From Closterium sp. NIES-65 (taxonomy: Eukaryota; Streptophyta; Zygnematophyceae; Desmidiales; Closteriaceae): a stretch of 64,000 nt of DNA. Below, piece by piece: positions 1-64,000 of the stretch. The stretch's first letter is position 1. Each line of letters begins with the position of its first letter. Where the stretch lies: assembly GCA_948144175.1 (NCBI GenBank), contig CANXME010002160.1:2303501-2367500 (forward strand). Reading direction: 5' to 3'. The notes below the pieces were generated by a model. The model did no database searches and was not told the origin of the DNA. It saw only the letters and a program-made list of their open reading frames with translations. Made by a program: the position numbers and the translations under genes.

Positions 1-300
1 CATGTTCGTCTTCGCCCCTTGTCGAACACCCTCTTTTGCCGAACCGAACAGTGTTCGGTTCGGCGAACAGTTAAGGAAAAAACAGGTGTTCGCTGTTCGC
101 CTGTGGAGGCGTGTTCGGGCAAACCTCCAACACTGTTCGTGTTCGTCGCTGGCAAATTTCAGCAGCGGCCCGAACACGAACGTGTTCGGGCGAACATCGA
201 ACACTGTTCGGCGAACGATTTGAGCTAAAAAACATAACCTGTTCGGTTCGCCTCGAACACGTTCGAGGCGAACCGAACAGGTGTTCGCCACCTTGCTCAT
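1..300. repeat. TGTTCG/CGAACA palindromic repeat cluster
   Basis: The motif TGTTCG and its complement CGAACA recur many times in irregular order, often pairing into short palindromes such as GAACACGAACGTGTTCG. The tract runs off the left window edge and lies in what I read as an intron of the UBP1-like gene. No coding sense was found. It could be a degenerate satellite or a protein-binding cluster; sequence alone does not decide. Confidence 0.6.
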
Positions 301-708
301 CCCTACACCCGTCTTTGGGCTAAGGCAGCTTAATAAGGACCGTGCTATGACTGGCACAAAGGCCGTGCTGTGGCTGTTCCTCACGCTTCTGTTATGTTGC
401 CCCATCCGACCACCTTCCTCTCTCCCTCCCCGCCGTTCCGTCCATGCATCTGTTTTTGTGTCTCCACCATTTCGTACGCCAGCAGCGAAATCTGTGGCTT
501 TGTCTCGAATCTCACTGCTGGCACTCTTACGGCGTTGTAACTCTCTCCTCCTGCTCGTATCCTTGGTCCCGCGAGCTGTTCTGCTTGTTCACCGTGCTCA
601 TACTCATACTCATCCTCATCCATACACTCGCCCTCGCCCTCGCCTTCACCTTCTCAACCTCACCCTTTCCCTCACCCTCACCCACACCAACACACACACC
701 CTGTTCAG
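301..708 (+). other. intronic sequence upstream of the UBP1-like exons
   Basis: No homologous exon is visible here in any frame. The stretch becomes pyrimidine-rich toward 690-708, with short CTCATC/CCCTCG-type repeats near 600-690, and ends in a good splice acceptor (CTGTTCAG). RRM1 and the first half of RRM2 must therefore lie left of the window. Confidence 0.6.
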
Positions 709-2921
709 GACGCAGAGGCAGCAATAACAGAGATGACAGGCAAGTGGGTGGGAACCCGGCCCATTCGATGCAACTGGGCCACCAAGAACCAAGCCATGGA
801 TGATGCTTCCAAGCAGCACCACCAGCAGCAGCAACAGCCAGTGGTGGTGTTGCCACAACAGCAGCAGCAGCAAGCGCAGGCGCAACAACAGGCGGCATCG
901 CAACAAGCAGTGTTGCAGTCAGGGGCGGAGGGTGCAGATGAAGGGGCGAATGGCTCCGTCAAGCACGAGCCAAAAGGTGGGAGAGTGACCGGTGTTGTGC
1001 TGTGCTGCGCTTGGTTGTGTTGTGATGTGACGTGCTGTGATGTGTGGTGCTGTGCTGGGTGCTGTGTGTCGTCTGTGTGTGCAGTTGTTAGCGTTACGCC
1101 ACACACTAAATTGGTTTAGCGTATGATGAGCTGCTCTGTCACTTGCCCTCCTTCCACATCTCCCCATTCCACCTCTCCTCCTGCCACCCTTCCTGCTTGC
1201 ACCACTTGTCCTCAATCCCTAATGCTCCTACTACCTGCATGCGGCTATGTGGTCTTGCTCCCTGTTACCCTGCGAAATCCTGGCACATTTCAGTATGCCT
1301 CTTGACTCGTACCACCTGCTGTTTGAGTCGACTTAAAAGTTACTTTCAAGCCCATCCAACCAAAGATCACCTACCATGCCTCTTGACTCGAACCACCACC
1401 TGGTATCCTCTGCATGTCCCTGGCGCATGGCATGGCAGACAATGATTCACAAGGAGCAGCACCAGGGGCGGCCGCAGCCGCTGCTGCAGGGGCCCCGGGC
1501 ACTGCTGCTGCTGGCGCGGCTGCTGCTGCTGCTGCTGCTGCTGCGGCGGCTGGGGGGCCTGGTACGACGAGCAGTGCACAGTTCACAACAGTCTATGTGG
1601 GCAACTTGGCCTCAGAGGTATGCAATGCAATGCAATGCAGCATGCTGTAAGAAATAAGGCACACCGGATGTTATTGTCTTGTGACACAAGCAGCGCTGTG
1701 AGGTGAGGTAGGGTGACTTTCAGGCGATTAAAGGGAGCACTGCACAGATCACAACCGGATATGTGAGCATTGTGCGAGGAGAGGTTTGGTAATGCACTGA
1801 GTACATAAGCAGCTGTGTTAATGAGGTGCTGCCTGAGCGGACCCAAAGGAGCAGCGCATGCCAGTGAGTGAGGTTCACAACACAACGGTTTATGTGGACA
1901 AGTTTGCTTCAGAGGTGCTCTAGCTTCTCGTCCCAATCCCATTCCCCCTCCCACTTCTCTATCGCCGTTCTCCACCCGCTTCTCACCTCGTTTTTGTCTT
2001 CCACCCTCATTCCCTCCCCCACTCCCCCCTGCACAGGTGTCGCAGACGGAGCTGCACCGGCAGTTCTACGCGCTGGGAGTGGGCATCATAGAGGAGGTGC
2101 GCGTGCAGCGCGACAAGGGCTTTGGCTTTGTGCGCTACCGCACGCACGAAGAGGCCGCTGCTGCCATCCAGGCCGCCAATGGCCGCGTCATCTGCGGGAA
2201 ATCCGTCAAGGTGGGCTTCTCTGGGTTGAGTTGCATTAGGCTCGGCTGGATTGGAGACTGTGCGCTTCATGCCTGTGCCGTTTTTGGCTGTGCCCCTCGC
2301 TATGGTTTACTCTTCTCACTGTCACTACATATCTATTCCACTGCTCACTGAAATATTGTGCTTCCTCCACATGTCCCCCTCTCCTCCCCACCCCCCCAAT
2401 CCCCTTCCCCCCATCTGCAGTGCTCCTGGGGCAGCAAGCCCACCCCCCCCTCCGCCACCACAACCCCTGGCGGCCTCCCCCCACCGCCTCCCGCCCCCCC
2501 TGCCTACACCGCCCCTGCGGGCGCGTTTGGCGGCCCGTCTGCTGCTGACCTGCTGGCGTACCAGCGCCTGCGTGCCCTCATGCCCCCTGCCGCACAAGCA
2601 GGCGCCATGCCCATGGGTATGGGCATGGGCATGGGCATGGCTGGGGGGGGAATGGCGGGCATGGGGGGGATGGGGGGAATGGCTGGGATGGGGGGGATGG
2701 GGCCTGGGATGGGGGGAATGGGGCCGGGTATGGGGGGGCTGGGGGCGATGGGGGGGATGGGAGGGGGAATGGGGCCGGGAGGGGTGGGGCCAGGGATGGG
2801 GGGTGCAGCAGGGGGGGTGCCTGGGGTGGGAAGTGGAGGGGCAGGGTACGATGCATATCGGGCAGGGTCCGGAGTAAATTCAGGAGGGGTGGGAGGAGGG
2901 CAGCAGCACATGTACTATTAG
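709..2921 (+). CDS. UBP1/RBP45-47 type RNA-binding protein, 3' part (partial)
   Basis: Four exons are supported by splice signals, matching phases and family order: 709-976, 1439-1617, 2037-2210 and 2421-2921. The first begins with the end of RRM2 ([20 protein letters not shown]) and continues into a Gln-rich linker. The second encodes a poly-Ala linker and the RNP2 strand of RRM3 (TVYVGNL). The third carries the RNP1 strand (KGFGFVRY). The fourth starts [10 protein letters not shown], typical of plant oligouridylate-binding proteins, and runs through a Gly/Met-rich tail to a TAG at 2919. Family members bind U-rich RNA in nucleus and stress granules and affect splicing and mRNA stability. The 5' exons are outside the window. 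Intron 2 (1618-2036) holds a second, phase-compatible copy of the RRM3 exon end. Confidence 0.88.
1865..1914 (+). other. candidate alternative (or relic) RRM3 exon
   Basis: This part of intron 2 encodes [12 protein letters not shown], a diverged copy of [12 protein letters not shown] in the exon ending at 1617. It is preceded by CCAG and followed by GAG|GTGCTC. With a start at 1865 and end at 1914 it is 50 nt, which keeps frame if spliced from 976 to 2037 in place of the 179 nt exon. The acceptor lacks a clear pyrimidine tract, so it may be a dead duplicate rather than a used exon. Confidence 0.5.
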
Positions 2922-3514
2922 TGGACCGAGGGAATTGTTTGGGCCGGGGAAGTCTCATCTCATCTCTTCGCTTCATCTGGCCTCGTCTCGCCTCTCCCGT
3001 CCCGGCTTCATCCCCGCCCCTCTGTCTCACGCCTCGCCTCGTCTGGTTGCTGTATGTTGGAGTGCGGATTCTTTACAAGTTCTCTCATCTTCGAAGTGAT
3101 ATTTAGAGAAGAAATGGGTTGCGGATAAATGTGATTACGGCAGGGCATGGCTACACGTGTTGGCCGCTGATGACTAACATGCTATTCTGGGCATACAGTG
3201 CTGCTTGCACTGTTCTCTGCAAGGTGTTATCTCAATGTGATGTGATGGGTGTATCCACAACCATCTGCATGAAATTGAAAGCAGTCCTGGGATGTTATCA
3301 ACGAGATATTAGTGCGCAACAGATTTTGTGTTACTCCTCCACCGCATTCAACCACTGTAATTTCGAAATCTCCACTGAACCATGTTCATCACACGTCCGA
3401 CCACGATTTGCGCCACAACGCCAAGTCCTCTTCACGCGAAGTGACGTGATGTCTCTCTCTCGTTAAGATTTCTTTGAGAATAAGGTCTCGAGCTACGTTC
3501 GGCGCTTCGCAGCC
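2922..3514. other. 3' UTR and intergenic spacer
   Basis: After the UBP1-like stop the sequence is a pyrimidine-rich likely 3' UTR to about 3100, then mixed sequence. Open frames here are short and show no recognisable family. I see no repeat or RNA gene. Confidence 0.5.
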
Positions 3515-6500
3515 ATGTGGTCGGCAGCAGCGGCGCCGGCGGGGCCGCGCGGGCCGCTGGTTACGTTCGGCGATCTGGTGGGCGATCTAACGGCGGAGGA
3601 GACGCGCGAGCGCGTCGATCGCGGAGATTTCGACGATCGTGAGGGAGGAGTTCAAGAGAGGGGTAAGCTGCGGCGGCGACGGCGACGGTCGCAGCAGCAG
3701 CAGGAGCAACCAAGAGGGGAGGATGGAGATGTCGTCACAGGTTCCTCCGCTCCGTCGTTGCTGCCGCGACCCGCCTCGCCTCCGCTCGCGCTGCCCGCAT
3801 CACCGCATGCAGCGCGCGCCTCCCACGTCACTCGTCACATGCTCCTCTCTTCCTTCGAGGTACTGCTATCCTGCTTGCTCTTCTCTCTGCTCTCCTGTCT
3901 GCTAACCTGCCGGCCATCTGTCTACCACGCGTCGCTCATCAGCCTTGTGTGCCTCCTCTGGGCTGCTCCTGCTCGTCTGGAAAATGGCAATCTTCTTTCG
4001 TTTCGCTTCCTCTTGTTTGCTTCCTTTGTTTGTTTTGTTTGGTTTTTCTTTTCTTTCCTTTTCTTTTTCTTGCGCATTGTTTCTCCATCCTTCCTTCCCC
4101 TCACCCCGGTGCCTCCCTTGCACCCCACCTCACGCCACCCCTGCAGGCATCGTTGGACGACTTCCGCTCATCGCTCTTGGAGCCCGGCCATGCATGGACG
4201 CGCTTCACCGCGCAGGTCAGCCAGCCACGCCCACACTGTGACATGCCGTGCCATGCCTTGCCCTGCCCTGCCCTGGCGTGCCGTGCCGCGCCGCGCCGTG
4301 CCGTGCCTTGCCATGCTGTGACGTGCCGTGCCATGCGTGCGTGCGTGTTGTGTCGTACCATGGATGCTCGGCTCCTGTTGGTCCGTTCATGCTGGTCTGT
4401 TCATGCTGGTCTGTTCATGCTGGTCTGTTCATCTGGTCTGTTTAGGGGGAATAGCAGCGGAGGGGAAGGGCATGGGAAGAGTAACAGGGGAGGGGGAGGA
4501 CGTGGTAGAGAGAGAGGGGATATGAAAGAAAGGAGAAGGGAGGAGCAAAGAGAGTACACAAAGGTGAGACTTGGGAAATAATGGGGGGTATATGACTATG
4601 GTCAAGATATACTTTGGTAAGAATGAATAAAATACATACACTTAAGGGAGTTTAAAACATTGGTGTCAGCTGCGTTGTGGAGGGAAGTCATACGTGTGGT
4701 GTACAAAAAGGTACCTGAGAGGTTAGAGGAAAAGGCGCTGGAAGATATGAAGCACAAAGCGCGGGGTTCTTAACAGGAACGGAGGTGGATTGCATCAGGG
4801 CTTATATGACAAAAGATCGCACTTGGTGCGAGGATGTGAAATCTGCTGATGTGGACACACGGGAGGCGCGGGGAGATGTCGCCAACCTACCGGTGGAATC
4901 TTTGGCACTGGGGGCTGCATGGGCACTTGGACCCACGCCCATGCAGCCCTCAGTGCCAGAAATTTCACCGATAGGTTGGCGACATCTTCCCGCGCCGCCG
5001 TTGTGTCCACAAAAGCAGATTTCACATCCTCGCACCAAGTCCGAGCTCTTGTCAGATGAGCCCTGATGCAGTCCACCTTCGTTCCTAGAACTCTCGCACT
5101 TTGTGCTTCAAATATTCCAGCGCCTTCTCCTCTGACCTCTCAGGCAGCTTTTCGTACACCACACGTATGACTTCCCTCCACAACACAGCCGACACCAATG
5201 TTTCAAACTCCCCTGAAGTGTATGTTTCTTATTCGTTCTTACCGAAGTATACTCTGACCAAAACCACGTACCCCCCATTATTTCCAAGACTCGCCCCAGT
5301 GTACTCCCTCTGCTCCTCCCTTCTCCCTTCTCTCATATACCCTCTCCCTCTACCACGTCCTCCCCCTCCGCTGGTCTGTTCATGCTGGTCTGTTCATGCT
5401 GGTCTGTTCACGCTGGTCTGTTCACGCTGGTCTTTTCCGTTGCACATGCCGACACCGTGACATGCCATGGCATACCGTGCCGTGCGCAGGTCTGATGACT
5501 CCACAACTACCATGCCGCATGCCCACTCATATTGAGGTGACTTTTGATTCGACTCAAAAGTCACTGCACGCCCAGGCATGCCATAACATCCCCTGGTCTT
5601 GCTGTTTCAGTCTCCGTTTCCCCATCCTCCTGACCCTTCCCACCCTCCCTATGCGTCTCCCCCTCCCTTCGCGTCCTTGCCTCCTTACCGTCCCTTCTCT
5701 GCTGCCCACCAAACCGGATACCTGCAACTTCCTTCGTCACATCACACTACCTTGTCGCTCCCCATCTTTCTCCTCCAAGGAGCGCCCTCGCCACACATCC
5801 ATCCCATACCAACATGCTTCTCCCCATCTGCCAGCCAGCATCACCTATAGAAACGCGCACAGGCTGCCACACCTGCTTCTCTCCCTTCCATCCCTTCCAC
5901 CTCCTCCCTCTCCTCCGCTATAAAACTCTTCCCTTCCCTTCCTCCATCCCTCCTTCCCTCCCCTCTCATCTCACTCCCTCCCCTCCCCCTCCTCCCCCTC
6001 TCCCCCCTCCAGATGCGTGCAGCCCTCTCCTCCGCGGATCATCTCCTCCTCTCCGCGCGCTCCTCCCTCACCTCCCTCGCAGCCACTCTCCTGCGCCTGC
6101 GCCTCCTCGCCTCCCGAGCTGCCTCCGCCCTCTCCCTCCTCCGCTCAGCCCTGCACTCGTCCCCCGCCTCATCCCCCTCTTACGCCTCCCCTGCAGCACC
6201 TCTTGCCGTCCCTCCGCCTCGCTCTCTGCTTTCCCAGCACCCGTATTTGCCACAGCGTGCGGTGGATGAGGCGTCACAGGGTCAAGAGGGGGGGCAGTGC
6301 GTGCAAGGAGAGGGGGTTCTGGGCGGTGCAGGTGGGAATTATGGTTCGAACGCAAGCTGCATTGCTGTTGCTCCCGTGCCTGCTCCCGTGCCTGCTCCCG
6401 TGCCTGGTTCCATGCCTGCTCCTGTGCCTGCTGCAATCATTACTGGTAGTACCACCACCAGCGCTGCTGCTGCCGTCGCTGCTTCTGTCACTGCTGCAGC

Positions 6501-7641
6501 TGCGGCTGCATCTGCTGTCACTGCGACCGGCGGTGCAGCAGCACCTGTCGTTGCTTCCCCCACACCTGTTCTTACCTCAGATGCTGCTGCTTCAGCTGGA
6601 GATTCATCTGCTGCTGCCGCCGCCGCCTCTGTCGCTGCTGCTGCTGCTCCTCCTCCTTTCCACTCCATACCCCCACAACTAGCGCCCTCTCCTGCACCTC
6701 CGCCTGCCACCATTGCCCCTGCATCCTTCCCAGTCCCCTTTCAACCCGCCCCCATTGCACACGCCACCTCCTCCTCCTCCGCCTCTGTCGCCCTCACCAC
6801 TACTCTCAACCCCACCATCCCCGCTACTGCTGCACACCATGCATCCCCTGCATTCGATCCTTCTGATCCTTATCCTGCCCCTCCCCCAGTAGCCCCTCCC
6901 ACACACTTCCCCGCTCACTCTCTCCCACCAACCACTCCCCTTTCTGACTTTAACACTGCCCTTCCCCCCACCACGGGTGCACCCGCTGCGTCTGCTGCTG
7001 CGGCTGCAGTTGCTGCTGCTGCTCTGCCCCCACCGATGGCTGCACCCTCCTCTGCCCCTCCCACTGCCCTGACACATGAAACCACCATGAGTGTCTCGCT
7101 TCAGCCATTCCCCCCCTCCATGCCTCCCTCTCTCCCTCCCTCCATGTCTCCTTCCCTCGCTCCCTCCATGCCTCTTTCTGCTCCCTCTTCTTCCCTTTCA
7201 CCTCCCAACCCTTCTCTTGCGCCTCCCCTCTCCGCTCCTCCCCTCTCCGCTCCTCCCCTCTCCGCTCCTCCCCTCTCTGCCCCTCCCCTCTCTTGCCCTC
7301 CCCTCTCCGCTCCTCCCCTCTCCGCTCCTCCCCTCTCCGCTCCTCCCCTCTCCGCTCCTCCCCTCTCTGCCCCTCCCCTCTCTTGCCCTCCCCTCTCTGC
7401 CCCTCCCCTCTCTGCCCCTCCCCTCTCTGCCCCTCCCCTCTCTGCCCCTCCCCTCTCTGCCCCTCCCCTCTCTGCCCCTCCCCTCACTGCCCCTCCTGTC
7501 TCCTCAACCCAAGGTGCCCCTCCTACCGCCCCTCCCGCCGTTCCACTTTTTTCCGCTCCCACTGCCCCTGCATTTTTCAACCCATCTGCCCGGGCTGCCC
7601 GGCCCAAACCCCCAAAGTTCTTTGTTCCCACGGCCCCATAA
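3515..7641 (+). CDS. unrecognised three-exon gene with Pro-rich SAPPL-repeat C-terminus
   Basis: Proposed exons are 3515-3859, 4147-4215 and 6013-7641; both introns are phase 0 with GAG|GTACTG, CAG|GTCAGC donors and pyrimidine-rich acceptors, giving about 680 residues. The middle exon encodes LDDFRSSLLEPGHAWTRFTAQ and joins MRAALSSADHLLLSARSSLT, a plausible helical segment. The third exon becomes Ala/Pro/Ser-rich and holds about 19 S-A-P-P-L pentapeptides (7225-7490), then ends in TAA. I do not recognise the family; the tail resembles hydroxyproline-type wall or linker sequence only in composition. The N-terminal exon is uncertain: another frame near 3603-3657 (IAEISTIVREEFKRG, ending at a GTAAGC donor) also looks protein-like, so an extra intron or a frameshift is possible. 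Confidence 0.5.
4241..4440 (+). repeat. short tandem repeats in intron 2
   Basis: 4241-4340 is an irregular array of GCCATGCC/CCGTGCC units. 4378-4440 is an array of CTGGTCTGTTCATG units. The second array recurs in the same orientation at 5371-5436, on the other side of the large palindrome. Confidence 0.75.
4485..5371. repeat. ~890 bp imperfect palindrome (foldback element)
   Basis: The left arm (4485-4924) is matched as reverse complement by the right arm (4937-5371) around a 12 nt loop. Both strands therefore carry nearly the same protein: frames starting MDCIRA exist at 4785 on + and 5076 on -, agreeing in most residues (TWCEDVKSA, DVANL, ISHPRTK). Further out both arms encode a broken frame with LWREVIRVVY, which looks like a retroelement or captured gag-type fragment. 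CTGGTCTGTTCATG repeats flank both sides. It lies inside intron 2 of the three-exon gene. The arms have diverged by scattered substitutions and small indels. Confidence 0.85.
5437..6012 (+). other. remainder of intron 2, pyrimidine-rich
   Basis: This stretch contains short GCCGTGCC-type repeats near 5460-5490 and then a long C/T-rich region that ends at the acceptor CCCCTCCAG before 6013. No independent gene is supported. Confidence 0.5.
7225..7490 (+). repeat. 15 bp coding minisatellite (SAPPL repeats)
   Basis: Tandem 15 bp units (CTCTCCGCTCCTCCC and variants) encode Ser-Ala-Pro-Pro-Leu about 19 times in frame with the third exon. Two units read SCPPL. Units of the two sub-types are grouped in blocks, which points to recent array expansion. 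Confidence 0.85.
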
Positions 7642-8023
7642 GGTGCAGGATATAATGCTCTTTGTTCTGCAGTCTTGATCCTGCCTGCTTCTCAACTCCT
7701 CTTTTTCTGCTGCTGCCTCAATCCGTACAACACACCATCCGTAGTCTTACTGTAGTTCTTTCGGCTTAATCATAATTCATGCTCTCATAAGAATTTTAAC
7801 ACAGTTTCTGGCACACCTGCCCTTGCAGGTTGCTTATTTTCTTAGGAGTGTGGCCAGGATCCAATCCAATCCAACCTATGGTAGGGTAGTGAACTCCTGC
7901 TTCACCTCGCCATGACTGCAAGCGAAGCCAGGAACTTCAAATAAGCCTGGCTCTTTCAATGCCGTACTAGCATAAAAACTGCATTAGTAAACAGAGGACA
8001 AACCAAGAAAGAGGGAACGCTAA
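7642..8023. other. spacer between the Pro-rich gene and the transposase gene
   Basis: AT-richer sequence, likely including the 3' UTR of the upstream gene. I see no long open frame and no clear inverted repeat that would mark the left end of the downstream transposase gene. Confidence 0.5.
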
Positions 8024-10651
8024 AAGGATATTCGTGCGAGGTGTGATGAGGACGACGGAGAAGAAGCGAACGGCGACGACGCCGAGGAGGATTGGCCGGA
8101 GAACGGCCACGACGACAGCGCTTCAGGCGACAAATTAGGTCCTGCCGACATCGAGGAGGACGAATGGTGGAATCGGCCGGTCGGGAGCGACGACGAGGTG
8201 GAAGAGTGGCGGGCTGGAGATTCGGACAACGACGGAGGTGAAAATGCGAATGGTGACAACGCGGAGGCAGCGGCGGATGCACAGGAAGCGGCGATGGATG
8301 CGAATGAGGAGGCCGAAGACGGCGCGGCCGCAGTTGCGGATGCGGATGCTGTGGCAGAGTCGGACACGGTTGCTGCGGATGCCGTCTTATTTGATGGTGA
8401 AAGCGGCGACGACGACCCATGGAGCCTTGGGACAGACGACGACGTTCCGCTACTGAAGCGGAGGCTGCGCCATCACCTACAGTCCAAGTCGAAGCGGGCC
8501 CGCGTGGTGCTCTCTGACGACGACAGTCCGGGGGAGGAGCGTCACCCGAAACTCACCGCTGCGGAGAAGGGAAAAGCCAAGGTCGCAGAAGCCCCTGCTA
8601 AGGCCCCTGCTCGTCGCCGCACAAGCAACAAGAAGCGGACATCCGACGGAGACCCGGGATCTAGCAAGGGTGCGGCTAAGAAGAAGGCGAAGAAGGCGCC
8701 GAATCCTAACGACATCGTCGTGAACGAGACTCTGGGCAGCGACAATGAGTATGCGGCGGCGGCGGGCCCGGTTCCCACGTTCCCTGAGAAGGTCACGCCG
8801 AAGGACCCCACCCTCCATAATCCCAACACCCGCCCACCTTCCCCTCGCAGCAAGGACACTACGAGGAAGCGCCGCAGTTGGACCGTGCGTGAGAAGCTTA
8901 AGTGGGCGCGTCGCTATCTGGAGCTCGGCTCCTTGAAGAAGACGAGCGTGGAGTCAACCGCGTCCATCGCCTGCATCAGACGCTGGAGTGCGGAGGCGTC
9001 TGCGGGCGTCTACAAGGGCGCGGCTAACTGCCGCAAGCGAATGCACAGGGGGGGGGGGGGGGGGCGCCACTCACACTACCCCGACATGGAGGCAGCGTTG
9101 TACCGCTACATCTGCCTTCAGCGCGCTAACGGGGTGGCCATCTCGGTGAAGGACACCCAGAATTGGAGCAGTGAGTGGATGAAGAAGCATCACGCCGGCA
9201 AGAACTAGAACGCGAGCTCTCACTGGAGCCAGCGTTTCCGTGACCGCTGGAACCTGGTGATGCGGGTGAAGACCAAGGTCGGCCAACGACTGTCGGCTGG
9301 TGCGTGTTGAAGGAATTCGTGTCGCGCGTGGGCTATTGAATGCATGTCCCTCACCCAGTGTCTAACGATCCCGTGTTTCCGTTGCGCGTGTACCGTTTGC
9401 AGAGTGCGCGAAAGACTGCGAGTCCTTCTGGAAGTTCGTGCGCATCAACAGGGCGCGGCACAACATTGACCTGGCCCGCATCATCAACGCGGACCAGACT
9501 CCACTATTCGTGGAGATGCCAGCGGAACGGACCATCGAGCACCGCGCCGCGCGCTCGGTCTCAATCCGCACTGCAGGCTACCAGAAAACGTGCTTCACGG
9601 TGATGCTCGCGTGCACTGCATCCGGGGAGAAGCTGCGGCCGTGGGTGGGGTTCAAGATGAAGAACGTCCCCAACTGTGAGATTCCGGAAGGTAAGCGTAA
9701 TAAATTCAACCGTGCGACTGCCTGATGAGCGTGCCCCACTGTGCTGAAGCCCGTCTGTCCTTTGTGTGCCTGGCAGGAATCGTGGTCCAAGCACAGGACA
9801 ACGGGTGGATGGACGAGAGCGCTGTGCAGACCTGGCTGTCCAAGGAGGTGTTGCCCCATCTGAACCCCCAGCGCGGCCAGAACGCGAGGCGTGCGATGCT
9901 GGTGTTGGACTCCTACTGCGGTCACATCACCCAGACCATGCTTCAATCGTACCGCACGCACAGCATCACCCCTGCAATCATCCCAGCGGGTTGTACGAGC
10001 CAGATTCAACCCCTGGACGTCTCAATCAACCGGTGCTTCAAGGCTGCTGTGCGAGTGCGCTACGCAAGGTGGTTCATGCGTGAGGGGATTCACCTGAAGA
10101 CGAAGAAGGGTGAGTTGGTCCTTCATTTACGGTATTATTTCTGTTCTGTTTCCTTTCCTTGTCTTAAACATGCTCCTTCATGTCCGTGTCTCTAACATCT
10201 CGCTGCCCCGTCCTCAAACCCACCCGCAGGGAACCTGCGGAGGCCGCCGCACCCCGTGGTGCTGCAGTGGATCGCGGAGGCTTGGGATCAAGTCCCCAAG
10301 CAGATCATCATCGACGCGTTCCGCCACTGTGGGATCTCAAGCAAGCTGGACGGAACGGAGAACCACCTGGTGATGTCTCACATGCGCGCTAGGAGCACCA
10401 CTGATGTCTCCGCGGACGTGTCCCTCAGGGGGACCACAGGCGACAACACGCGCCTGCTCGGTCGGACTCCAGAGGAGGAGGAGGAGGAGGAGGAGGAGGA
10501 GGAGGCGATGCAGGCGGAGGGCGTGCGGGAGGTGGCAGTGGCAACCGGCCTGGAGGTGCTGTACCAGGAGACCCCCAACTACCGCGGGGCGGCGGCCGAG
10601 GCTGACTGCATGATCGAGCCTAGGGAGACGGCTAAGCATACCTGGGTGTAG
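8024..10651 (+). CDS. pogo/Tigger-like DDE_1 transposase gene, one in-frame stop
   Basis: Four exons fit: (open from 8024)-9299, 9403-9690, 9777-10109 and 10230-10651, with all three introns phase 1 and GT-AG. The N-terminal ~200 residues are very acidic, followed by a basic Lys/Arg stretch. A CENP-B/Tc5-type helix-turn-helix region follows (RRSWTVREKLKWARRYLELG; WSQRFRDRWNLVMR). The catalytic core shows all three acidic residues in family motifs: NADQTPLF, MLVLDSYCGHIT and IQPLDVSINRCFK. The C-terminus is Glu-rich and ends in TAG. A TAG at 9206-9208 (GKN*NAS) breaks an otherwise open frame, and a poly-G run lies at about 9049-9064. The first in-frame ATG is near 8294; an upstream start or exon is possible. 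It may be a decaying element or a domesticated gene with one null allele. Confidence 0.78.
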
Positions 10652-10827
10652 AGCCTGTTGTTAGCGCAGGCGAGGAGGCGGTGACTGAGGGGGGGTTACG
10701 TAGAAGTAGAGATTCATGAATGTATGCATGTACCCCCCTAAAGTAAAGAAGCCTCGTTTAGAAGACACCCCATGTTTATAAGAAAACACCTAAACCCCGG
10801 TTCTGATTAGAAGACATATACCGTATG

Positions 10828-10949
10828 TCTTAACTCGTACACACAAATAAGTGTCGTATAAAAAGGCTAGCCTGTTTATAAGAGACACCCGTATAGTAGA
10901 CAACCCCTGTCTACTATTCAACACTGTCTTATATCCGGGCGATGACGGT
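10828..10949. mobile_element. possible short MITE ending in TACCGT/ACGGTA
   Basis: The right end (TATATCCGGGCGATGACGGTA) closely matches the terminal repeats of the MITE at 24309-24826. A left partner TACCGTATG at 10828 is short and poorly matched, so the boundaries are weak. It lies 180 bp downstream of the transposase stop codon. Confidence 0.35.
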
Positions 10950-11187
10950 ACCTCAGTGCTGTTACTACGGTAGTTGCTTCTGCTGCTTCTACTGCCTCCA
11001 CTTGCCAGCTGCCATTTTTGGCACCTGCTCAACACAACCACCTTCCTGTTTGAGAAACACAGTATCACAGCAACCTATCCCTAGAAAGCAACCAAACTAC
11101 GCAATACGGTGGTATATCCCTCATTTATTCTGCGCTGTGGCGATCACTTTGCACACCTCATTCCTACCTCCATTGGCTCAGCTCAGC

Positions 11188-11673
11188 TCAGTAGCCCGGC
11201 ACGGTGGCAGCAGTAGTGTAAGTGTCATACGCGTTCACGGAAGGTTCGGGGGATTTGGTGGGATTCACTGCATCGTTGGTGAAAGTGTCTGGAGTGAAGA
11301 CCACAGAACCTGCAGCGTCAGTGGCGGCAGGTCCTTCGGCAGTGTTGTTACCGGTACTAGGATCGATAGAGGCATTAGAAACCCCTGAAATGGCGGTGCC
11401 GGTACCAGTATCTGTAACGCCAAGGGTGGATTCCAGCATGGCCCGGGCAGACTCTGAAACGGAGTTGGCGGATTCCAGAATGTTGCTGGAAGGTGCTGTG
11501 GTGCCGGTGGTGCCGGTGGCAGGTGGTGAGGTTTCTGCAGCACAGGCAGGGCGAGAGAGAGGGAGAGAGGGCAGGTGAGCTCGTGGGTCCATCCAGTCAG
11601 GGTAGCGTTCAGTGAGGGTGAGGGTGAGGGTGAGAGTGAGAGATAGAGATAGAGATATATTTATATATATATA

Positions 11674-11757
<84 letters not shown>

Positions 11758-12019
11758 TGCGATAGAGAGGAGGAGGAGTTTGCGGTGAGCGGAATGGAGG
11801 AGGGGCAAGGCAAGAGGGGACGCACCAGTGAGGCAGAGGGCGGACGTCACTACACCGGGAACATACTTGACACTGCACACAGGGGGAGGGAGGGCGCCAC
11901 GAGTGCACGGGTCGTTGGTCAGGTGGGGGAGCAACCGAGCGGCGTTAAGAGCAAGGCGAGCATGGAAGCAAGGCGAGCACGATGGCGAGCAGCGCACGCA
12001 CGGCCTTGCCATTCCCCAT
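11188..12019 (-). pseudogene. deleted paralog of the secreted Cys-rich protein gene at 21188-22983
   Basis: The start (MGNGKAVRALLAIV, ATG at 12019) matches the signal-peptide exon of the downstream paralog. After that codon the sequence jumps straight into what is intron 2 in the other copy (GCTCGCCTTGCTTCCATGCTC), so exon 2 and the intron before it are gone. The Cys-rich exon 3 and the EGF-like start of exon 4 are also absent. A (GA)n tract and the last acceptor (TGTGCTGCAG, exon from 11534) are kept, and the terminal exon encodes a Thr/Ser-rich tail ending ATVPGY and TGA at 11188. At best it makes a signal peptide plus a Thr/Ser-rich tail; I could not place a donor with matching phase, so it is probably non-functional. 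Confidence 0.6.
11640..11752 (+). repeat. AT/(GA)n microsatellite in the intron of the deleted paralog
   Basis: Begins with AGAGATA and TATATA units and continues as an essentially pure GA dinucleotide run of about 45 units. An equivalent (GA)n run sits at the homologous intron position of the intact paralog (22163-22257). Confidence 0.9.
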
Positions 12020-12179
12020 GCTGCCGCTTCTCCGGTGGACGGATGGTGCTCAAGCTTCACCCTTGAACGACACGAGTAATTCCAATAGCTTGAGTAGTAG
12101 CAGATGTGCAACGGAGCAACTCCGACGGGAAGAGGTGCTAGAGGAATGATTGGTGCTACTAGTGATTGGTAAAGCGGAA

Positions 12180-12420
12180 GAGGTGACGAGGCCGATCGGG
12201 CACGGGTGCTTAAATGGGCATCGCAGCGAGCCTACTAGCGTGCGGCGCATCATCCGCTCCACGGAGCTTCTGCGCGACGAGGGGCCTCTGTGATGGGAAG
12301 CAGCCCCCGACGGGCGCGGCAAGGCCTTGGCCATGTGCGACCGCTGCGACAGGAGTCGCTGCAGGGAACGCGTTTCTTTAGTCGCCAGCGCGCCTTGGAA
12401 TAAGCGTTTCCTGAGGTGTG
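12180..12420 (-). promoter_or_regulatory. conserved upstream block of the deleted paralog
   Basis: About 240 bp is clearly homologous to 23122-23395, the upstream region of the second paralog. Read on the minus strand it contains a TATA-like CATTTAAGC-type box (12209-12217), about 190 bp before the ATG. Shared promoter sequence shows that both paralogs arose by a duplication that included regulatory DNA. Confidence 0.5.
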
Positions 12421-12752
12421 TGCGAAGGTGACGACGCTGGCGAAAACAGAAATGGAAATGGATTTATTGGACATATAATTATTGAAGTCGAAAATGTTAG
12501 GTCTCTCCGCAACACTTAGGATCCACATTCAATGTCAGCACAATGTTTGCTAAAAAATGGGGGAGTGGAACGAGGGTCGTGCTCGGCAAAATTATTGTGG
12601 ACACCAGGACTGAAGGGCCCATTCCCGCTGACTTCGGATCTTGTAAAGACCCCATTCACAACAATAATTTCGATGTGATGCCAGACAAGCGTTCTGTTCT
12701 GAGGGCGCGGGACACACAAACACAAGTGACGCGACGCGAGGCAATCGAATGT

Positions 12753-12898
12753 CCCCGATATGGACAGTCTCTATCGCAAGAATCTGACAACAACAATTGC
12801 TGGTGATTCCCTTGCATGCAGCCACTATTGGTGACTTCGCCAAAATATCTCCAAGATCGCTTATTGGTTCAAATACAAACAAGGTTAGAATGTTGTGT
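12753..12898. repeat. 146 bp direct repeat, left copy
   Basis: Matches 20454-20599 with only two mismatches. The two copies bound the 7.55 kb block holding copia A and the LINE. It is not an LTR: there is no TG..CA and no primer site beside it. Confidence 0.85.
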
Positions 12899-13004
12899 TG
12901 AGTTAGTGAACGACCTGCTCGCGCCACCACTTGTTTCATACAGCAATCTGACTTCTGGCATAGGCAGTGTTTTCGCTCAGTGACCGAACCAACAGTGATC
13001 CAGT

Positions 13005-13113
13005 TGTCAAATGTTGTAGCCTGTAGTGAGGTTTGTCTTAGGGGGTACAGAAGTTAGGGTTTGTCATATGTACCCCAACCAACATCAATGGAACATCATT
13101 CCTCATTATGACA
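13005..13113 (+). repeat. 5' LTR of copia element A
   Basis: Starts TGTCAAATGTTGTAGCCTG and ends TTATGACA, immediately followed by the primer site TGGTATCAGCTAGG (13114). Its start resembles the other copia LTRs here (TGTCAGAATATTATAGC). No matching 3' LTR is present because the element is truncated. Confidence 0.7.
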
Positions 13114-13146
13114 TGGTATCAGCTAGGTTAGGATCCTGTGGGATCC
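13114..13146 (+). promoter_or_regulatory. primer-binding site and adjacent stem-loop, copia A
   Basis: TGGTATCAGC at 13114 matches the complement of an initiator-Met tRNA 3' end. It is followed by GGATCC-TGTG-GGATCC (13131-13146), a 6 bp stem with a 4 nt loop. An equivalent stem with a different sequence follows the primer site in copies B, C, F, H and I. Confidence 0.7.
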
Positions 13147-13479
13147 CGTTCCTCCGTTCTCCGTTCGTACCTCCCGAGCCTGATCCTACCCCTCGTTCGT
13201 ACCAGTTCCGTTGTTACCGCGCCTAGTACCGAGCCTAGCGCCCTTTCCCCCGTCGCTTAGCGCCCTTTCTACCCGTCGCCTAGCGCCCCCCCCCCCCCCC
13301 CCCCGCGTCGCGTCGCGCCCTTTCCCCCCGTCGCGTCACGCCCTTTCCCCCCCGTCGCGTCGCGCCCGTTCCCCCCGTCGCGTCGTGCCCGCCTGTTCCC
13401 CCCCCGTCCCGTCGCCCTGTCCCGTCGCGTCGCCCTGCCCCGTCGCGTCGCTCCCGCCCTTTCCCCCGTCGCGTCGCCC

Positions 13480-13852
13480 TGCCCTACGCCCTTGCCCGTC
13501 GCCCTGCCCTAAGCCCTGGCCCGTCGCCCTACCCTAGGCCCTGGCCCGTCGCCCTCCCTAAGTCCTGGCCCGTCGCCCTACCCTAAGTCCTGGCCCGTCG
13601 CCCTACCCTAGGCCCTGGCCCGTCGCCCTACCCTAGGCCCTGGCCCGTCGCCCTACCCTAGGCCCTGGCCCGTCGCCCTACCCTAGGCCCTGGCCCGTCG
13701 CCCTACCCTAGGCCCTGGCCCGTCGCCCTACCCTAGGCCCTGGCCCGTCGCCCTACCCTAGGCCCTGGCCCGTCGCCCTCCCTACGCCCTGGCCCGTCGC
13801 CCTACCCTAGGCCCTGGCCCGTTGCCCTACCCTACGTCCTGGCCCGTCGCCC
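13480..13852 (+). repeat. 25 bp minisatellite in the copia A leader
   Basis: Roughly 14 tandem copies of a 25 bp unit of type CGTCGCCCTACCCTAGGCCC plus TGGCC, between the primer site and the gag start. Poly-C and CGTCGCG-type short repeats precede it from 13260. It is untranslated leader sequence. Confidence 0.9.
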
Positions 13853-13930
13853 TAGCCCGCTCTTCCACTGCGACTGAGTCCTCTTCTCCCCCGGTTGTTA
13901 CTCGCCTGTTCGTTCGCTTTAGTCCTCACT

Positions 13931-16900
13931 ATGGCGACTCCGCGAGTTCTTCGTTTCGACGCTGACGGTAGACCCCTTGACTTTTCCGTCTGGCTTCTTC
14001 GCGCTCGCCGTCTGTTAGAGAGTCAGGTCCAGGGGGGCGAGACCCTCTGGTCACACGCTACTGGTGACCTCCCTGAGCCCCCCGAGCCTACAGCTTTAGG
14101 CCCTGCTCCTGACGACGCTGCTACGGCTCGCTTTGCCCGTCAGCGCGCTGACCGGACGGCTTGGACGTCGCGTGACGCTGCGGCCTGCATCGCACTCAGC
14201 AGCCTCCTCCCTGAGTCAGAGGAGGTCCACTTTACTCAGGTTCGCACCGCTGCTGCGTACCTCACTGCGATTAAGGCCCGCTACTCTACTCCCGCTACTG
14301 TCTCTCTTGGCCGTCTTTTCCTCCCGTTCCTGTTTCCTGATCTTGCCTCGTTTGAGCGCTCTGCTGACTTGATCGCTCACCTCCGCTCGCTCGACGCTAG
14401 TTACCGCGCTGCTTGCACTGAGGCACAGCTTGCACTGCTTCCTCCCCCCATGGCGATCACTGTCTATTTCATCGCCACTAGCCTCCTTGACCGCCTTGCC
14501 TCCGTTCGTGACGCGCTTCTGCTGAAGCACCCTAGTGAGCTAACTATCGAGGTCCTTGAGTCTGCACTTAAGGACGTCGAGAGCAACCTTCGTTCGGTAG
14601 CTGCCGCCTCTGGTACTGTGTCCCCCCCACTCTTCCACGGGTGCACAGTCCCGCAGTTACCCACCTTCACTGCCTCTCTTGCCACTGCCGCCACTGACGC
14701 GACTGCGGCTGCTGTTACGACTGCGTCGCGGTCCCGCGGCAGGGGGGGCAAGAAAGGTGGTTCTGGTGGAGGTGGAGGCGGAGGTAGCGGAGGTAGTGGG
14801 GGTGCTGTTGCGACTGGGGGTGGTGGGAGTGCAGCGTCTGGAGAGACCCCTCGTGCAGCGGCTGGTGACTCCACTGCACCTGCTGGTGGCGGCGACCCCC
14901 GAGCTCGTCAGTCGCCTCCTGTACTGCCGGCCCCGCTAGGTGGAGCAGCGGCGTGGTACCAGGCTCAGCGTCAGCAGCACCTTCAGCAGCAGCAGCAGCC
15001 CCTTTCCTCCCAGCAGCCTCAGCAGCAGCAGCGTCAGCAGCTGGCTCCGGGGTCGGGGCTGCGTCAGCCCCAGCGCGGTGCGGCTTACCCTCCCTGCCCC
15101 TACCAGGTTCTGACAGGTCCTCGTCGGGGCCACCCTTGTGGCCGCTTTCACCCCCCTGGTCAGTGCTTTGCTCAGCTCACTGACACGGTCCGGTTGACCT
15201 ACGGGGTTGGCGGTCCTGCTCCTGACTGGCTTCCTCTGGTTCAGCGCTACGGCTCCGCTCTGTGGGGCATGTCTGCTGAGCAGTTAGTTGATCTGATTAG
15301 TGCTCCTCATGCTATGTATGCTGTTGTTGACTCTAGTGTTTCTGACTCTGTTTACTCTGGTGTTGTTAGCTTAGGTGCTAGTCTTGCTCAGTTGCCTGTT
15401 GCTAGTGTAGGTACTTGTGTAGACTCTAGACCAGCGACTACCTCAGGGGACGCTTCGCTGTCGTTCACACTGGACTCTGGAGCCTCCCACTGCTTCTTCC
15501 GGGACAGCACGACACTTACACCACTTCCTGCGCCTGTTTCTGTAGCGTTGGCTGATCCCACTACGGGACCAGTCACTGCACGTCACACTACCACTTTACC
15601 GTGTCCTGCTGCTCCCTCCGGGTCTCTCACTGGGTTTCACGTCCCCTCGCTCTCCCGGAACTTGGTGGGCGTGCGACCCCTCGTGAGTCAGCACGTGGGT
15701 GTGTGGTTTGAGCCTTCTGGAGAGACTGCGGTGTGTGTTGACGGAGACTCTTACCAGCCTCTTGCTACCTTTACTGCTGAGCCGGGCTCGGGTCTCTACA
15801 CTCTTCACACTGGCCCGCGTGCGCCGCAGCAGCAGCCGCAGCAGCAGCAGCAGCCACAGCCGCAGCAGCAGCAGCACCAGCAGCACCAGCGCCCGCACCA
15901 GCAGCCCCCCCTACTGCCACTGCCCCCGGTTCCCCCCCCCGTTCGGGTCCCCGTGTCTCACCAGGTTGCTTCGTCCCCCCAGGTGTCTGTGTCGTGTCAG
16001 GTTCCTACGTCTGTTCCAGTCGCTGCGTCGTGCTCCTGCCGGTCGCTTGCCCACCCCACCGTTCTGTGGCACCACCGGATGGGGCACCCGTCCCTTCCTC
16101 GTCTGCGCGCTATGTCTAGTCAGCGTCTTGTCGTAGGCCTCCCATGTGTCTTGCCGTCGCTGCCGCCTTCGCTTGCGCCGCCGTGTCGTCCGTGCGTCGA
16201 GGGTAGGCTGCGCGCCACCCCTCACTCCTCCTCCCTTCGTCCGGCCACCGAGCCTTTTGAGACGCTTCACTTGGACGTCTGGGGCCCCGCCCCTCGTCTA
16301 GGCCCTGAGCGTGAGCGTTACTTTCTGGTGGTCGTTGACGACTTCTCCCGCTACACCACAGTGTTCCCTCTGGCGAAGAAGTCTGAGGTGACTTCTACGC
16401 TGATCAGGTGGTTGCTCACCACCGAGGACACTCGTGGTCGTCGTGTCAGCTGTCTCCACTCCGACCGTGGGGGTGAGTTTCGCTCCGGCATTCTCGCTGG
16501 ATTCTGTCGCGAGCAGGGCATTCGTCAGTCCTGGACGCTTCCAGAGTCCCCACAGCAGAATGGGGTTGCTGAGCGCCGCATAGGCCTGGTCATGGAGATC
16601 GCCCGCACCTCCCTGACTCACGCCTGTGCCCCCCATTTTCTGTGGCCCTACGCGGTCAGGTACGCCGCGCACCAGCTGAACCTCTGGCCACGTGTCTCTC
16701 GACCAGAGGTTTCACCGACCAGTCTTTGGACAGGGTCCCCTGGTGTTGCGTCGCGGTTTCGTGTCTGGGGGTGCTTGGCTCTTGTCCGCGACACCTCCGC
16801 GGACAAGCTCTCGCCTCGTACCGTCCCCTGTGTCTTCCTTGGTTTCTCTGAGGACTCCTCTGACTTCACCTTTTACCACCCTCCCTCTCACCGGTTCTTT

Positions 16901-17344
16901 GACTCCCGTGACGTCCGTTTCGAGGAGTCCACTCCGTACTACGTCAGGTACCCCAGTCGAGGTCTCCCGGTTCCTCCTCCCCCCCTCTTCTTGACTGCCG
17001 CTCCCCCTCCTGCTCCCCCGGTACAGCCTCCCCCCCCTGGCCCAGCCCCGTCAGGTGTGTCCCAGGCTACCCCTCCTCCTTCGGTAGCCCCTCCGGTACA
17101 GCCTCCCTCCCCACAGTCCTCCTCGCAGCGTGCCGCTGGTGCTAGCTCTCGAGAGGTTGGTGCTGCGCCTGTTCCTGTACCGGTTTCTGGTTCTGGGGGT
17201 GCTGGAGTTGGAGCTGGTGTTGGAGCTGGAGGTGGAGCTGGAGTAGGCACTGGAGTTTCTGGTTCTGGGGGTGCTGGAGTTGGAGCTGGAGTTTCTGGTT
17301 CTGGAGTTGGAGCTGACCCGGTGGGTGCAGAGGACTCATTATGA
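13931..17344 (+). CDS. copia A gag-protease-integrase polyprotein, truncated before RT
   Basis: A single uninterrupted frame starts MATPRVLRFDADGRPLDFSV, the gag start shared by this copia family. A Gly-rich and Gln-rich hinge follows, then a CPYQ..GHPCGRFHPPGQCF metal-knuckle-like segment, the aspartic protease motif LDSGASHCFF, the pre-integrase HHRMGHPSLPRLR, and the integrase core (LDVWGP, DDFSRYTTVF, HSDRGGEF, SPQQNGVAERR). After the integrase it enters a Pro/Ser and Gly/Val-rich linker and stops at TGA (17342). Reverse transcriptase and RNase H are absent. The reading frame is open, unlike those of B, C, D and F, but the element cannot be autonomous. Ala/Val/Gly repeats encoded at 17200-17310 are the last recognisable part. 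Confidence 0.85.
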   Translation: MATPRVLRFDADGRPLDFSVWLLRARRLLESQVQGGETLWSHATGDLPEPPEPTALGPAPDDAATARFARQRADRTAWTSRDAAACIALSSLLPESEEVHFTQVRTAAAYLTAIKARYSTPATVSLGRLFLPFLFPDLASFERSADLIAHLRSLDASYRAACTEAQLALLPPPMAITVYFIATSLLDRLASVRDALLLKHPSELTIEVLESALKDVESNLRSVAAASGTVSPPLFHGCTVPQLPTFTASLATAATDATAAAVTTASRSRGRGGKKGGSGGGGGGGSGGSGGAVATGGGGSAASGETPRAAAGDSTAPAGGGDPRARQSPPVLPAPLGGAAAWYQAQRQQHLQQQQQPLSSQQPQQQQRQQLAPGSGLRQPQRGAAYPPCPYQVLTGPRRGHPCGRFHPPGQCFAQLTDTVRLTYGVGGPAPDWLPLVQRYGSALWGMSAEQLVDLISAPHAMYAVVDSSVSDSVYSGVVSLGASLAQLPVASVGTCVDSRPATTSGDASLSFTLDSGASHCFFRDSTTLTPLPAPVSVALADPTTGPVTARHTTTLPCPAAPSGSLTGFHVPSLSRNLVGVRPLVSQHVGVWFEPSGETAVCVDGDSYQPLATFTAEPGSGLYTLHTGPRAPQQQPQQQQQPQPQQQQHQQHQRPHQQPPLLPLPPVPPPVRVPVSHQVASSPQVSVSCQVPTSVPVAASCSCRSLAHPTVLWHHRMGHPSLPRLRAMSSQRLVVGLPCVLPSLPPSLAPPCRPCVEGRLRATPHSSSLRPATEPFETLHLDVWGPAPRLGPERERYFLVVVDDFSRYTTVFPLAKKSEVTSTLIRWLLTTEDTRGRRVSCLHSDRGGEFRSGILAGFCREQGIRQSWTLPESPQQNGVAERRIGLVMEIARTSLTHACAPHFLWPYAVRYAAHQLNLWPRVSRPEVSPTSLWTGSPGVASRFRVWGCLALVRDTSADKLSPRTVPCVFLGFSEDSSDFTFYHPPSHRFFDSRDVRFEESTPYYVRYPSRGLPVPPPPLFLTAAPPPAPPVQPPPPGPAPSGVSQATPPPSVAPPVQPPSPQSSSQRAAGASSREVGAAPVPVPVSGSGGAGVGAGVGAGGGAGVGTGVSGSGGAGVGAGVSGSGVGADPVGAEDSL

Positions 17345-17585
17345 CACCAGTTTCCCCCAACCTCAGCCCTTAACTCTTACACCATGTGTCTCGCCATAGT
17401 GTGTCTGAAAAGGAAAGGGAATGGAGAAAGAAAGGGAGAAGTAAAATGAAACTCCCAAAAAGAAACCAAATGCAACACACATAAAACCCCCCCTCAAGAT
17501 ACCCAATCAAAACGCCCAGTCAAGACACCCCATCAAGACATCCCATCCCACGCCCCATCCCCCCCCCCCCCCCCCCCCCCCTTTA
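17345..17585. other. junction sequence between copia A and the LINE
   Basis: A-rich then C-rich sequence with CCCATCAAGACA-type short repeats ends in a poly-C run (about 17561-17581). On the minus strand this follows the LINE coding region, so it may be its 3' UTR, with a G-rich rather than A-rich end. Confidence 0.45.
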
Positions 17586-20453
17586 TCACATCAACGTATG
17601 GACCATGTACGGGGTCTCCACCCAGAGAGCCCTGCCTTCCACATCGACATCGTCCCTCTCCCGATCCGCCAAATCTACGTTAATCCCCCCCATGGAAGAC
17701 GCCGCTCGAAGCAGGATGACACGGGCTTGCGCACGTTGTAACGCCACCCCGATGAGCGCCTTCAGTGACCCTAAAAGATAAGCCAAAAACACAGAGTCGT
17801 CCTCTCGACAAGCCCCCCGCCACACAGCTAGCCCCACATGCGCATCTCCCTGCTGACGAAGCCACCGCTGAAAACGACCGCCGAGACACTCCCACGTCTC
17901 GACTATCAAAGGGGTGAACTGCACGCCCCGGTTGCGTGCAAGCAGAGGCGCGTAATCACTCGTTTTGCGACGCTCCCATTCCCTTGCCGCCACACCTATT
18001 TAACGCCCGCACTGTCCCAACAGTGATAGAGACAGCGATAGCGGGTCCGCGACGCTGATCTCTAGGGCGTGAGCCTCTCCAGCCATTGGACGTCGCACCG
18101 CCACATCAACCCGCTTCCCTTGCAGCACCACACTATCCTCCAATGTCACCACCCCCCCCCCCCCCCCCGACGCCTTAGAGATCTTCGCCACCGCAAACTT
18201 CACCTCATCATGCACCCGAGAAGGACCATGCTGGTGCCTGCATCTCAGGGCATGGTGCGGGTCTGCTGGGTCAACATACGCTGTGCCACAAACACCCCTC
18301 CCCGCCACCTGCAGCTGCTGAATTGGGAGGCCAAGCCGTATAGCAGCAGCAATGCCCCACTCAGCCGCAGTGAATGTGAGATCTGAGTGAGCCGGAACCG
18401 CCGAAACCCATGCACCTGCCCCGGGGCCCTGAAGGGATGTGAAACGGGCCAAGGTAGCATCGTCACGAGCCAAGCGGCGCAGTGCCTGGAGCTCCTCTAC
18501 AGCTAACTGCCGCTGACGCGCCTGGAAAAGCCGAACAGGAGGGGCCGCTACACACAGAGGTAAGCCCGGTATCTCGTGGCGGATAGTCGCTGGCAGCTGC
18601 TCGAGAGCCTTGACAAACCACGGGTCAAGAAACTCTGCCCCTGTCGAAGTGGTGAGGTACTCTGCAAACATCGCCTCCTCACCCGCCACCCCTAACTGTG
18701 CAATGTCCCGCGCGGCCTGCGCCCACCCGCAAACATAGGACAGTGGGCTCAAAGAGGCCGCCGCCCGGATCCCGAACCCACCGAGACGCACAGGGAGATG
18801 CAGCTGCATGCGTGCGCGCCTAGACCGGTCGGGGTCTTGCTCCCAAGTGCCAGGTGGGAAAAGCTGCTCAAATCAATCCTCTAAACAGCTGTCCCAATCC
18901 CTAAAAGCCTCAACCACCTCCGGACGCGGCGGCATAGTCCGGGCGAGGTACATCGGCCGCGCTGAAACTGCAATGGCGAGGAGGTGTGAAGCCATCTGGG
19001 GGTGGTCGAGCAAGGGGAGCCATGGCAGTGGCGCCTGCAACTGTCGAAGCCGCTCCCGTAGCCGGACCACCTCCCAAACCTCCTCTCCAATAGGCACGCC
19101 CACCACAGTAAGACCCTCATCCACCCGCTGCATCCCCAATGGCAGTGCCCGCTCCACCTCCTTGCCCTCGCGCTCCCAAAACCGGCACTTGTGCGCCTGC
19201 ACCTCCAGCCCTACCCACTCCAACCGCTCCCGCAGCACCCCAAAAGCCTCCAGAATCCTAGCCGCTGGCCCCAAAATATAGGTATCGTCTGCATAGCTGA
19301 GGAAAAGCAGGTCCTTGAACTCCCTAGTAACCGGCTCCATCACCTGCTGCTGCGTGAACGCGAAAAGAAAAGGGCCGAGCGGGTCCCCCTGCCTCGATCC
19401 CCGTGCTGACTCGAGGCTCTGTACGAAAGGGCTTGCTCGGAGGTACAGGTCGCTAGGTGTCCCATAAAAGACACGCAAGAATGGGATCATCCCTGAGAAA
19501 GGCGACTCCCGCAGCCCATCGAGCATCACATGACGGTGAAACGAATTGAAGGCGTTTGCGACGTCTATCTGTAGCGCACACCAGTCGGGGTGAGTGGCCA
19601 GCGCTGACCGGAAAGAATGAGTGAGAATCTCCGCCCCGACCCTGGTGCCCGCTCCCAGCTGGTTGCACGGCAAGAAGTAGGAAACCATCGCAGGGCGGAG
19701 CGAGATGCAGAGAGCTCGAGCAAGGATAGGAGGAAGCACCTCCCCGATCGCCACCGGCCGGACGTCGCCGTTAGGCTTGGAAAGGCCGACTAGGTTGGAT
19801 GCGGCGAGCCACGGCCGAGCCCGCTCGGGGACCTGTCCCGCCACCCATTGGTTGAACACTTCCAACAGGTGGGAAAGGCAGGTAGGTTCAGTGAGGAAGG
19901 TGTCGCGCAGATGCTCTGTGACCCACCCCGATGGCCCTGCTGCTGAGGCTCGAGCGGCTGTATGGATAGCTCTGGCCAGGATGTCGGTCGTGAGTGAAGG
20001 CCGTTGAGCGGTATCGATGGTGAAATCGCGGACCCACTGTGGTACCTCGCCTGCGCTAGCCGGGTGCTTCTCTCGCAGCGACTGCACCATGACCTCAGAC
20101 GGTCGAGCCAACTCCCTTGCTGTAAGGCAAGCCAATCCTCGGCTCCACTCCCCCACTTTGCACCGAGATCGGCACCGTGACAGGCGGATGGCATCCGGGT
20201 CCTGGTCAGAGCGAGTGTAGGAAAGTGGGCGAACTGCTGGCCGCGCTGCCGCCATGGCAGAGTCGAACAGCTCCCGCCACCTCCCCTCCCAGAACGCACC
20301 CAACCGCTCTGTGATCAGCGCCTTCTGACCTATGCCTGGCTTGGGAGGCATGGCTAGGATGAGGTGCGGAAACGCCAAGAGTAGGAGGGTAGCGGCTTCA
20401 TCTCCCGGCTGGCTCTTCAAGCGCTTAAGGATGCAACAGAGCGCGTCTAAGAC
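17586..20453 (-). pseudogene. LINE-type reverse transcriptase with C-terminal endonuclease-like domain
   Basis: One frame runs from about 20420 down to 17586, interrupted by TGA near 18873 and TAA near 18000; all three open parts are in the same frame. It shows non-LTR reverse transcriptase motifs: SKPNGDVRPVAIGE, IDVANAFNSF, SRQGDPLGPF and the catalytic SYADDTYI. The C-terminal third has a CxH/HxxxC-type knuckle (ALRCRHQHGPSRVHDEV) followed by a VDVAVRRP...ALEISVADP stretch and AAREWERRKTSDYAPLL, resembling the restriction-like endonuclease tail of some LINEs. The N-terminus is cut off at 20453, where the 146 bp repeat starts. Typical 5' truncation plus two stops means it is dead. Naming the exact clade is beyond what I can see. 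Confidence 0.75.
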
Positions 20454-20599
20454 CCCCGATATGGACAGTCTCTATCGCAAGAATTTGACAACAACAATTG
20501 CTGGTGATTCCCTTGCATGCAGCCACTATTGGTGACTTCGCCAAAATATCTCGAAGATCGCTTATTGGTTCAAATACAAACAAGGTTAGAATGTTGTGT
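20454..20599. repeat. 146 bp direct repeat, right copy
   Basis: Second copy of 12753-12898, abutting the truncated 5' end of the LINE. The near identity suggests a duplication much younger than that of the flanking paralogs. Confidence 0.85.
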
Positions 20600-21187
20600 A
20601 ATGATATAATCTGGTATAGCTACGAACAGCAAAATCGAAAATGGTTGATCACGCTCCTAAGTGATGGTGCTGACTCTAGTGAAAACTAGAGTGAATTGAT
20701 GGAAGCCACCAAAAACAAAGGTCAAAAGCAGGGTCATCTCTATGATTTGAAACCACGTGTAGAATTGCAACAAGATCCAGAAACAAATATTTAGATGGGT
20801 AAAACAAAGATTACAACAAACCTAGGGGGGAGAAGGGGAGAAGTGGGGGTGCGAACAGGAGAAATCTAACCAGCCCGGACAGGGAGGGTCTGATAACACG
20901 CAGTGCTGCTATGCTACCAGATTGGTTGCTTCTATTCTTCTTGAGAACTTGCCAGCTATCCTGCCTGGCACCTGCTCAACGACCTTCCCGAGAACAGTTC
21001 ACAAACTGCCTCCCTACCCTAACCTGTCTGAGAAGCACAGCAACAGCAACCAATCCCTGTCCCTACGCAATACGTCCCTCAACTCTTCTCAGATGTGGCG
21101 ACTGATTTGGCTTGGCGCAAGTAGAGGAATAGGATGGTACGGAGTTGCCACCGCTGGAAGATTCTGGAGTTTAGTTGGGAGATTCTG
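20600..21187. other. intergenic, 3' flank of the secreted-protein paralog
   Basis: 20600-20880 shows nothing recognisable. From about 20890 the sequence is a diverged copy of 10950-11165, the 3' flank of the first paralog, confirming that the gene duplication includes downstream DNA. Confidence 0.55.
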
Positions 21188-22983
<1,796 letters not shown>

Positions 22984-23121
22984 GCTGCTGATTCCGGCGG
23001 ACGCCATTCGCTCTTCGACCTTGATCGCCACGAGCAATCCGAGAGCAGGAGTGGAGCAGGAGTGTGCAGCGGAGCAACCCAAGAGAAAGAGGTACTAGAG
23101 GAGTGATTGGTGCTAACTGGT

Positions 23122-23395
23122 GTAAAGCAGAAGAGGTGACGAGAACGATCGGGCACGGATGCTTAAATGCTCATCGCAGCGAGCCTACTAGCGTGCGGCG
23201 CATCATCCGCTCCACGGAGCGCCTGTGCGAGGCTGGAGGGACCTCTGTGGCGGGACGCAGCCCGCGACGGGCGCGGCAAAGCCTTGGCCATGTGCGACCG
23301 CTGCGACAGGAGCCGCTGCAGGGAACGCGTTGCTTTAGGCGCCATCGTGGGCTTCGATTGGGCGTTTCCTGGCCGTGTGCGAAAGCAAAAACGAC
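23122..23395 (-). promoter_or_regulatory. conserved upstream block of the secreted-protein gene
   Basis: Homologous to 12180-12420. Contains the TATA-like box (plus strand GCTTAAATG, 23161-23169), about 180 bp before the ATG at 22983, and a conserved stretch around GCCATGTGCGACCGCTGCGA. Conservation between two copies outside coding DNA suggests a core promoter and 5' leader. Confidence 0.5.
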
Positions 23396-23399
23396 TGGG

Positions 23400-24214
23400 A
23401 TGAAGAATCGCGACACAAGGATTTATTGGAGGAAAAGTCAGACACCTCACAGTAAGGGCCCATTCATTGTCATGTCACTATCTAAGGTCCGGATGATGGC
23501 GACATCGCCAAAATTCTGCCAGTCCTCTCACGAGCATTTGCGAAACCCGTAACCTTACTGACGTCCGGACCCTGGCTCGGTTCGGATGGAATGGTCTGGG
23601 GGTGTTCCCACCCCTCGGACCCAAGTTCACCCCGCACAAATGGGAGTGTTGTGAGGAGGAACGCGTTGGAGTGGCTTGGTTCGTGGAGAAGTGAAAAGGA
23701 ATGGAATGTTGGCAAAGAAAAGTTAGCCCATGAACGGTGTTGTACGCGGTGGAATCAGATGTGTAAAACTGAAAAAACGCCTTACATATGGGCTCAATAC
23801 ATCATTACAAGCACTCCATAAAACACACCGGATTCTGAAGGATCACACCACGGCGAGGATTGTAACAGCTCTATCGGGTCCATCACACACCACGAAAGCC
23901 TTGCCTGCAATGCTCTCCGCCTTCTCCGCCATCTGGCGGCCATGGATTCTGACGAGCTTGAACAAGTCAACGTCCTCGCTACAATGCACGCCGAGTTCTG
24001 ATCTTCTTAACAGTATCGTCTTTAACATTCTAAATGGAAGTCCGGTAATTTATGCTGACCTCGGTCTCTCCAGTTATCAGGCGACAAGCATCAGGCTCAG
24101 CCATGCATTCCCAAGGCCATGTTACCTTCAAGTTAATTACCATGTTAATTTCAACGTATCGTCAACTTCCATTGTCGGTGTATCTCCCACCATCATTAAA
24201 GCCTGTGGCTAAAA
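23400..24214. other. intergenic spacer
   Basis: Mixed composition with only short open frames and no recognised family. No RNA gene or clear repeat was seen. Confidence 0.5.
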
Positions 24215-25297
24215 TACCGTATACTCCCGGACAAAACACCCCCCCATAATTGTACACCCCCGGGTAGCTTGTGCGGGGTGGGTGTTATGATAGACCTCGT
24301 TTCTACTATACCGTCACCCCCCGGATATACCCCCATGGGGGGCAATAATAAAACATGTTTTTTCAAGGGGGTGGGCTTATAATCGAGTAAAGTTATAAGC
24401 GCCGGCGTTTATAAAATGACATTCATATTTTTTATATTTTTTAACACCAAACTGTAGGTCTCGTGCTTGCCCTTTCAATCGAGTCGAATTTACATGGGGT
24501 CGTCTGTGAAATTCTCGCGCGCGCTGGGAGACACACCCAATCTGACTCACATCCAGCTCCTGACAGCTCCTGCTGACTGGACCCGCATCCAGTGCAGGGT
24601 CCGAATGTGAAGGGAACCGAATCTGCAACATATCTGCCTGCTAAAGTAAAAATCATTACAACGTTTTGTACACATTTCAAATTTTAAAGTTTACGTGCGC
24701 TTATAATAAAACTAGTTTTTTCAGGGGGTGCGCTTATAATCGAGGAGGGGATATAAGCGCCATATGCCAATTAGAAGCGCCAGGCGCTTATCCTAGGGTG
24801 GCGCTTATATCCGGGGGGTGACGGTACCCCCCTTTTTGGCTGATTTTCTATAACACCCCCCTTTTCTTACAGATTAATGATTTTAGTCGTTAACGAGTAG
24901 CTGCAATACGGAAGAATATCGTGTGAATTTCTCCCTCAATGAAATTTCGCGGTACATTCAAAGGCAATCTGCCGAGATTTGCCCCCTCCCACTATTTCTC
25001 TGTTGCCACGTGCAGGTGAATCTTCCGTTGCAAGTGGCAAGAGAGGTGCCACATGGCATTTTCGTGAGGGCGATGAAGTTCGAGGCCGAAACTCACATTC
25101 GCGCCTCAGGCAGTGATGCTAAAAGGACCAGCAAAACACCCACATTGACTTATAAAAAAAACACTAACACTAAAATATGCCATATGTAAAGACCCGGGTA
25201 TTACCGTATGTATTTTTTTCCTATGAGGAGACCCCCCCCATTTTTTCCCTGTATTTTTAGCTATACCCTAGGGTGTTATGTCCGGGAGAATACGGTA
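24215..25297. mobile_element. outer MITE (TACCGTAT..CTCCCGGACA terminal repeats)
   Basis: The left end TACCGTATACTCCCGGACAA and the reverse complement of the right end TACCGTATTCTCCCGGACAT match over about 27 bp with two mismatches, and both ends begin with TA, as expected for a Tc1/mariner/pogo-type TA target. No transposase is inside. The element is about 565 bp once the nested MITE is removed. Internal sequence is AT-rich. Confidence 0.75.
24309..24826. mobile_element. inner MITE nested in the outer MITE
   Basis: The ends TACCGTCACCCCCCGGATAT and their reverse complement at 24806-24826 match perfectly over about 21 bp. Inside, blocks at about 24343-24410 and 24700-24765 are direct repeats (TTATAATCGAG, ATATAAGCGCC). 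No transposase is encoded. The terminal sequence is related to, but distinct from, that of the outer element. Confidence 0.8.
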
Positions 25298-25591
25298 GTG
25301 ACCCCCCCGTTCTAGTTGGGTCCAGCTTGATTACTCAAGTTTTTTTGCATTGTTTTGGAAAGTTATAAGTTATGTGTTTTTCGTTTTTCAGCCATCAGAC
25401 GAGTTTCGGAGTGGACCACTGTTACGAGTGCAATTGAGTGATCAAACGAGAATTGCACTATCGAAGCAAGAGTAGAATGAGCGAAGGCATGAGCGAAGAA
25501 TATATAGCGAAACTACAGTGGTAACGGTAATGAACTATGGTTGACGCGCGACGGGCCTGGAACTGAGGTTGGGAAAATGTCGAGGCGGAGG
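25298..25591. other. left flank of copia B, possible gypsy LTR remnant
   Basis: No open frame of note. It ends in GGAGG (25587-25591), the left copy of the copia B target duplication; the sequence across B resumes at 32976. Confidence 0.45.
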
Positions 25592-25722
25592 TGTGAAGCA
25601 AGGAAAACAGGAATGAAATGACTAAGTCAGAGTTGGGTACAAATACAACCCTAGAGAGCTGTACCCCATATGTGCTACCCCACTATAGCCTACAAACATG
25701 CATCAGTCATAATACTCTGACA
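25592..25722 (-). repeat. 3' LTR of copia B
   Basis: On the minus strand it starts TGTCAGAGTATTATGACTG and ends CTTGCTTCACA. It is paired with 32845-32975. Confidence 0.92.
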
Positions 25723-25933
25723 CACCCCCATAGGCAAAGTGGGGGAGAACAAGGGGTCACAAGACCAGTCAAGCAAAGCAAAGCAAAGCAAGCTCAGGGT
25801 GGATCACAACGTCACCACACAGTCCGAGCACAAGAGCAGGGCCAGAGGCCAGTTCACATGCAGGAGTACAGACATATATATAAAACTAGACAAGCAAGAG
25901 CAGGTATATATATATGTCACAGTACAAGTGAAG

Positions 25934-28900
25934 TCAAGAGGAGAGCAAGTGAGGCAAGACAGGTACAAGACCCAGCTGGGTGCAAAAGCGCTGATGGTCA
26001 CAAGGCGCGAGTGCCTTGGTGAACACATCAGCAGTGTTGGCCTCAGAGGCCACGTACGCAAGTCGCAACTGACCACGCTGCTGCAGCTCACGAGCAAGGA
26101 AGTAGCGGAGAGCAATGTGCTTCGTTCTGTGCTCCAAGCGCTGCTCTCGACACAAGGCCAGCATGGCCTTGTTGTCTACGTACAGCACTGGAGGAGAACG
26201 AGGCGGCTCTCCAAGGTCAGTCAGTAGGTAGGTGAGCCAGCGAAGCTCCTGTGCAGCCATGGCCCCGGCGTAGATCTCAGCCTCACAACTGGAGCCGAGA
26301 ACTGAAGACGAGCGAGTAGACCGCCACGAGACAGAGCCGGAACCAAGGCTGAAGGTGTAACCCTGTGACGACCGCTGCGTAGCCTGGTCGTCAGCCCAAG
26401 AAGCGTCCGCGTGGCCGGTAAGGACCACTGGACTCCGCCCTCCAAGCACTAGCCCCATGCCCGACGTACTGCACAGGTAGCGCAATACCCTCTTCGCTGC
26501 AGCCATGTGCTCTGGTCTGTGTCTCCCAGGAGCAACATAGCGTGCAAGAATGCTCAGAGGGTATGCAAGGTCAGGTCGTGTGCAGGTCATCAGGTACATG
26601 AGGCAGCCAACAAGCTCTGCATACGGACCACTCGACTCTACGGACTCATCCGAAGGCAGAGCTGAGAGTGAGTGGCGAGTAGGCAGAGGAGTGGCCTGAG
26701 GCGAGGAGTACGTGAAGCCGAAGCGCTGAAGGACCTGCTGCACCATGTGTGACTGAGTCAAGGTAATGGTGCGGCGTGCTCTGTCCCGAGTGATCTGCAA
26801 GCCAAGGTAGCTGCGCAGTTCACCCAGGTCTGTGCACGTGTGTCTCTTCAGCAGCTCGGACTTCACGTAGGCGAGTCCAGCAGTGTCCGCTGTGGCAAAG
26901 ACCAAGTCGTCGACGTACACGAGGATGTAGAACGGCGGCAGGGAAGTGTCGGTGCGAAGAAACAGCGACGGGTCAGCAGTAGAAGGAGCAAACCCAAGAG
27001 CCGCGAGCGTAGTCCTCAGTGTGTCGTGCCACTCACGCGGTGCCTGGCGGAGACCGTAGACTGGCCGTCGGAGGCTCCACTGGGTGCCAGGAGGGAAAGT
27101 CCCAGTGAAGCCAGGTGGACGGCGAAGCCAGATCTCCTCGTGCAGGCTACCCTGCAAAAACGCAGTGCTGAAGTCGAGAGAGTGAAGCTCGTAGTCGCGC
27201 TGAGCGGCTATGTGCAGCAGCACCCGAAGAGTAGTCATCTTCGGGGTGGGAGAGAAGGTCTGAAAGTAGTCAACTCCCTGCCGCTGACTGAAGCCACGAG
27301 CAACGTACCGTGCCTTGAAGATAGGTGGAGAGCCCGGCGGCCGCTTCACCCTGAAGATCCACATGCCACTGACGATGTTCGCCCCAGGAGGGGGAACCGC
27401 GTCAACGTAGGTGCCTGTGGACTTCCAGGAAGCCATCTCTGCATCCATAGCTGCCTGCCACTGAGAGGAGTAGGGACCCTCTACGGCCTCCGCGTAAGAA
27501 CGCGGAGTCGGGATGTCTAGTGCATCCGGGTCTCCCTCAGGGGCAAGCAGTACAGACGCGAGATGAGGTGAAGCAGCCGCTAGACACTGTAAATCCTCCT
27601 GCCTGTCCTCTAGGACGTCCGTGCCAAGAGCACACTCACCCCCGACGGACGGAGGACAGACAGACACAGACTCAGCAACAAGACTAGCAGCGTAGTCGAG
27701 ACGACAGCGAGCAGCAAAGTCGACGAGCTCAGCGACTAGAGCAGACGCAGCAGTGGACTCAAAGGAGGGGTCAGTGACGACAGTAGCAAGCAGACGCGTG
27801 ACAGTAGGACTGGCAGCACGAAGAGAGTCCGACTCAGGGTCGGCAAGTGCAGGAAGAGAGGACTCAGGAGGAGAAGGCAAAGGGGCACGCAGAGGAGCAG
27901 TGGACGGACGCAAAGACATCCGGTGCGTGCCAGGGACAGGAGGAGGACGCTTACGCGAACTGCGACCACTAGCGCGAGCAGCACGAACAGGCGACGCGGG
28001 ACGAGACGCAGGCTCACGACGCTCAGCAAGACCTCCAGTAGGACCAGTGTAAGGAGAGGGAGCAGGCAGTGGAGAGGAAGGCTCCAGCAGGGACTGCGAC
28101 TAGACAGGCGGTGGACCCTCTACTGGAGGAGAAAGACCAAGAACCTTCTGCAGGAGCGGAACGAAGTACGGCCGAGGCCGCGCGGCAGCTCCAGACTCAG
28201 CAGGGACAGCACCAGCACCCTCAGCGACAGCACCAGCGCCACCCACACCTCCAGCGGCAGGACCAACAGCAGTAGGCTCAGCACGAACGCCCTCAGCAGC
28301 TCCAGCTCCAGGAGGACCCTCAGGTCCAGCAGCTCCAAGACCGGCAGCACCCGCACCCTCGACGGTCGAAGAAGCTCCAGCTCCAGCTCCAGCAGCACCT
28401 CCAGACTCAGCAGCACGCCTCCAGCGGCGAGCGAACCACTCGCGCAGCTCCTGTGGAGAGAGGGGCTCCCGGCGAGACGCAGCAGCAGGAGAAACCCCAG
28501 GCTCAGCAGCTCCAGACGCAGCACCCCCAGGCTCAGCAGCTCCCATTACAGCACCCCCAGACCCAGCACCTCCAGGCACAGCACCCCCCGGCTCAGCACC
28601 CCCAGGCTCCGCACCCTCCGCAGTAGCACCCTCAGGCCCAGCACCCCCAGCAGTAGCACCCCCAGGCTCAGCACCCCCGCGCACAGCACCCCCAGAGTCA
28701 GCACCCCCAGGCTCAGCACCCGCAGCAGCACCAGAGTCACCAGTAACCTCGACCGGGTCAACGGCGTCTACCTGGGACACACCTGAGGGGGCAGGAACCT
28801 GAGGGGGGAGGGGGTCTACCGGGGGGGGAACCGGCACAAGGAAGTCCGGGGGAAGGGGGAGGGAAGGAGTGCGGTAGGGGAAGAGACGGTAGAAGGGGAC

Positions 28901-31807
28901 GGACTCGTCGAACGTGACGTCCTGGGAGGACAGAACACGACGAGAGGAGGGGTGGTAAAACTGCCACCCTGGGGCGTCAGTGGGGAAGCCAAGGAAGACA
29001 TAGGGAGCAGCACGAGGGGACAGCTTGTCCGCAGACAAGTCGCGGACAAACGCCCGAGATCCCCAGACACGGAACACAGACGCATCGCCAACCTTCCCCG
29101 TCCACAGCAAGGCTGGGGACATCGCAGGCCGAGAGACCCGGGGGTGAAGGTTGAGCTGATGCGCCGCGTACCTCACCGCAAACGGCCACAGAAAATGGGG
29201 GGCAGCCGCATGCATCATGGACGTACGAGCGACATCCATGACCATGCCAATGCGGCGCTCAGCAATCCCATTTTGCTGTGGTGAGTCCGGAAGCGTGAAG
29301 GTCTGGCGGATCCCTCGTGCACGACAGTAGTCCCGCAGAAGGCGAGAAGAGAACTCTCCGCCTCTGTCAGAGTGCAGACGCTGAACAGGAAAGTCCGAGC
29401 CGAAGCTCTTCCTGAGCTGGAGACGAGCCTCGCGGATCCAGTCGATCAGCACCTCAGTGACCGCACCCTTGCTGCGCAAGGGGAGGACTGTGGTGTAGCG
29501 CGAGTAGTCGTCAACCACCAACAGGAAGTAGCGCTCGTAACCCTGCCCACGGACGGGGACTGGGCCCCACACATCCATGTGAAGCGTCTGCAGGGGAGCC
29601 TCTGTCGGGGGGAAGTGGGAGGAGTGAGGAGTAGCCCGGAGGCGACCCTCGACACAGGGGACACAGGAAGGTCTTGGCCCGGAGGGGAAAGGAGGGAGAG
29701 ACTGGGGAAGACCAGAGACAAGGACACGGGAAGCCATGCTCCGAAGACGGGGCAAGGAGGGGTGGCCAAGACGGTGGTGCCACAGGAGAGTCTCGTGAGA
29801 CAGGAGGCGACAAGAACAGGGGGCAGACTCAGGACCTGACCGGGACGCAGCAGCAAGCACCTGACCCGATGCAGCCACCTGACCAGACGCAGGGACAGGA
29901 GGAGACTCAACGGTCTGGGTGTAGAGACTCGACCCCGGTCGACGCGAGAACGTGGCCAGGTGTCGGCCTGTGCGTGCCTCCGTGCAGTGGGTCACCCGCT
30001 GCCCCGCAGGAGTGAACTGGTGAACCCCCACATCCTGCAGGTCCGCTCCACTCACCAAGTTCGTAGAGAACGAGGGAAGGTACAGACCCGACAGGGTGCC
30101 CGAAGGGGCAGCTGGACACGGGAGGACAGTGGAGAAGTGAGAAAGGACAGGACCCCCAGAGGGGTCAGCAAGGGAGACCGCAACTGGCCGGCCGAGCGGC
30201 GTAAGGGTAGTGCGGTCTCGAAAGAAGGAGCGAGAAGCTCCGGAGTCAAGTGTGAAAGTGAGGGAGGACGAGGACGACGTAGTACCTGAGAGCGCAGTCT
30301 CACCAGTACCTGAGAGAACAGACGCACTGGCACCTAGAGCAGCAGCCTCACAAGCACCTAGCGCACCAGTACCAATGCCTGGGTCGGGCTGGAAACAACG
30401 GTAACCCTCATTCTCCTCACTATAATCCACAACATACATAGCAGCAAGGATAGCATCAAAATCAAGATCAAAGATCGCTACACCAGCCCTGAGAAGCTCA
30501 TCCCAGCGAGGGATCTCACTAGCCCCAGGGAACTGCTGACGCCAAGCGTCCGTCAGGCGGCCAAAGCAGCGCTGGGTGGCGTGGGCACCCCCACACTGCT
30601 CACCCGCGCGGTCGCCGGAACGAAGAACGTAGGTGCAGGGACCAGTACCCCCACCCCTCTGACGCCCAGCGTACCACTCACGAAGCTGCTGAGGCGGAGG
30701 GATGTCCTGCGAGCGCTGCTGCTGCTGCCGCTGCGAGCGCTGGCCACCACCACCGCCGCTACGCTGCTGGGTACCACCTCGACCAGCTCCACCTCCTCCA
30801 CCACCACCGCCTCCTCCGCTGCCGCCTCCACCGCCTCCACCTCCGCCGCCTCCACCACCGCCGCTGCCTCTACCACCACCGCTGGCACCACCACCACCGT
30901 CTCCGCCACTGCTGCCACCACCACCACCACCCCCGCCAGTAGTCCCGCTGCCACCCCCACTCCCTCCGCCGCCACCGCCGCCACCGCCACCGCCCCCTCC
31001 AGCTCCACCCGCGCCCTTGCCCCCCTTGCCCTTGCTGGAGCGACGTCTCCCACTAGGGGCAGACGCCGCGCCGACCGACTCAAGACCAAGCAGGTCGGCA
31101 GCAGCAGCAGAGGCAACAGAGGGCAGCAAGGGGGAAGGAGAGCACCCCTCAAAGATGGGGGTGCGAGGGTCACCATGAGAAGCACCTACAGCGACTATGC
31201 TCTTCTCCGCTGCGAGGAGGGCCTTCTCGAGGAGGTCGACGGTGAGGGTGGTGGGACAGACTGCGAGAAAGTGGTCCCTGACGACGCGAAGGGAGTCAGG
31301 GAGGCGCGCGACTACGTAGTAGAGAGTGATGTACATGGGGGGGGGGTTCTTAGCGCAGAACTCAGCAGGAAGGGCGGCGCGGTAGCGAGTGTCACTAGTG
31401 CGGAGGTGCGTAATGAGGTCAGCGACAGTGGGAAAGGCAGAGAGGTCAGGAAAGAGGTAGGGAAGCATGAGACGGCTCAGTGCAGCAGTGGCAGGGGAGG
31501 AGTAGCGCGCAACTACAGCGTCGTACAAGGTCTGAGCACTCTTGTACTGACTAAAGTGCGCACGCTCAGAGGTAGGGAGGTGGCGACGCACAGCAAGACG
31601 TGCAGCAGCATCGCGGGTGGCCCACTTAGAGCGGACAGTGGGATCAGCATCAGCAGCAGGAGCAGGAGAGGCGCCAGAGGTGAGGTCAAAGAGAGAAAGG
31701 TCGTCAGCCCTGTCGCACTGTAAGAACAGCTGCAGGTCGTCTAACCAGACCTCAAAATCAATGGCGCGACCCTAAGCGTCAAAAGCTAGGACACTAGGGG
31801 TAGCCAT
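25934..31807 (-). pseudogene. copia B gag-PR-INT-RT-RH polyprotein, two TAG stops
   Basis: One frame of 1958 codons from ATG at 31807 to TGA at 25934, interrupted only by TAG near 31774 (MATPSVLAFDA*GRA, normally Glu) and TAG at 28100 (normally Gln). Order: gag, a long poly-Gly linker, knuckle-like C..GEQCGGAHATQRCF, protease LDSGASRSFF, pre-integrase HHRLGHPSLPRLR, integrase DDYSRYTTVL and HSDRGGEF with SPQQNGIAERR, a Gly/Ala/Glu linker, then RT (KARYVARGFSQ, SLDFSTAFLQG, YVDDLVFA) and RNase H (ADASWADD, EAEIYAGA, VDNKAMLAL). The rest of the frame is open, so the stops look recent. Confidence 0.9.
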
Positions 31808-32815
31808 GGCGACGACAGCGACGCAGTGCAAGCAGTAGGGAAAGAGCTCGCAGTGTCAGTGGGACTGTGCTCACCAGGCAGGGCAGGTCGTGCAGCTATG
31901 CAGAAAGGCGGCTCAGCGACCGGGCGGCTCGGGTGCACAGCGGCTCGGCTCCCGGGCGGCTCGGTGGCTGGGCGGCTCGGGCGCAGGGCGGCTCGGCTCC
32001 CGGGCGGCTCGGCGGCAGGGCGGCTCGGGTGCAGGGCGGCTCGGCTCCCGGGCGGCTCGGCAGCAGGGCGGCTCGGGTCCCGGGCGGCTCGGCTGCTGGG
32101 GCGGCTCGGCCGGGAGATGTAGGGGCGGGGCCGTCAGGTGCAGCGGCGGGTCGACCGGTGCAGTGGCGGGCCGGCAGGTGCAGCGGCGGGCCGGCAGGTG
32201 CAGCGGCGGGCCGGCAGGTGCAGCGGCGGGCCGGTAGGTGCAGGCGGCGGGCCGTAGGGTGCAGCGGCGGGCCGTAGGGTGCAGCGGCGGGCCGGCAGGT
32301 GCAGCGGCGGGGCCGTCAGGTGAAGCGGCGGGCCGCTGGGTGCAGCGGCTGGCCGGCAGGTGCAGCGGCGGGCCGGCAGGAGCAGCGGCGGGCCGGCAGG
32401 AGCAGCGGCGGGGCCGTCAGGTGAGGCGGCGGGCCGGCAGGAGCAGCGGCGGGCCGTAGGGTGCAGCGGCGGGGCCGTCAGAGGCGGCGGGCCGTAGGGT
32501 GCAGCGGCGGGCCGTAGGGTGCAGCGGCGGGGCCGTCAGAGGCGGCGGCGGGGCCACGGCAGTAGAGGCGGGGCCGCGTCAGGGGAGGCGGCGGGGCCGC
32601 GTAAGGGGAGGCGGCGGGGCCGCGTCAAGGGAGGCGGCGGGGCCGCGTCAGGGGAGGCGGCGGGGCCGCGTCAAGCAGGCGGCGGGGCCGCGATCAGGAG
32701 AGGTGGGGGGGCCGCGTCTGAGGGACAGCGGGCTCGCGAGGGAAAAGGCGACCCGAGGGGTCGCTAAAAAAAAGGGCGCGCCTCGGGGCGCGCTTCGGTG
32801 GGCCCTAAAAAAAAC
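31808..32815 (-). repeat. GC-rich tandem-repeat leader of copia B
   Basis: Between the gag start and the primer site. 31910-32115 is an array of CGGCTCGGCTCCCGGG-type units, and 32120-32740 an array of 19-20 bp GCAGCGGCGGGCCGGCAGGT-type units. Arrays of the same type occur in the leaders of C, F and H. Confidence 0.88.
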
Positions 32816-32844
32816 GGTCCTAAGGCAGGACCCGCTCTAAACCA
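32740..32844 (-). promoter_or_regulatory. primer site and stem-loop series, copia B
   Basis: Read 5'-3' on the minus strand from 32844: the primer site, then a 6 bp stem (GGTCCT/AGGACC, 32816-32832), an 8-T run, the self-complementary GGGCCC, then GCGCGCC..GGCGCGC and GCGACCCCTCGGGTCGC hairpins separated by another T run. Serial hairpins split by T runs right after the primer site suggest a structured RNA leader. Confidence 0.65.
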
Positions 32845-32975
32845 TGTGAAGCAAGGAAAACAGGAATGAAATGACTAAGTCAGAGTTGGGTACAAATACA
32901 ACCCTAGAGAGCTGTACCCCATATGTGCTACCCCACTATAGCCTACAAACATGCATCAGTCATAATACTTTGACA
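32845..32975 (-). repeat. 5' LTR of copia B
   Basis: 131 bp, same length as the 3' copy; followed on the minus strand directly by the primer site. Confidence 0.92.
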
Positions 32976-33157
32976 GGAGGCCCGGAGCGCGGGTTACCGG
33001 CCGAGCCGTGAGGTCGGGGTGCGATGTGCAAAGGTGGCGGGAGGATTGTCGATGCGAGGGTTGCGGGTGGTAACGGTGCTGACTGTGGTGCTACAGTGGT
33101 GTACGCCAGGGCTTAGGTTTGGATTTTGCCTATTCACGATTAGCAGTGTAGACATTT

Positions 33158-34884
33158 TCAAAACCCTTCTGAGCAGTGTGCCCTTTTTGGAAACACTGAG
33201 GGATCAGTGAAACTTGAAGTGAATTTCGTGTCTCCGTCGCTGATGATCGCTGCTGGTATCTCGTGCAGTCGAACGACGGTGGTGATGAATAGGCGAGCTG
33301 TTTCTTCGGCTGTGATTGATTTCTTTAAGGCTGCGAAGTGTGCCATTTTCGTTAGTCGATCGACGACGACCAGGATCGCGTCGTTCCCACTCGCTCCGGC
33401 CAGTAACCCCGTGACGAAGTCCATCGTCACCTGCTGCCAAGCATGCTCTGGGGGTGGTATCGGCTGCAACTGTCATGCCGGCCGCTTCCGAGATGACTTC
33501 ATGATTTGTCAAGTGGGACATGATGCCACGTGTCGTTGAACGTCGGTCAACATTTCGGGCCAGTAATAATACCCCTGAAGCTGCTGCCGTGTTTTTTCTA
33601 CCCTGAAATGCCCCGAGGTAACTCCGTCGTATGCTTCCTCTAATAGTACTTCTCGTAGCAGTGTATACCCTGGTACCCAGATGCGGTCGGTCCCGGATTT
33701 TACGTAATAGACCCCCTTTGCTGCTACAAACTGCTGCGAATTTCCTCCTGTGATGAATGGATCCGTTTGGTACCCGTAGGTAAGTAGGCCTGTCAGTAGT
33801 GGGCTGGTCTGGGCAAGTAGTATTGCGTGGAGCTGGGCAGTGGGGCGGGTCAGTGCGTCGGCGATGTTCAATGCCCCTTTCTTGTAGGTAATTGTATAGT
33901 GGAAGTTTGACTTGAGGAAATCGAGCCAGCGAATCTGTCGTGGGTTGAGGTGTGGCTGTGCGCGGAGGTACTGTAGTGATTTATGGTCTGTCCGTACTGT
34001 CGCGTCTGTGCCGGTCAAGTAACAACGCCACACTTTGAATGCGTGCACGATCGCAAGCATTTCGCGATCGTGTATCGGGTAATTTTTCTAGGGTGGATGC
34101 ACTTTTCGTGACTCGTATGCGATGGGCTGTAGGCCGTTGCCGAAATCCTGTTGCAGTACTGCTCCGATGGCGATGTCGCTTGCGTCTGTAACTACTTCGA
34201 ATGGGCGGTGTGGGTCGGCGATGCGTAGCACGGGCGGTGAACAGAGAATATTTTTCAAGGCAAAGAAGGCAGCATGCTCGATCTCCCCCCACGTAAAAGC
34301 GACCCCCTTCCGTAGCAAGTCTGTCAGCGGCACAGTTAACCGTGCCATGTCAGGGACGAATTGACGCACGTAATTGACGAGCCCTAAAAAACTTTGCAGT
34401 TCCTTGATATTCGTCGGGGGGTGCCAAGCTTTTACCGTGCCCAACTTCTTCGGGTCAATTTCGACCCCAGCCTCTGAAATGACGTTCCCCCAGAACTCTA
34501 GCCTGTCATGAAAAAACTCGCACTTGGAACCCTTGGTCAGTAGCCGATGCTCGTCTAAAATTTTAAATACTGCTTCCAGATCGGCAAAGTGTTGCTGCTT
34601 GTCACGACTGTAGACGAGGATGTCGTCGAGGTAAACTATCACGCAGTTATCTAAAAGCGGCCTATACGCTTCGTTCATGGTCATCTGAAAAGTCGCCGGT
34701 GCGTTGGTGAGCCCGAAGGGCATTATGATGTGCTCGAATGACCCGTATCTAGTCCGAAAAGCTGTTTTGGCGCAGTCCGATGGTTCGACTCTAATATGAT
34801 GGTAACCGTAATCCCCTCGTAAATAAATTTTTGAAAAAACCAGTGATGTTCGCAGTTGGTCTATCAGTTCGTCGGCGCGGGGAA
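33158..34884 (-). pseudogene. gypsy G1 reverse transcriptase (second part), RNase H and integrase
   Basis: RT continues with FGLTNAPATFQMTMNEAYRPL and the catalytic YLDDILVYSRD, then RNase H (VVTDASDIAIGAVLQQ) with a TAG near 34088 (VHPP*KNYP), DHKSLQYLRAQPHLNPRQ, an integrase zinc region (HFRVEKTRQQLQGYYYWPE, SCPTC) and the integrase core (VTMDFVTGLLAG, VVVDRLTKMAHF). The frame shifts near 33510 and ends in unrelated residues by 33200; chromodomain-type sequence seen in G2 is missing here. Confidence 0.85.
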
Positions 34885-34888
34885 TGGG

Positions 34889-35018
34889 TGTGAAACAAGT
34901 AAACAGGAATGATGAATGACTAAGGAAAGATTGGGTACAAATGCAACCCTAGAAACCCTGTACCCCATATGTGCTACCCCACTATAGCCTACAGCAACTA
35001 TGTCATATCAATCTGACA
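34889..35018 (-). repeat. 3' LTR of copia C
   Basis: On the minus strand runs from TGTCAGATTGATATGAC to TTGTTTCACA; paired with 42112-42241. Confidence 0.92.
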
Positions 35019-35229
35019 CACCCCCATAGGCAAAGTGGGGGAGAACAAGGGGTCACAAGACCAGTCAAGTAAAGCAAAGCAGAGCAAGCTCAGGGTGGAT
35101 CACAACGTCACCACACATTCCGAGCACAAGAGCAGGGCCAGTGGCCAGTTCACATGAAGGAGTACAGACATATATATATAAAACTAGACAAGCAAGAGCA
35201 GGTATATATATGTCACAGTACAAGTAAAG

Positions 35230-38200
35230 TCAAAAGGAGAGCAAGTGAGGCAAGACAGGCACAAGACCCAGCTGGGTGCAGAGGCGCTGATGGTCACAAG
35301 GCGCGAGTGCCTTGGTGAACACATCAGCAGTGTTGGCCTCAGAGGCCATGTACGCAAGCCGCAACTGTCCACGCTGCTGCAGCTCACGAGCAAGGAAGTA
35401 GCGAAGAGCAATGTGCTTCGTTCTGTGCTCCAGACGCTGCTCTCGACACAAGGCCAGCATGGCCTTGTTGTCTACGTACAGAACTGGAGGAGAACGAGGC
35501 GGCTCTCCAAGGTCAGTCAGCAGGTAGGTGAGCCAGCGAAGCTCCTGTGCAGCCATGGCCCCAGCATAGATCTCAGCCTCACAACTGGAGCTGAGAACCG
35601 AAGACGAGCGAGTAGCCCGCCACGAGACAGAGCCGGAACCAAGACTGAAGGTGTAACCCTGTGACGACCGCTGCGTAGCCTGGTCGTCAGCCCAAGAAGC
35701 GTCCGCGTGCCCTGTAAGGACCACTGGACTCCGCCCTCCAAGCACTAGCCCCATGCCCGATGTACTGCACAGGTAGCGCAACACCCTCTTCGCTGCAGCC
35801 ATGTGCTCTGGTCGGTGTCTCCCAGGAGCAACATAGCGTGCAAGAATGCTCAGAGGGTATGCAAGGTCAGGTCGTGTGCAGGTCATCAGGTACATGAGGC
35901 AGCCAACAAGCTCTGGGTACGGGCCACTCGACTCTACGGACTCATCCGAAGGCAGAGCTGAGAGCGAGTGGTGAGTAGACAGAGGAGTGGCCTGAGGCGA
36001 GGAGTACGTGAAGCCGAAGCGCTGAAGGACCTGCTGCACCATGTGTGACTGAGTCAAGGTAATGGTGCGGCGTGCTCTGTCCCGAGTGATCTGCAAGCCA
36101 AGGTAGCTGCGCAGTTCACCCAGGTCTGTGCACGTGTGTCTCTTCAGCAGCTCGGACTTCACGTAGGCGAGTCCAGCAGTGTCCGCTGTGGCAAAGACCA
36201 AGTCGTCGACGTACACGAGGATGTAGAACGGCGGCAGAGAAGTGTCGGTGCGCATAAACAGCGACGGGTCAGCAGTAGAAGGAGCGAACCCAAGAGCCGC
36301 AAGTGTAGTCCTCATTGTGTCGTGCCACTCACGCGGTGCCCGGCGGAGACCGTAGACTGGCCGTCGGAGGCTCCACTGGGTGCCAAGAGGGAAAGTCCCA
36401 GTGAAGCCTGGTGGACGGCGCAGCCAGATCTCCTCGTGCAGGCTACCCTGCAGGAACGCAGTGCTCAAGTCGAGAGAGTGAAGCTCGTAGTCGTGCTGAG
36501 CGGCTATGTGCAGCAGCACCCGAAGAGTGGTCATCTTCGGGGTGGGAGAGAAGGTCTGAAAGTAGTCAACTCCCTGCCGCTGACTGAAGCCAAGAGCAAC
36601 GTACCGCGCCTTGAAGACAGGTGGAGAGCCCGGCGGCCGCTTCACCCTGAAGATCCACATGCCACTGACGATGTTCGCCCCAGGAGGGGGAACTGCGTCA
36701 ACGTAGGTGCCTGTGGACTTCCAGGAAGCCATCTCTGCATCCATAGCTGCCTGCCACTGAGAGGAGTAGGGACCCTCTACGGCCTCCGCGTAAGAGCGCG
36801 GGGTCGGGATGTCTAGTGCATCCGGGTCTCCCTCAGGAGCAAGCAGTACAGACGCGAGATGAGGTGAAGCAGCCGCCAGACACTGTAACTCCTCCTGCGT
36901 GTCCTCTAGGACGTCCGTGCCAAGAGCACACTCACCCCCGACGGACGGAGGACAGACAGACGCAGACTTAGCAACAAGACTAGCAGCGTAGTCTAGACGA
37001 CAGCGAGCAGCAAAGTCGACGAGCTCAGCGACAAGGGCAGACGCTTCAGTGGACTCAAACGAGGGGTCAGTGACGACAGTAGCAAGGAGACGCGTGACAG
37101 TAGGACTGGCAGCACGAAGAGAGTCCGACTCAGGGTCGGCAAGCGCAGGAAGAGAGGACTCAGGAGGAGAAGGCAAAGGGGGACGCAGAGGAGCAGTGGA
37201 CGGACGCAGAGACATCCGGTGCGTGCCAGGGACAGGAGGAGGACGCTGACGCGAACCGCGACCACTAGTGCGAGCAGCACGAACAGGCGACGCAGGACGA
37301 GACGCAGGCTCACGACGCTCAGCAAGACCTCCAGTAGGACCAGTGTAAGGAGAGGGAGCAGGCAGTGGAGAGGAAGGCTCCAACAGTGACTGCGACTGGA
37401 CAGGCTGTGGACACTCTACCGGAGGAGAAAGACCAAGAACCTGCTGCAGGAGCGGAACGAAGTACGGCCGAGGCCGCGCGGCAACTCCAGACTTAGCAGG
37501 GACAGCACAAGCACCCTCAGCGACAGCACCAGCGCCACCAGCACCTCCAGCAGCAGGACCTCCAGCAGCACCAGCAGCAGAACCACCGCCAGGACAGACA
37601 GCAGCTGTCTCAGCACCAACACCCTCAGCAGCTCCAGCTCCAGTAGGACCCGCAGGCCCAGCACCTCCGGGACCGGCAGGACCAGCACCCTCGACACTCG
37701 AGGAAGCTCCAGCTCCAGCAGCACGCCTCCAGCGGCGAGCAAACCACTCGCGCAGCTCCTGTGGAGAGAGGGGCTCCCGGCGAGACGCAGCAGCAGGAGA
37801 AACCCCAGGCTCAACAGCTCCAGACGGAGCACCCCCAGGCTCAGCAGCTCCAGACTCAGTACCCCCAGGCTCAGCAGCTCCCGACCCAGCACCCCCAGAC
37901 CCAGCACCCCCTAGCTCAGCAGCTCCAGGCACCGCACCCCCTGACGCAGCACCCCCAGGCTCAGCACCCTCCGTAGTAGCACTCCCAGGCCCAGCACCCT
38001 CAGGCTCAGCACCCCCAGTAGCAGCACCTCCAGGCTCGGCACCCCCGCGCATAGCACCCCCAGAGTCAGCACCCCCAGGCTCAGCACCCGCAGCAGCACC
38101 AGAGTCACCAGTAACCTCGACCGGGTCAACTGCGTCTACCTGGGACACACCTGAGGGGGCAGGAACCTGAGGGGGGAGGGGGTCTACCGGGGGGGGAACT

Positions 38201-41146
38201 GGCACAAGGAAGTCCGGCGGAGGGGGGAGGGAAGGAGTGCGGTAGGGGAAGAGGCGGTAGAAGGGGACTGACTCGTCGAACGTGACGTCCTGGGAGGAAA
38301 GAACACTACGAGAGGAGGGGTGGTAAAACTGCCACCCGGGAGCGTCCGTGGGGAAGCCAAGGAAGACACAGGGAGCAGCACGAGGGGACAGCTTGTCCGC
38401 AGACAAGTCGCGGACAAACGCCCGAGATCCCCAGACACGGAACGCCGACGCATCGCCAACCTTCCCCGTCCACAGCAAAGCTGGGGAGGTCTCCGGTCGG
38501 GAGACTCTGGGCTGAAGGTTGATCTGATGCGCGGCGTACCGAACCGCAAACGGCCACAGAAAATGGGGGGCAGCCGCATGCACCATGGACGTACGGGCGA
38601 CGTCCATGACAATGCCGATGCGGCGCTCAGCAATCCCATTCTGCTTTGGAGAGTCCGGAAGCGTGAAGGTCTGGCGGATGCCTCGTGCCCGACAGTAGGC
38701 TCGCAGAAGGCCGGAGGAGAACTCTCCGCCTCTGTCCGAATGCAGACGCAGAACAGGAAAGTCCGAGCCAAAGCTCTGCCGGAGCTGGAGACGAGCTGCG
38801 CGGATCCAGTCGATCAACACCTTAGTGACCTCACCCTTGCTGCGCAAGGGGAAGACTGTGGTGTAACGCGAGTAGTCGTCAACCATCAGCAGGAAGTAGC
38901 GCTCGTGACCCTGTCCACGGACGCGGGCTGGGCCCCACACGTCCATGTGAAGCGTCTGCATCGGGGCCTCCGTCGGAGGGAACGGGGAGGAGTGAGGGGT
39001 AGCCCGCAGGCGACCCTCTACACAGGGGACACTGGGAGGGCCAGGCCCCGGAGGAAGGGGAGGGAGGGACCGGGGAAGGCCAGAGACAAGAAGGCGAGAG
39101 GCCATGCCCCGGAGACAAGGCAGGGAGGGGTGACCCATCCTGTGGTGCTACAGGAGGGTCTCGTGGGACAGGAGGCGACACGAGCAGGGGGCAGACTCAG
39201 GACTAGACCTGGACGCTGCAGCAAACACCTGACCCGACGCAGCTACCTGACCAGACGCAGGAGAAGGAGACGGAACAGTGAGTGTATACAGGCTCGACCC
39301 TGGACCACGTGTGAATGTGGTCAGGTGTCGACCCGTGTCCGCGTCCGTGCAGTGGGTGACTCGTCGGCGTGCAGGGGTGAACTGGTCAGCCCCTGCATCC
39401 TGTAGGTCAGCACCCGCCACCAAGTTCGTAGAGAACGAGGGGAGGTAGAGACCAGACAGGGCGCCAGACGGGACTGCAGGGCACGGCACGACAGTGGAGT
39501 AGCGAGCCAGAACAGGACCCCCGGAGGGGTCTGCCAAGGAGACCGCCACTGGCCGACTAAGCGGCGTGAGTGTGGTGCGGTCTCGAAAGAAGGAGCGAGA
39601 CGCCCCGGAGTCAAGAGTGAAAGTGAGAGAGGGTGAAGTCGGCACAGTACCTGAGAGAGCAGACTCACCAGCACCAGAAGACGCAGACTCACTGGCACCT
39701 AGAGCAACAGCCTCACCAGCACCTGGAGCAGCAGCCTCAACAGCACCTAGAGCCGCAGTCACCCTCCTCACTAATAGTCACAGCATACATAGCAGCAAGA
39801 ATAGCATCAAAGTCAAGATCAAAGATAGCTACTCCAGCCCTAGACAGCTGGTCCCAGCGAGGGATCTCAGAGGCGTCAGGAAACTGGCGGCGCCAAGCGT
39901 CAGTCAGGCGGCCGAAGCAACGCTGGGCGGAGTGTGGACCACCACACTGCTCACCCGCACGGTCGCCAGTGCGCAGGACGTAAGTGCACGGACCAGTACC
40001 CCCACCCCGCTGACGCGCAGAGTACCACTCACGGAGCTGCTGCGGGGAGAGGGTCTCCTGACCACGCTGCTGCTGCTAGCGCTGACCACCACCGGAGCCA
40101 CTCCTCCTCGGCGCGCCACGACCTCCGCCGCCTCCTCTGCCGCCGCCGCCACCACCTCCACCGCCACCGCCACTCCCACCGTCGCCGCCGCCACCGCCGC
40201 CTCCGCCTCCACCCCCACTACCACCGCCGCTGCCGCCCCCGCCTCCACTGCCTCCGCCGACACCTCCACTCCCGCCACTACTCCCGCTACCACCCTCACC
40301 TCCGCCGCTGCCTCTACCTCCGCCTCCACCGCCCCCGCTGCCTCCACCATCGCCCCTGCCCCCCTTGCTCTTGCCAGAGCGACGTCTCCCGCTGGGGGCA
40401 GACGCCGCTCCGACCGACTCAAAACCAACAAGGTCGGCCGTAGCAGCAGAGGCGACAGAGGGCACGAGGGGGGAGGGGGAACACCCCTCAAAGATGGGGG
40501 CGCGCGGGTCACCACGAGAGGCCCCTACAGCGAGAATGCTCTTCTCGGTTGCGAGGAGGGACTTCTCGAGGATCTCGACAGTGAGAGTGGTGGGGCAGAC
40601 TGCGAGTAGGTCGTCCCTGACTCCGCGAAGGGAGTCAGGGAGGTGGGTGACAATGTAGTAGAGAGTGAAGTACTGGGGGGGGGGGTTCTTGGCGCAGAAC
40701 TCAGCAGGAAGTGCAGCGCGGAAACGAGCGTCACTAGTGCGCAGGTGGGTAATGAGGTCGGCGACTGTGGCAAAAGCAGCAAGGTCGGGAAAGAGGTACG
40801 GTAGCTTGAGGCGGCTCAGTGCAGCAGTGGCAGGGGTGGAGTAGCGTGCGATAACGGCGTCGTACAAGGTCTTAGCACTCTTGTACGACCCAAAGTGCGC
40901 ACGCTCAGCGGGAGGGAGGTGGCGACGCACAGCAAGACGTGCAGCAGCATCGCGTGTGGCCCACACTGAGCGAACAGTGGCATCCTCAGTAGCAGCAGGG
41001 GCGAGAGAGGCACCAGAAGTTAGATCAAAGAGAGAGAGTCCGTCAGCTCTGTCGCACTGTAGGAAAAGCAGTAGGTCGTCTACCCACACGTCAAAGTCAA
41101 TGGCTCTGCCCTCAGCGTCAAAGGCGAGGACACTGGGGGTAGCCAT
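35230..41146 (-). pseudogene. copia C gag-PR-INT-RT-RH polyprotein, disrupted
   Basis: Starts at ATG 41146 (MATPSVLAFDAEGRAIDFDV). Lesions: TAG near 40076 in the Gln-rich linker, a frameshift between 40076 and 39771, and TAG near 39145 replacing the Trp before HHRMGHPSLP. From 39138 to the stop at 35230 the frame is open for 1302 residues and carries integrase, the RT motif YVDDLVFA and RNase H. A TFTLPDSPKQNGIAERR variant (Lys for Gln) occurs in the integrase. Confidence 0.9.
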
Positions 41147-41199
41147 GATAGCAGTAGAGAGAGGGCAGTGCGCAGAGTAAAGCTCAGTGCTCACCAGAC

Positions 41200-42000
41200 A
41201 GGGCTGTGCAGGGAGGGCTCGGGCGGCTCGGGCGGCCTGGGCGGCTCGGGCGGCTTTGGCGGCTCGGGCGGCTCGGGCGGCTCGACTGCTGGGCTGCTCG
41301 GGCGGGTCGGGCGGCACTGCAGCTGGGGCGGCTCGGCTGCTGGGGCGGCTCGGCTGCTGGGGCGGCTCGGCTGCTGGGGCGGCTCGGCGGCTGGGGCGGC
41401 TCGGCTGCTGGGGCGGCTCTGCTGCTGGGGCGGCTCGGCCGGGAGATGCAGGGGCGGGGCCGTCAGGTGCAGCGGCGGGTCGACCGGTGCAGCGGCGGGC
41501 CGGCAGGTGCAGCGGCGGGGCCGTAGGGTGCAGCGGCGGGCCGGTAGGTGCAGCGGCGGGGCCGTCAGGTGAAGCGGCGGGCCGCTGGGTGCAGCGGCGG
41601 GCCGTAGGTGCAGCGGCTGGGCCGTCAGGTGAAGCGGCGGGCCGTAGGGTGCAGCGGCGGGGCGGCAGGCGCAGCGGCGGGGCCGGCAGGTGAGGCGGCG
41701 GGCCGTAGGGTGCAGCGGCGGGCCGGCAGGTGCAGTGGCGGGGCCGTCAGGTGCAGCGGCGGGCCGGCAGGGCCGCGTCAGAGTAGGCGGCGGGGCCGCG
41801 ACAGTGGAGGCGGCGGGGCCGCGTCAAGCAGGCGGCTGGGCCGCGTCAGTGGAGGCGGCGGGGCCGCGTCAAGCAGGCGGCGGGGCCGCGACCAAGCGGG
41901 CGTCAGGGCCGCGTTAGAGCCGGCGGCGGGGCCGCGTCAGTGGAGGCGGCGGGGCTGCGTCAAGCAGGCGGCGGGGCCGCGATCAGGAGGGGCAGCGGGG
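41200..42000 (-). repeat. GC-rich tandem-repeat leader of copia C
   Basis: 41210-41445 is an array of GGGGCGGCTCGGCTGCT-type units; 41446-42000 holds GCAGCGGCGGGCCGGCAGGT-type and GGCGGCGGGGCCGCGTCA-type units. Same order as in the leader of B but with different copy numbers. Confidence 0.88.
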
Positions 42001-42004
42001 CCGC

Positions 42005-42111
42005 GAGGGAAATGGCGACCCGAGGGGTCGCTAAAAAAAATGCGCGCCTCGGGGCGCGCTTCGGTGGGCCCTAAAAAAAAACGGTCCTTAGGAAGGACCC
42101 GCTCTATACCA
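42005..42111 (-). promoter_or_regulatory. primer site and stem-loop series, copia C
   Basis: On the minus strand: the primer site, then GGTCCTT-CCT-AAGGACC (42083-42099, 7 bp stem), a T9 run, the palindrome GGGCCC, the GCGCGCC/GGCGCGC hairpin, another T run and the GCGACCCCTCGGGTCGC hairpin. Same layout as in copia B. Confidence 0.65.
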
Positions 42112-42241
42112 TGTGAAACAAGTAAACAGGAATGATGAATGACTAAGGAAAGATTGGGTACAAATGCAACCCTAGAAACCCTGTACCCCATATGTGCTAC
42201 CCCACTATAACCTACAGCAACTATGTCATATAAATCTGACA
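42112..42241 (-). repeat. 5' LTR of copia C
   Basis: 130 bp partner of 34889-35018; the primer site follows directly on the minus strand. Confidence 0.92.
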
Positions 42242-43047
42242 ATGGGATACCGCGACTTGACTGTTACCCTGTTGAGCGCTCTGTAATCGATGCACATGCG
42301 AAGCCCTCTGTCTTTTTTTGGTGTGAACAGTATGGGTGCGGCGAACGGTGACGAACTCGGTCCGATGAATTTCTTCTCTAACACGTAATCTAATTGCTTC
42401 CTCAATTCGTCGAGCTCGGGCCGTGTCAGTCTGAACTAGCGCTGTACGGTTGGTTGTGCCCCTGGTTCTAATTCTATTCGGTGGTCATGTGCTCGCTGAG
42501 GTGGCAGTCCCTCCGGTAAATCGTCAGGAGAAATCCCCGGGTATCGTTTCAACAGTTCCTGTAGTTTGGGCGATACCGCTGCTAGCAGTTTCTTGAATTC
42601 ACTTGGTTGCTCTTCTTCTTCTACCACTGCAATGTCTACTGCGTAATGTCAGCTCCAGCGGCGACAAAACGTTTCATGGTGGCGGCGTTGACGTGTACCG
42701 TTGAAGACTCAGGCGACTGCCAGCGAGGTAGTTCGACCGAGTTACCGCTACTTCGCACAGTGCAGCCACCCGTCGTCCAGCCAATTCGCGGGTTATACCG
42801 TCGCAGCCAATCACGTCCCAGTAAAATGTCGTGCCCATCCAGTGTCGTCGCGAGCATTTCCTGTGTAAACCCAAAATTCCCCCCGCAACGGACTTTGACT
42901 CTCTCCACCTTTTCCCGTATGGCCAGTGGCATGCCATCAACTAAGCGTGCATCTATCTCTGGTAAACACCGACCAAGTGTCAGTTGCAGTTTCCGTGCGG
43001 TTACGGCATTAACTCAACTGTGACTTGCTCCTCCGTCGATAAAAATC
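42242..43047 (-). pseudogene. gypsy G1 protease C-terminal part and RT N-terminal part
   Basis: On the minus strand the TRIM is followed by the protease active site FIDGGASHS, then a stop, and continues with GGNFGFTQEMLATTLDGHDI and LLGRDWLRRYNPRIGW, a typical gypsy protease tail. After a connecting region (PEGLPPQRAHDHRIELEPG) the RT starts and reaches [20 protein letters not shown] at 42242, where copia C cuts it. Several stops make it non-functional. Confidence 0.8.
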
Positions 43048-43394
43048 TGTCAGAATCCCAACCACTAGACCATTGGGATAAAAGAGCTTGTTTGTGTAGC
43101 GGGTCAGTGCGCCCATAACCCCCTAGGACAACGAGCCTGTAACCCTTCCCTAGGATCAATCGGGGATCACCAGTGGACCTCTGACACCCCCCCGCACTGG
43201 GATGCCCGAAGTGCACACACTAGGATTCGAACCCGAGACCTTCGCTCTGATACCATGTTAGAATCCCAACCACTAGACCATTGGGATAAAAGGGCTTTTT
43301 AAGTAGCGGGTCAGGGCGCCCATAACCCCCCTAGGACAACGAGCCTGTAACCTTTCCCTAGGATCAATCGGGGATCACCAGTGGACCTCTGACA
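43048..43394 (-). mobile_element. TRIM: 347 bp miniature LTR retrotransposon
   Basis: Two 139 bp LTRs (43048-43186 and 43256-43394), starting TGTCAGAGGTCC and ending TTCTAACA or TTCTGACA on the minus strand, flank a 69 bp interior. The interior starts with the primer site TGGTATCAGAGC and ends with the purine tract GTGCGGGGGG. The target duplication AAATC is perfect (43043-43047 and 43395-43399). No coding capacity. It is inserted in the gypsy G1 protease. The LTR end carries TGGTCTAGTGGTTGG (A-box-like) and the interior GGGTTCGAATCC (B-box-like). Confidence 0.92.
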
Positions 43395-44641
43395 AAATCT
43401 TCACTGCTGCTCCCTGTGTTTTCCCGTGGATCAGTACTGGGCAATCCGACGCTGTACCCTCCTTATTCGTCCGAGCCCGATCGATAGCATGAATCGGTAC
43501 TGTGACTCGGTGAGGGTCGGTGGGGTTGGGCGAGCAGGCAGTCTCGTCAGTAGTTGGCCCGATTCCTACTGACTGCTGGCGTTTCCTTGCCTTGGAGACT
43601 CCCTCCCCTGCTCTGCTCCGCGGCGCCTCAGCTCCTCTGGGCACTCACTCTTGCGATGGTCCGGCCTGTTGCAAGCAAAGTAGCGCCCCTTAAACGGCGC
43701 GGCAGTTGCATTTGTCGCAACGGCATGTACGGTGGCGTGCTCGATCGGTCCCCGAGGGCGATGTCCGTAGTAGGATCTCGGTCTCGGACGGTGCAAAATG
43801 TCTATTTTCTCGGCGAGCGTGAGAATCTCGTTGAAATTCGAAAGTCCGCGTAGCATGATTTCGTGCGAGATGTTCGGCTTCAGCCCTCCGACGTAACGGT
43901 CCACCCGCTCCGCTTCGTGCATGTAGCCGACTTGCTCGCATAATGCGAGAAAACTGCTCGTATAGTCTTGGACCGACCCGAGCAGCCGCCAAGTACGCAT
44001 TTTCTGACGCGCCGAAATAGTAGCCGCGATCGGCTCGAAGCGCGCCCGAAGCCCTGCGCACCACGCATCCCACGTGCTGTACTGGGCGGTTTCGCAGAAT
44101 GAGCTCCAGGTGACGGCTGGACCTGCGGACCCTTCCTCTTGCGACAGTGGCTCGTAGGCGCATGGCGACGTCACAATGACTCGCCACCAGTCCATGGCGG
44201 GGCCCCTCAGCAGCAAGACGACGTATCTAATCTTCGGTGCGTCCGACTCGACATAATTTGCGTCTAAGAATACGTTCATCGTGAAGACCCACGACTGAAC
44301 CGTCGGACCTCCACGCTGGCTCGGGTCGAAACAGGGCGGGCGCTGCGGCTTGAGTGGCATTGGCGCCATGATGGCGTGGTCGCCGCTTGTCGCCGCAAAT
44401 TCCACGTGCCGACGGGCTTCGCGAGGCTCCCGTGAGCTTGGCGCAACCCTGTTCCTTTCCATGCTAGGCATCGAATGGGCGGCGCCATCACTGGCTGCGC
44501 CTGAGCGTTGTCCCACGCTGTCATTCTGTGTCGGTGTGCCTGATGAAATGATGATCGGCTCCTCCGATTGTGCAGGTGCATTTGCAGGTGCGTCGACTCC
44601 TCAACTTGGCACACGAGACGGTCGAGTTGCTCCTACGTTAG
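43395..44641 (-). pseudogene. gypsy G1 gag with zinc knuckle
   Basis: The frame 44516-43566 encodes a retrotransposon gag capsid region (VQSWVFTMNVFLDANYVES, MDWWRV, WCAGLRARFEPI, YTSSFLALCEQVGYM, RYVGGLKPNI) and a degenerate CCHC knuckle (RYFACNRPDHRKSECPEEL, first Cys-x2-Cys reduced). A short upstream frame including MAEFTLATLT ends at a stop, so the true N-terminus is shifted. 43395-43565 leads into the protease. Capsid proteins of this type assemble the RNA-packaging particle. Confidence 0.8.
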
Positions 44642-44735
44642 TGTTGCGAGAGTGAATTCGGCCATGGCGGGGGTGTCGGGCAAGCTCAACGAGAGCCTCT
44701 GTTGTGGCCGTGCGTGCTTACGAGAGAGCACTACG

Positions 44736-44867
44736 TGTTGGAATCACTGAACAGGAATGAATGAACTAGCAGTGAAATGAGTACAAGTACCTAACCCTAG
44801 AATTGTGTACCCCCTATAGGCTAACCCACTGTAGCCTAAACTAACACAACATATATAATGTTTGCCA
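44736..44867 (-). repeat. 3' LTR of copia D
   Basis: 132 bp; on the minus strand TGGCAAACATTATATATG to CAGTGATTCCAACA. The internal GTACCCC-type core is shared with the B, C and F LTRs but the ends differ. The purine tract GGGGGTG precedes it. Confidence 0.82.
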
Positions 44868-45100
44868 CACCCCCATAGGCAAAGTGGGGGAGAACTAGGG
44901 GTCACAAGACCAGTCAAGGCAAAGCAAGGCAAAGCAAGCTCAGGGTGGATCTCAAGGAAACCACACAAATTCCGAGCACAAGCAAGTGGTCACAAGACCA
45001 GTTCACATGCAGGTTTATAATAGAGCAAAAGGTACAATGATCACAACCTAGCAAGAGTAAACATGCAGGTATATATATAGAGATCACAGTACAAACAGAC

Positions 45101-48100
45101 TCAAGAAGTAAGCAAGTGAGGTCCAGTAGGCACAAGGCCTAGAAGAGTGCAAAAGCACTGATGGTCACAAGGCTGAAGCGCCTTGGTGAACACATCAGCA
45201 GTGTTGGCCTCAGAGGCCACGTAACGCAGGCGAAGCTGACCACGCTGCTGCAGCTCTCGAGCAAGGAAGTAACGCAGAGCAATGTGCTTCGTTCTGTGCT
45301 CCAGTCTGTGCTCCTCACACAAGGCAATGGCTGCCTTGTTGTCGACGTACAGCACTGGAGGAGAACGAGGCTGCTCTCCAAGGTCGGTCAGCAAGTAGGT
45401 GAGCCAGCGTAGCTCCTGGGCCGCCATGGCTGTGACGTAGATCTCAGCCTCACAACTGGAGCTGAGAACAGAAGAAGGGTGAGTAGAACGCCAAGAAACA
45501 GAACCAGAGCCAAGACTGAAGGATTAACCCTGAGACGACCGCTGAGTAGCCTGGTCGTCTGCCCAAGAAGCGTCTGAGTGCCCAGTGAGAACAACTGGGA
45601 CTCGCCCTCCAAGCACTAGCCCCATGCCCGACGTACTGCACAAGTAGCGCAACACCCTCTTAGCTGCATCCATGTGCTCCTTCCGGTGACGGCCGGGAGC
45701 GACATAGCGTGCAAGAATGCTGAGAGGGTATGCAAGGTATGGTCGAGTGCAGGTCATCAGGTACATGAGGCAACCCACAAGCTCTGGATACAGGCCACTC
45801 GGCTCTACGGACTCATCCGAAGGCAGAGCTGAGAGCGAGTGACCGGTAGGCAGAGGAGTGGGCTGAGGCGAGGAGTACGTGAAGCGGAAGCGCTGAAGGA
45901 CCTGCTGCACCATGTGTGACTGAGTCAAGGTGATGGTGCGGCGTGCTCTGTCGCGGGTGATCCGCAAGCCAAGATAGCTTGTCAGTTTACCCAAGTCTGT
46001 GCACATGTGTCTCTTCTGCAGCTTCGACTTCACGTGGGCGAGTGCCACAGTGTCAGCAGTAGCAAAGACCAAGTCGTCGACGTACACAAGGACGTAGAAC
46101 GGCGGCAGTGAGGTGTCGGTGCGTAGAAACAGCGACGGGTCAGCAGTAGAAGGCGCGAACCCAAGAGCCGCAAGCGTAGTCCTCAGTGTGTCGTGCCACT
46201 CACGAGGCGCCTGGCGGAGACCGTAGACTGGCCGTCGGAGGCTCCACTGGGTACCAGGAGGGAACGACCCAGTGAAGCCAGGTGGACGGCGCAGCCAGAT
46301 CTCCTCGTGCAGGCTGCCCTGTAGGAAAGCAGTGCTGAAGTCAAGCGACTGGAGCTCGTAGTCACGCTGAGCAGCGACGTGCAACAGAACCCGAAGAGTG
46401 GTCATCTTTGGGGTCGGGGAGAAGGTCTGGAAGAAGTCAACTCCCTCTTGCTGACTGAAGCCTCGTGCAACGTAACGCGCCTTGAAGACAGGCGGAGAGC
46501 CCGGCGGCCGCTTCACCCTGAAAATCCACATGCCACTGACGATGTTCGCCCCAGGTGGGGGAACCTCGCCGACGTAGGTGCCTGTGGACTTCCAGGAAGC
46601 CATCTCTGTGTCCATGGCTGACTGCCACTGAGAGGAGTAGGGACCGGCCATCGCCTCTGCGTAAGAGCGTGGGGTCGGGATGTCTGGTGCATCCGGGTCT
46701 CCCTCAGGGGCAACAAGCATGGACACGAGATGGGGCAAAGTGGCACCAAAGCACTCAAACTCCTTTTGCCTGTCCTCAAGGACGTCAGTGCCAAGAGCAT
46801 ACTCACCCCCGACGGACGGAGGTCAGACAGACTCAGACTCAGCAACTAGGCTAGCAGCGTAGTCTAGACGACAGCGAGCAGCAAAGTCGACAAGCTCAGC
46901 AACTAAGGTAGACGCAGCAGCAGACTCAAAGGAAGGGTCAGTGACAACAGTAGCCAGGAGACGCGTGACAGTAAGACTGGTAGCACGAAGAGAGTCTGAC
47001 CCAGGGTCAGGAAGAGCAGGAAGAGAGGAAGCAGGAGGAGACGGCAGTGGGACACGCTGTAGAGTAGTGGATGGACGAAGCGCCATCCGGTGAGTGCCTG
47101 GGACAGGAGGAAGACGCTGACGCTGGACTCGACTACTAGAGAGAGCAGTGCGGACAGGCGACTCAGGACGAGACTCAGGCGACGCAGGACGAGACGCAGG
47201 CTCACGCCGCTCAGTAAGACCTCCACTCGGACCAGTGTAAGGAGCAGGACTAGGGAGAGAGGAGGCAGACGGAAACGCCGACTGCAGCTGGACAGGCGGA
47301 GGACACGCTAAGGAGGGAGGAGGAAAAGGAGGAGGAAGCTGACCAAGAACCTGTTGAAGGAGCGGAACAAAGTACGGCCGAGACCGAGCAGCGACACCAG
47401 AGCCAGCAGGGACACCCGCACCAGGGTCCGCAGCACCAGCAGCAGCTCCAGCGCCCACGACCTCAGCACCAGCGGCAGCTCCAACGCCCGGGTCCTCAGC
47501 ACCAGCAGCAGCTCCAACGCCCGGGCCCGCAGCACCAGCGGCAGCTCCAACGCCTGGGTCCTCAGCACCAGCAGCAGCTCCAACGCCCGGGTCCTCAGCA
47601 CCAGCAGCAGCTCCAACGCCCGGGTCCTCAGCACCAGCAGCAGCTCCAACGCCCGGGTCCTCAGCACCAGCAGCAGCTCCAACAGCAGCGGGGTCCGTAA
47701 CACGAGGCAAGCCACTCCGAAGAGTGCAGCGCCGCTCGTACCACTCACGGATCCGCTCGCGGGAGGGGAGCTCCCGAACGGGAGAAGAAGCACTAGCACC
47801 AGTCCCAGTAGTACGTCCGGCTCGAGCGGTACCTCTCCGGAGGCTGCAGTACTCTAAGTACCACGTACGCAGCTGCTCCAAGGAGAGGGCTCCTCCAGGT
47901 GCAGGACTCCTAGGCCTAGTACCTCCAGACTCAGAACCCCCAGACTCCGGACTCCGCAGCTCAGCACCACGAGGCTCCACACCCCCAAGCTCAGCACCCT
48001 CAAGCTCCACACCCCCAGGCTCCACACCCCCATGCTCCACACCCCCAGGCTCAGCACCCCCAGCAGGACGAGAGTCGACAGCTACCTCAACAAGCTCAAC

Positions 48101-48715
48101 CGGGTCTACCTGAGACACACCTGAGGGAGCGGCACCCTGAGGGGGGAGGGGGTCTGCAGCAGCAGCACCTGGCGCGAGGAAGAGAGGCGGGAAGGGGAGC
48201 GGGGCAGTGCGGTAGGGGAAGAGGCGGTAGTAGGGGACGGACTCGTCAAAAGTGACGTCCTCGGAGGGCAAGACTCGGCGCGAGGTGGCGTGGTAAAACT
48301 ACCAACCAGACGCGTCCGGGACAAAGCCGAGGAAGACGCAGGGAACAGCACGGGAGGAGAGCTTGTCCGCAGACGAATCGCGGACAAAAGCTCGAGACCC
48401 CCAGACCCGGAAACGCGACGCATCGCCAACCTCCCCCGTCCACAGCAGCGTGGGCGAGGTCTCCGGCAAGGAGACACGGGGCCAGAGGTTGAGCTGATGC
48501 GCAGCGTACCGGACCGCAAACGGCCACAGAAAGTGAGGGGCAGCCGCATGGATCAAGGAGATACGGGCGACCTCCATGACCAGGCCAATGCGGCGCTCCG
48601 CAACCCTATTCTGCTGTGGAGAAGCCGGAAGCGTGAACGACTGCTCAATGCCGTGCTCAGCACAGTAGGCTGCCAAGAGGTCGGAGGAGAACTCACCACC
48701 TCTGTCAGAGTGCAA
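45101..48715 (-). pseudogene. copia D integrase-RT-RNase H polyprotein remnant
   Basis: Runs from integrase HSDRGGEFSSDLLAAYC through RVWGSRAFVRDSSADKLSSR, then a Gly/Ala-rich linker, RT (KARYVARGFSQ, YVDDLVFATADT) and RNase H, to a stop at 45101. In-frame stops: TAG near 48297 (GW*FYH), TGA near 46820 and TAA near 45522. The linker contains about eight 33 bp repeats (47430-47690) encoding AEDPGVGAAAG. Dead. Confidence 0.85.
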
Positions 48716-48736
48716 GCGCAGGACAGGAAAGTCTAG

Positions 48737-50888
48737 TCAGGTAGCTGCGTCGGGTCAGGTGTTTGCTGCAGCGTCCCAGTCAGGTCCTAAGTCTGCCACC
48801 TGCTCGTGTCGCCTCCTGTCTCACCGGACTCTCCTTTGGCACCACCGCCTTGGTCACCCCTCCCTGCCTCGTCTCCAAGGCATGGCCTCCCGTGTCCTTG
48901 TCACTGGTCTTCCCCGGTCTCTCCCTCCCCTTCCTCCGGGGCCTGCCCCTACCTCCGTTCCTTGCGTCGAGGGGCGGCAGCGCGCCGCTCCTCACTCCTC
49001 CCAGTTCCCTCTGACGGAGGCTCCCCTGCAGACGCTTCACATGGACGTGTGGGGCCCAGCCCGCGTCCGTGGCCAGGGTCACGAACTCTACTTTCTGCTG
49101 GTCGTTGACGACTACTCGCGTTACACCACAGTCTTCCTCTTGCGCAGCAAGGGTGAGGTCACTGAGGTGCTAATCGACTGGATCCGCGCTGCCCGTCGTC
49201 AGCTCAGCGAGAGTTTCGGCTCGGACCTTCATGTTCTGCGTCTGCACTCCGACAGAGGTGGAGAGTTTTCCTCCGACCTTCTGCGAGCCTTCTGTCGTGC
49301 GGAGGGCATTCGCTAGACGTTCTTGCTTCCGGCCTCTCCGCAGCAAAATGGGATTTGTGAGGATCGAGCTCAGAAAAGAGAATGTGAATTGAATCGAATT
49401 GAATGATCACCTGGGTACAACACGAGGCTATACATAGGCTCGACACATGGCCCCGTAACCAGGTGTTACGTGGAGGTTCCGCGGGTCGCGAAGCGTCCCG
49501 AATAGATCCTTCCCGAATTCGGTAGAAGGCAATTCGGTGGCAACCGAAAAGCCAGCATTTGGTGCACGCAACCTAGCTTGGTGCTATTACTATAATAAAA
49601 TATAGGAAAGCACCTAGCCTAGGAAATCAAGCAATTCATGCATGCATATAATTATCCTATGCTAGAAATAGCATGATAAAGTAAAGGCAAGCAAGCATAG
49701 CTGGCATAAGCCGTCGTACTCTCACAGGATTGCTCAGCGCCGCATTGGCATGGTCATAGATGCCGCTCGTACGTCCATGATCCATGCGGCTGCTCCCCAT
49801 TTTCTGTGGCCGTTAGCAGTTCAGTACGCGGCGCATCAGCTGAACCTCCAGCCCGGGGTCTCCATGCCGGAGACCACACCTACTTTGCGGTGGACGGGGA
49901 AGGTGGGCGATGCATCTGCGTTCCGTGTCTGGGGATCTCGAGCTTTCGTCCGCGACTTGTCAGCGGACAAGCTGTCCTCCCGTGATGTTTCCTGCGTCTT
50001 CCTTGGCTTCCCCCTTGACGTGCCTGGTTGGCAGTTTTACCACCCCACCTCGCGCCGTGTTCTGTCCTCTCAGGGCGTCACATTTGACGAGTCAGTTGCT
50101 GGTGGTTCTGGGGCCACGGGTCTCGCAGGTGCTGCTGGAGGCACTGGAGCTGGAGCTGCTGGCGCTGCTGGAGCTTCTGGTGGTCCTGCTGGAGCTGGAG
50201 CTGCTGGAGATGCTGGAGCTGGAGGTGCTGCTGGAGCCGGTGCTCCTGTGGGTGCTGGAGTTGGCGCTTCTGGTGCTGCTGGAGGTGCTGCTGGAACTGG
50301 TGGTACTGCTGGAGTTGGAGCTGCCACTGGGGGTGCTGGTTCTGTCCCTGCTGGTTCTGGAGGCGCTGCGCGGCCGCGGCCGTACTACGTTCCGCTCCTT
50401 CAGAAGGTTCTTGGTCTTCCGCCTTCTACTGGTCATGCTCCTTCCTTAGGGTGTCCACCGCCTATCCAGTCGCAGTCAGAGTTACAGCCCACCTCCCCAC
50501 TGCCTGCTCCTTCTCCTTACACTGGTTCGACCGGAGGTCCTGCTGAGCGTCGTAAGCGTGCGTCTCATCCTGCGTCACCTGTTCGTGCTGCTAGCACTAG
50601 TCGTCGTGGTTTGTGTCAGCGTCCTCCTACTATCCCTGTCATGCACCGGATGGCTCTGCGCCCTTCCACTGCTCCACACCGTGTCCCTCTGCCGTCTCCT
50701 CCTACATCCTCTCTTCCTGTCCCTTCTGACCCAGAGTCTGACTCCCTTCGTGCTGCTAGTCCTACTGTCACGCGTCTCCTGGCCACAGTTGTCACTGACC
50801 CTTTCTTTGAGTCCACTGCTGCATCTGCCTTAGTTGCTGAGCTTGTCGACTTTGCTGCTCACTGTCGTCTCGACTACGCCGATAGTCT
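48737..50888 (+). mobile_element. copia fragment E (pre-integrase to start of RT)
   Basis: Plus-strand fragment opening with VAASGQVFAAASQSGP and HRLGHPSLPRLQ, then integrase (LHMDVWGP, DDYSRYTTVF, HSDRGGEF) up to a TAG at 49314 (GIR*TF). It is interrupted by the 371 bp insert at 49356 and resumes with RRIGMVIDAARTSMIHAAAP, a shortened Gly/Ala linker and the pre-RT region (FESTAASALVAELVDFA). It breaks off at 50888, where gypsy G2 sequence starts. No LTR remains. Confidence 0.82.
49356..49726. mobile_element. 371 bp insert with TGTGAG..CTCACA ends (solo LTR candidate)
   Basis: AT-rich insert inside the fragment E integrase, flanked by the perfect 5 bp duplication GGATT (49351-49355 and 49727-49731). 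It begins TGTGAGGATCG and ends GTACTCTCACA, so TG..CA with 6 bp terminal inverted repeats. No open frame, primer site or internal region. These features fit a solo LTR left by recombination between two LTRs; a non-autonomous DNA element is less likely. Confidence 0.8.
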
Positions 50889-50966
50889 TGGTGCTGACTG
50901 TGGTGCTAAAGTGGTGTACGCGCTGAGCAGGGACGCGAAGTAAGGAAAAGGAATTTTCCTTACACT

Positions 50967-50998
<32 letters not shown>

Positions 50999-52255
50999 TT
51001 ATGGAGGCCCTCTTTTATGAAAGTGCGTGTACATCCCGAAAATTTCGGCTGCGCAGATACTCGGTGAGGACGGGGTGGTTGTCGATTGTTTCCAGGGGAA
51101 CCCAGTTGTCTTCGGTGAGTGTACGGTCTCTCTAGCGGATCAGGAATTCGATCCTTTGAGCTCCTCATGGGTCACGAACTCGGTGGCTCAAAATCTTTTC
51201 GGGTGTGATGATTGGCTCGGTCGGCGGTCGTGTCATGCTGGCTGGGCGGTTGCGGGGCAGTTGGCTGGTGGATGGTACGTAGGGGCGGAGCAGGCTGATG
51301 TGGAAGGACGGGCTGACGTACCAGTCAGCAGGGAGGAGGAGATGGGCGGTGACGGGTGTGATCATGTGGCTGATGCGGAATGGCCCTCAATATCGAGGGC
51401 GGAGTTTTGGAGTAATGGGTAGGCGGAGGTTCTGGGTGTCGAGTAAGACTAGGTCGTCGCGCGGTAAGTGACAGATCGGCGGTGGCGGTCGGCGTTGCGT
51501 TTAGCGATGATGTTCGATTTTTTAATTGCGTCCGCCGCCCGGGTCCGTGCTGCTTGTAATATTTCGGGGAACTGTTGCGCTCGTGGCACTGGGTTGTTGG
51601 GATTCGGGGTCATGGGTACTGTTGGGTCTTGTCCGTAATTCATGTAAAATGGTAACTGTTGGGTCGTGGCAGAAGGCGAGTTGTTGTACGTGAACTCGAT
51701 GAGTGGCAGCTGTTGTTCCCAGGTGGTTGCGTCATCGCACGTGGCTCGGATGAGTTGCTCCCATGGTCTGATTTGTTCATTCTGTTTGTCCGTCGGTTTT
51801 GGGGTGGTACGAAGAACTGAACTGTAGTCGCGTGCCGAACTGCTGCCACAGGTTCCGCTAGAAGTTGGTGGTGAATTTCGTGTCTCCGTCGCTGATGATC
51901 GCTGATGGTATCCCGTGCAGTCGAACGACGGTGGTGATGAATAGGCGAGCTGTTTCTTTGGCTGTGATTGATTTCTTGCAGGCTGCAAAGTGTGCCATTT
52001 TCGTTAGTCGATCGACGACGACCAGGATCGCGTCATTCCCACTCGCTCCGGCCGGTAACCCCGTGACGAAGTCCATCGTCACCTGCTGCCAAGCATGCTC
52101 TGGGGGTGGTATCGGCAGCAACTGTCCTGCCGGCCGCTTCCGTGATGACTTTATGATCTGGCAAGTGGGACATGATACCACGTATCGTTGAACGTCGGTC
52201 AACATTTCAGGCGAGTAATAATACCGCTGCAACTGCTGCCGTGTTATCAGAACCC
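50889..52255 (-). pseudogene. gypsy fragment G2: integrase, chromodomain-like end, poly-G tract, LTR start
   Basis: On the minus strand: integrase zinc region (RYYYSPEMLTDVQRYVVSC), core VTMDFVTGLPAGASGND and VVVDRLTKMAHFAACKKS, then KQNEQIRPWEQLIRATCDD and ATTWEQQLPLIEFTYNNSPS. Next come a SDWYV-type chromodomain-like end ([19 protein letters not shown]), a run of over 30 G (plus poly-C, about 50966-50998) acting as purine tract, and an LTR start TGTAAGGAAAATTCC with an internal inverted repeat. The LTR is cut at 50889 by fragment E. Several frameshifts; dead. Confidence 0.78.
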
Positions 52256-52326
52256 TGGCGACAGACGCGGCGCGCGGGGCGACGGCGGGCTGCACGCGAC
52301 GGCGGGCTGTGCGTGGCGGCGGGCTG

Positions 52327-52457
52327 TGTCAGAATATTATAGCTTATGCTTTTGTGTAGGCTGTAGTGGGGTAGCCCATATAGGGTACAACCCAATTAGG
52401 GTTAGTACTTGTACCCAACTCTTTCATAGTGCATTCATTCTCGTTTCAGTTTTCTCA
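52327..52457 (+). repeat. 5' LTR of copia F
   Basis: TGTCAGAATATTATAGC to GTTTTCTCA, followed immediately by the primer site. Confidence 0.94.
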
Positions 52458-52500
52458 TGGTATCGAGCAGGTTCCCTCGTGGGAACTGTTCCTAGGGCCC
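52458..52500 (+). promoter_or_regulatory. primer site and stem-loop, copia F
   Basis: TGGTATCGAGCAG, then GTTCCC-TCGT-GGGAAC (52471-52486), then the self-complementary GGGCCC at 52495-52500 followed by CACC and a T8 run. The GGGCCCACC motif is the same in B, C, H and I. Confidence 0.7.
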
Positions 52501-52599
52501 ACCGATTTGATTTTTTTTCCTGCCCGGAGCGCGCTCAGCCCTTGCCCGAGTCACGCTCCCCCTTTCTCACTGTGTCGCGCCGCCCTAGCGGCTGTGTCG

Positions 52600-53520
52600 C
52601 GCCACCCTTGACGGCCCCGATCCGCCGCCCTAGCGGCCCCGTCGCCTATCCCGCGGCCCTCGAGCCGCCCTTCCCGGCCCCGATTCGCCGTCCCTTCGGC
52701 CCCGTCGCCTACCCCGCGGCCCTCGCGCCACCCTTCCCGGCCCGGCCCCGCCCTTGCTGGCCCCGTCACCTACCTGCGGCCCCGACGCCTACCTGCGGCC
52801 CCGTCGCCTACCTGCGGCCCCACCGCCTACCTGCGGCCCCGCCGCCTACCTGCGGCCCCGTCGCCTACCAGCGGCCCCTCCGCCTACCTGCGGCCCCGCT
52901 GCCTACCTGCGGCCCTGTCGCCTACCTGCGGCCCCGCCGCCTACCTGCGGCCCCGCCGCCTACCTACGGCCCCGTCAGCTACCTGCGGCCCCGCCGCCTA
53001 CCTGCGGCCCCATCGCTGCCCTTCCCGGCTTAGGCGCCGCCCTTTCTCGGCCCTGACGCCGCCCTTCCCGACCCGGCCCAGTCTCTGCTGGCCCCGTCGC
53101 CTACCCTACGGCCCCGGCGCTGCCCCTTCCCGGCCCCGGCCCAGGCCCTGCTGGCCCCGTCGCACGCCCTTCCCGGCCCCGACCCCGCCTTCACGCGGCT
53201 CCGCCGAGCTACTTCCGAGCCGCCAGCGCCACCCGAGCCGCCGCGCCACCTGAGCCGCCCGAGCCGCCGTCCCGCCGAGCCGCGTTAGCCGCCCGAGCCG
53301 CCCGAGCCGCCGTCCCGCCGAGCCGCCAGAGCCGCCCGAGCCGCCGTCCCGCCGAGCCGCCTGAGCCGCCCGAGTCGTCTGAGCCGCCCGAGCCACCCGA
53401 GCCGCAGAGTAGCCAAGTCGCCGAGCTGCAGTTCCTGTCGAGCCGCCGAGCTGCAGTTCCTGACGAGCCGCCAAGCTGCAGTTCCTGCCGAGCTGCCGAG
53501 CCACCGAGCCGCCCGAGCCG
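52600..53520 (+). repeat. GC-rich tandem-repeat leader of copia F
   Basis: 52750-53020 is an array of about 14 units of CCTACCTGCGGCCCCGCCG type (19 bp), and 53210-53515 an array of GAGCCGCCCGAGCCGCC type. These are the complements of the arrays in the minus-strand leaders of B and C, so array type and order are conserved in the family. Confidence 0.88.
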
Positions 53521-53597
53521 CCCTGTCCGGTAAGAGCAGCGCCTCTGTCACTGCACTGCCCTTACCCCACTGTTCGCGCTACTAGTCTACTGCTGTC

Positions 53598-56500
53598 GTG
53601 GCTACCCCTAGTGTCCTCGCTTTTGACGCTGAGGGTCGGGCCATTAACTTTGATGTCTGGGTAGATGACCTGCAGCTTTTCCTACAGTGCGATAGGGCAG
53701 ACGGTCTCTCCCTCTTTGACCTCACCTCTGGTGCCTCTCCTGCCCCTGCTGCTGATGCTGACGCCACTGTTCGCTCACAGTGGGCCACACGCGATGCTGC
53801 TGCACGTCTTGCTGTGCGTCGCCACCTGCCTACCTCTGAGCGTGCGCACTTTAGCCAGTACAAGAGTGCTAGGACCTTGTACGACGCTGTAGTTGCACGC
53901 TACTCCTCCCGTGCCACTGCTGCACTTAGCCGCCTCATGCTACCGTACCTCTTCCCTGACCTTGCTGCCTTTCCCACAGTCGCTGACCTTATTACGCACC
54001 TCCGCACTAGTGACACTCGCTACCGCACTGCGTTTCCTGCTGAATTCTGCGCCAAGAACCCCCCCCCCCATGTACATCACTCTCTACTACATAGTCACCC
54101 GCCTCCCTGACTCCCTTCGCGTAGTCAGGGACCACTTCCTCTCAGTTTGCCCCACCACCCTCACCGTTGACCTCCTCGAGAAGGCCCTCCTAGCAGCGGA
54201 GAAGAGCATAGTCGCTGTAGGAGCCTCTCGTGGTGACCCTCGCACCCCCATCTTTGAGGGGTGTTCCCCCTCCCCCCTTTTGCCCTCTGTTGCCTCTGCT
54301 GCTGCGGCCGACCTCGTTGGGCTTGAGTCGGTCGGTGCGGCGTCTACCCCTAGCGGGAGACGCCGCCCTGGCAAGGGCAAGGGGGGCAGGGGCGATGGAG
54401 GAGCTAGCGGGGGCGGTGGAGGCGGCGGTGGAGGCGGCGGAGGGAGTGGGGGTGGCGGTGGGGGTGGTGGCGGGGGCGGAGGTGTCGGTGGCGGCAGTGG
54501 AGGCGGAGGCGGCGGCGGTGGCGATGGGAGCGGAGGTGGTGGCGGAGGTGGCGGCGGTGGAGGAGGCGGTGGCGGAGGAGGTGGAGATGGTCGGGGTGGC
54601 GCTGCGCAGAGGGTCGGCTCCGGTGGTGGTCAGAGCCAGCAGCAGCAGCAGCGCACTCGTGACATCCCCTCCTCTCAGCATCTCCGTGAGTGGTACAATG
54701 CACGCCAGCGGGGTGGGGGTACTGGTCCGTGCACCTACGTCCTACGCATCGGCGACCGTGCGGGTGAGCAGTGCGGGGGTGCGCACTCCACCCAGCGCTG
54801 CTTTGGCCGCCTGACGGACGCTTGGCGTCACCAGTTCCCGGAGGCCACGGAGATCCCCCGCTGGGGTGAGCTGTCTAGGGCGAGAGTAGCTGTCTTTGAC
54901 CTTGACTTTGATGCTATTCTTGCTGCCTTGTATGCTGTGACTATTAGTGATGAGGGTGATTGTTACCGGTGTTATCCGCCCGACCCGGGCATTGAGACTG
55001 CCGCTCTAGGTACCGGTGAGGCTGCTGCTCTAGGTGCTAGCGAGGCTGCTGCTCTAGGTGCTCGTGCGTCTGCTCCCTCAGGTGCTGGTGAGTCTGCTCT
55101 CTCAGGTACTACGTCGGCTTTCGCCTCCCACACCTTCACCCTTGACTCGGGGGCTTCTCGCTCCTTCTTTCGAGACCTCACCACACTCATGCCGCTTGGC
55201 CGGCCAGTTGCAGTCTCTCTGGCAGACCCCTCTGAGGGTCTTCTCCTTGCTCACTACTCCACTGTCCTCCCGTGTCCGACGGACCCCTCTGGCACCCTGT
55301 CTGGTCTTTACCTCCCCTCGTTCTCTACGAACTTGGTGAGTGGTGCTGACCTACAGGATGCGGGGGTTCACCAGTTCACTCCTGCGAGTCAGCGGGTGAC
55401 CCACTGCACGGACGCTCGGACAGGCCGACACCTGGCCATGTTTACACGTCGGCCGGGATCGAGCCTGTACACACTGACCACTGAGTCTCCTCAAGTCACT
55501 GTGTCTCGTTAGGTAGCTGCGTCGGGTCAGGTGTTTGCCGCAGCGTCCAGGTCTGGTCCTAAGTCTGCCCCCTGCTCGTGTCGCCTCCTGTCTCACAAGA
55601 CTCTCCTCTCGCAACACCGCCTTGGTCACCCCTCCCTGCTTCGTCTCCGAGGCATGGCCTACCGTGTCCTTGTCTCTGGTCTTCCCCGGTCCCTCCCTCC
55701 CCTTCCTCCAGGGCCTGGCCCTACCTGCGTCCCCTGTGTCGAGGGGCGGCAGCGGGCTGCCCCTCACTCCCAGTTTACTCCGACAGAGGCTCCGCTGCAG
55801 ACGCTTCACATGGACGTGTGGGGCCCGGCCCGCGTCCGTAGACAGGGTCACGAGCGCTACTTCCTGCTAATGGTTGACGACTACTAGCGTTACACCGCAG
55901 TCTTGCGCTTACGCAGCAAGGGTGATGTCACTGCGGTGTTGATCGACTGGATCCGCGCAGCTCGTCTCCAACTTAGGAAGAGCTTCGGCTCGGACTTTCC
56001 TGTTCTGCGTCTGCACTCTGACAGAGGCGGAGAGTTCTCCTCTGGCCTTCTGCGAGCCTACTGTCGTGCACGAGGCATCCGCTAGACCTTCACGCTTCCG
56101 GACTCCCCAAAGCAAAATGGGATTGCTGAGCGCCGCATTGGCATGGTCATGGATGTCGCTCGTACGTCCATGATGCATGCGGCTTCCCCCCATTTTCTGT
56201 GGCCGTTTGCGGTTCGGTACGCGGCGCATCAGATCAACCTTCAACCCAGGGTCTCCATGCTGGAGACTTCCCCAGCTTTGCTGTGGACGGGGAAGGTTGG
56301 CGATGCGTCTGCGTTCCGTGTCTGGGGATCTCGGGCGTTTGTTCGCGACTTGTCTGCAGACAAGCTGTCCCCTCGTGCTGCCTTTTGCATCTTCCTTGGC
56401 TTCCCCCCTGATGCGCCAGGGTAGCAGTTCTACCACCCCACCTCTCGCCGTGTTCTGTCCTCCCAGGTCGTCACGTTTGACGAGTCGGTCCACTACTACC

Positions 56501-59500
56501 GCCTCTTCCCCTACCGCACTCCGTCCCTCCATCTGCCGCCGCTCTTCCTTGTACCAGGTCCCCCCCCGGTAGACCCCCTCCCCCCTCAGGGTCCTTCCCC
56601 TTCAGGTGTGTCCCAAGTAGACGTAGTCGAGCTTGTCGAGGTTACTGGTGACTCTGATGCTGCTGAGGGTGCTAAGCCTCGGGGTGCAGACTCTAGGGGT
56701 GCTGAGCCTGGGGGTGCTGAGCCTGCGGGTGCTACTACTTGGGGTGGTGAGCCTGGGGGTGCTACGACTGGGGGTGCTGAGCCTGGGGGTGGTGAGCCTG
56801 GGGGTGCTACGCCTGGGGGTCCTACACCTGGGGGTGCTGAGCCTGGAGGAGCGGAGCTTGAGGGAGTTGAGCCTACTCGTGTGGCGTCTGGCAGTACTGG
56901 GCCTGGAGGTTCTCCCGGTACTTCGTCTTGACGGGAGCCTCTCTCTCCACAGGAGCTGCGTGAGTGGTTTGCCCGCCGCTGGAGGCGTGCTGCTGGAGCT
57001 GGAGGTTCTCCGGCTCCTGAGGGTGCTGGTGCCGCGAGTCCCAGAGGTGCTCGTGCTGGGAGTACTCGAGCTGCTGGGCCTGCGGGTGCGACTAGAGCTG
57101 GAGCTGCTGAGGGTGTTGGTGCTGAGGCTACTGCTGTCGGTCCTGGAGGCGGTCCTGCTGGGGGTACTACTGGTGCTGTTGGAGGTACTGGAGCTGGAGG
57201 TGCTCCTGGCACTGGAGCTGCCGCTGGGGGCACTGGTGCTGTCCCTGCTGTGTCTGGAGTCGCCGCGCGGCCCCCCGTACTTCGTTCCGCTCCTTCAGCA
57301 GGTTCTTGGTCTTCCGCCTTCTACTGGTCCTTCTCCTCCCTTAGAGTGTCCACAGCTTGTCCCGTCACAGTTACAGCCGGCCTCCCCACTGCCAGCTCCT
57401 TCTCCCTACACTGGTCCTACTGGAGGTCTTGCTGAGCGTCGTGAGCCTGCGTCTCGCCCTGCGTCGCCTGTCCGTGCTGCTCGAACTAGTGGTCGAGGTT
57501 CGCGTCAGCGTCCTCCTGTCCCTGGCACGCACCGGATGTCTCTGCGTCCGTCCACTGCTCCTCTGCGTGCCCCTTTGCCTTCTCCTCCTGAGTACTCTCT
57601 TCCTGCTCTTGCCGACCCGGAGTCGGACTCTCTTCGTGGTGCCAGTCCTACTGTCACGCGTCTCCTTGCTACTGTCGTCACCGACCCTTCTTTTGAGTCC
57701 ACTGCTGCGTCTGCCCTAGTTACTGAGCTCGTCGACTTTGCTGCTCGCTGTCGTCTAGACTACGCTGCTAGTCTTGTCGCTGAGTCTCAGTCTGTCTGTC
57801 CTCCGTCCGTCGTGGGTGAGTGTGCCCTGGGCACGGACGTCCTTGAGGACAGGCAGGAGGAGTTCCAGTGTCTGGCTGCTGCTTCACCTCATCTCGTGTC
57901 CGTACTGCTTACCCCTGAGGGAGACCCGGATGCACTTGACATCCCGACTCCGCGCTCTTACGCGGAGGCGATAGAGGGTCCCTACTCCTCTCAGTGGCAG
58001 GCAGCTATGGACGCAGAGATGGCTTCCTGGAAGTCCACAGGCACCTACGTTGACGAGGTTTCCCCGCCTGGGGCGAACATCGTCAGTGGCATGTGGATTT
58101 TCAGGGTGAAGCGGCTGCCGGGTTCTCCGCCTGTCTTCAAGGCGCGCTACGTGGCTCGTGGCTTCAGTCAGTGGCAGGGAGTTGACTACTTTCAGACCTT
58201 CTCTCCTACCCCGAAGATGACCACTCTTCGGGTACTTCTGCACATAGCTGCTCAACGTGACTACGAGCTGCACTCTCTTGACTTCAGCACTGCTTTCTTG
58301 CAGGGCAGCCTACACGAGGAGATCTGGCTGCGTCGCCCACCTGGCTTCACTGGGTCTGTTCCTCCTGGCACCCAGTGGAGCCTCCGCTGGCCAGTCTACG
58401 GTCTCCGCCAGGCACCGCGTGAGTGGCACGACACACTGAGGACTACACTTGCGGCTCTTGGGTTTGCTCCCTCTACTGCCGACCCGTCGCTGTTTCTGCG
58501 CACCGACACTTCTTTGCCGCCGTTCTACATCCTCGTGTACGTTGACGACTTGCTCTTTGCCACAGCTGACACTACTCGACTCGCCCACGTGAAGTCTGAG
58601 CTGCAGAAGAGACACACGTGCACAGACCTGGGTGAACTGCGTAGCTACCTTGGCTTGCAGATCACCCGGGACAGAGCACGCCGCACCATTACCCTGACTC
58701 AGTCACACATGGTGCAGCAGGTCCTTCAGCGCTTCGGCTTCACGTACTCCTCGCCTCAGGCCACTCCTCTATCTACTCGCCACTCGCTCTCACCTCTGCC
58801 TTCGGATGAGTCCGTAGAGTCGAGTGGCCCGTACCCAGAGCTTGTTGGCTGCCTCATGTACCTGATAACCTGCACTCGACCTGACCTTGCATACCCTCTT
58901 AGCATTCTCGCACGCTATGTTGCTCCTGGGAGTTACAGACCGGAGCACATGGCTGCAGCGAAGAGGGTGTTGCGCTACTTGTGCAGTACGTCCGGCATGG
59001 GGCTTGTGCTTGGAGGGCAGAGTCTAGTGGTCCTCACTGGGCATGCAGACGCTTCTTGGGCTGACGACCAGGCTATGCGGCGGTCGTCACAGGGTTACAC
59101 CTTCAGCCTTGGTTCTTGCTCTCTTTCGTGGCGGGCTACCCGCTCGTCTTCTGTTCTCGGCTCCAGTTGTGAGGCTGAGATCTACGCCGGGGCCATGGCT
59201 GCTCAGGAGCTTCGCTGGCTCACCTACCTACTGACTGACCTCGGAGAGCCGCCTTGTTCTCCTCCAGTGCTGTACGTAGACAACAAGGCCATGCTGGCCT
59301 TGTGTTGAGAGCAGAGACTGGAGCACAGAACGAAGCACATTGCTCTTCGCTACTTCCTTGCTCGTGAGCTGCAGCAGCGTGGTCAGCTGTGTCTTGCGTA
59401 CGTGGCCTCTAAGGCCAACACTGTTAATATTTTCACCAAGGCACTTGCGCCTTGTGATCGTCAGCGCTTCTGTACTCAGCTTGGTCTTGTGCCTGCCTTG

Positions 59501-59521
59501 CCTCACTTGCTCACCTCTTGA
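53598..59521 (+). pseudogene. copia F gag-PR-INT-RT-RH polyprotein, multiply disrupted
   Basis: The gag start codon is GTG instead of ATG (VATPSVLAFDAEGRAI). One extra C in a C-run near 54060 shifts the frame. In-frame stops: TAG 55510 (VSR*VAASG, Gln), TAG 55885 (DDY*RY, Ser), TAG 56083 (GIR*TF, Gln), TAG 56422 (PG*QFYHP, Trp), TGA 56930 and TGA 59306 (LALC*EQR, Arg). All domains are recognisable: knuckle CGGAHSTQRCF, protease LDSGASRSFF, pre-integrase and integrase, RT (SLDFSTAFLQG, YVDDLLFA), RNase H (ADASWADD, EAEIYAGA), ending at TGA 59519. Confidence 0.92.
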
Positions 59522-59735
59522 CCTTGCTTGTACTGTTACATATATATATACACCTGCTCTTGCTTGTCTAACCTTTTATATATATATGTACTCCTGCATG
59601 TGAACTGGCCTTGTGGCCTTGACCTTGTGCTCGGAATGTGTGGTGACTTTGTGATCCACCGTGAGCTTGCTTTGCTTTGCTTTGCTTGACTGGTCTTGTG
59701 ACCCCTTGTACTCCCTCACTTTGCCTATGGGGGTG

Positions 59736-59866
59736 TGTCAGAACATTATAGCTTATGCTTTTGTGTAGGCTGTAGTGGGGTAGCCCATATAGGGTACAAC
59801 CCAATTAGGGTTAGTACTTGTACCCAACTCTTTCATAGTGCATTCATTCTCGTTTCAGTTTTCTCA
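59736..59866 (+). repeat. 3' LTR of copia F
   Basis: 131 bp, starts TGTCAGAACATTATAGC and ends TTTTCTCA, preceded by the purine tract and followed by the GGCTG target copy. Confidence 0.94.
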
Positions 59867-59871
59867 GGCTG

Positions 59872-60232
59872 TGCGGGCTCGACGCGGGCTGCGCGGGCAA
59901 CGCAGGTCGGCGCGCGGCGCTACAGTAGTGGCGCGCGCGAAAAAAGTGACGCGCGCTCGAGCAGTCAAGGCGCGCGCGAAAAAAAAAAAAAAAAGTGACG
60001 CGCGCGCGCGAGCAGCTCAGGCGCGCGCGAGCAGCAGGCAAGGCAGGCAGGCAGTAGGTGAAGTAACACAGTTACGGGTGGGCCCTATTCTTAGGTCCTA
60101 GAGACCTCCTGCTCTAGATACCATGTTGAGACTCAGGCAAGGATGATCTTAACTAAGATGAGAATGATACAAGAAGGAAAACCCTAAGGGGTTGTACTCT
60201 ACAGTATGTACCCTTCTACAACCTACCAGTCA
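59872..60232 (-). mobile_element. copia I remnant: LTR, primer site and leader
   Basis: 60124-60232 reads on the minus strand as an LTR ending CTGAGTCTCAACA, followed by the primer site TGGTATCTAGAGCAGG and the stem AGGTC-CTAGA-GACCT (60093-60107), then GGGCCCACC (60079-60087) and a leader rich in GCGCGC. The leader is interrupted at 59867 by copia F and its rest is probably 52256-52326. No coding region remains. The outer LTR end at 60232 is estimated. Confidence 0.6.
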
Positions 60233-61750
60233 TCTTCTACGAAAACCTCACCCTCCGGTATTACCTCTCCAACTTGCAAGAAGGAAACCCCGATCGCTGC
60301 GATGGTTTTCTTGGCACCCGAGCCTTCCCCTCGGCAGACGACGAAGCTGACTGGGACAAGCAGAACGTGGAAGGAGCCTCGGAAGAAGTCGGACCCCTCC
60401 CCTACTGCTCCGTCGACGTGCCAATGGATGACGAAAATCCACGCGAAAGCATCAACGCCGAAACATATTACCATTTCGCCAACAACGGTTACGTTACACC
60501 TGCATAAGTCAACACCAACGAAGCAGAACGTGTAGGACCAAACTTCAACCCTACACGAGAAGCGGGAGACGAATCAGTTTATCCCGAGGACACATCACTT
60601 CCCCGCTACACACAGAGTGGCCTCCAGATACTTGGCCTGGTCATCGCGGTCCACGGCACTGTGCTTCCTTAGGAGCCTGCAACAGTTCAGCAGGCTCTGG
60701 GGGGGGAGCATAAGGAAAAATGGCGCGAAGCCATGGACAAGGAGCTAAAATCACTAGAGGAACGCAACACCTTGAAGGTTGTTCCTATCGGCGTAGCACG
60801 GAAGAAGACGATTCTCACCGGAAAGTGGGTCTTCCGCGTGAAGACAAGGGCTGACGGCACCATCAAAAAGTTCAAAGCACGCTGGGTTGTACGCGGCTTC
60901 GACCAGGAACATGGACGCGATTTCACCGAGACATTCGCTCCAGTCAGCCGACACACCTCGCTGCGAATTCTCCTCGCAATCGCCGCCATGAAGAATAGGA
61001 CGCTGCGGCAAATTGACGTCGCCAACACATTCCTCTACGCACCCGTGGATGCAGAAATCTTCGTCGAGCTACAGCAGGGCTCCAACGGAGAGCCTAATCA
61101 AGTCTGTGAGCTGCTGAAGTCGCTGTATGGCATCAAACAAGCCCCGAGGCTGTGGCAGCAGTACCTGCACGCAAGACTCATTCGGATCGGATTCCGCCAA
61201 CTACCTCACGACCAAGGCATGTACCGGCTCACAAAGGGCACCGACTACATCTTGCTAATCGTCTACGTAGATGATTTGCTCTACATCGGCTCAACCGACA
61301 GCGTCACTACCTGGTTCGAAGGGGAGCTGCAGCAAGACCTTACACTCACAGTCTCATCTACCGTCATGCAATATCTCAGGCTCAACATACGGGAAGAGGA
61401 GGATGCGATCTACCTCAGCGCCGGGAAATACGCCGATACCATCGCCAAGCGCTTCGCACTCACACCGACCGTCATCTCCACGCTATACCGCCACACGGCA
61501 GGAAACCACAAGGAAAGCTCCGCTCTACTCAACCCCGCCGGCATACGCGACTACCAGAGGAAACTGGGATGCCTCCTCTTCGCAGCTGTCACCTGCCGCC
61601 CGGACCTATCGTACTCTATAAGCCAGCTCGCCACCTACCTCAAGAAACCCGAAGCGGAACATCTGGCGGAGCTCGACCGCGCTCTTCACTACCTCGTTAG
61701 CACCCCGACAATTGGCCTGACCTACCATAAGAACACAACTATAACGCCTA
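60233..61750 (+). pseudogene. copia G fragment: RT and RNase H start, different lineage
   Basis: The open frame from 60733 encodes a copia reverse transcriptase unlike the other copies: WREAMDKELKSLEERNT, GKWVFRVKTRADGTIKKFKA, RWVVRGFDQEHGRDFTETFA, QIDVANTFLYAPVDAEIFVE, LYGIKQAPRLW, and the catalytic VYVDDLLYIG. Upstream (60240-60510) is the integrase-RT linker (CDGFLGTRAFPSADDEADWD) with stops. The sequence is cut at 61750 by copia H, just after an RNase H start (LTYHKNTTI). The remainder may lie beyond the window. Confidence 0.82.
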
Positions 61751-61886
61751 TGTCAGAACATATATGTAGCTTATGCTGTTGTGTAGGCTACAGTGGGGTA
61801 TCCCATAGGGGGTACAACCCAATTAGGGTTTTGCTATTTGTACCCAACTCTTTCATAGTGCATTCATTCTCGTTCTATTTTCCACA
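61751..61886 (+). repeat. 5' LTR of copia H
   Basis: 136 bp from TGTCAGAACATATATG to TTTTCCACA; closely similar to the F LTR but with a TATATATG insertion and other changes. The primer site TGGTATCGAGCAGG begins at 61887. Confidence 0.9.
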
Positions 61887-61976
61887 TGGTATCGAGCAGG
61901 TTCCCCCGTGGGAACTGTGCTTAGGGCCCACCACTTTTAAACTTTTTTTTCTACCCGGAGCGCGCTCCGGGCCCTC
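61887..61976 (+). promoter_or_regulatory. primer site and stem-loops, copia H
   Basis: The primer site is followed by GTTCCC-CCGT-GGGAAC (61900-61915), the self-complementary GGGCCC (61924-61929) with CACC, a T8 run and CCCGGAGCGCGCTCCGGG, a perfect 9 bp self-complementary hairpin or dimer site. Confidence 0.7.
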
Positions 61977-61979
61977 GCT

Positions 61980-62690
61980 CTCACTCTTTCGGCCTGCCCT
62001 GCGGCCCCCTAGCCGCCCGCGCGCGCCCGTTCAGGCCCCTAGCCACCCGCGCGCCGCCCGTCCCGGCCCTTAGCCGCCCGCGCGCCGCCCTTCCCGGCCC
62101 CTAGCCGCTCGCGCGCCGCCCGTTCAGGCCCCAAGCCGCTCGCGCGCAGCCCGTTCAGGCCCCTAGCCGCTCGCGCGCCACCCGTCCCGGCCCCTAGCCG
62201 CTCGTGCGCCGCCTGTTCAGGCCCCTAGCCGCCCGCGCGCCGCCCGTCCCGGCCCCTAGCCGCTCGCGCGCCACCCGTTCAGGCCCCTAGCCGCCCGCGC
62301 GCCGCCCGTCCCGGCCCCTAGCCGCTCGCGCGCCGCCCGTTCAGGCCCCTAGCCGCCCGCGCGCCGCCCGTCCCGGCCCCTAGCCACCCGCGCGCGCCCG
62401 TCCCGGCCCCTAGCCACCCGCGCGCACCCGTACCGGCCCCTAGCCACCCGCGCGCGCCCGTCCGGGCCCCTCACCGCCCGCGCGCCACCCGACCCGGCCC
62501 CAGGCCGCCCTGTGCCGCCCGCCCCGGCCGCGCTCTCCTGTCTCGGCCCCTCGGTGCAAGGACGCCACCCGTCCTGGCCCCTCACCCGTCCTGGCCCCTC
62601 ACCCGTCCCGGCCTCACACCGCCCGTGCGCCGCCCGTCCCTGCTGCACGCCGCCGTCCCGGCCCAGCACGCCGCCCGTTAGCCGCCGTGC
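61980..62690 (+). repeat. GC-rich minisatellite leader of copia H
   Basis: About 17 units of 27-35 bp built from GGCCCCTAGCCGCCCGCGCG and CCGCCCGTCCC blocks. Analogous in place, but not in sequence, to the 19-20 bp arrays of B, C and F. A poly-C run (about 62789-62816) follows, then GCCGAGCCGCC-type units to 63120. Confidence 0.85.
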
Positions 62691-63262
62691 AGCCTGAGCC
62701 GCCCGAGCCGTCTGCGCAGCTGAGGAGCCGAGCCGCCAGAGCCGCCTGTGCCGCTGACAGCCTCAGCCGCCCGAGCCGCGCGAGCCGCCCCCCCCCCCCC
62801 CCCCCCCCCCCCCCCTTTTCCCGTCGCCTGTCGAGGCGACCTGAGGGGGCCGCTTGCGGTCTCCCCTGCTTCTCCTCCTCCTTCGTCTCGAGCTGCCCTG
62901 CAGCCGAGCCGCCTCGCCGCCGAGCCGCTCTACACCCGAGCCTCCCAGCAGCCGCGCCGCCCTGCAGCCGAGCCGCTCTACACCCGAGCCTCCCAGCAGC
63001 CGCGCCGCCGGGTCGCCGAGCTGCCGAGCTGCAGTTGCTGCCGAGCCGCCCTGCCGCCGAGCCGCCCGAGTCGCCCGAGCCGCAGAGCCGCCGTGCTGCC
63101 GAGCCGCTGAGTCGCCGAGCCTACTCTACCCACCACTGGTGAGCCCCTGCCCTGCTAGCACGCTGCGCGTCGCCTGCTTGCCTGCCTGCCTCCCTTTTTG
63201 GCTTGCCTGGATGCCTGCCTTACTGCTGCTACTCCTGCTCCTGCCTCTACTTGTGGAGCCAG

Positions 63263-64000
63263 ATGCAGCCCCATCGACGTCTGCGTGAGTCCCTCACGCC
63301 CCAGCAGCTGCGTGAGTGGTACACTGGTTGGGGCTGTAGGGGTGGTTGCGCTACCACTGCTACCACTCCTGCTGCTTCTACTACTGGTGGCGGCCAGATG
63401 CAGCTCCCGCGACCCCCCCGCGCGTCTCTCACGCCTCAGCAGCTTCGTGAGTGGTACGCTCAGAGTGGAGGGTCTCTCAGTTCTGTTCGCTGCTCTTACG
63501 TGATTCTCACTGGTGCTCGGACTGGTCAGCCTTGTGGGACACCTAGTCATACACAGTCCCGCTGCTTCGCCCGTCTGAGCGACGCCTGGCGTACCGTGTT
63601 TGGCGACGAGGCTGAGCTCCCCGACTGGGTGGAGTTGCTTAGGCAGAGGGTAGATATATTTGCTCTTGACTATGATGCTATTCTCACTGCCATGTATGCA
63701 TTGCCTACTAAGGCTGACCGTGCCGGTCACCTGTGCGTCCCGCCTGACCCAGGTATAGGACCTGCTGCTCTAGCTACTGGTGAGGCTGCTGCTGCTCTGG
63801 GTGCTAGTGAGTCTCCTGCTCCAGGTACTGGTGCGGCTGCTGCTCTAGGTGCTAGTGAGTCTGCTTCCTCAGGTGCGGGTGAGGCTGCGCTCTCAGGTAC
63901 CGCGTTGGCTTCGGCCTCCCTCACCTTTACACTTGACTCTGGGGCTTCTCGCTCCTTCTTTCGGGACCGCACCACACTCACGCCGCTTGGTCGGCCGGTT
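63263..64000 (+). CDS. copia H gag (N-terminally deleted) and protease, partial
   Basis: An open frame with ATGs at 63263 and 63398 runs off the window end. It lacks the N-terminal gag domain (MATPSVLAFDA...) found in A-C and F. It shows SLTPQQLREWY twice (a 135 bp in-frame tandem duplication), a knuckle-like CSYVILTGARTGQPCGTPSH...RCF, FALDYDAILTAMYALP, and the protease motif LDSGASRSFFRD. No stop occurs in the visible part. It is either a gag-deleted derivative or uses an upstream start that I cannot see. Confidence 0.72.
   Translation, partial: MQPHRRLRESLTPQQLREWYTGWGCRGGCATTATTPAASTTGGGQMQLPRPPRASLTPQQLREWYAQSGGSLSSVRCSYVILTGARTGQPCGTPSHTQSRCFARLSDAWRTVFGDEAELPDWVELLRQRVDIFALDYDAILTAMYALPTKADRAGHLCVPPDPGIGPAALATGEAAAALGASESPAPGTGAAAALGASESASSGAGEAALSGTALASASLTFTLDSGASRSFFRDRTTLTPLGRPV

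Follow-up and report, generated by a model that had tools for sequence, protein, structure and literature searches.

The window analyzed here, a 64,000-nucleotide stretch of the Closterium sp. NIES-65 genome, contains copia-type elements with long terminal repeats (LTRs) of ~131 bp, and six copies (A, B, C, F, H, and I) carry a short hairpin just inside the LTR edge (Table 1). Element B spans 25592-32975 and is bounded by an LTR pair at 25592-25722 and 32845-32975; elements C (34889-42241) and F (52321-59866) are likewise LTR-paired. Copy H extends beyond the window end, and copy I consists of an LTR with a short leader adjoining F. Between the LTRs of element B, the one tested, lies an RVT_2-type reverse transcriptase (E = 9.3e-50), as expected of the Ty1/copia group. 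TGGTAT or a close variant directly abuts the LTR edge, both in the window copies and at the additional junctions described below. A preliminary description of this DNA had listed six hairpins, and we found all of them where it had placed them. The arm sequences it gave are also correct, but those of B and C were written in reverse order, a trivial difference.

Table 1. Primer sites, hairpins, and anticodon-arm boxes of the six window copies
Copy	Feature	Sequence	Positions	Strand	Remark
A	Primer site	TGGTATCAGCTA	13114..13125	+	Abuts LTR end (...GACA)
A	Hairpin	GGATCC-TGTG-GGATCC	13131..13146	+	No GGGCCCACC box downstream
B	Primer site	TGGTTTAGAGCG	32833..32844	-	
B	Hairpin	GGTCCT-GCCTT-AGGACC	32816..32832	-	Shuffle test
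B	Anticodon-arm box	GGGCCCACC	32797..32805	-	Cofold: 9/9 predicted pairs with initiator tRNA
C	Primer site	TGGTATAGAGCG	42100..42111	-	
C	Hairpin	GGTCCTT-CCT-AAGGACC	42083..42099	-	Shuffle test
C	Anticodon-arm box	GGGCCCACC	42063..42071	-	Exact match and cofold
F	Primer site	TGGTATCGAGCA	52458..52469	+	
F	Hairpin	GTTCCC-TCGT-GGGAAC	52471..52486	+	Shuffle test
F	Anticodon-arm box	GGGCCCACC	52495..52503	+	Exact match and cofold
I	Primer site	TGGTATCTAGAG	60112..60123	-	
I	Hairpin	AGGTC-TCTAG-GACCT	60093..60107	-	Shuffle test
I	Anticodon-arm box	GGGCCCACC	60077..60085	-	Exact match and cofold
H	Primer site	TGGTATCGAGCA	61887..61898	+	Among window leaders, H is closest to antisense tRNA
H	Hairpin	GTTCCC-CCGT-GGGAAC	61900..61915	+	Shuffle test
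H	Anticodon-arm box	GGGCCCACC	61924..61932	+	Exact match and cofold

Several further features were recorded in the window. The G+C-rich long leaders consist of tandem repeats whose unit differs per copy (A, 13333-13904, ~25 nt; B, 31875-32760, 16-23 nt; C, 41267-42050, 17-23 nt; F, 52654-53073, ~19 nt; H, 61931-62640, ~31 nt). Inspected by eye, the LTRs of A, B, C, F, and H (e.g., 32845-32975, minus strand) share the arrangement GGGTACA...AGGGTT...TGTACCC, a possible transcript stem-loop. A SINE-like stretch at ~43140-43290 (minus strand) includes a perfect TGGTATCAGAGC flanked by tRNA-promoter-like motifs, and the sequence after this TGGTATCAGAGC recurs behind the hairpin of leader 2461212. 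Positions 4485-5373 form a large near-palindrome with an 86% match to its own reverse complement.

We collected comparable junctions from 264 kb, comprising the window and a 200-kb flank. A profile of LTR ends gave 51 matches on this sequence. Visual inspection retained 28 with a primer site after the LTR end; the remaining 23 were excluded because they have none. These 28 junctions represent 23 distinct segments for the stem statistics, and together with two leaders found through a tRNA search (L058 and L059) they make up a set of 30 leaders. The sample comes from one contig except for L058, L059, and the relatives of copy A. An acceptor-type TGG/TGC site is present at the LTR edge in all 28 junctions.

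A perfect stem of 5 to 7 bp follows the primer site in 28 of 28 junctions (within +11 to +38). The stem reaches at least 5 bp in all 23 distinct segments, compared with a mean of 1.4 segments (maximum, 5) in equally optimized shuffles, which we regard as the fair control, although it ignores kinship among the copies. For single copies, the number of 5,000 mononucleotide shuffles of the 28-nt segment that reached the observed stem was 35 for A, 6 for B, 3 for C, 81 for F, 103 for H, and 221 for I. We counted 12 stem sequences among the 28 junctions (10 if cut to five pairs), one of which is common to ten junctions. At every one of the five positions, some pair types differ from one another in both bases. 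Compensatory differences are seen, for example, between TCGATCC/GGATCGA and TCGACCC/GGGTCGA and between GTTCCC/GGGAAC and GGTCCT/AGGACC. When the arms were re-dealt at random, the pairing was 0.59 (sd, 0.07; maximum, 0.88 of 5,000); the full pairing of the actual arms is given by construction, because each stem was chosen as the best perfect stem. A MAFFT alignment of the leaders placed the 5' arms of different stem groups one column apart, so we lined the stems up on the closing pair, a choice that favors pairing by construction. The stem is conserved at the junctions examined, and the earlier claim that pairing is kept while the letters change was supported, with the same proviso on kinship. 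Whole 61-nt leaders, on the other hand, folded no better than dinucleotide shuffles in six of six window leaders (z, -0.02 to -1.36); with z near 0, whole-leader folding energy was dropped as evidence of structure. The predicted stem extends into the final bases of the primer site in B, C, F, and H.

Beyond the hairpin, the motif GGGCCCACC (the box) occurs exactly five times in the window, always at a hairpin site and never in A, in agreement with the preliminary description. The run of eight or nine T that had been noted near most boxes is seen for B, C, F, and H and is absent from I. We recognized GGGCCCACC as a complement of the plant initiator tRNA-Met, from which we take the label “plant-type.” Base for base, the box complements the 5' side of the anticodon stem plus the start of the anticodon loop, corresponding to linear nucleotides 25-33 of the tRNA, in which the anticodon is at 33-35. 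The exact box is found in 21 of the 28 junctions, and it starts 36-43 nt past the start of the primer site, compared with 42 nt in antisense tRNA. The seven junctions without the exact box are 2249659, which has 8 of the 9 bases; copy A; three of the four copies of a short subfamily with a TGC primer site; and 2270183 and 2461212, in which other sequence after the hairpin seems to cut the leader off.

Conservation within the box ends abruptly. GGGCCC is present in 23 of the 30 leaders and is followed by ACC in 22 of these 23; GGGCCC served as the selection rule for this count, whereas ACC was not part of the rule. At the next three positions, information drops to 0.56, 0.28, and 0.03 bits (22 distinct rows). 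The edge of the box is sharp, and where it falls is better accounted for by nine base pairs to the tRNA than by a palindrome alone. One observation counts against tRNA pairing as the full account: the dinucleotide TA immediately preceding the box is also conserved (19 of 22 distinct rows), and this is not simply predicted by pairing with the tRNA, for which the complement reads TTAT.

The genome containing the window (874,075,685 bases, 2,400 contigs) yielded 34 matches to the initiator tRNA, six of them at 100% over 72-73 nt. All 20 matches that were fetched were called tRNA-Met; ten belong to a variant whose T stem is altered, six match the plant-type letters, and four are further diverged. 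ARAGORN reported no tRNA gene in the window or the 200-kb flank. Scored jointly against antisense tRNA, the six window leaders reached 67, compared with -9.5 (sd, 12.3) for shuffled references (0 of 5,000 as good). The stretch between the primer site and the box, taken alone, reached 34 across the window copies, compared with -7.7 (sd, 10.2; 0 of 5,000). When copies were compared singly with shuffled references, the result was clear for H (0 of 2,000), moderate for B, C, F, and I (35-56 of 2,000 as good), and weak for A (222 of 2,000), as it was for 2249659 (235 of 2,000) and 2270183 (177 of 2,000). Control references, namely, the sense and reversed tRNA and tRNA-Ser in both directions, gave means of 13.5-14.6 over the 30 leaders, compared with 25.0 for antisense tRNA.

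In seven related leaders, the likeness to antisense initiator tRNA covers most of the tRNA; five of them were found by their LTRs and two by the tRNA search. In 2384600, 2398773, 2465456, and 2274677, the likeness runs through the variable region, the anticodon arm, and the D arm (0 of 2,000 each), and 2372325 likewise follows antisense tRNA past the box (3 of 2,000). L058 and L059 surfaced in the tRNA search because the match runs through the CCA end; having been found with a tRNA query, they were picked for likeness. L058, the closest leader, matches antisense tRNA at 45 of 50 bases without a gap, and L059 opens with 20 bases that agree fully with the variant-tRNA complement, its likeness reaching the D arm. 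Upstream of both, the sequence ends in ACA, like the LTRs here. A tree of the 30 LTRs joined A with L058 and put the short subfamily beside them; placement was unsure for L059 (45% of columns filled) and 2372325, so we make no claim on the number of times antisense tRNA was gained. As judged from these alignments, the leader is homologous to and collinear with antisense initiator tRNA. The hairpin occupies the position where the complement of the tRNA T arm would fall. The tight hairpin is absent in L058 and L059, the two leaders closest to the tRNA, and for the order of events we infer that the hairpin probably replaced the T-arm complement. The identity of GGGCCCACC as an initiator-tRNA complement, the apparent descent of the leader from antisense tRNA, and the T-arm position of the hairpin had all escaped the preliminary description.

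The short subfamily merits separate mention. L019 (~6940-8140), L021 (~1110-2650), and L027 (~7830-9340) are elements of 1.1-1.5 kb with related LTRs of ~130 bp; they are too short for a polymerase and contain the most complete antisense initiator tRNA within the 264 kb. Their primer site starts with TGC where TGG is expected, and a fourth copy, 2274677, was not matched to a second LTR. Downstream of the antisense tRNA, the leaders of L019, L021, and L059 contain recurring G+C-rich inverted repeats, GCCGTGCGCCCCGAGGCGCGCGGCGG among them, and a T-rich spacer near TTTTCTGCC comes after each; a related GCGCGCCCCGAGGCGCGC is found behind the box in B and C.

Our main reading, to which we assign a probability of roughly 0.7, is that an antisense initiator tRNA has been worn to a bipartite primer site, in which the acceptor-end primer-binding site (PBS) and the anticodon-arm box are bridged by the hairpin in a Ty1-like arrangement. 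The leader after the 5' LTR would be the descendant of an antisense copy of the host initiator tRNA-Met, the whole of which reverse transcriptase presumably copied at some time in the past. In most copies, wear would have left two patches in tRNA order, the primer site and the box. The primer site would pair with the 3' acceptor end of the tRNA, and the box with the 5' side of the anticodon stem and on into the start of the loop. The primer tRNA would be gripped at two places, not one, with the hairpin between the grips, where it may bridge both helices facing the tRNA T arm or may open for further pairing. By analogy with yeast Ty1, we infer a role in priming or tRNA packaging.

Folding predictions are compatible with such pairing. 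In protein-free cofolding with the unmodified variant tRNA, the primer site is predicted to form 8-13 pairs in every one of the 30 leaders, and the box to form its full nine pairs in 21 of the 22 leaders that have it in exact form. Among these 22 predicted complexes, 5 keep the leader hairpin and the tRNA T arm facing each other between the helices, and 15 open both to form a longer duplex. In a simpler duplex prediction, at most 8 of 300 shuffles did as well as the leader in 27 of the 30 cases; 2249659, 2270183, and 2461212 fell short of this. The preliminary description had suggested dimerization, packaging, or priming as a role; of the three, priming fits best.

We considered whether the antisense tRNA could be a mere relic of reverse transcriptase overrunning the primer site, with a box and hairpin that have no present use. 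Near-complete and worn leaders do occur side by side, and the subfamily of copy A has spread to at least 40 near-identical matches (96-100% identity; 40 scored of 1,096 candidates), with no box in copy A or in the three relatives read (L012, L014, and L017; L010 is the window copy itself). Yet nine bases are kept although the sequence on either side, in the same copies, varies almost without restriction, and a perfect stem with changing letters persists at 28 of 28 junctions. Neither is expected of a relic, and we consider this account unlikely.

A tRNA-independent function seems a poorer candidate still. Here, GGGCCC would be a dimerization site and the hairpin a packaging signal. The self-complementarity of GGGCCC was correctly noted in the preliminary description; it is a perfect palindrome, kept in most leaders, with the hairpin at every junction, and 5'-end signals of this kind are known in Ty1 (PMC5454406, PMC4974528) and mentioned for BARE (PMC3735527). 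GGGCCCACC does not, however, appear to be chiefly a dimer site, as conservation continues undiminished through the ACC beyond the palindrome and the box lies at the collinear tRNA position. In the predicted minimum-energy folds of the six window leaders, GGGCCC is never whole in a hairpin loop, and the short subfamily retains other antisense-tRNA stretches though three of its four copies have lost the palindrome. The palindrome is present in the tRNA itself, so a separate cause is unneeded. Finally, we considered half-tRNA priming of the kind seen in Drosophila copia and Ty5, in which a primer cleaved in the anticodon loop would have the box as its true primer site; this is very improbable. 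The box is complementary to the anticodon-stem strand used by half-tRNA primers, and the plant copia lineages Osser, Bryco, and Gymco-II include elements with half-tRNA-Met primer sites (PMC5371799 and PMC6317226), but the box lies well inside the leader instead of at the LTR edge, and the LTR ends directly before TGGTAT, so minus-strand DNA should start there.

The bipartite site that we favor has partial counterparts in known systems. Patches 3' of the Ty1 PBS (Box 0, Box 1, and Box 2.1) pair with the initiator tRNA and serve tRNA packaging and initiation (PMC5454406 and PMC4974528). As in Ty1, the elements here are copia-type, with short patches 3' of the PBS that complement the initiator tRNA outside its acceptor end and follow the order of the tRNA. 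The Ty1 boxes pair with the T and D hairpins, whereas here the conserved box corresponds to the anticodon arm, a hairpin is found at the T-arm position, and D-arm complement is seen only in the fuller leaders. Some copies here also keep the antisense of most of the tRNA, unlike Ty1, the one system of the two in which function has been demonstrated. Plant Ty1/copia elements with whole-tRNA-Met sites share the initiator primer site at the LTR edge and RVT_2 (PMC6317226), but the complement here passes the primer site and in some copies extends to the D arm. In the survey PMC6317226, primer sites were scored as perfect matches to a tRNA 3' end over 12 bp or more, so a 9-nt inner box would go unseen. 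Complementarity to the anticodon stem is shared with half-tRNA-primed copia elements (Drosophila copia, Ty5, Osser, Bryco, and Gymco-II; PMC5371799 and PMC6317226), in which it is located at the LTR edge and not 36-43 nt inside. The Ty3 bipartite PBS likewise uses two or more patches to bind initiator tRNA, a binding that is predicted here; the Ty3 patches lie at opposite RNA ends, whereas those here are ~40 nt apart (PMC5371799 and PMC4974528).

The pattern TGGTAT-N(18-46)-TAGGGCCCACC had four matches in viral contigs, which we judged from their flanks to be due to chance, and a reverse transcriptase piece had no relative among the viral contigs. A viral scan for the anticodon arm returned five contigs; all of them have a tRNA-Met gene that, outside the arm, departs from the plant-type initiator, and they were set aside. 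Rfam had nothing in the window at gathering score; at a loose threshold, copy H gave one match far below the cut-off, which we took as chance. Extended primer sites are already known from yeast. The anticodon-arm box, the bridging hairpin, and the near-complete antisense-tRNA leaders were not found in the open-access literature searched.

More tentatively, and at somewhat less than even odds, these leaders may preserve the origin of a bipartite primer site. Reverse transcriptase would have copied the whole initiator tRNA into the leader, and selection would have kept the PBS and the anticodon-arm box and put a hairpin in place of the T-arm complement, resulting in two helices and two facing hairpins. 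If so, the match of the box to the half-tRNA primer strand may also make this leader a link between whole- and half-tRNA priming in copia.

In the open-access literature searched, the plant-type copia leader beyond the short primer site is hardly described, and yeast Ty1 serves as the model. Primer-site scans that stop at the tRNA 3' end overlook the remainder of such a leader. The reading proposed here makes an exact and cheap prediction, namely, that GGGCCCACC should base-pair with the anticodon stem. A single genome here holds both worn and near-complete antisense-tRNA leaders, which may open the origin of a bipartite site to comparison.
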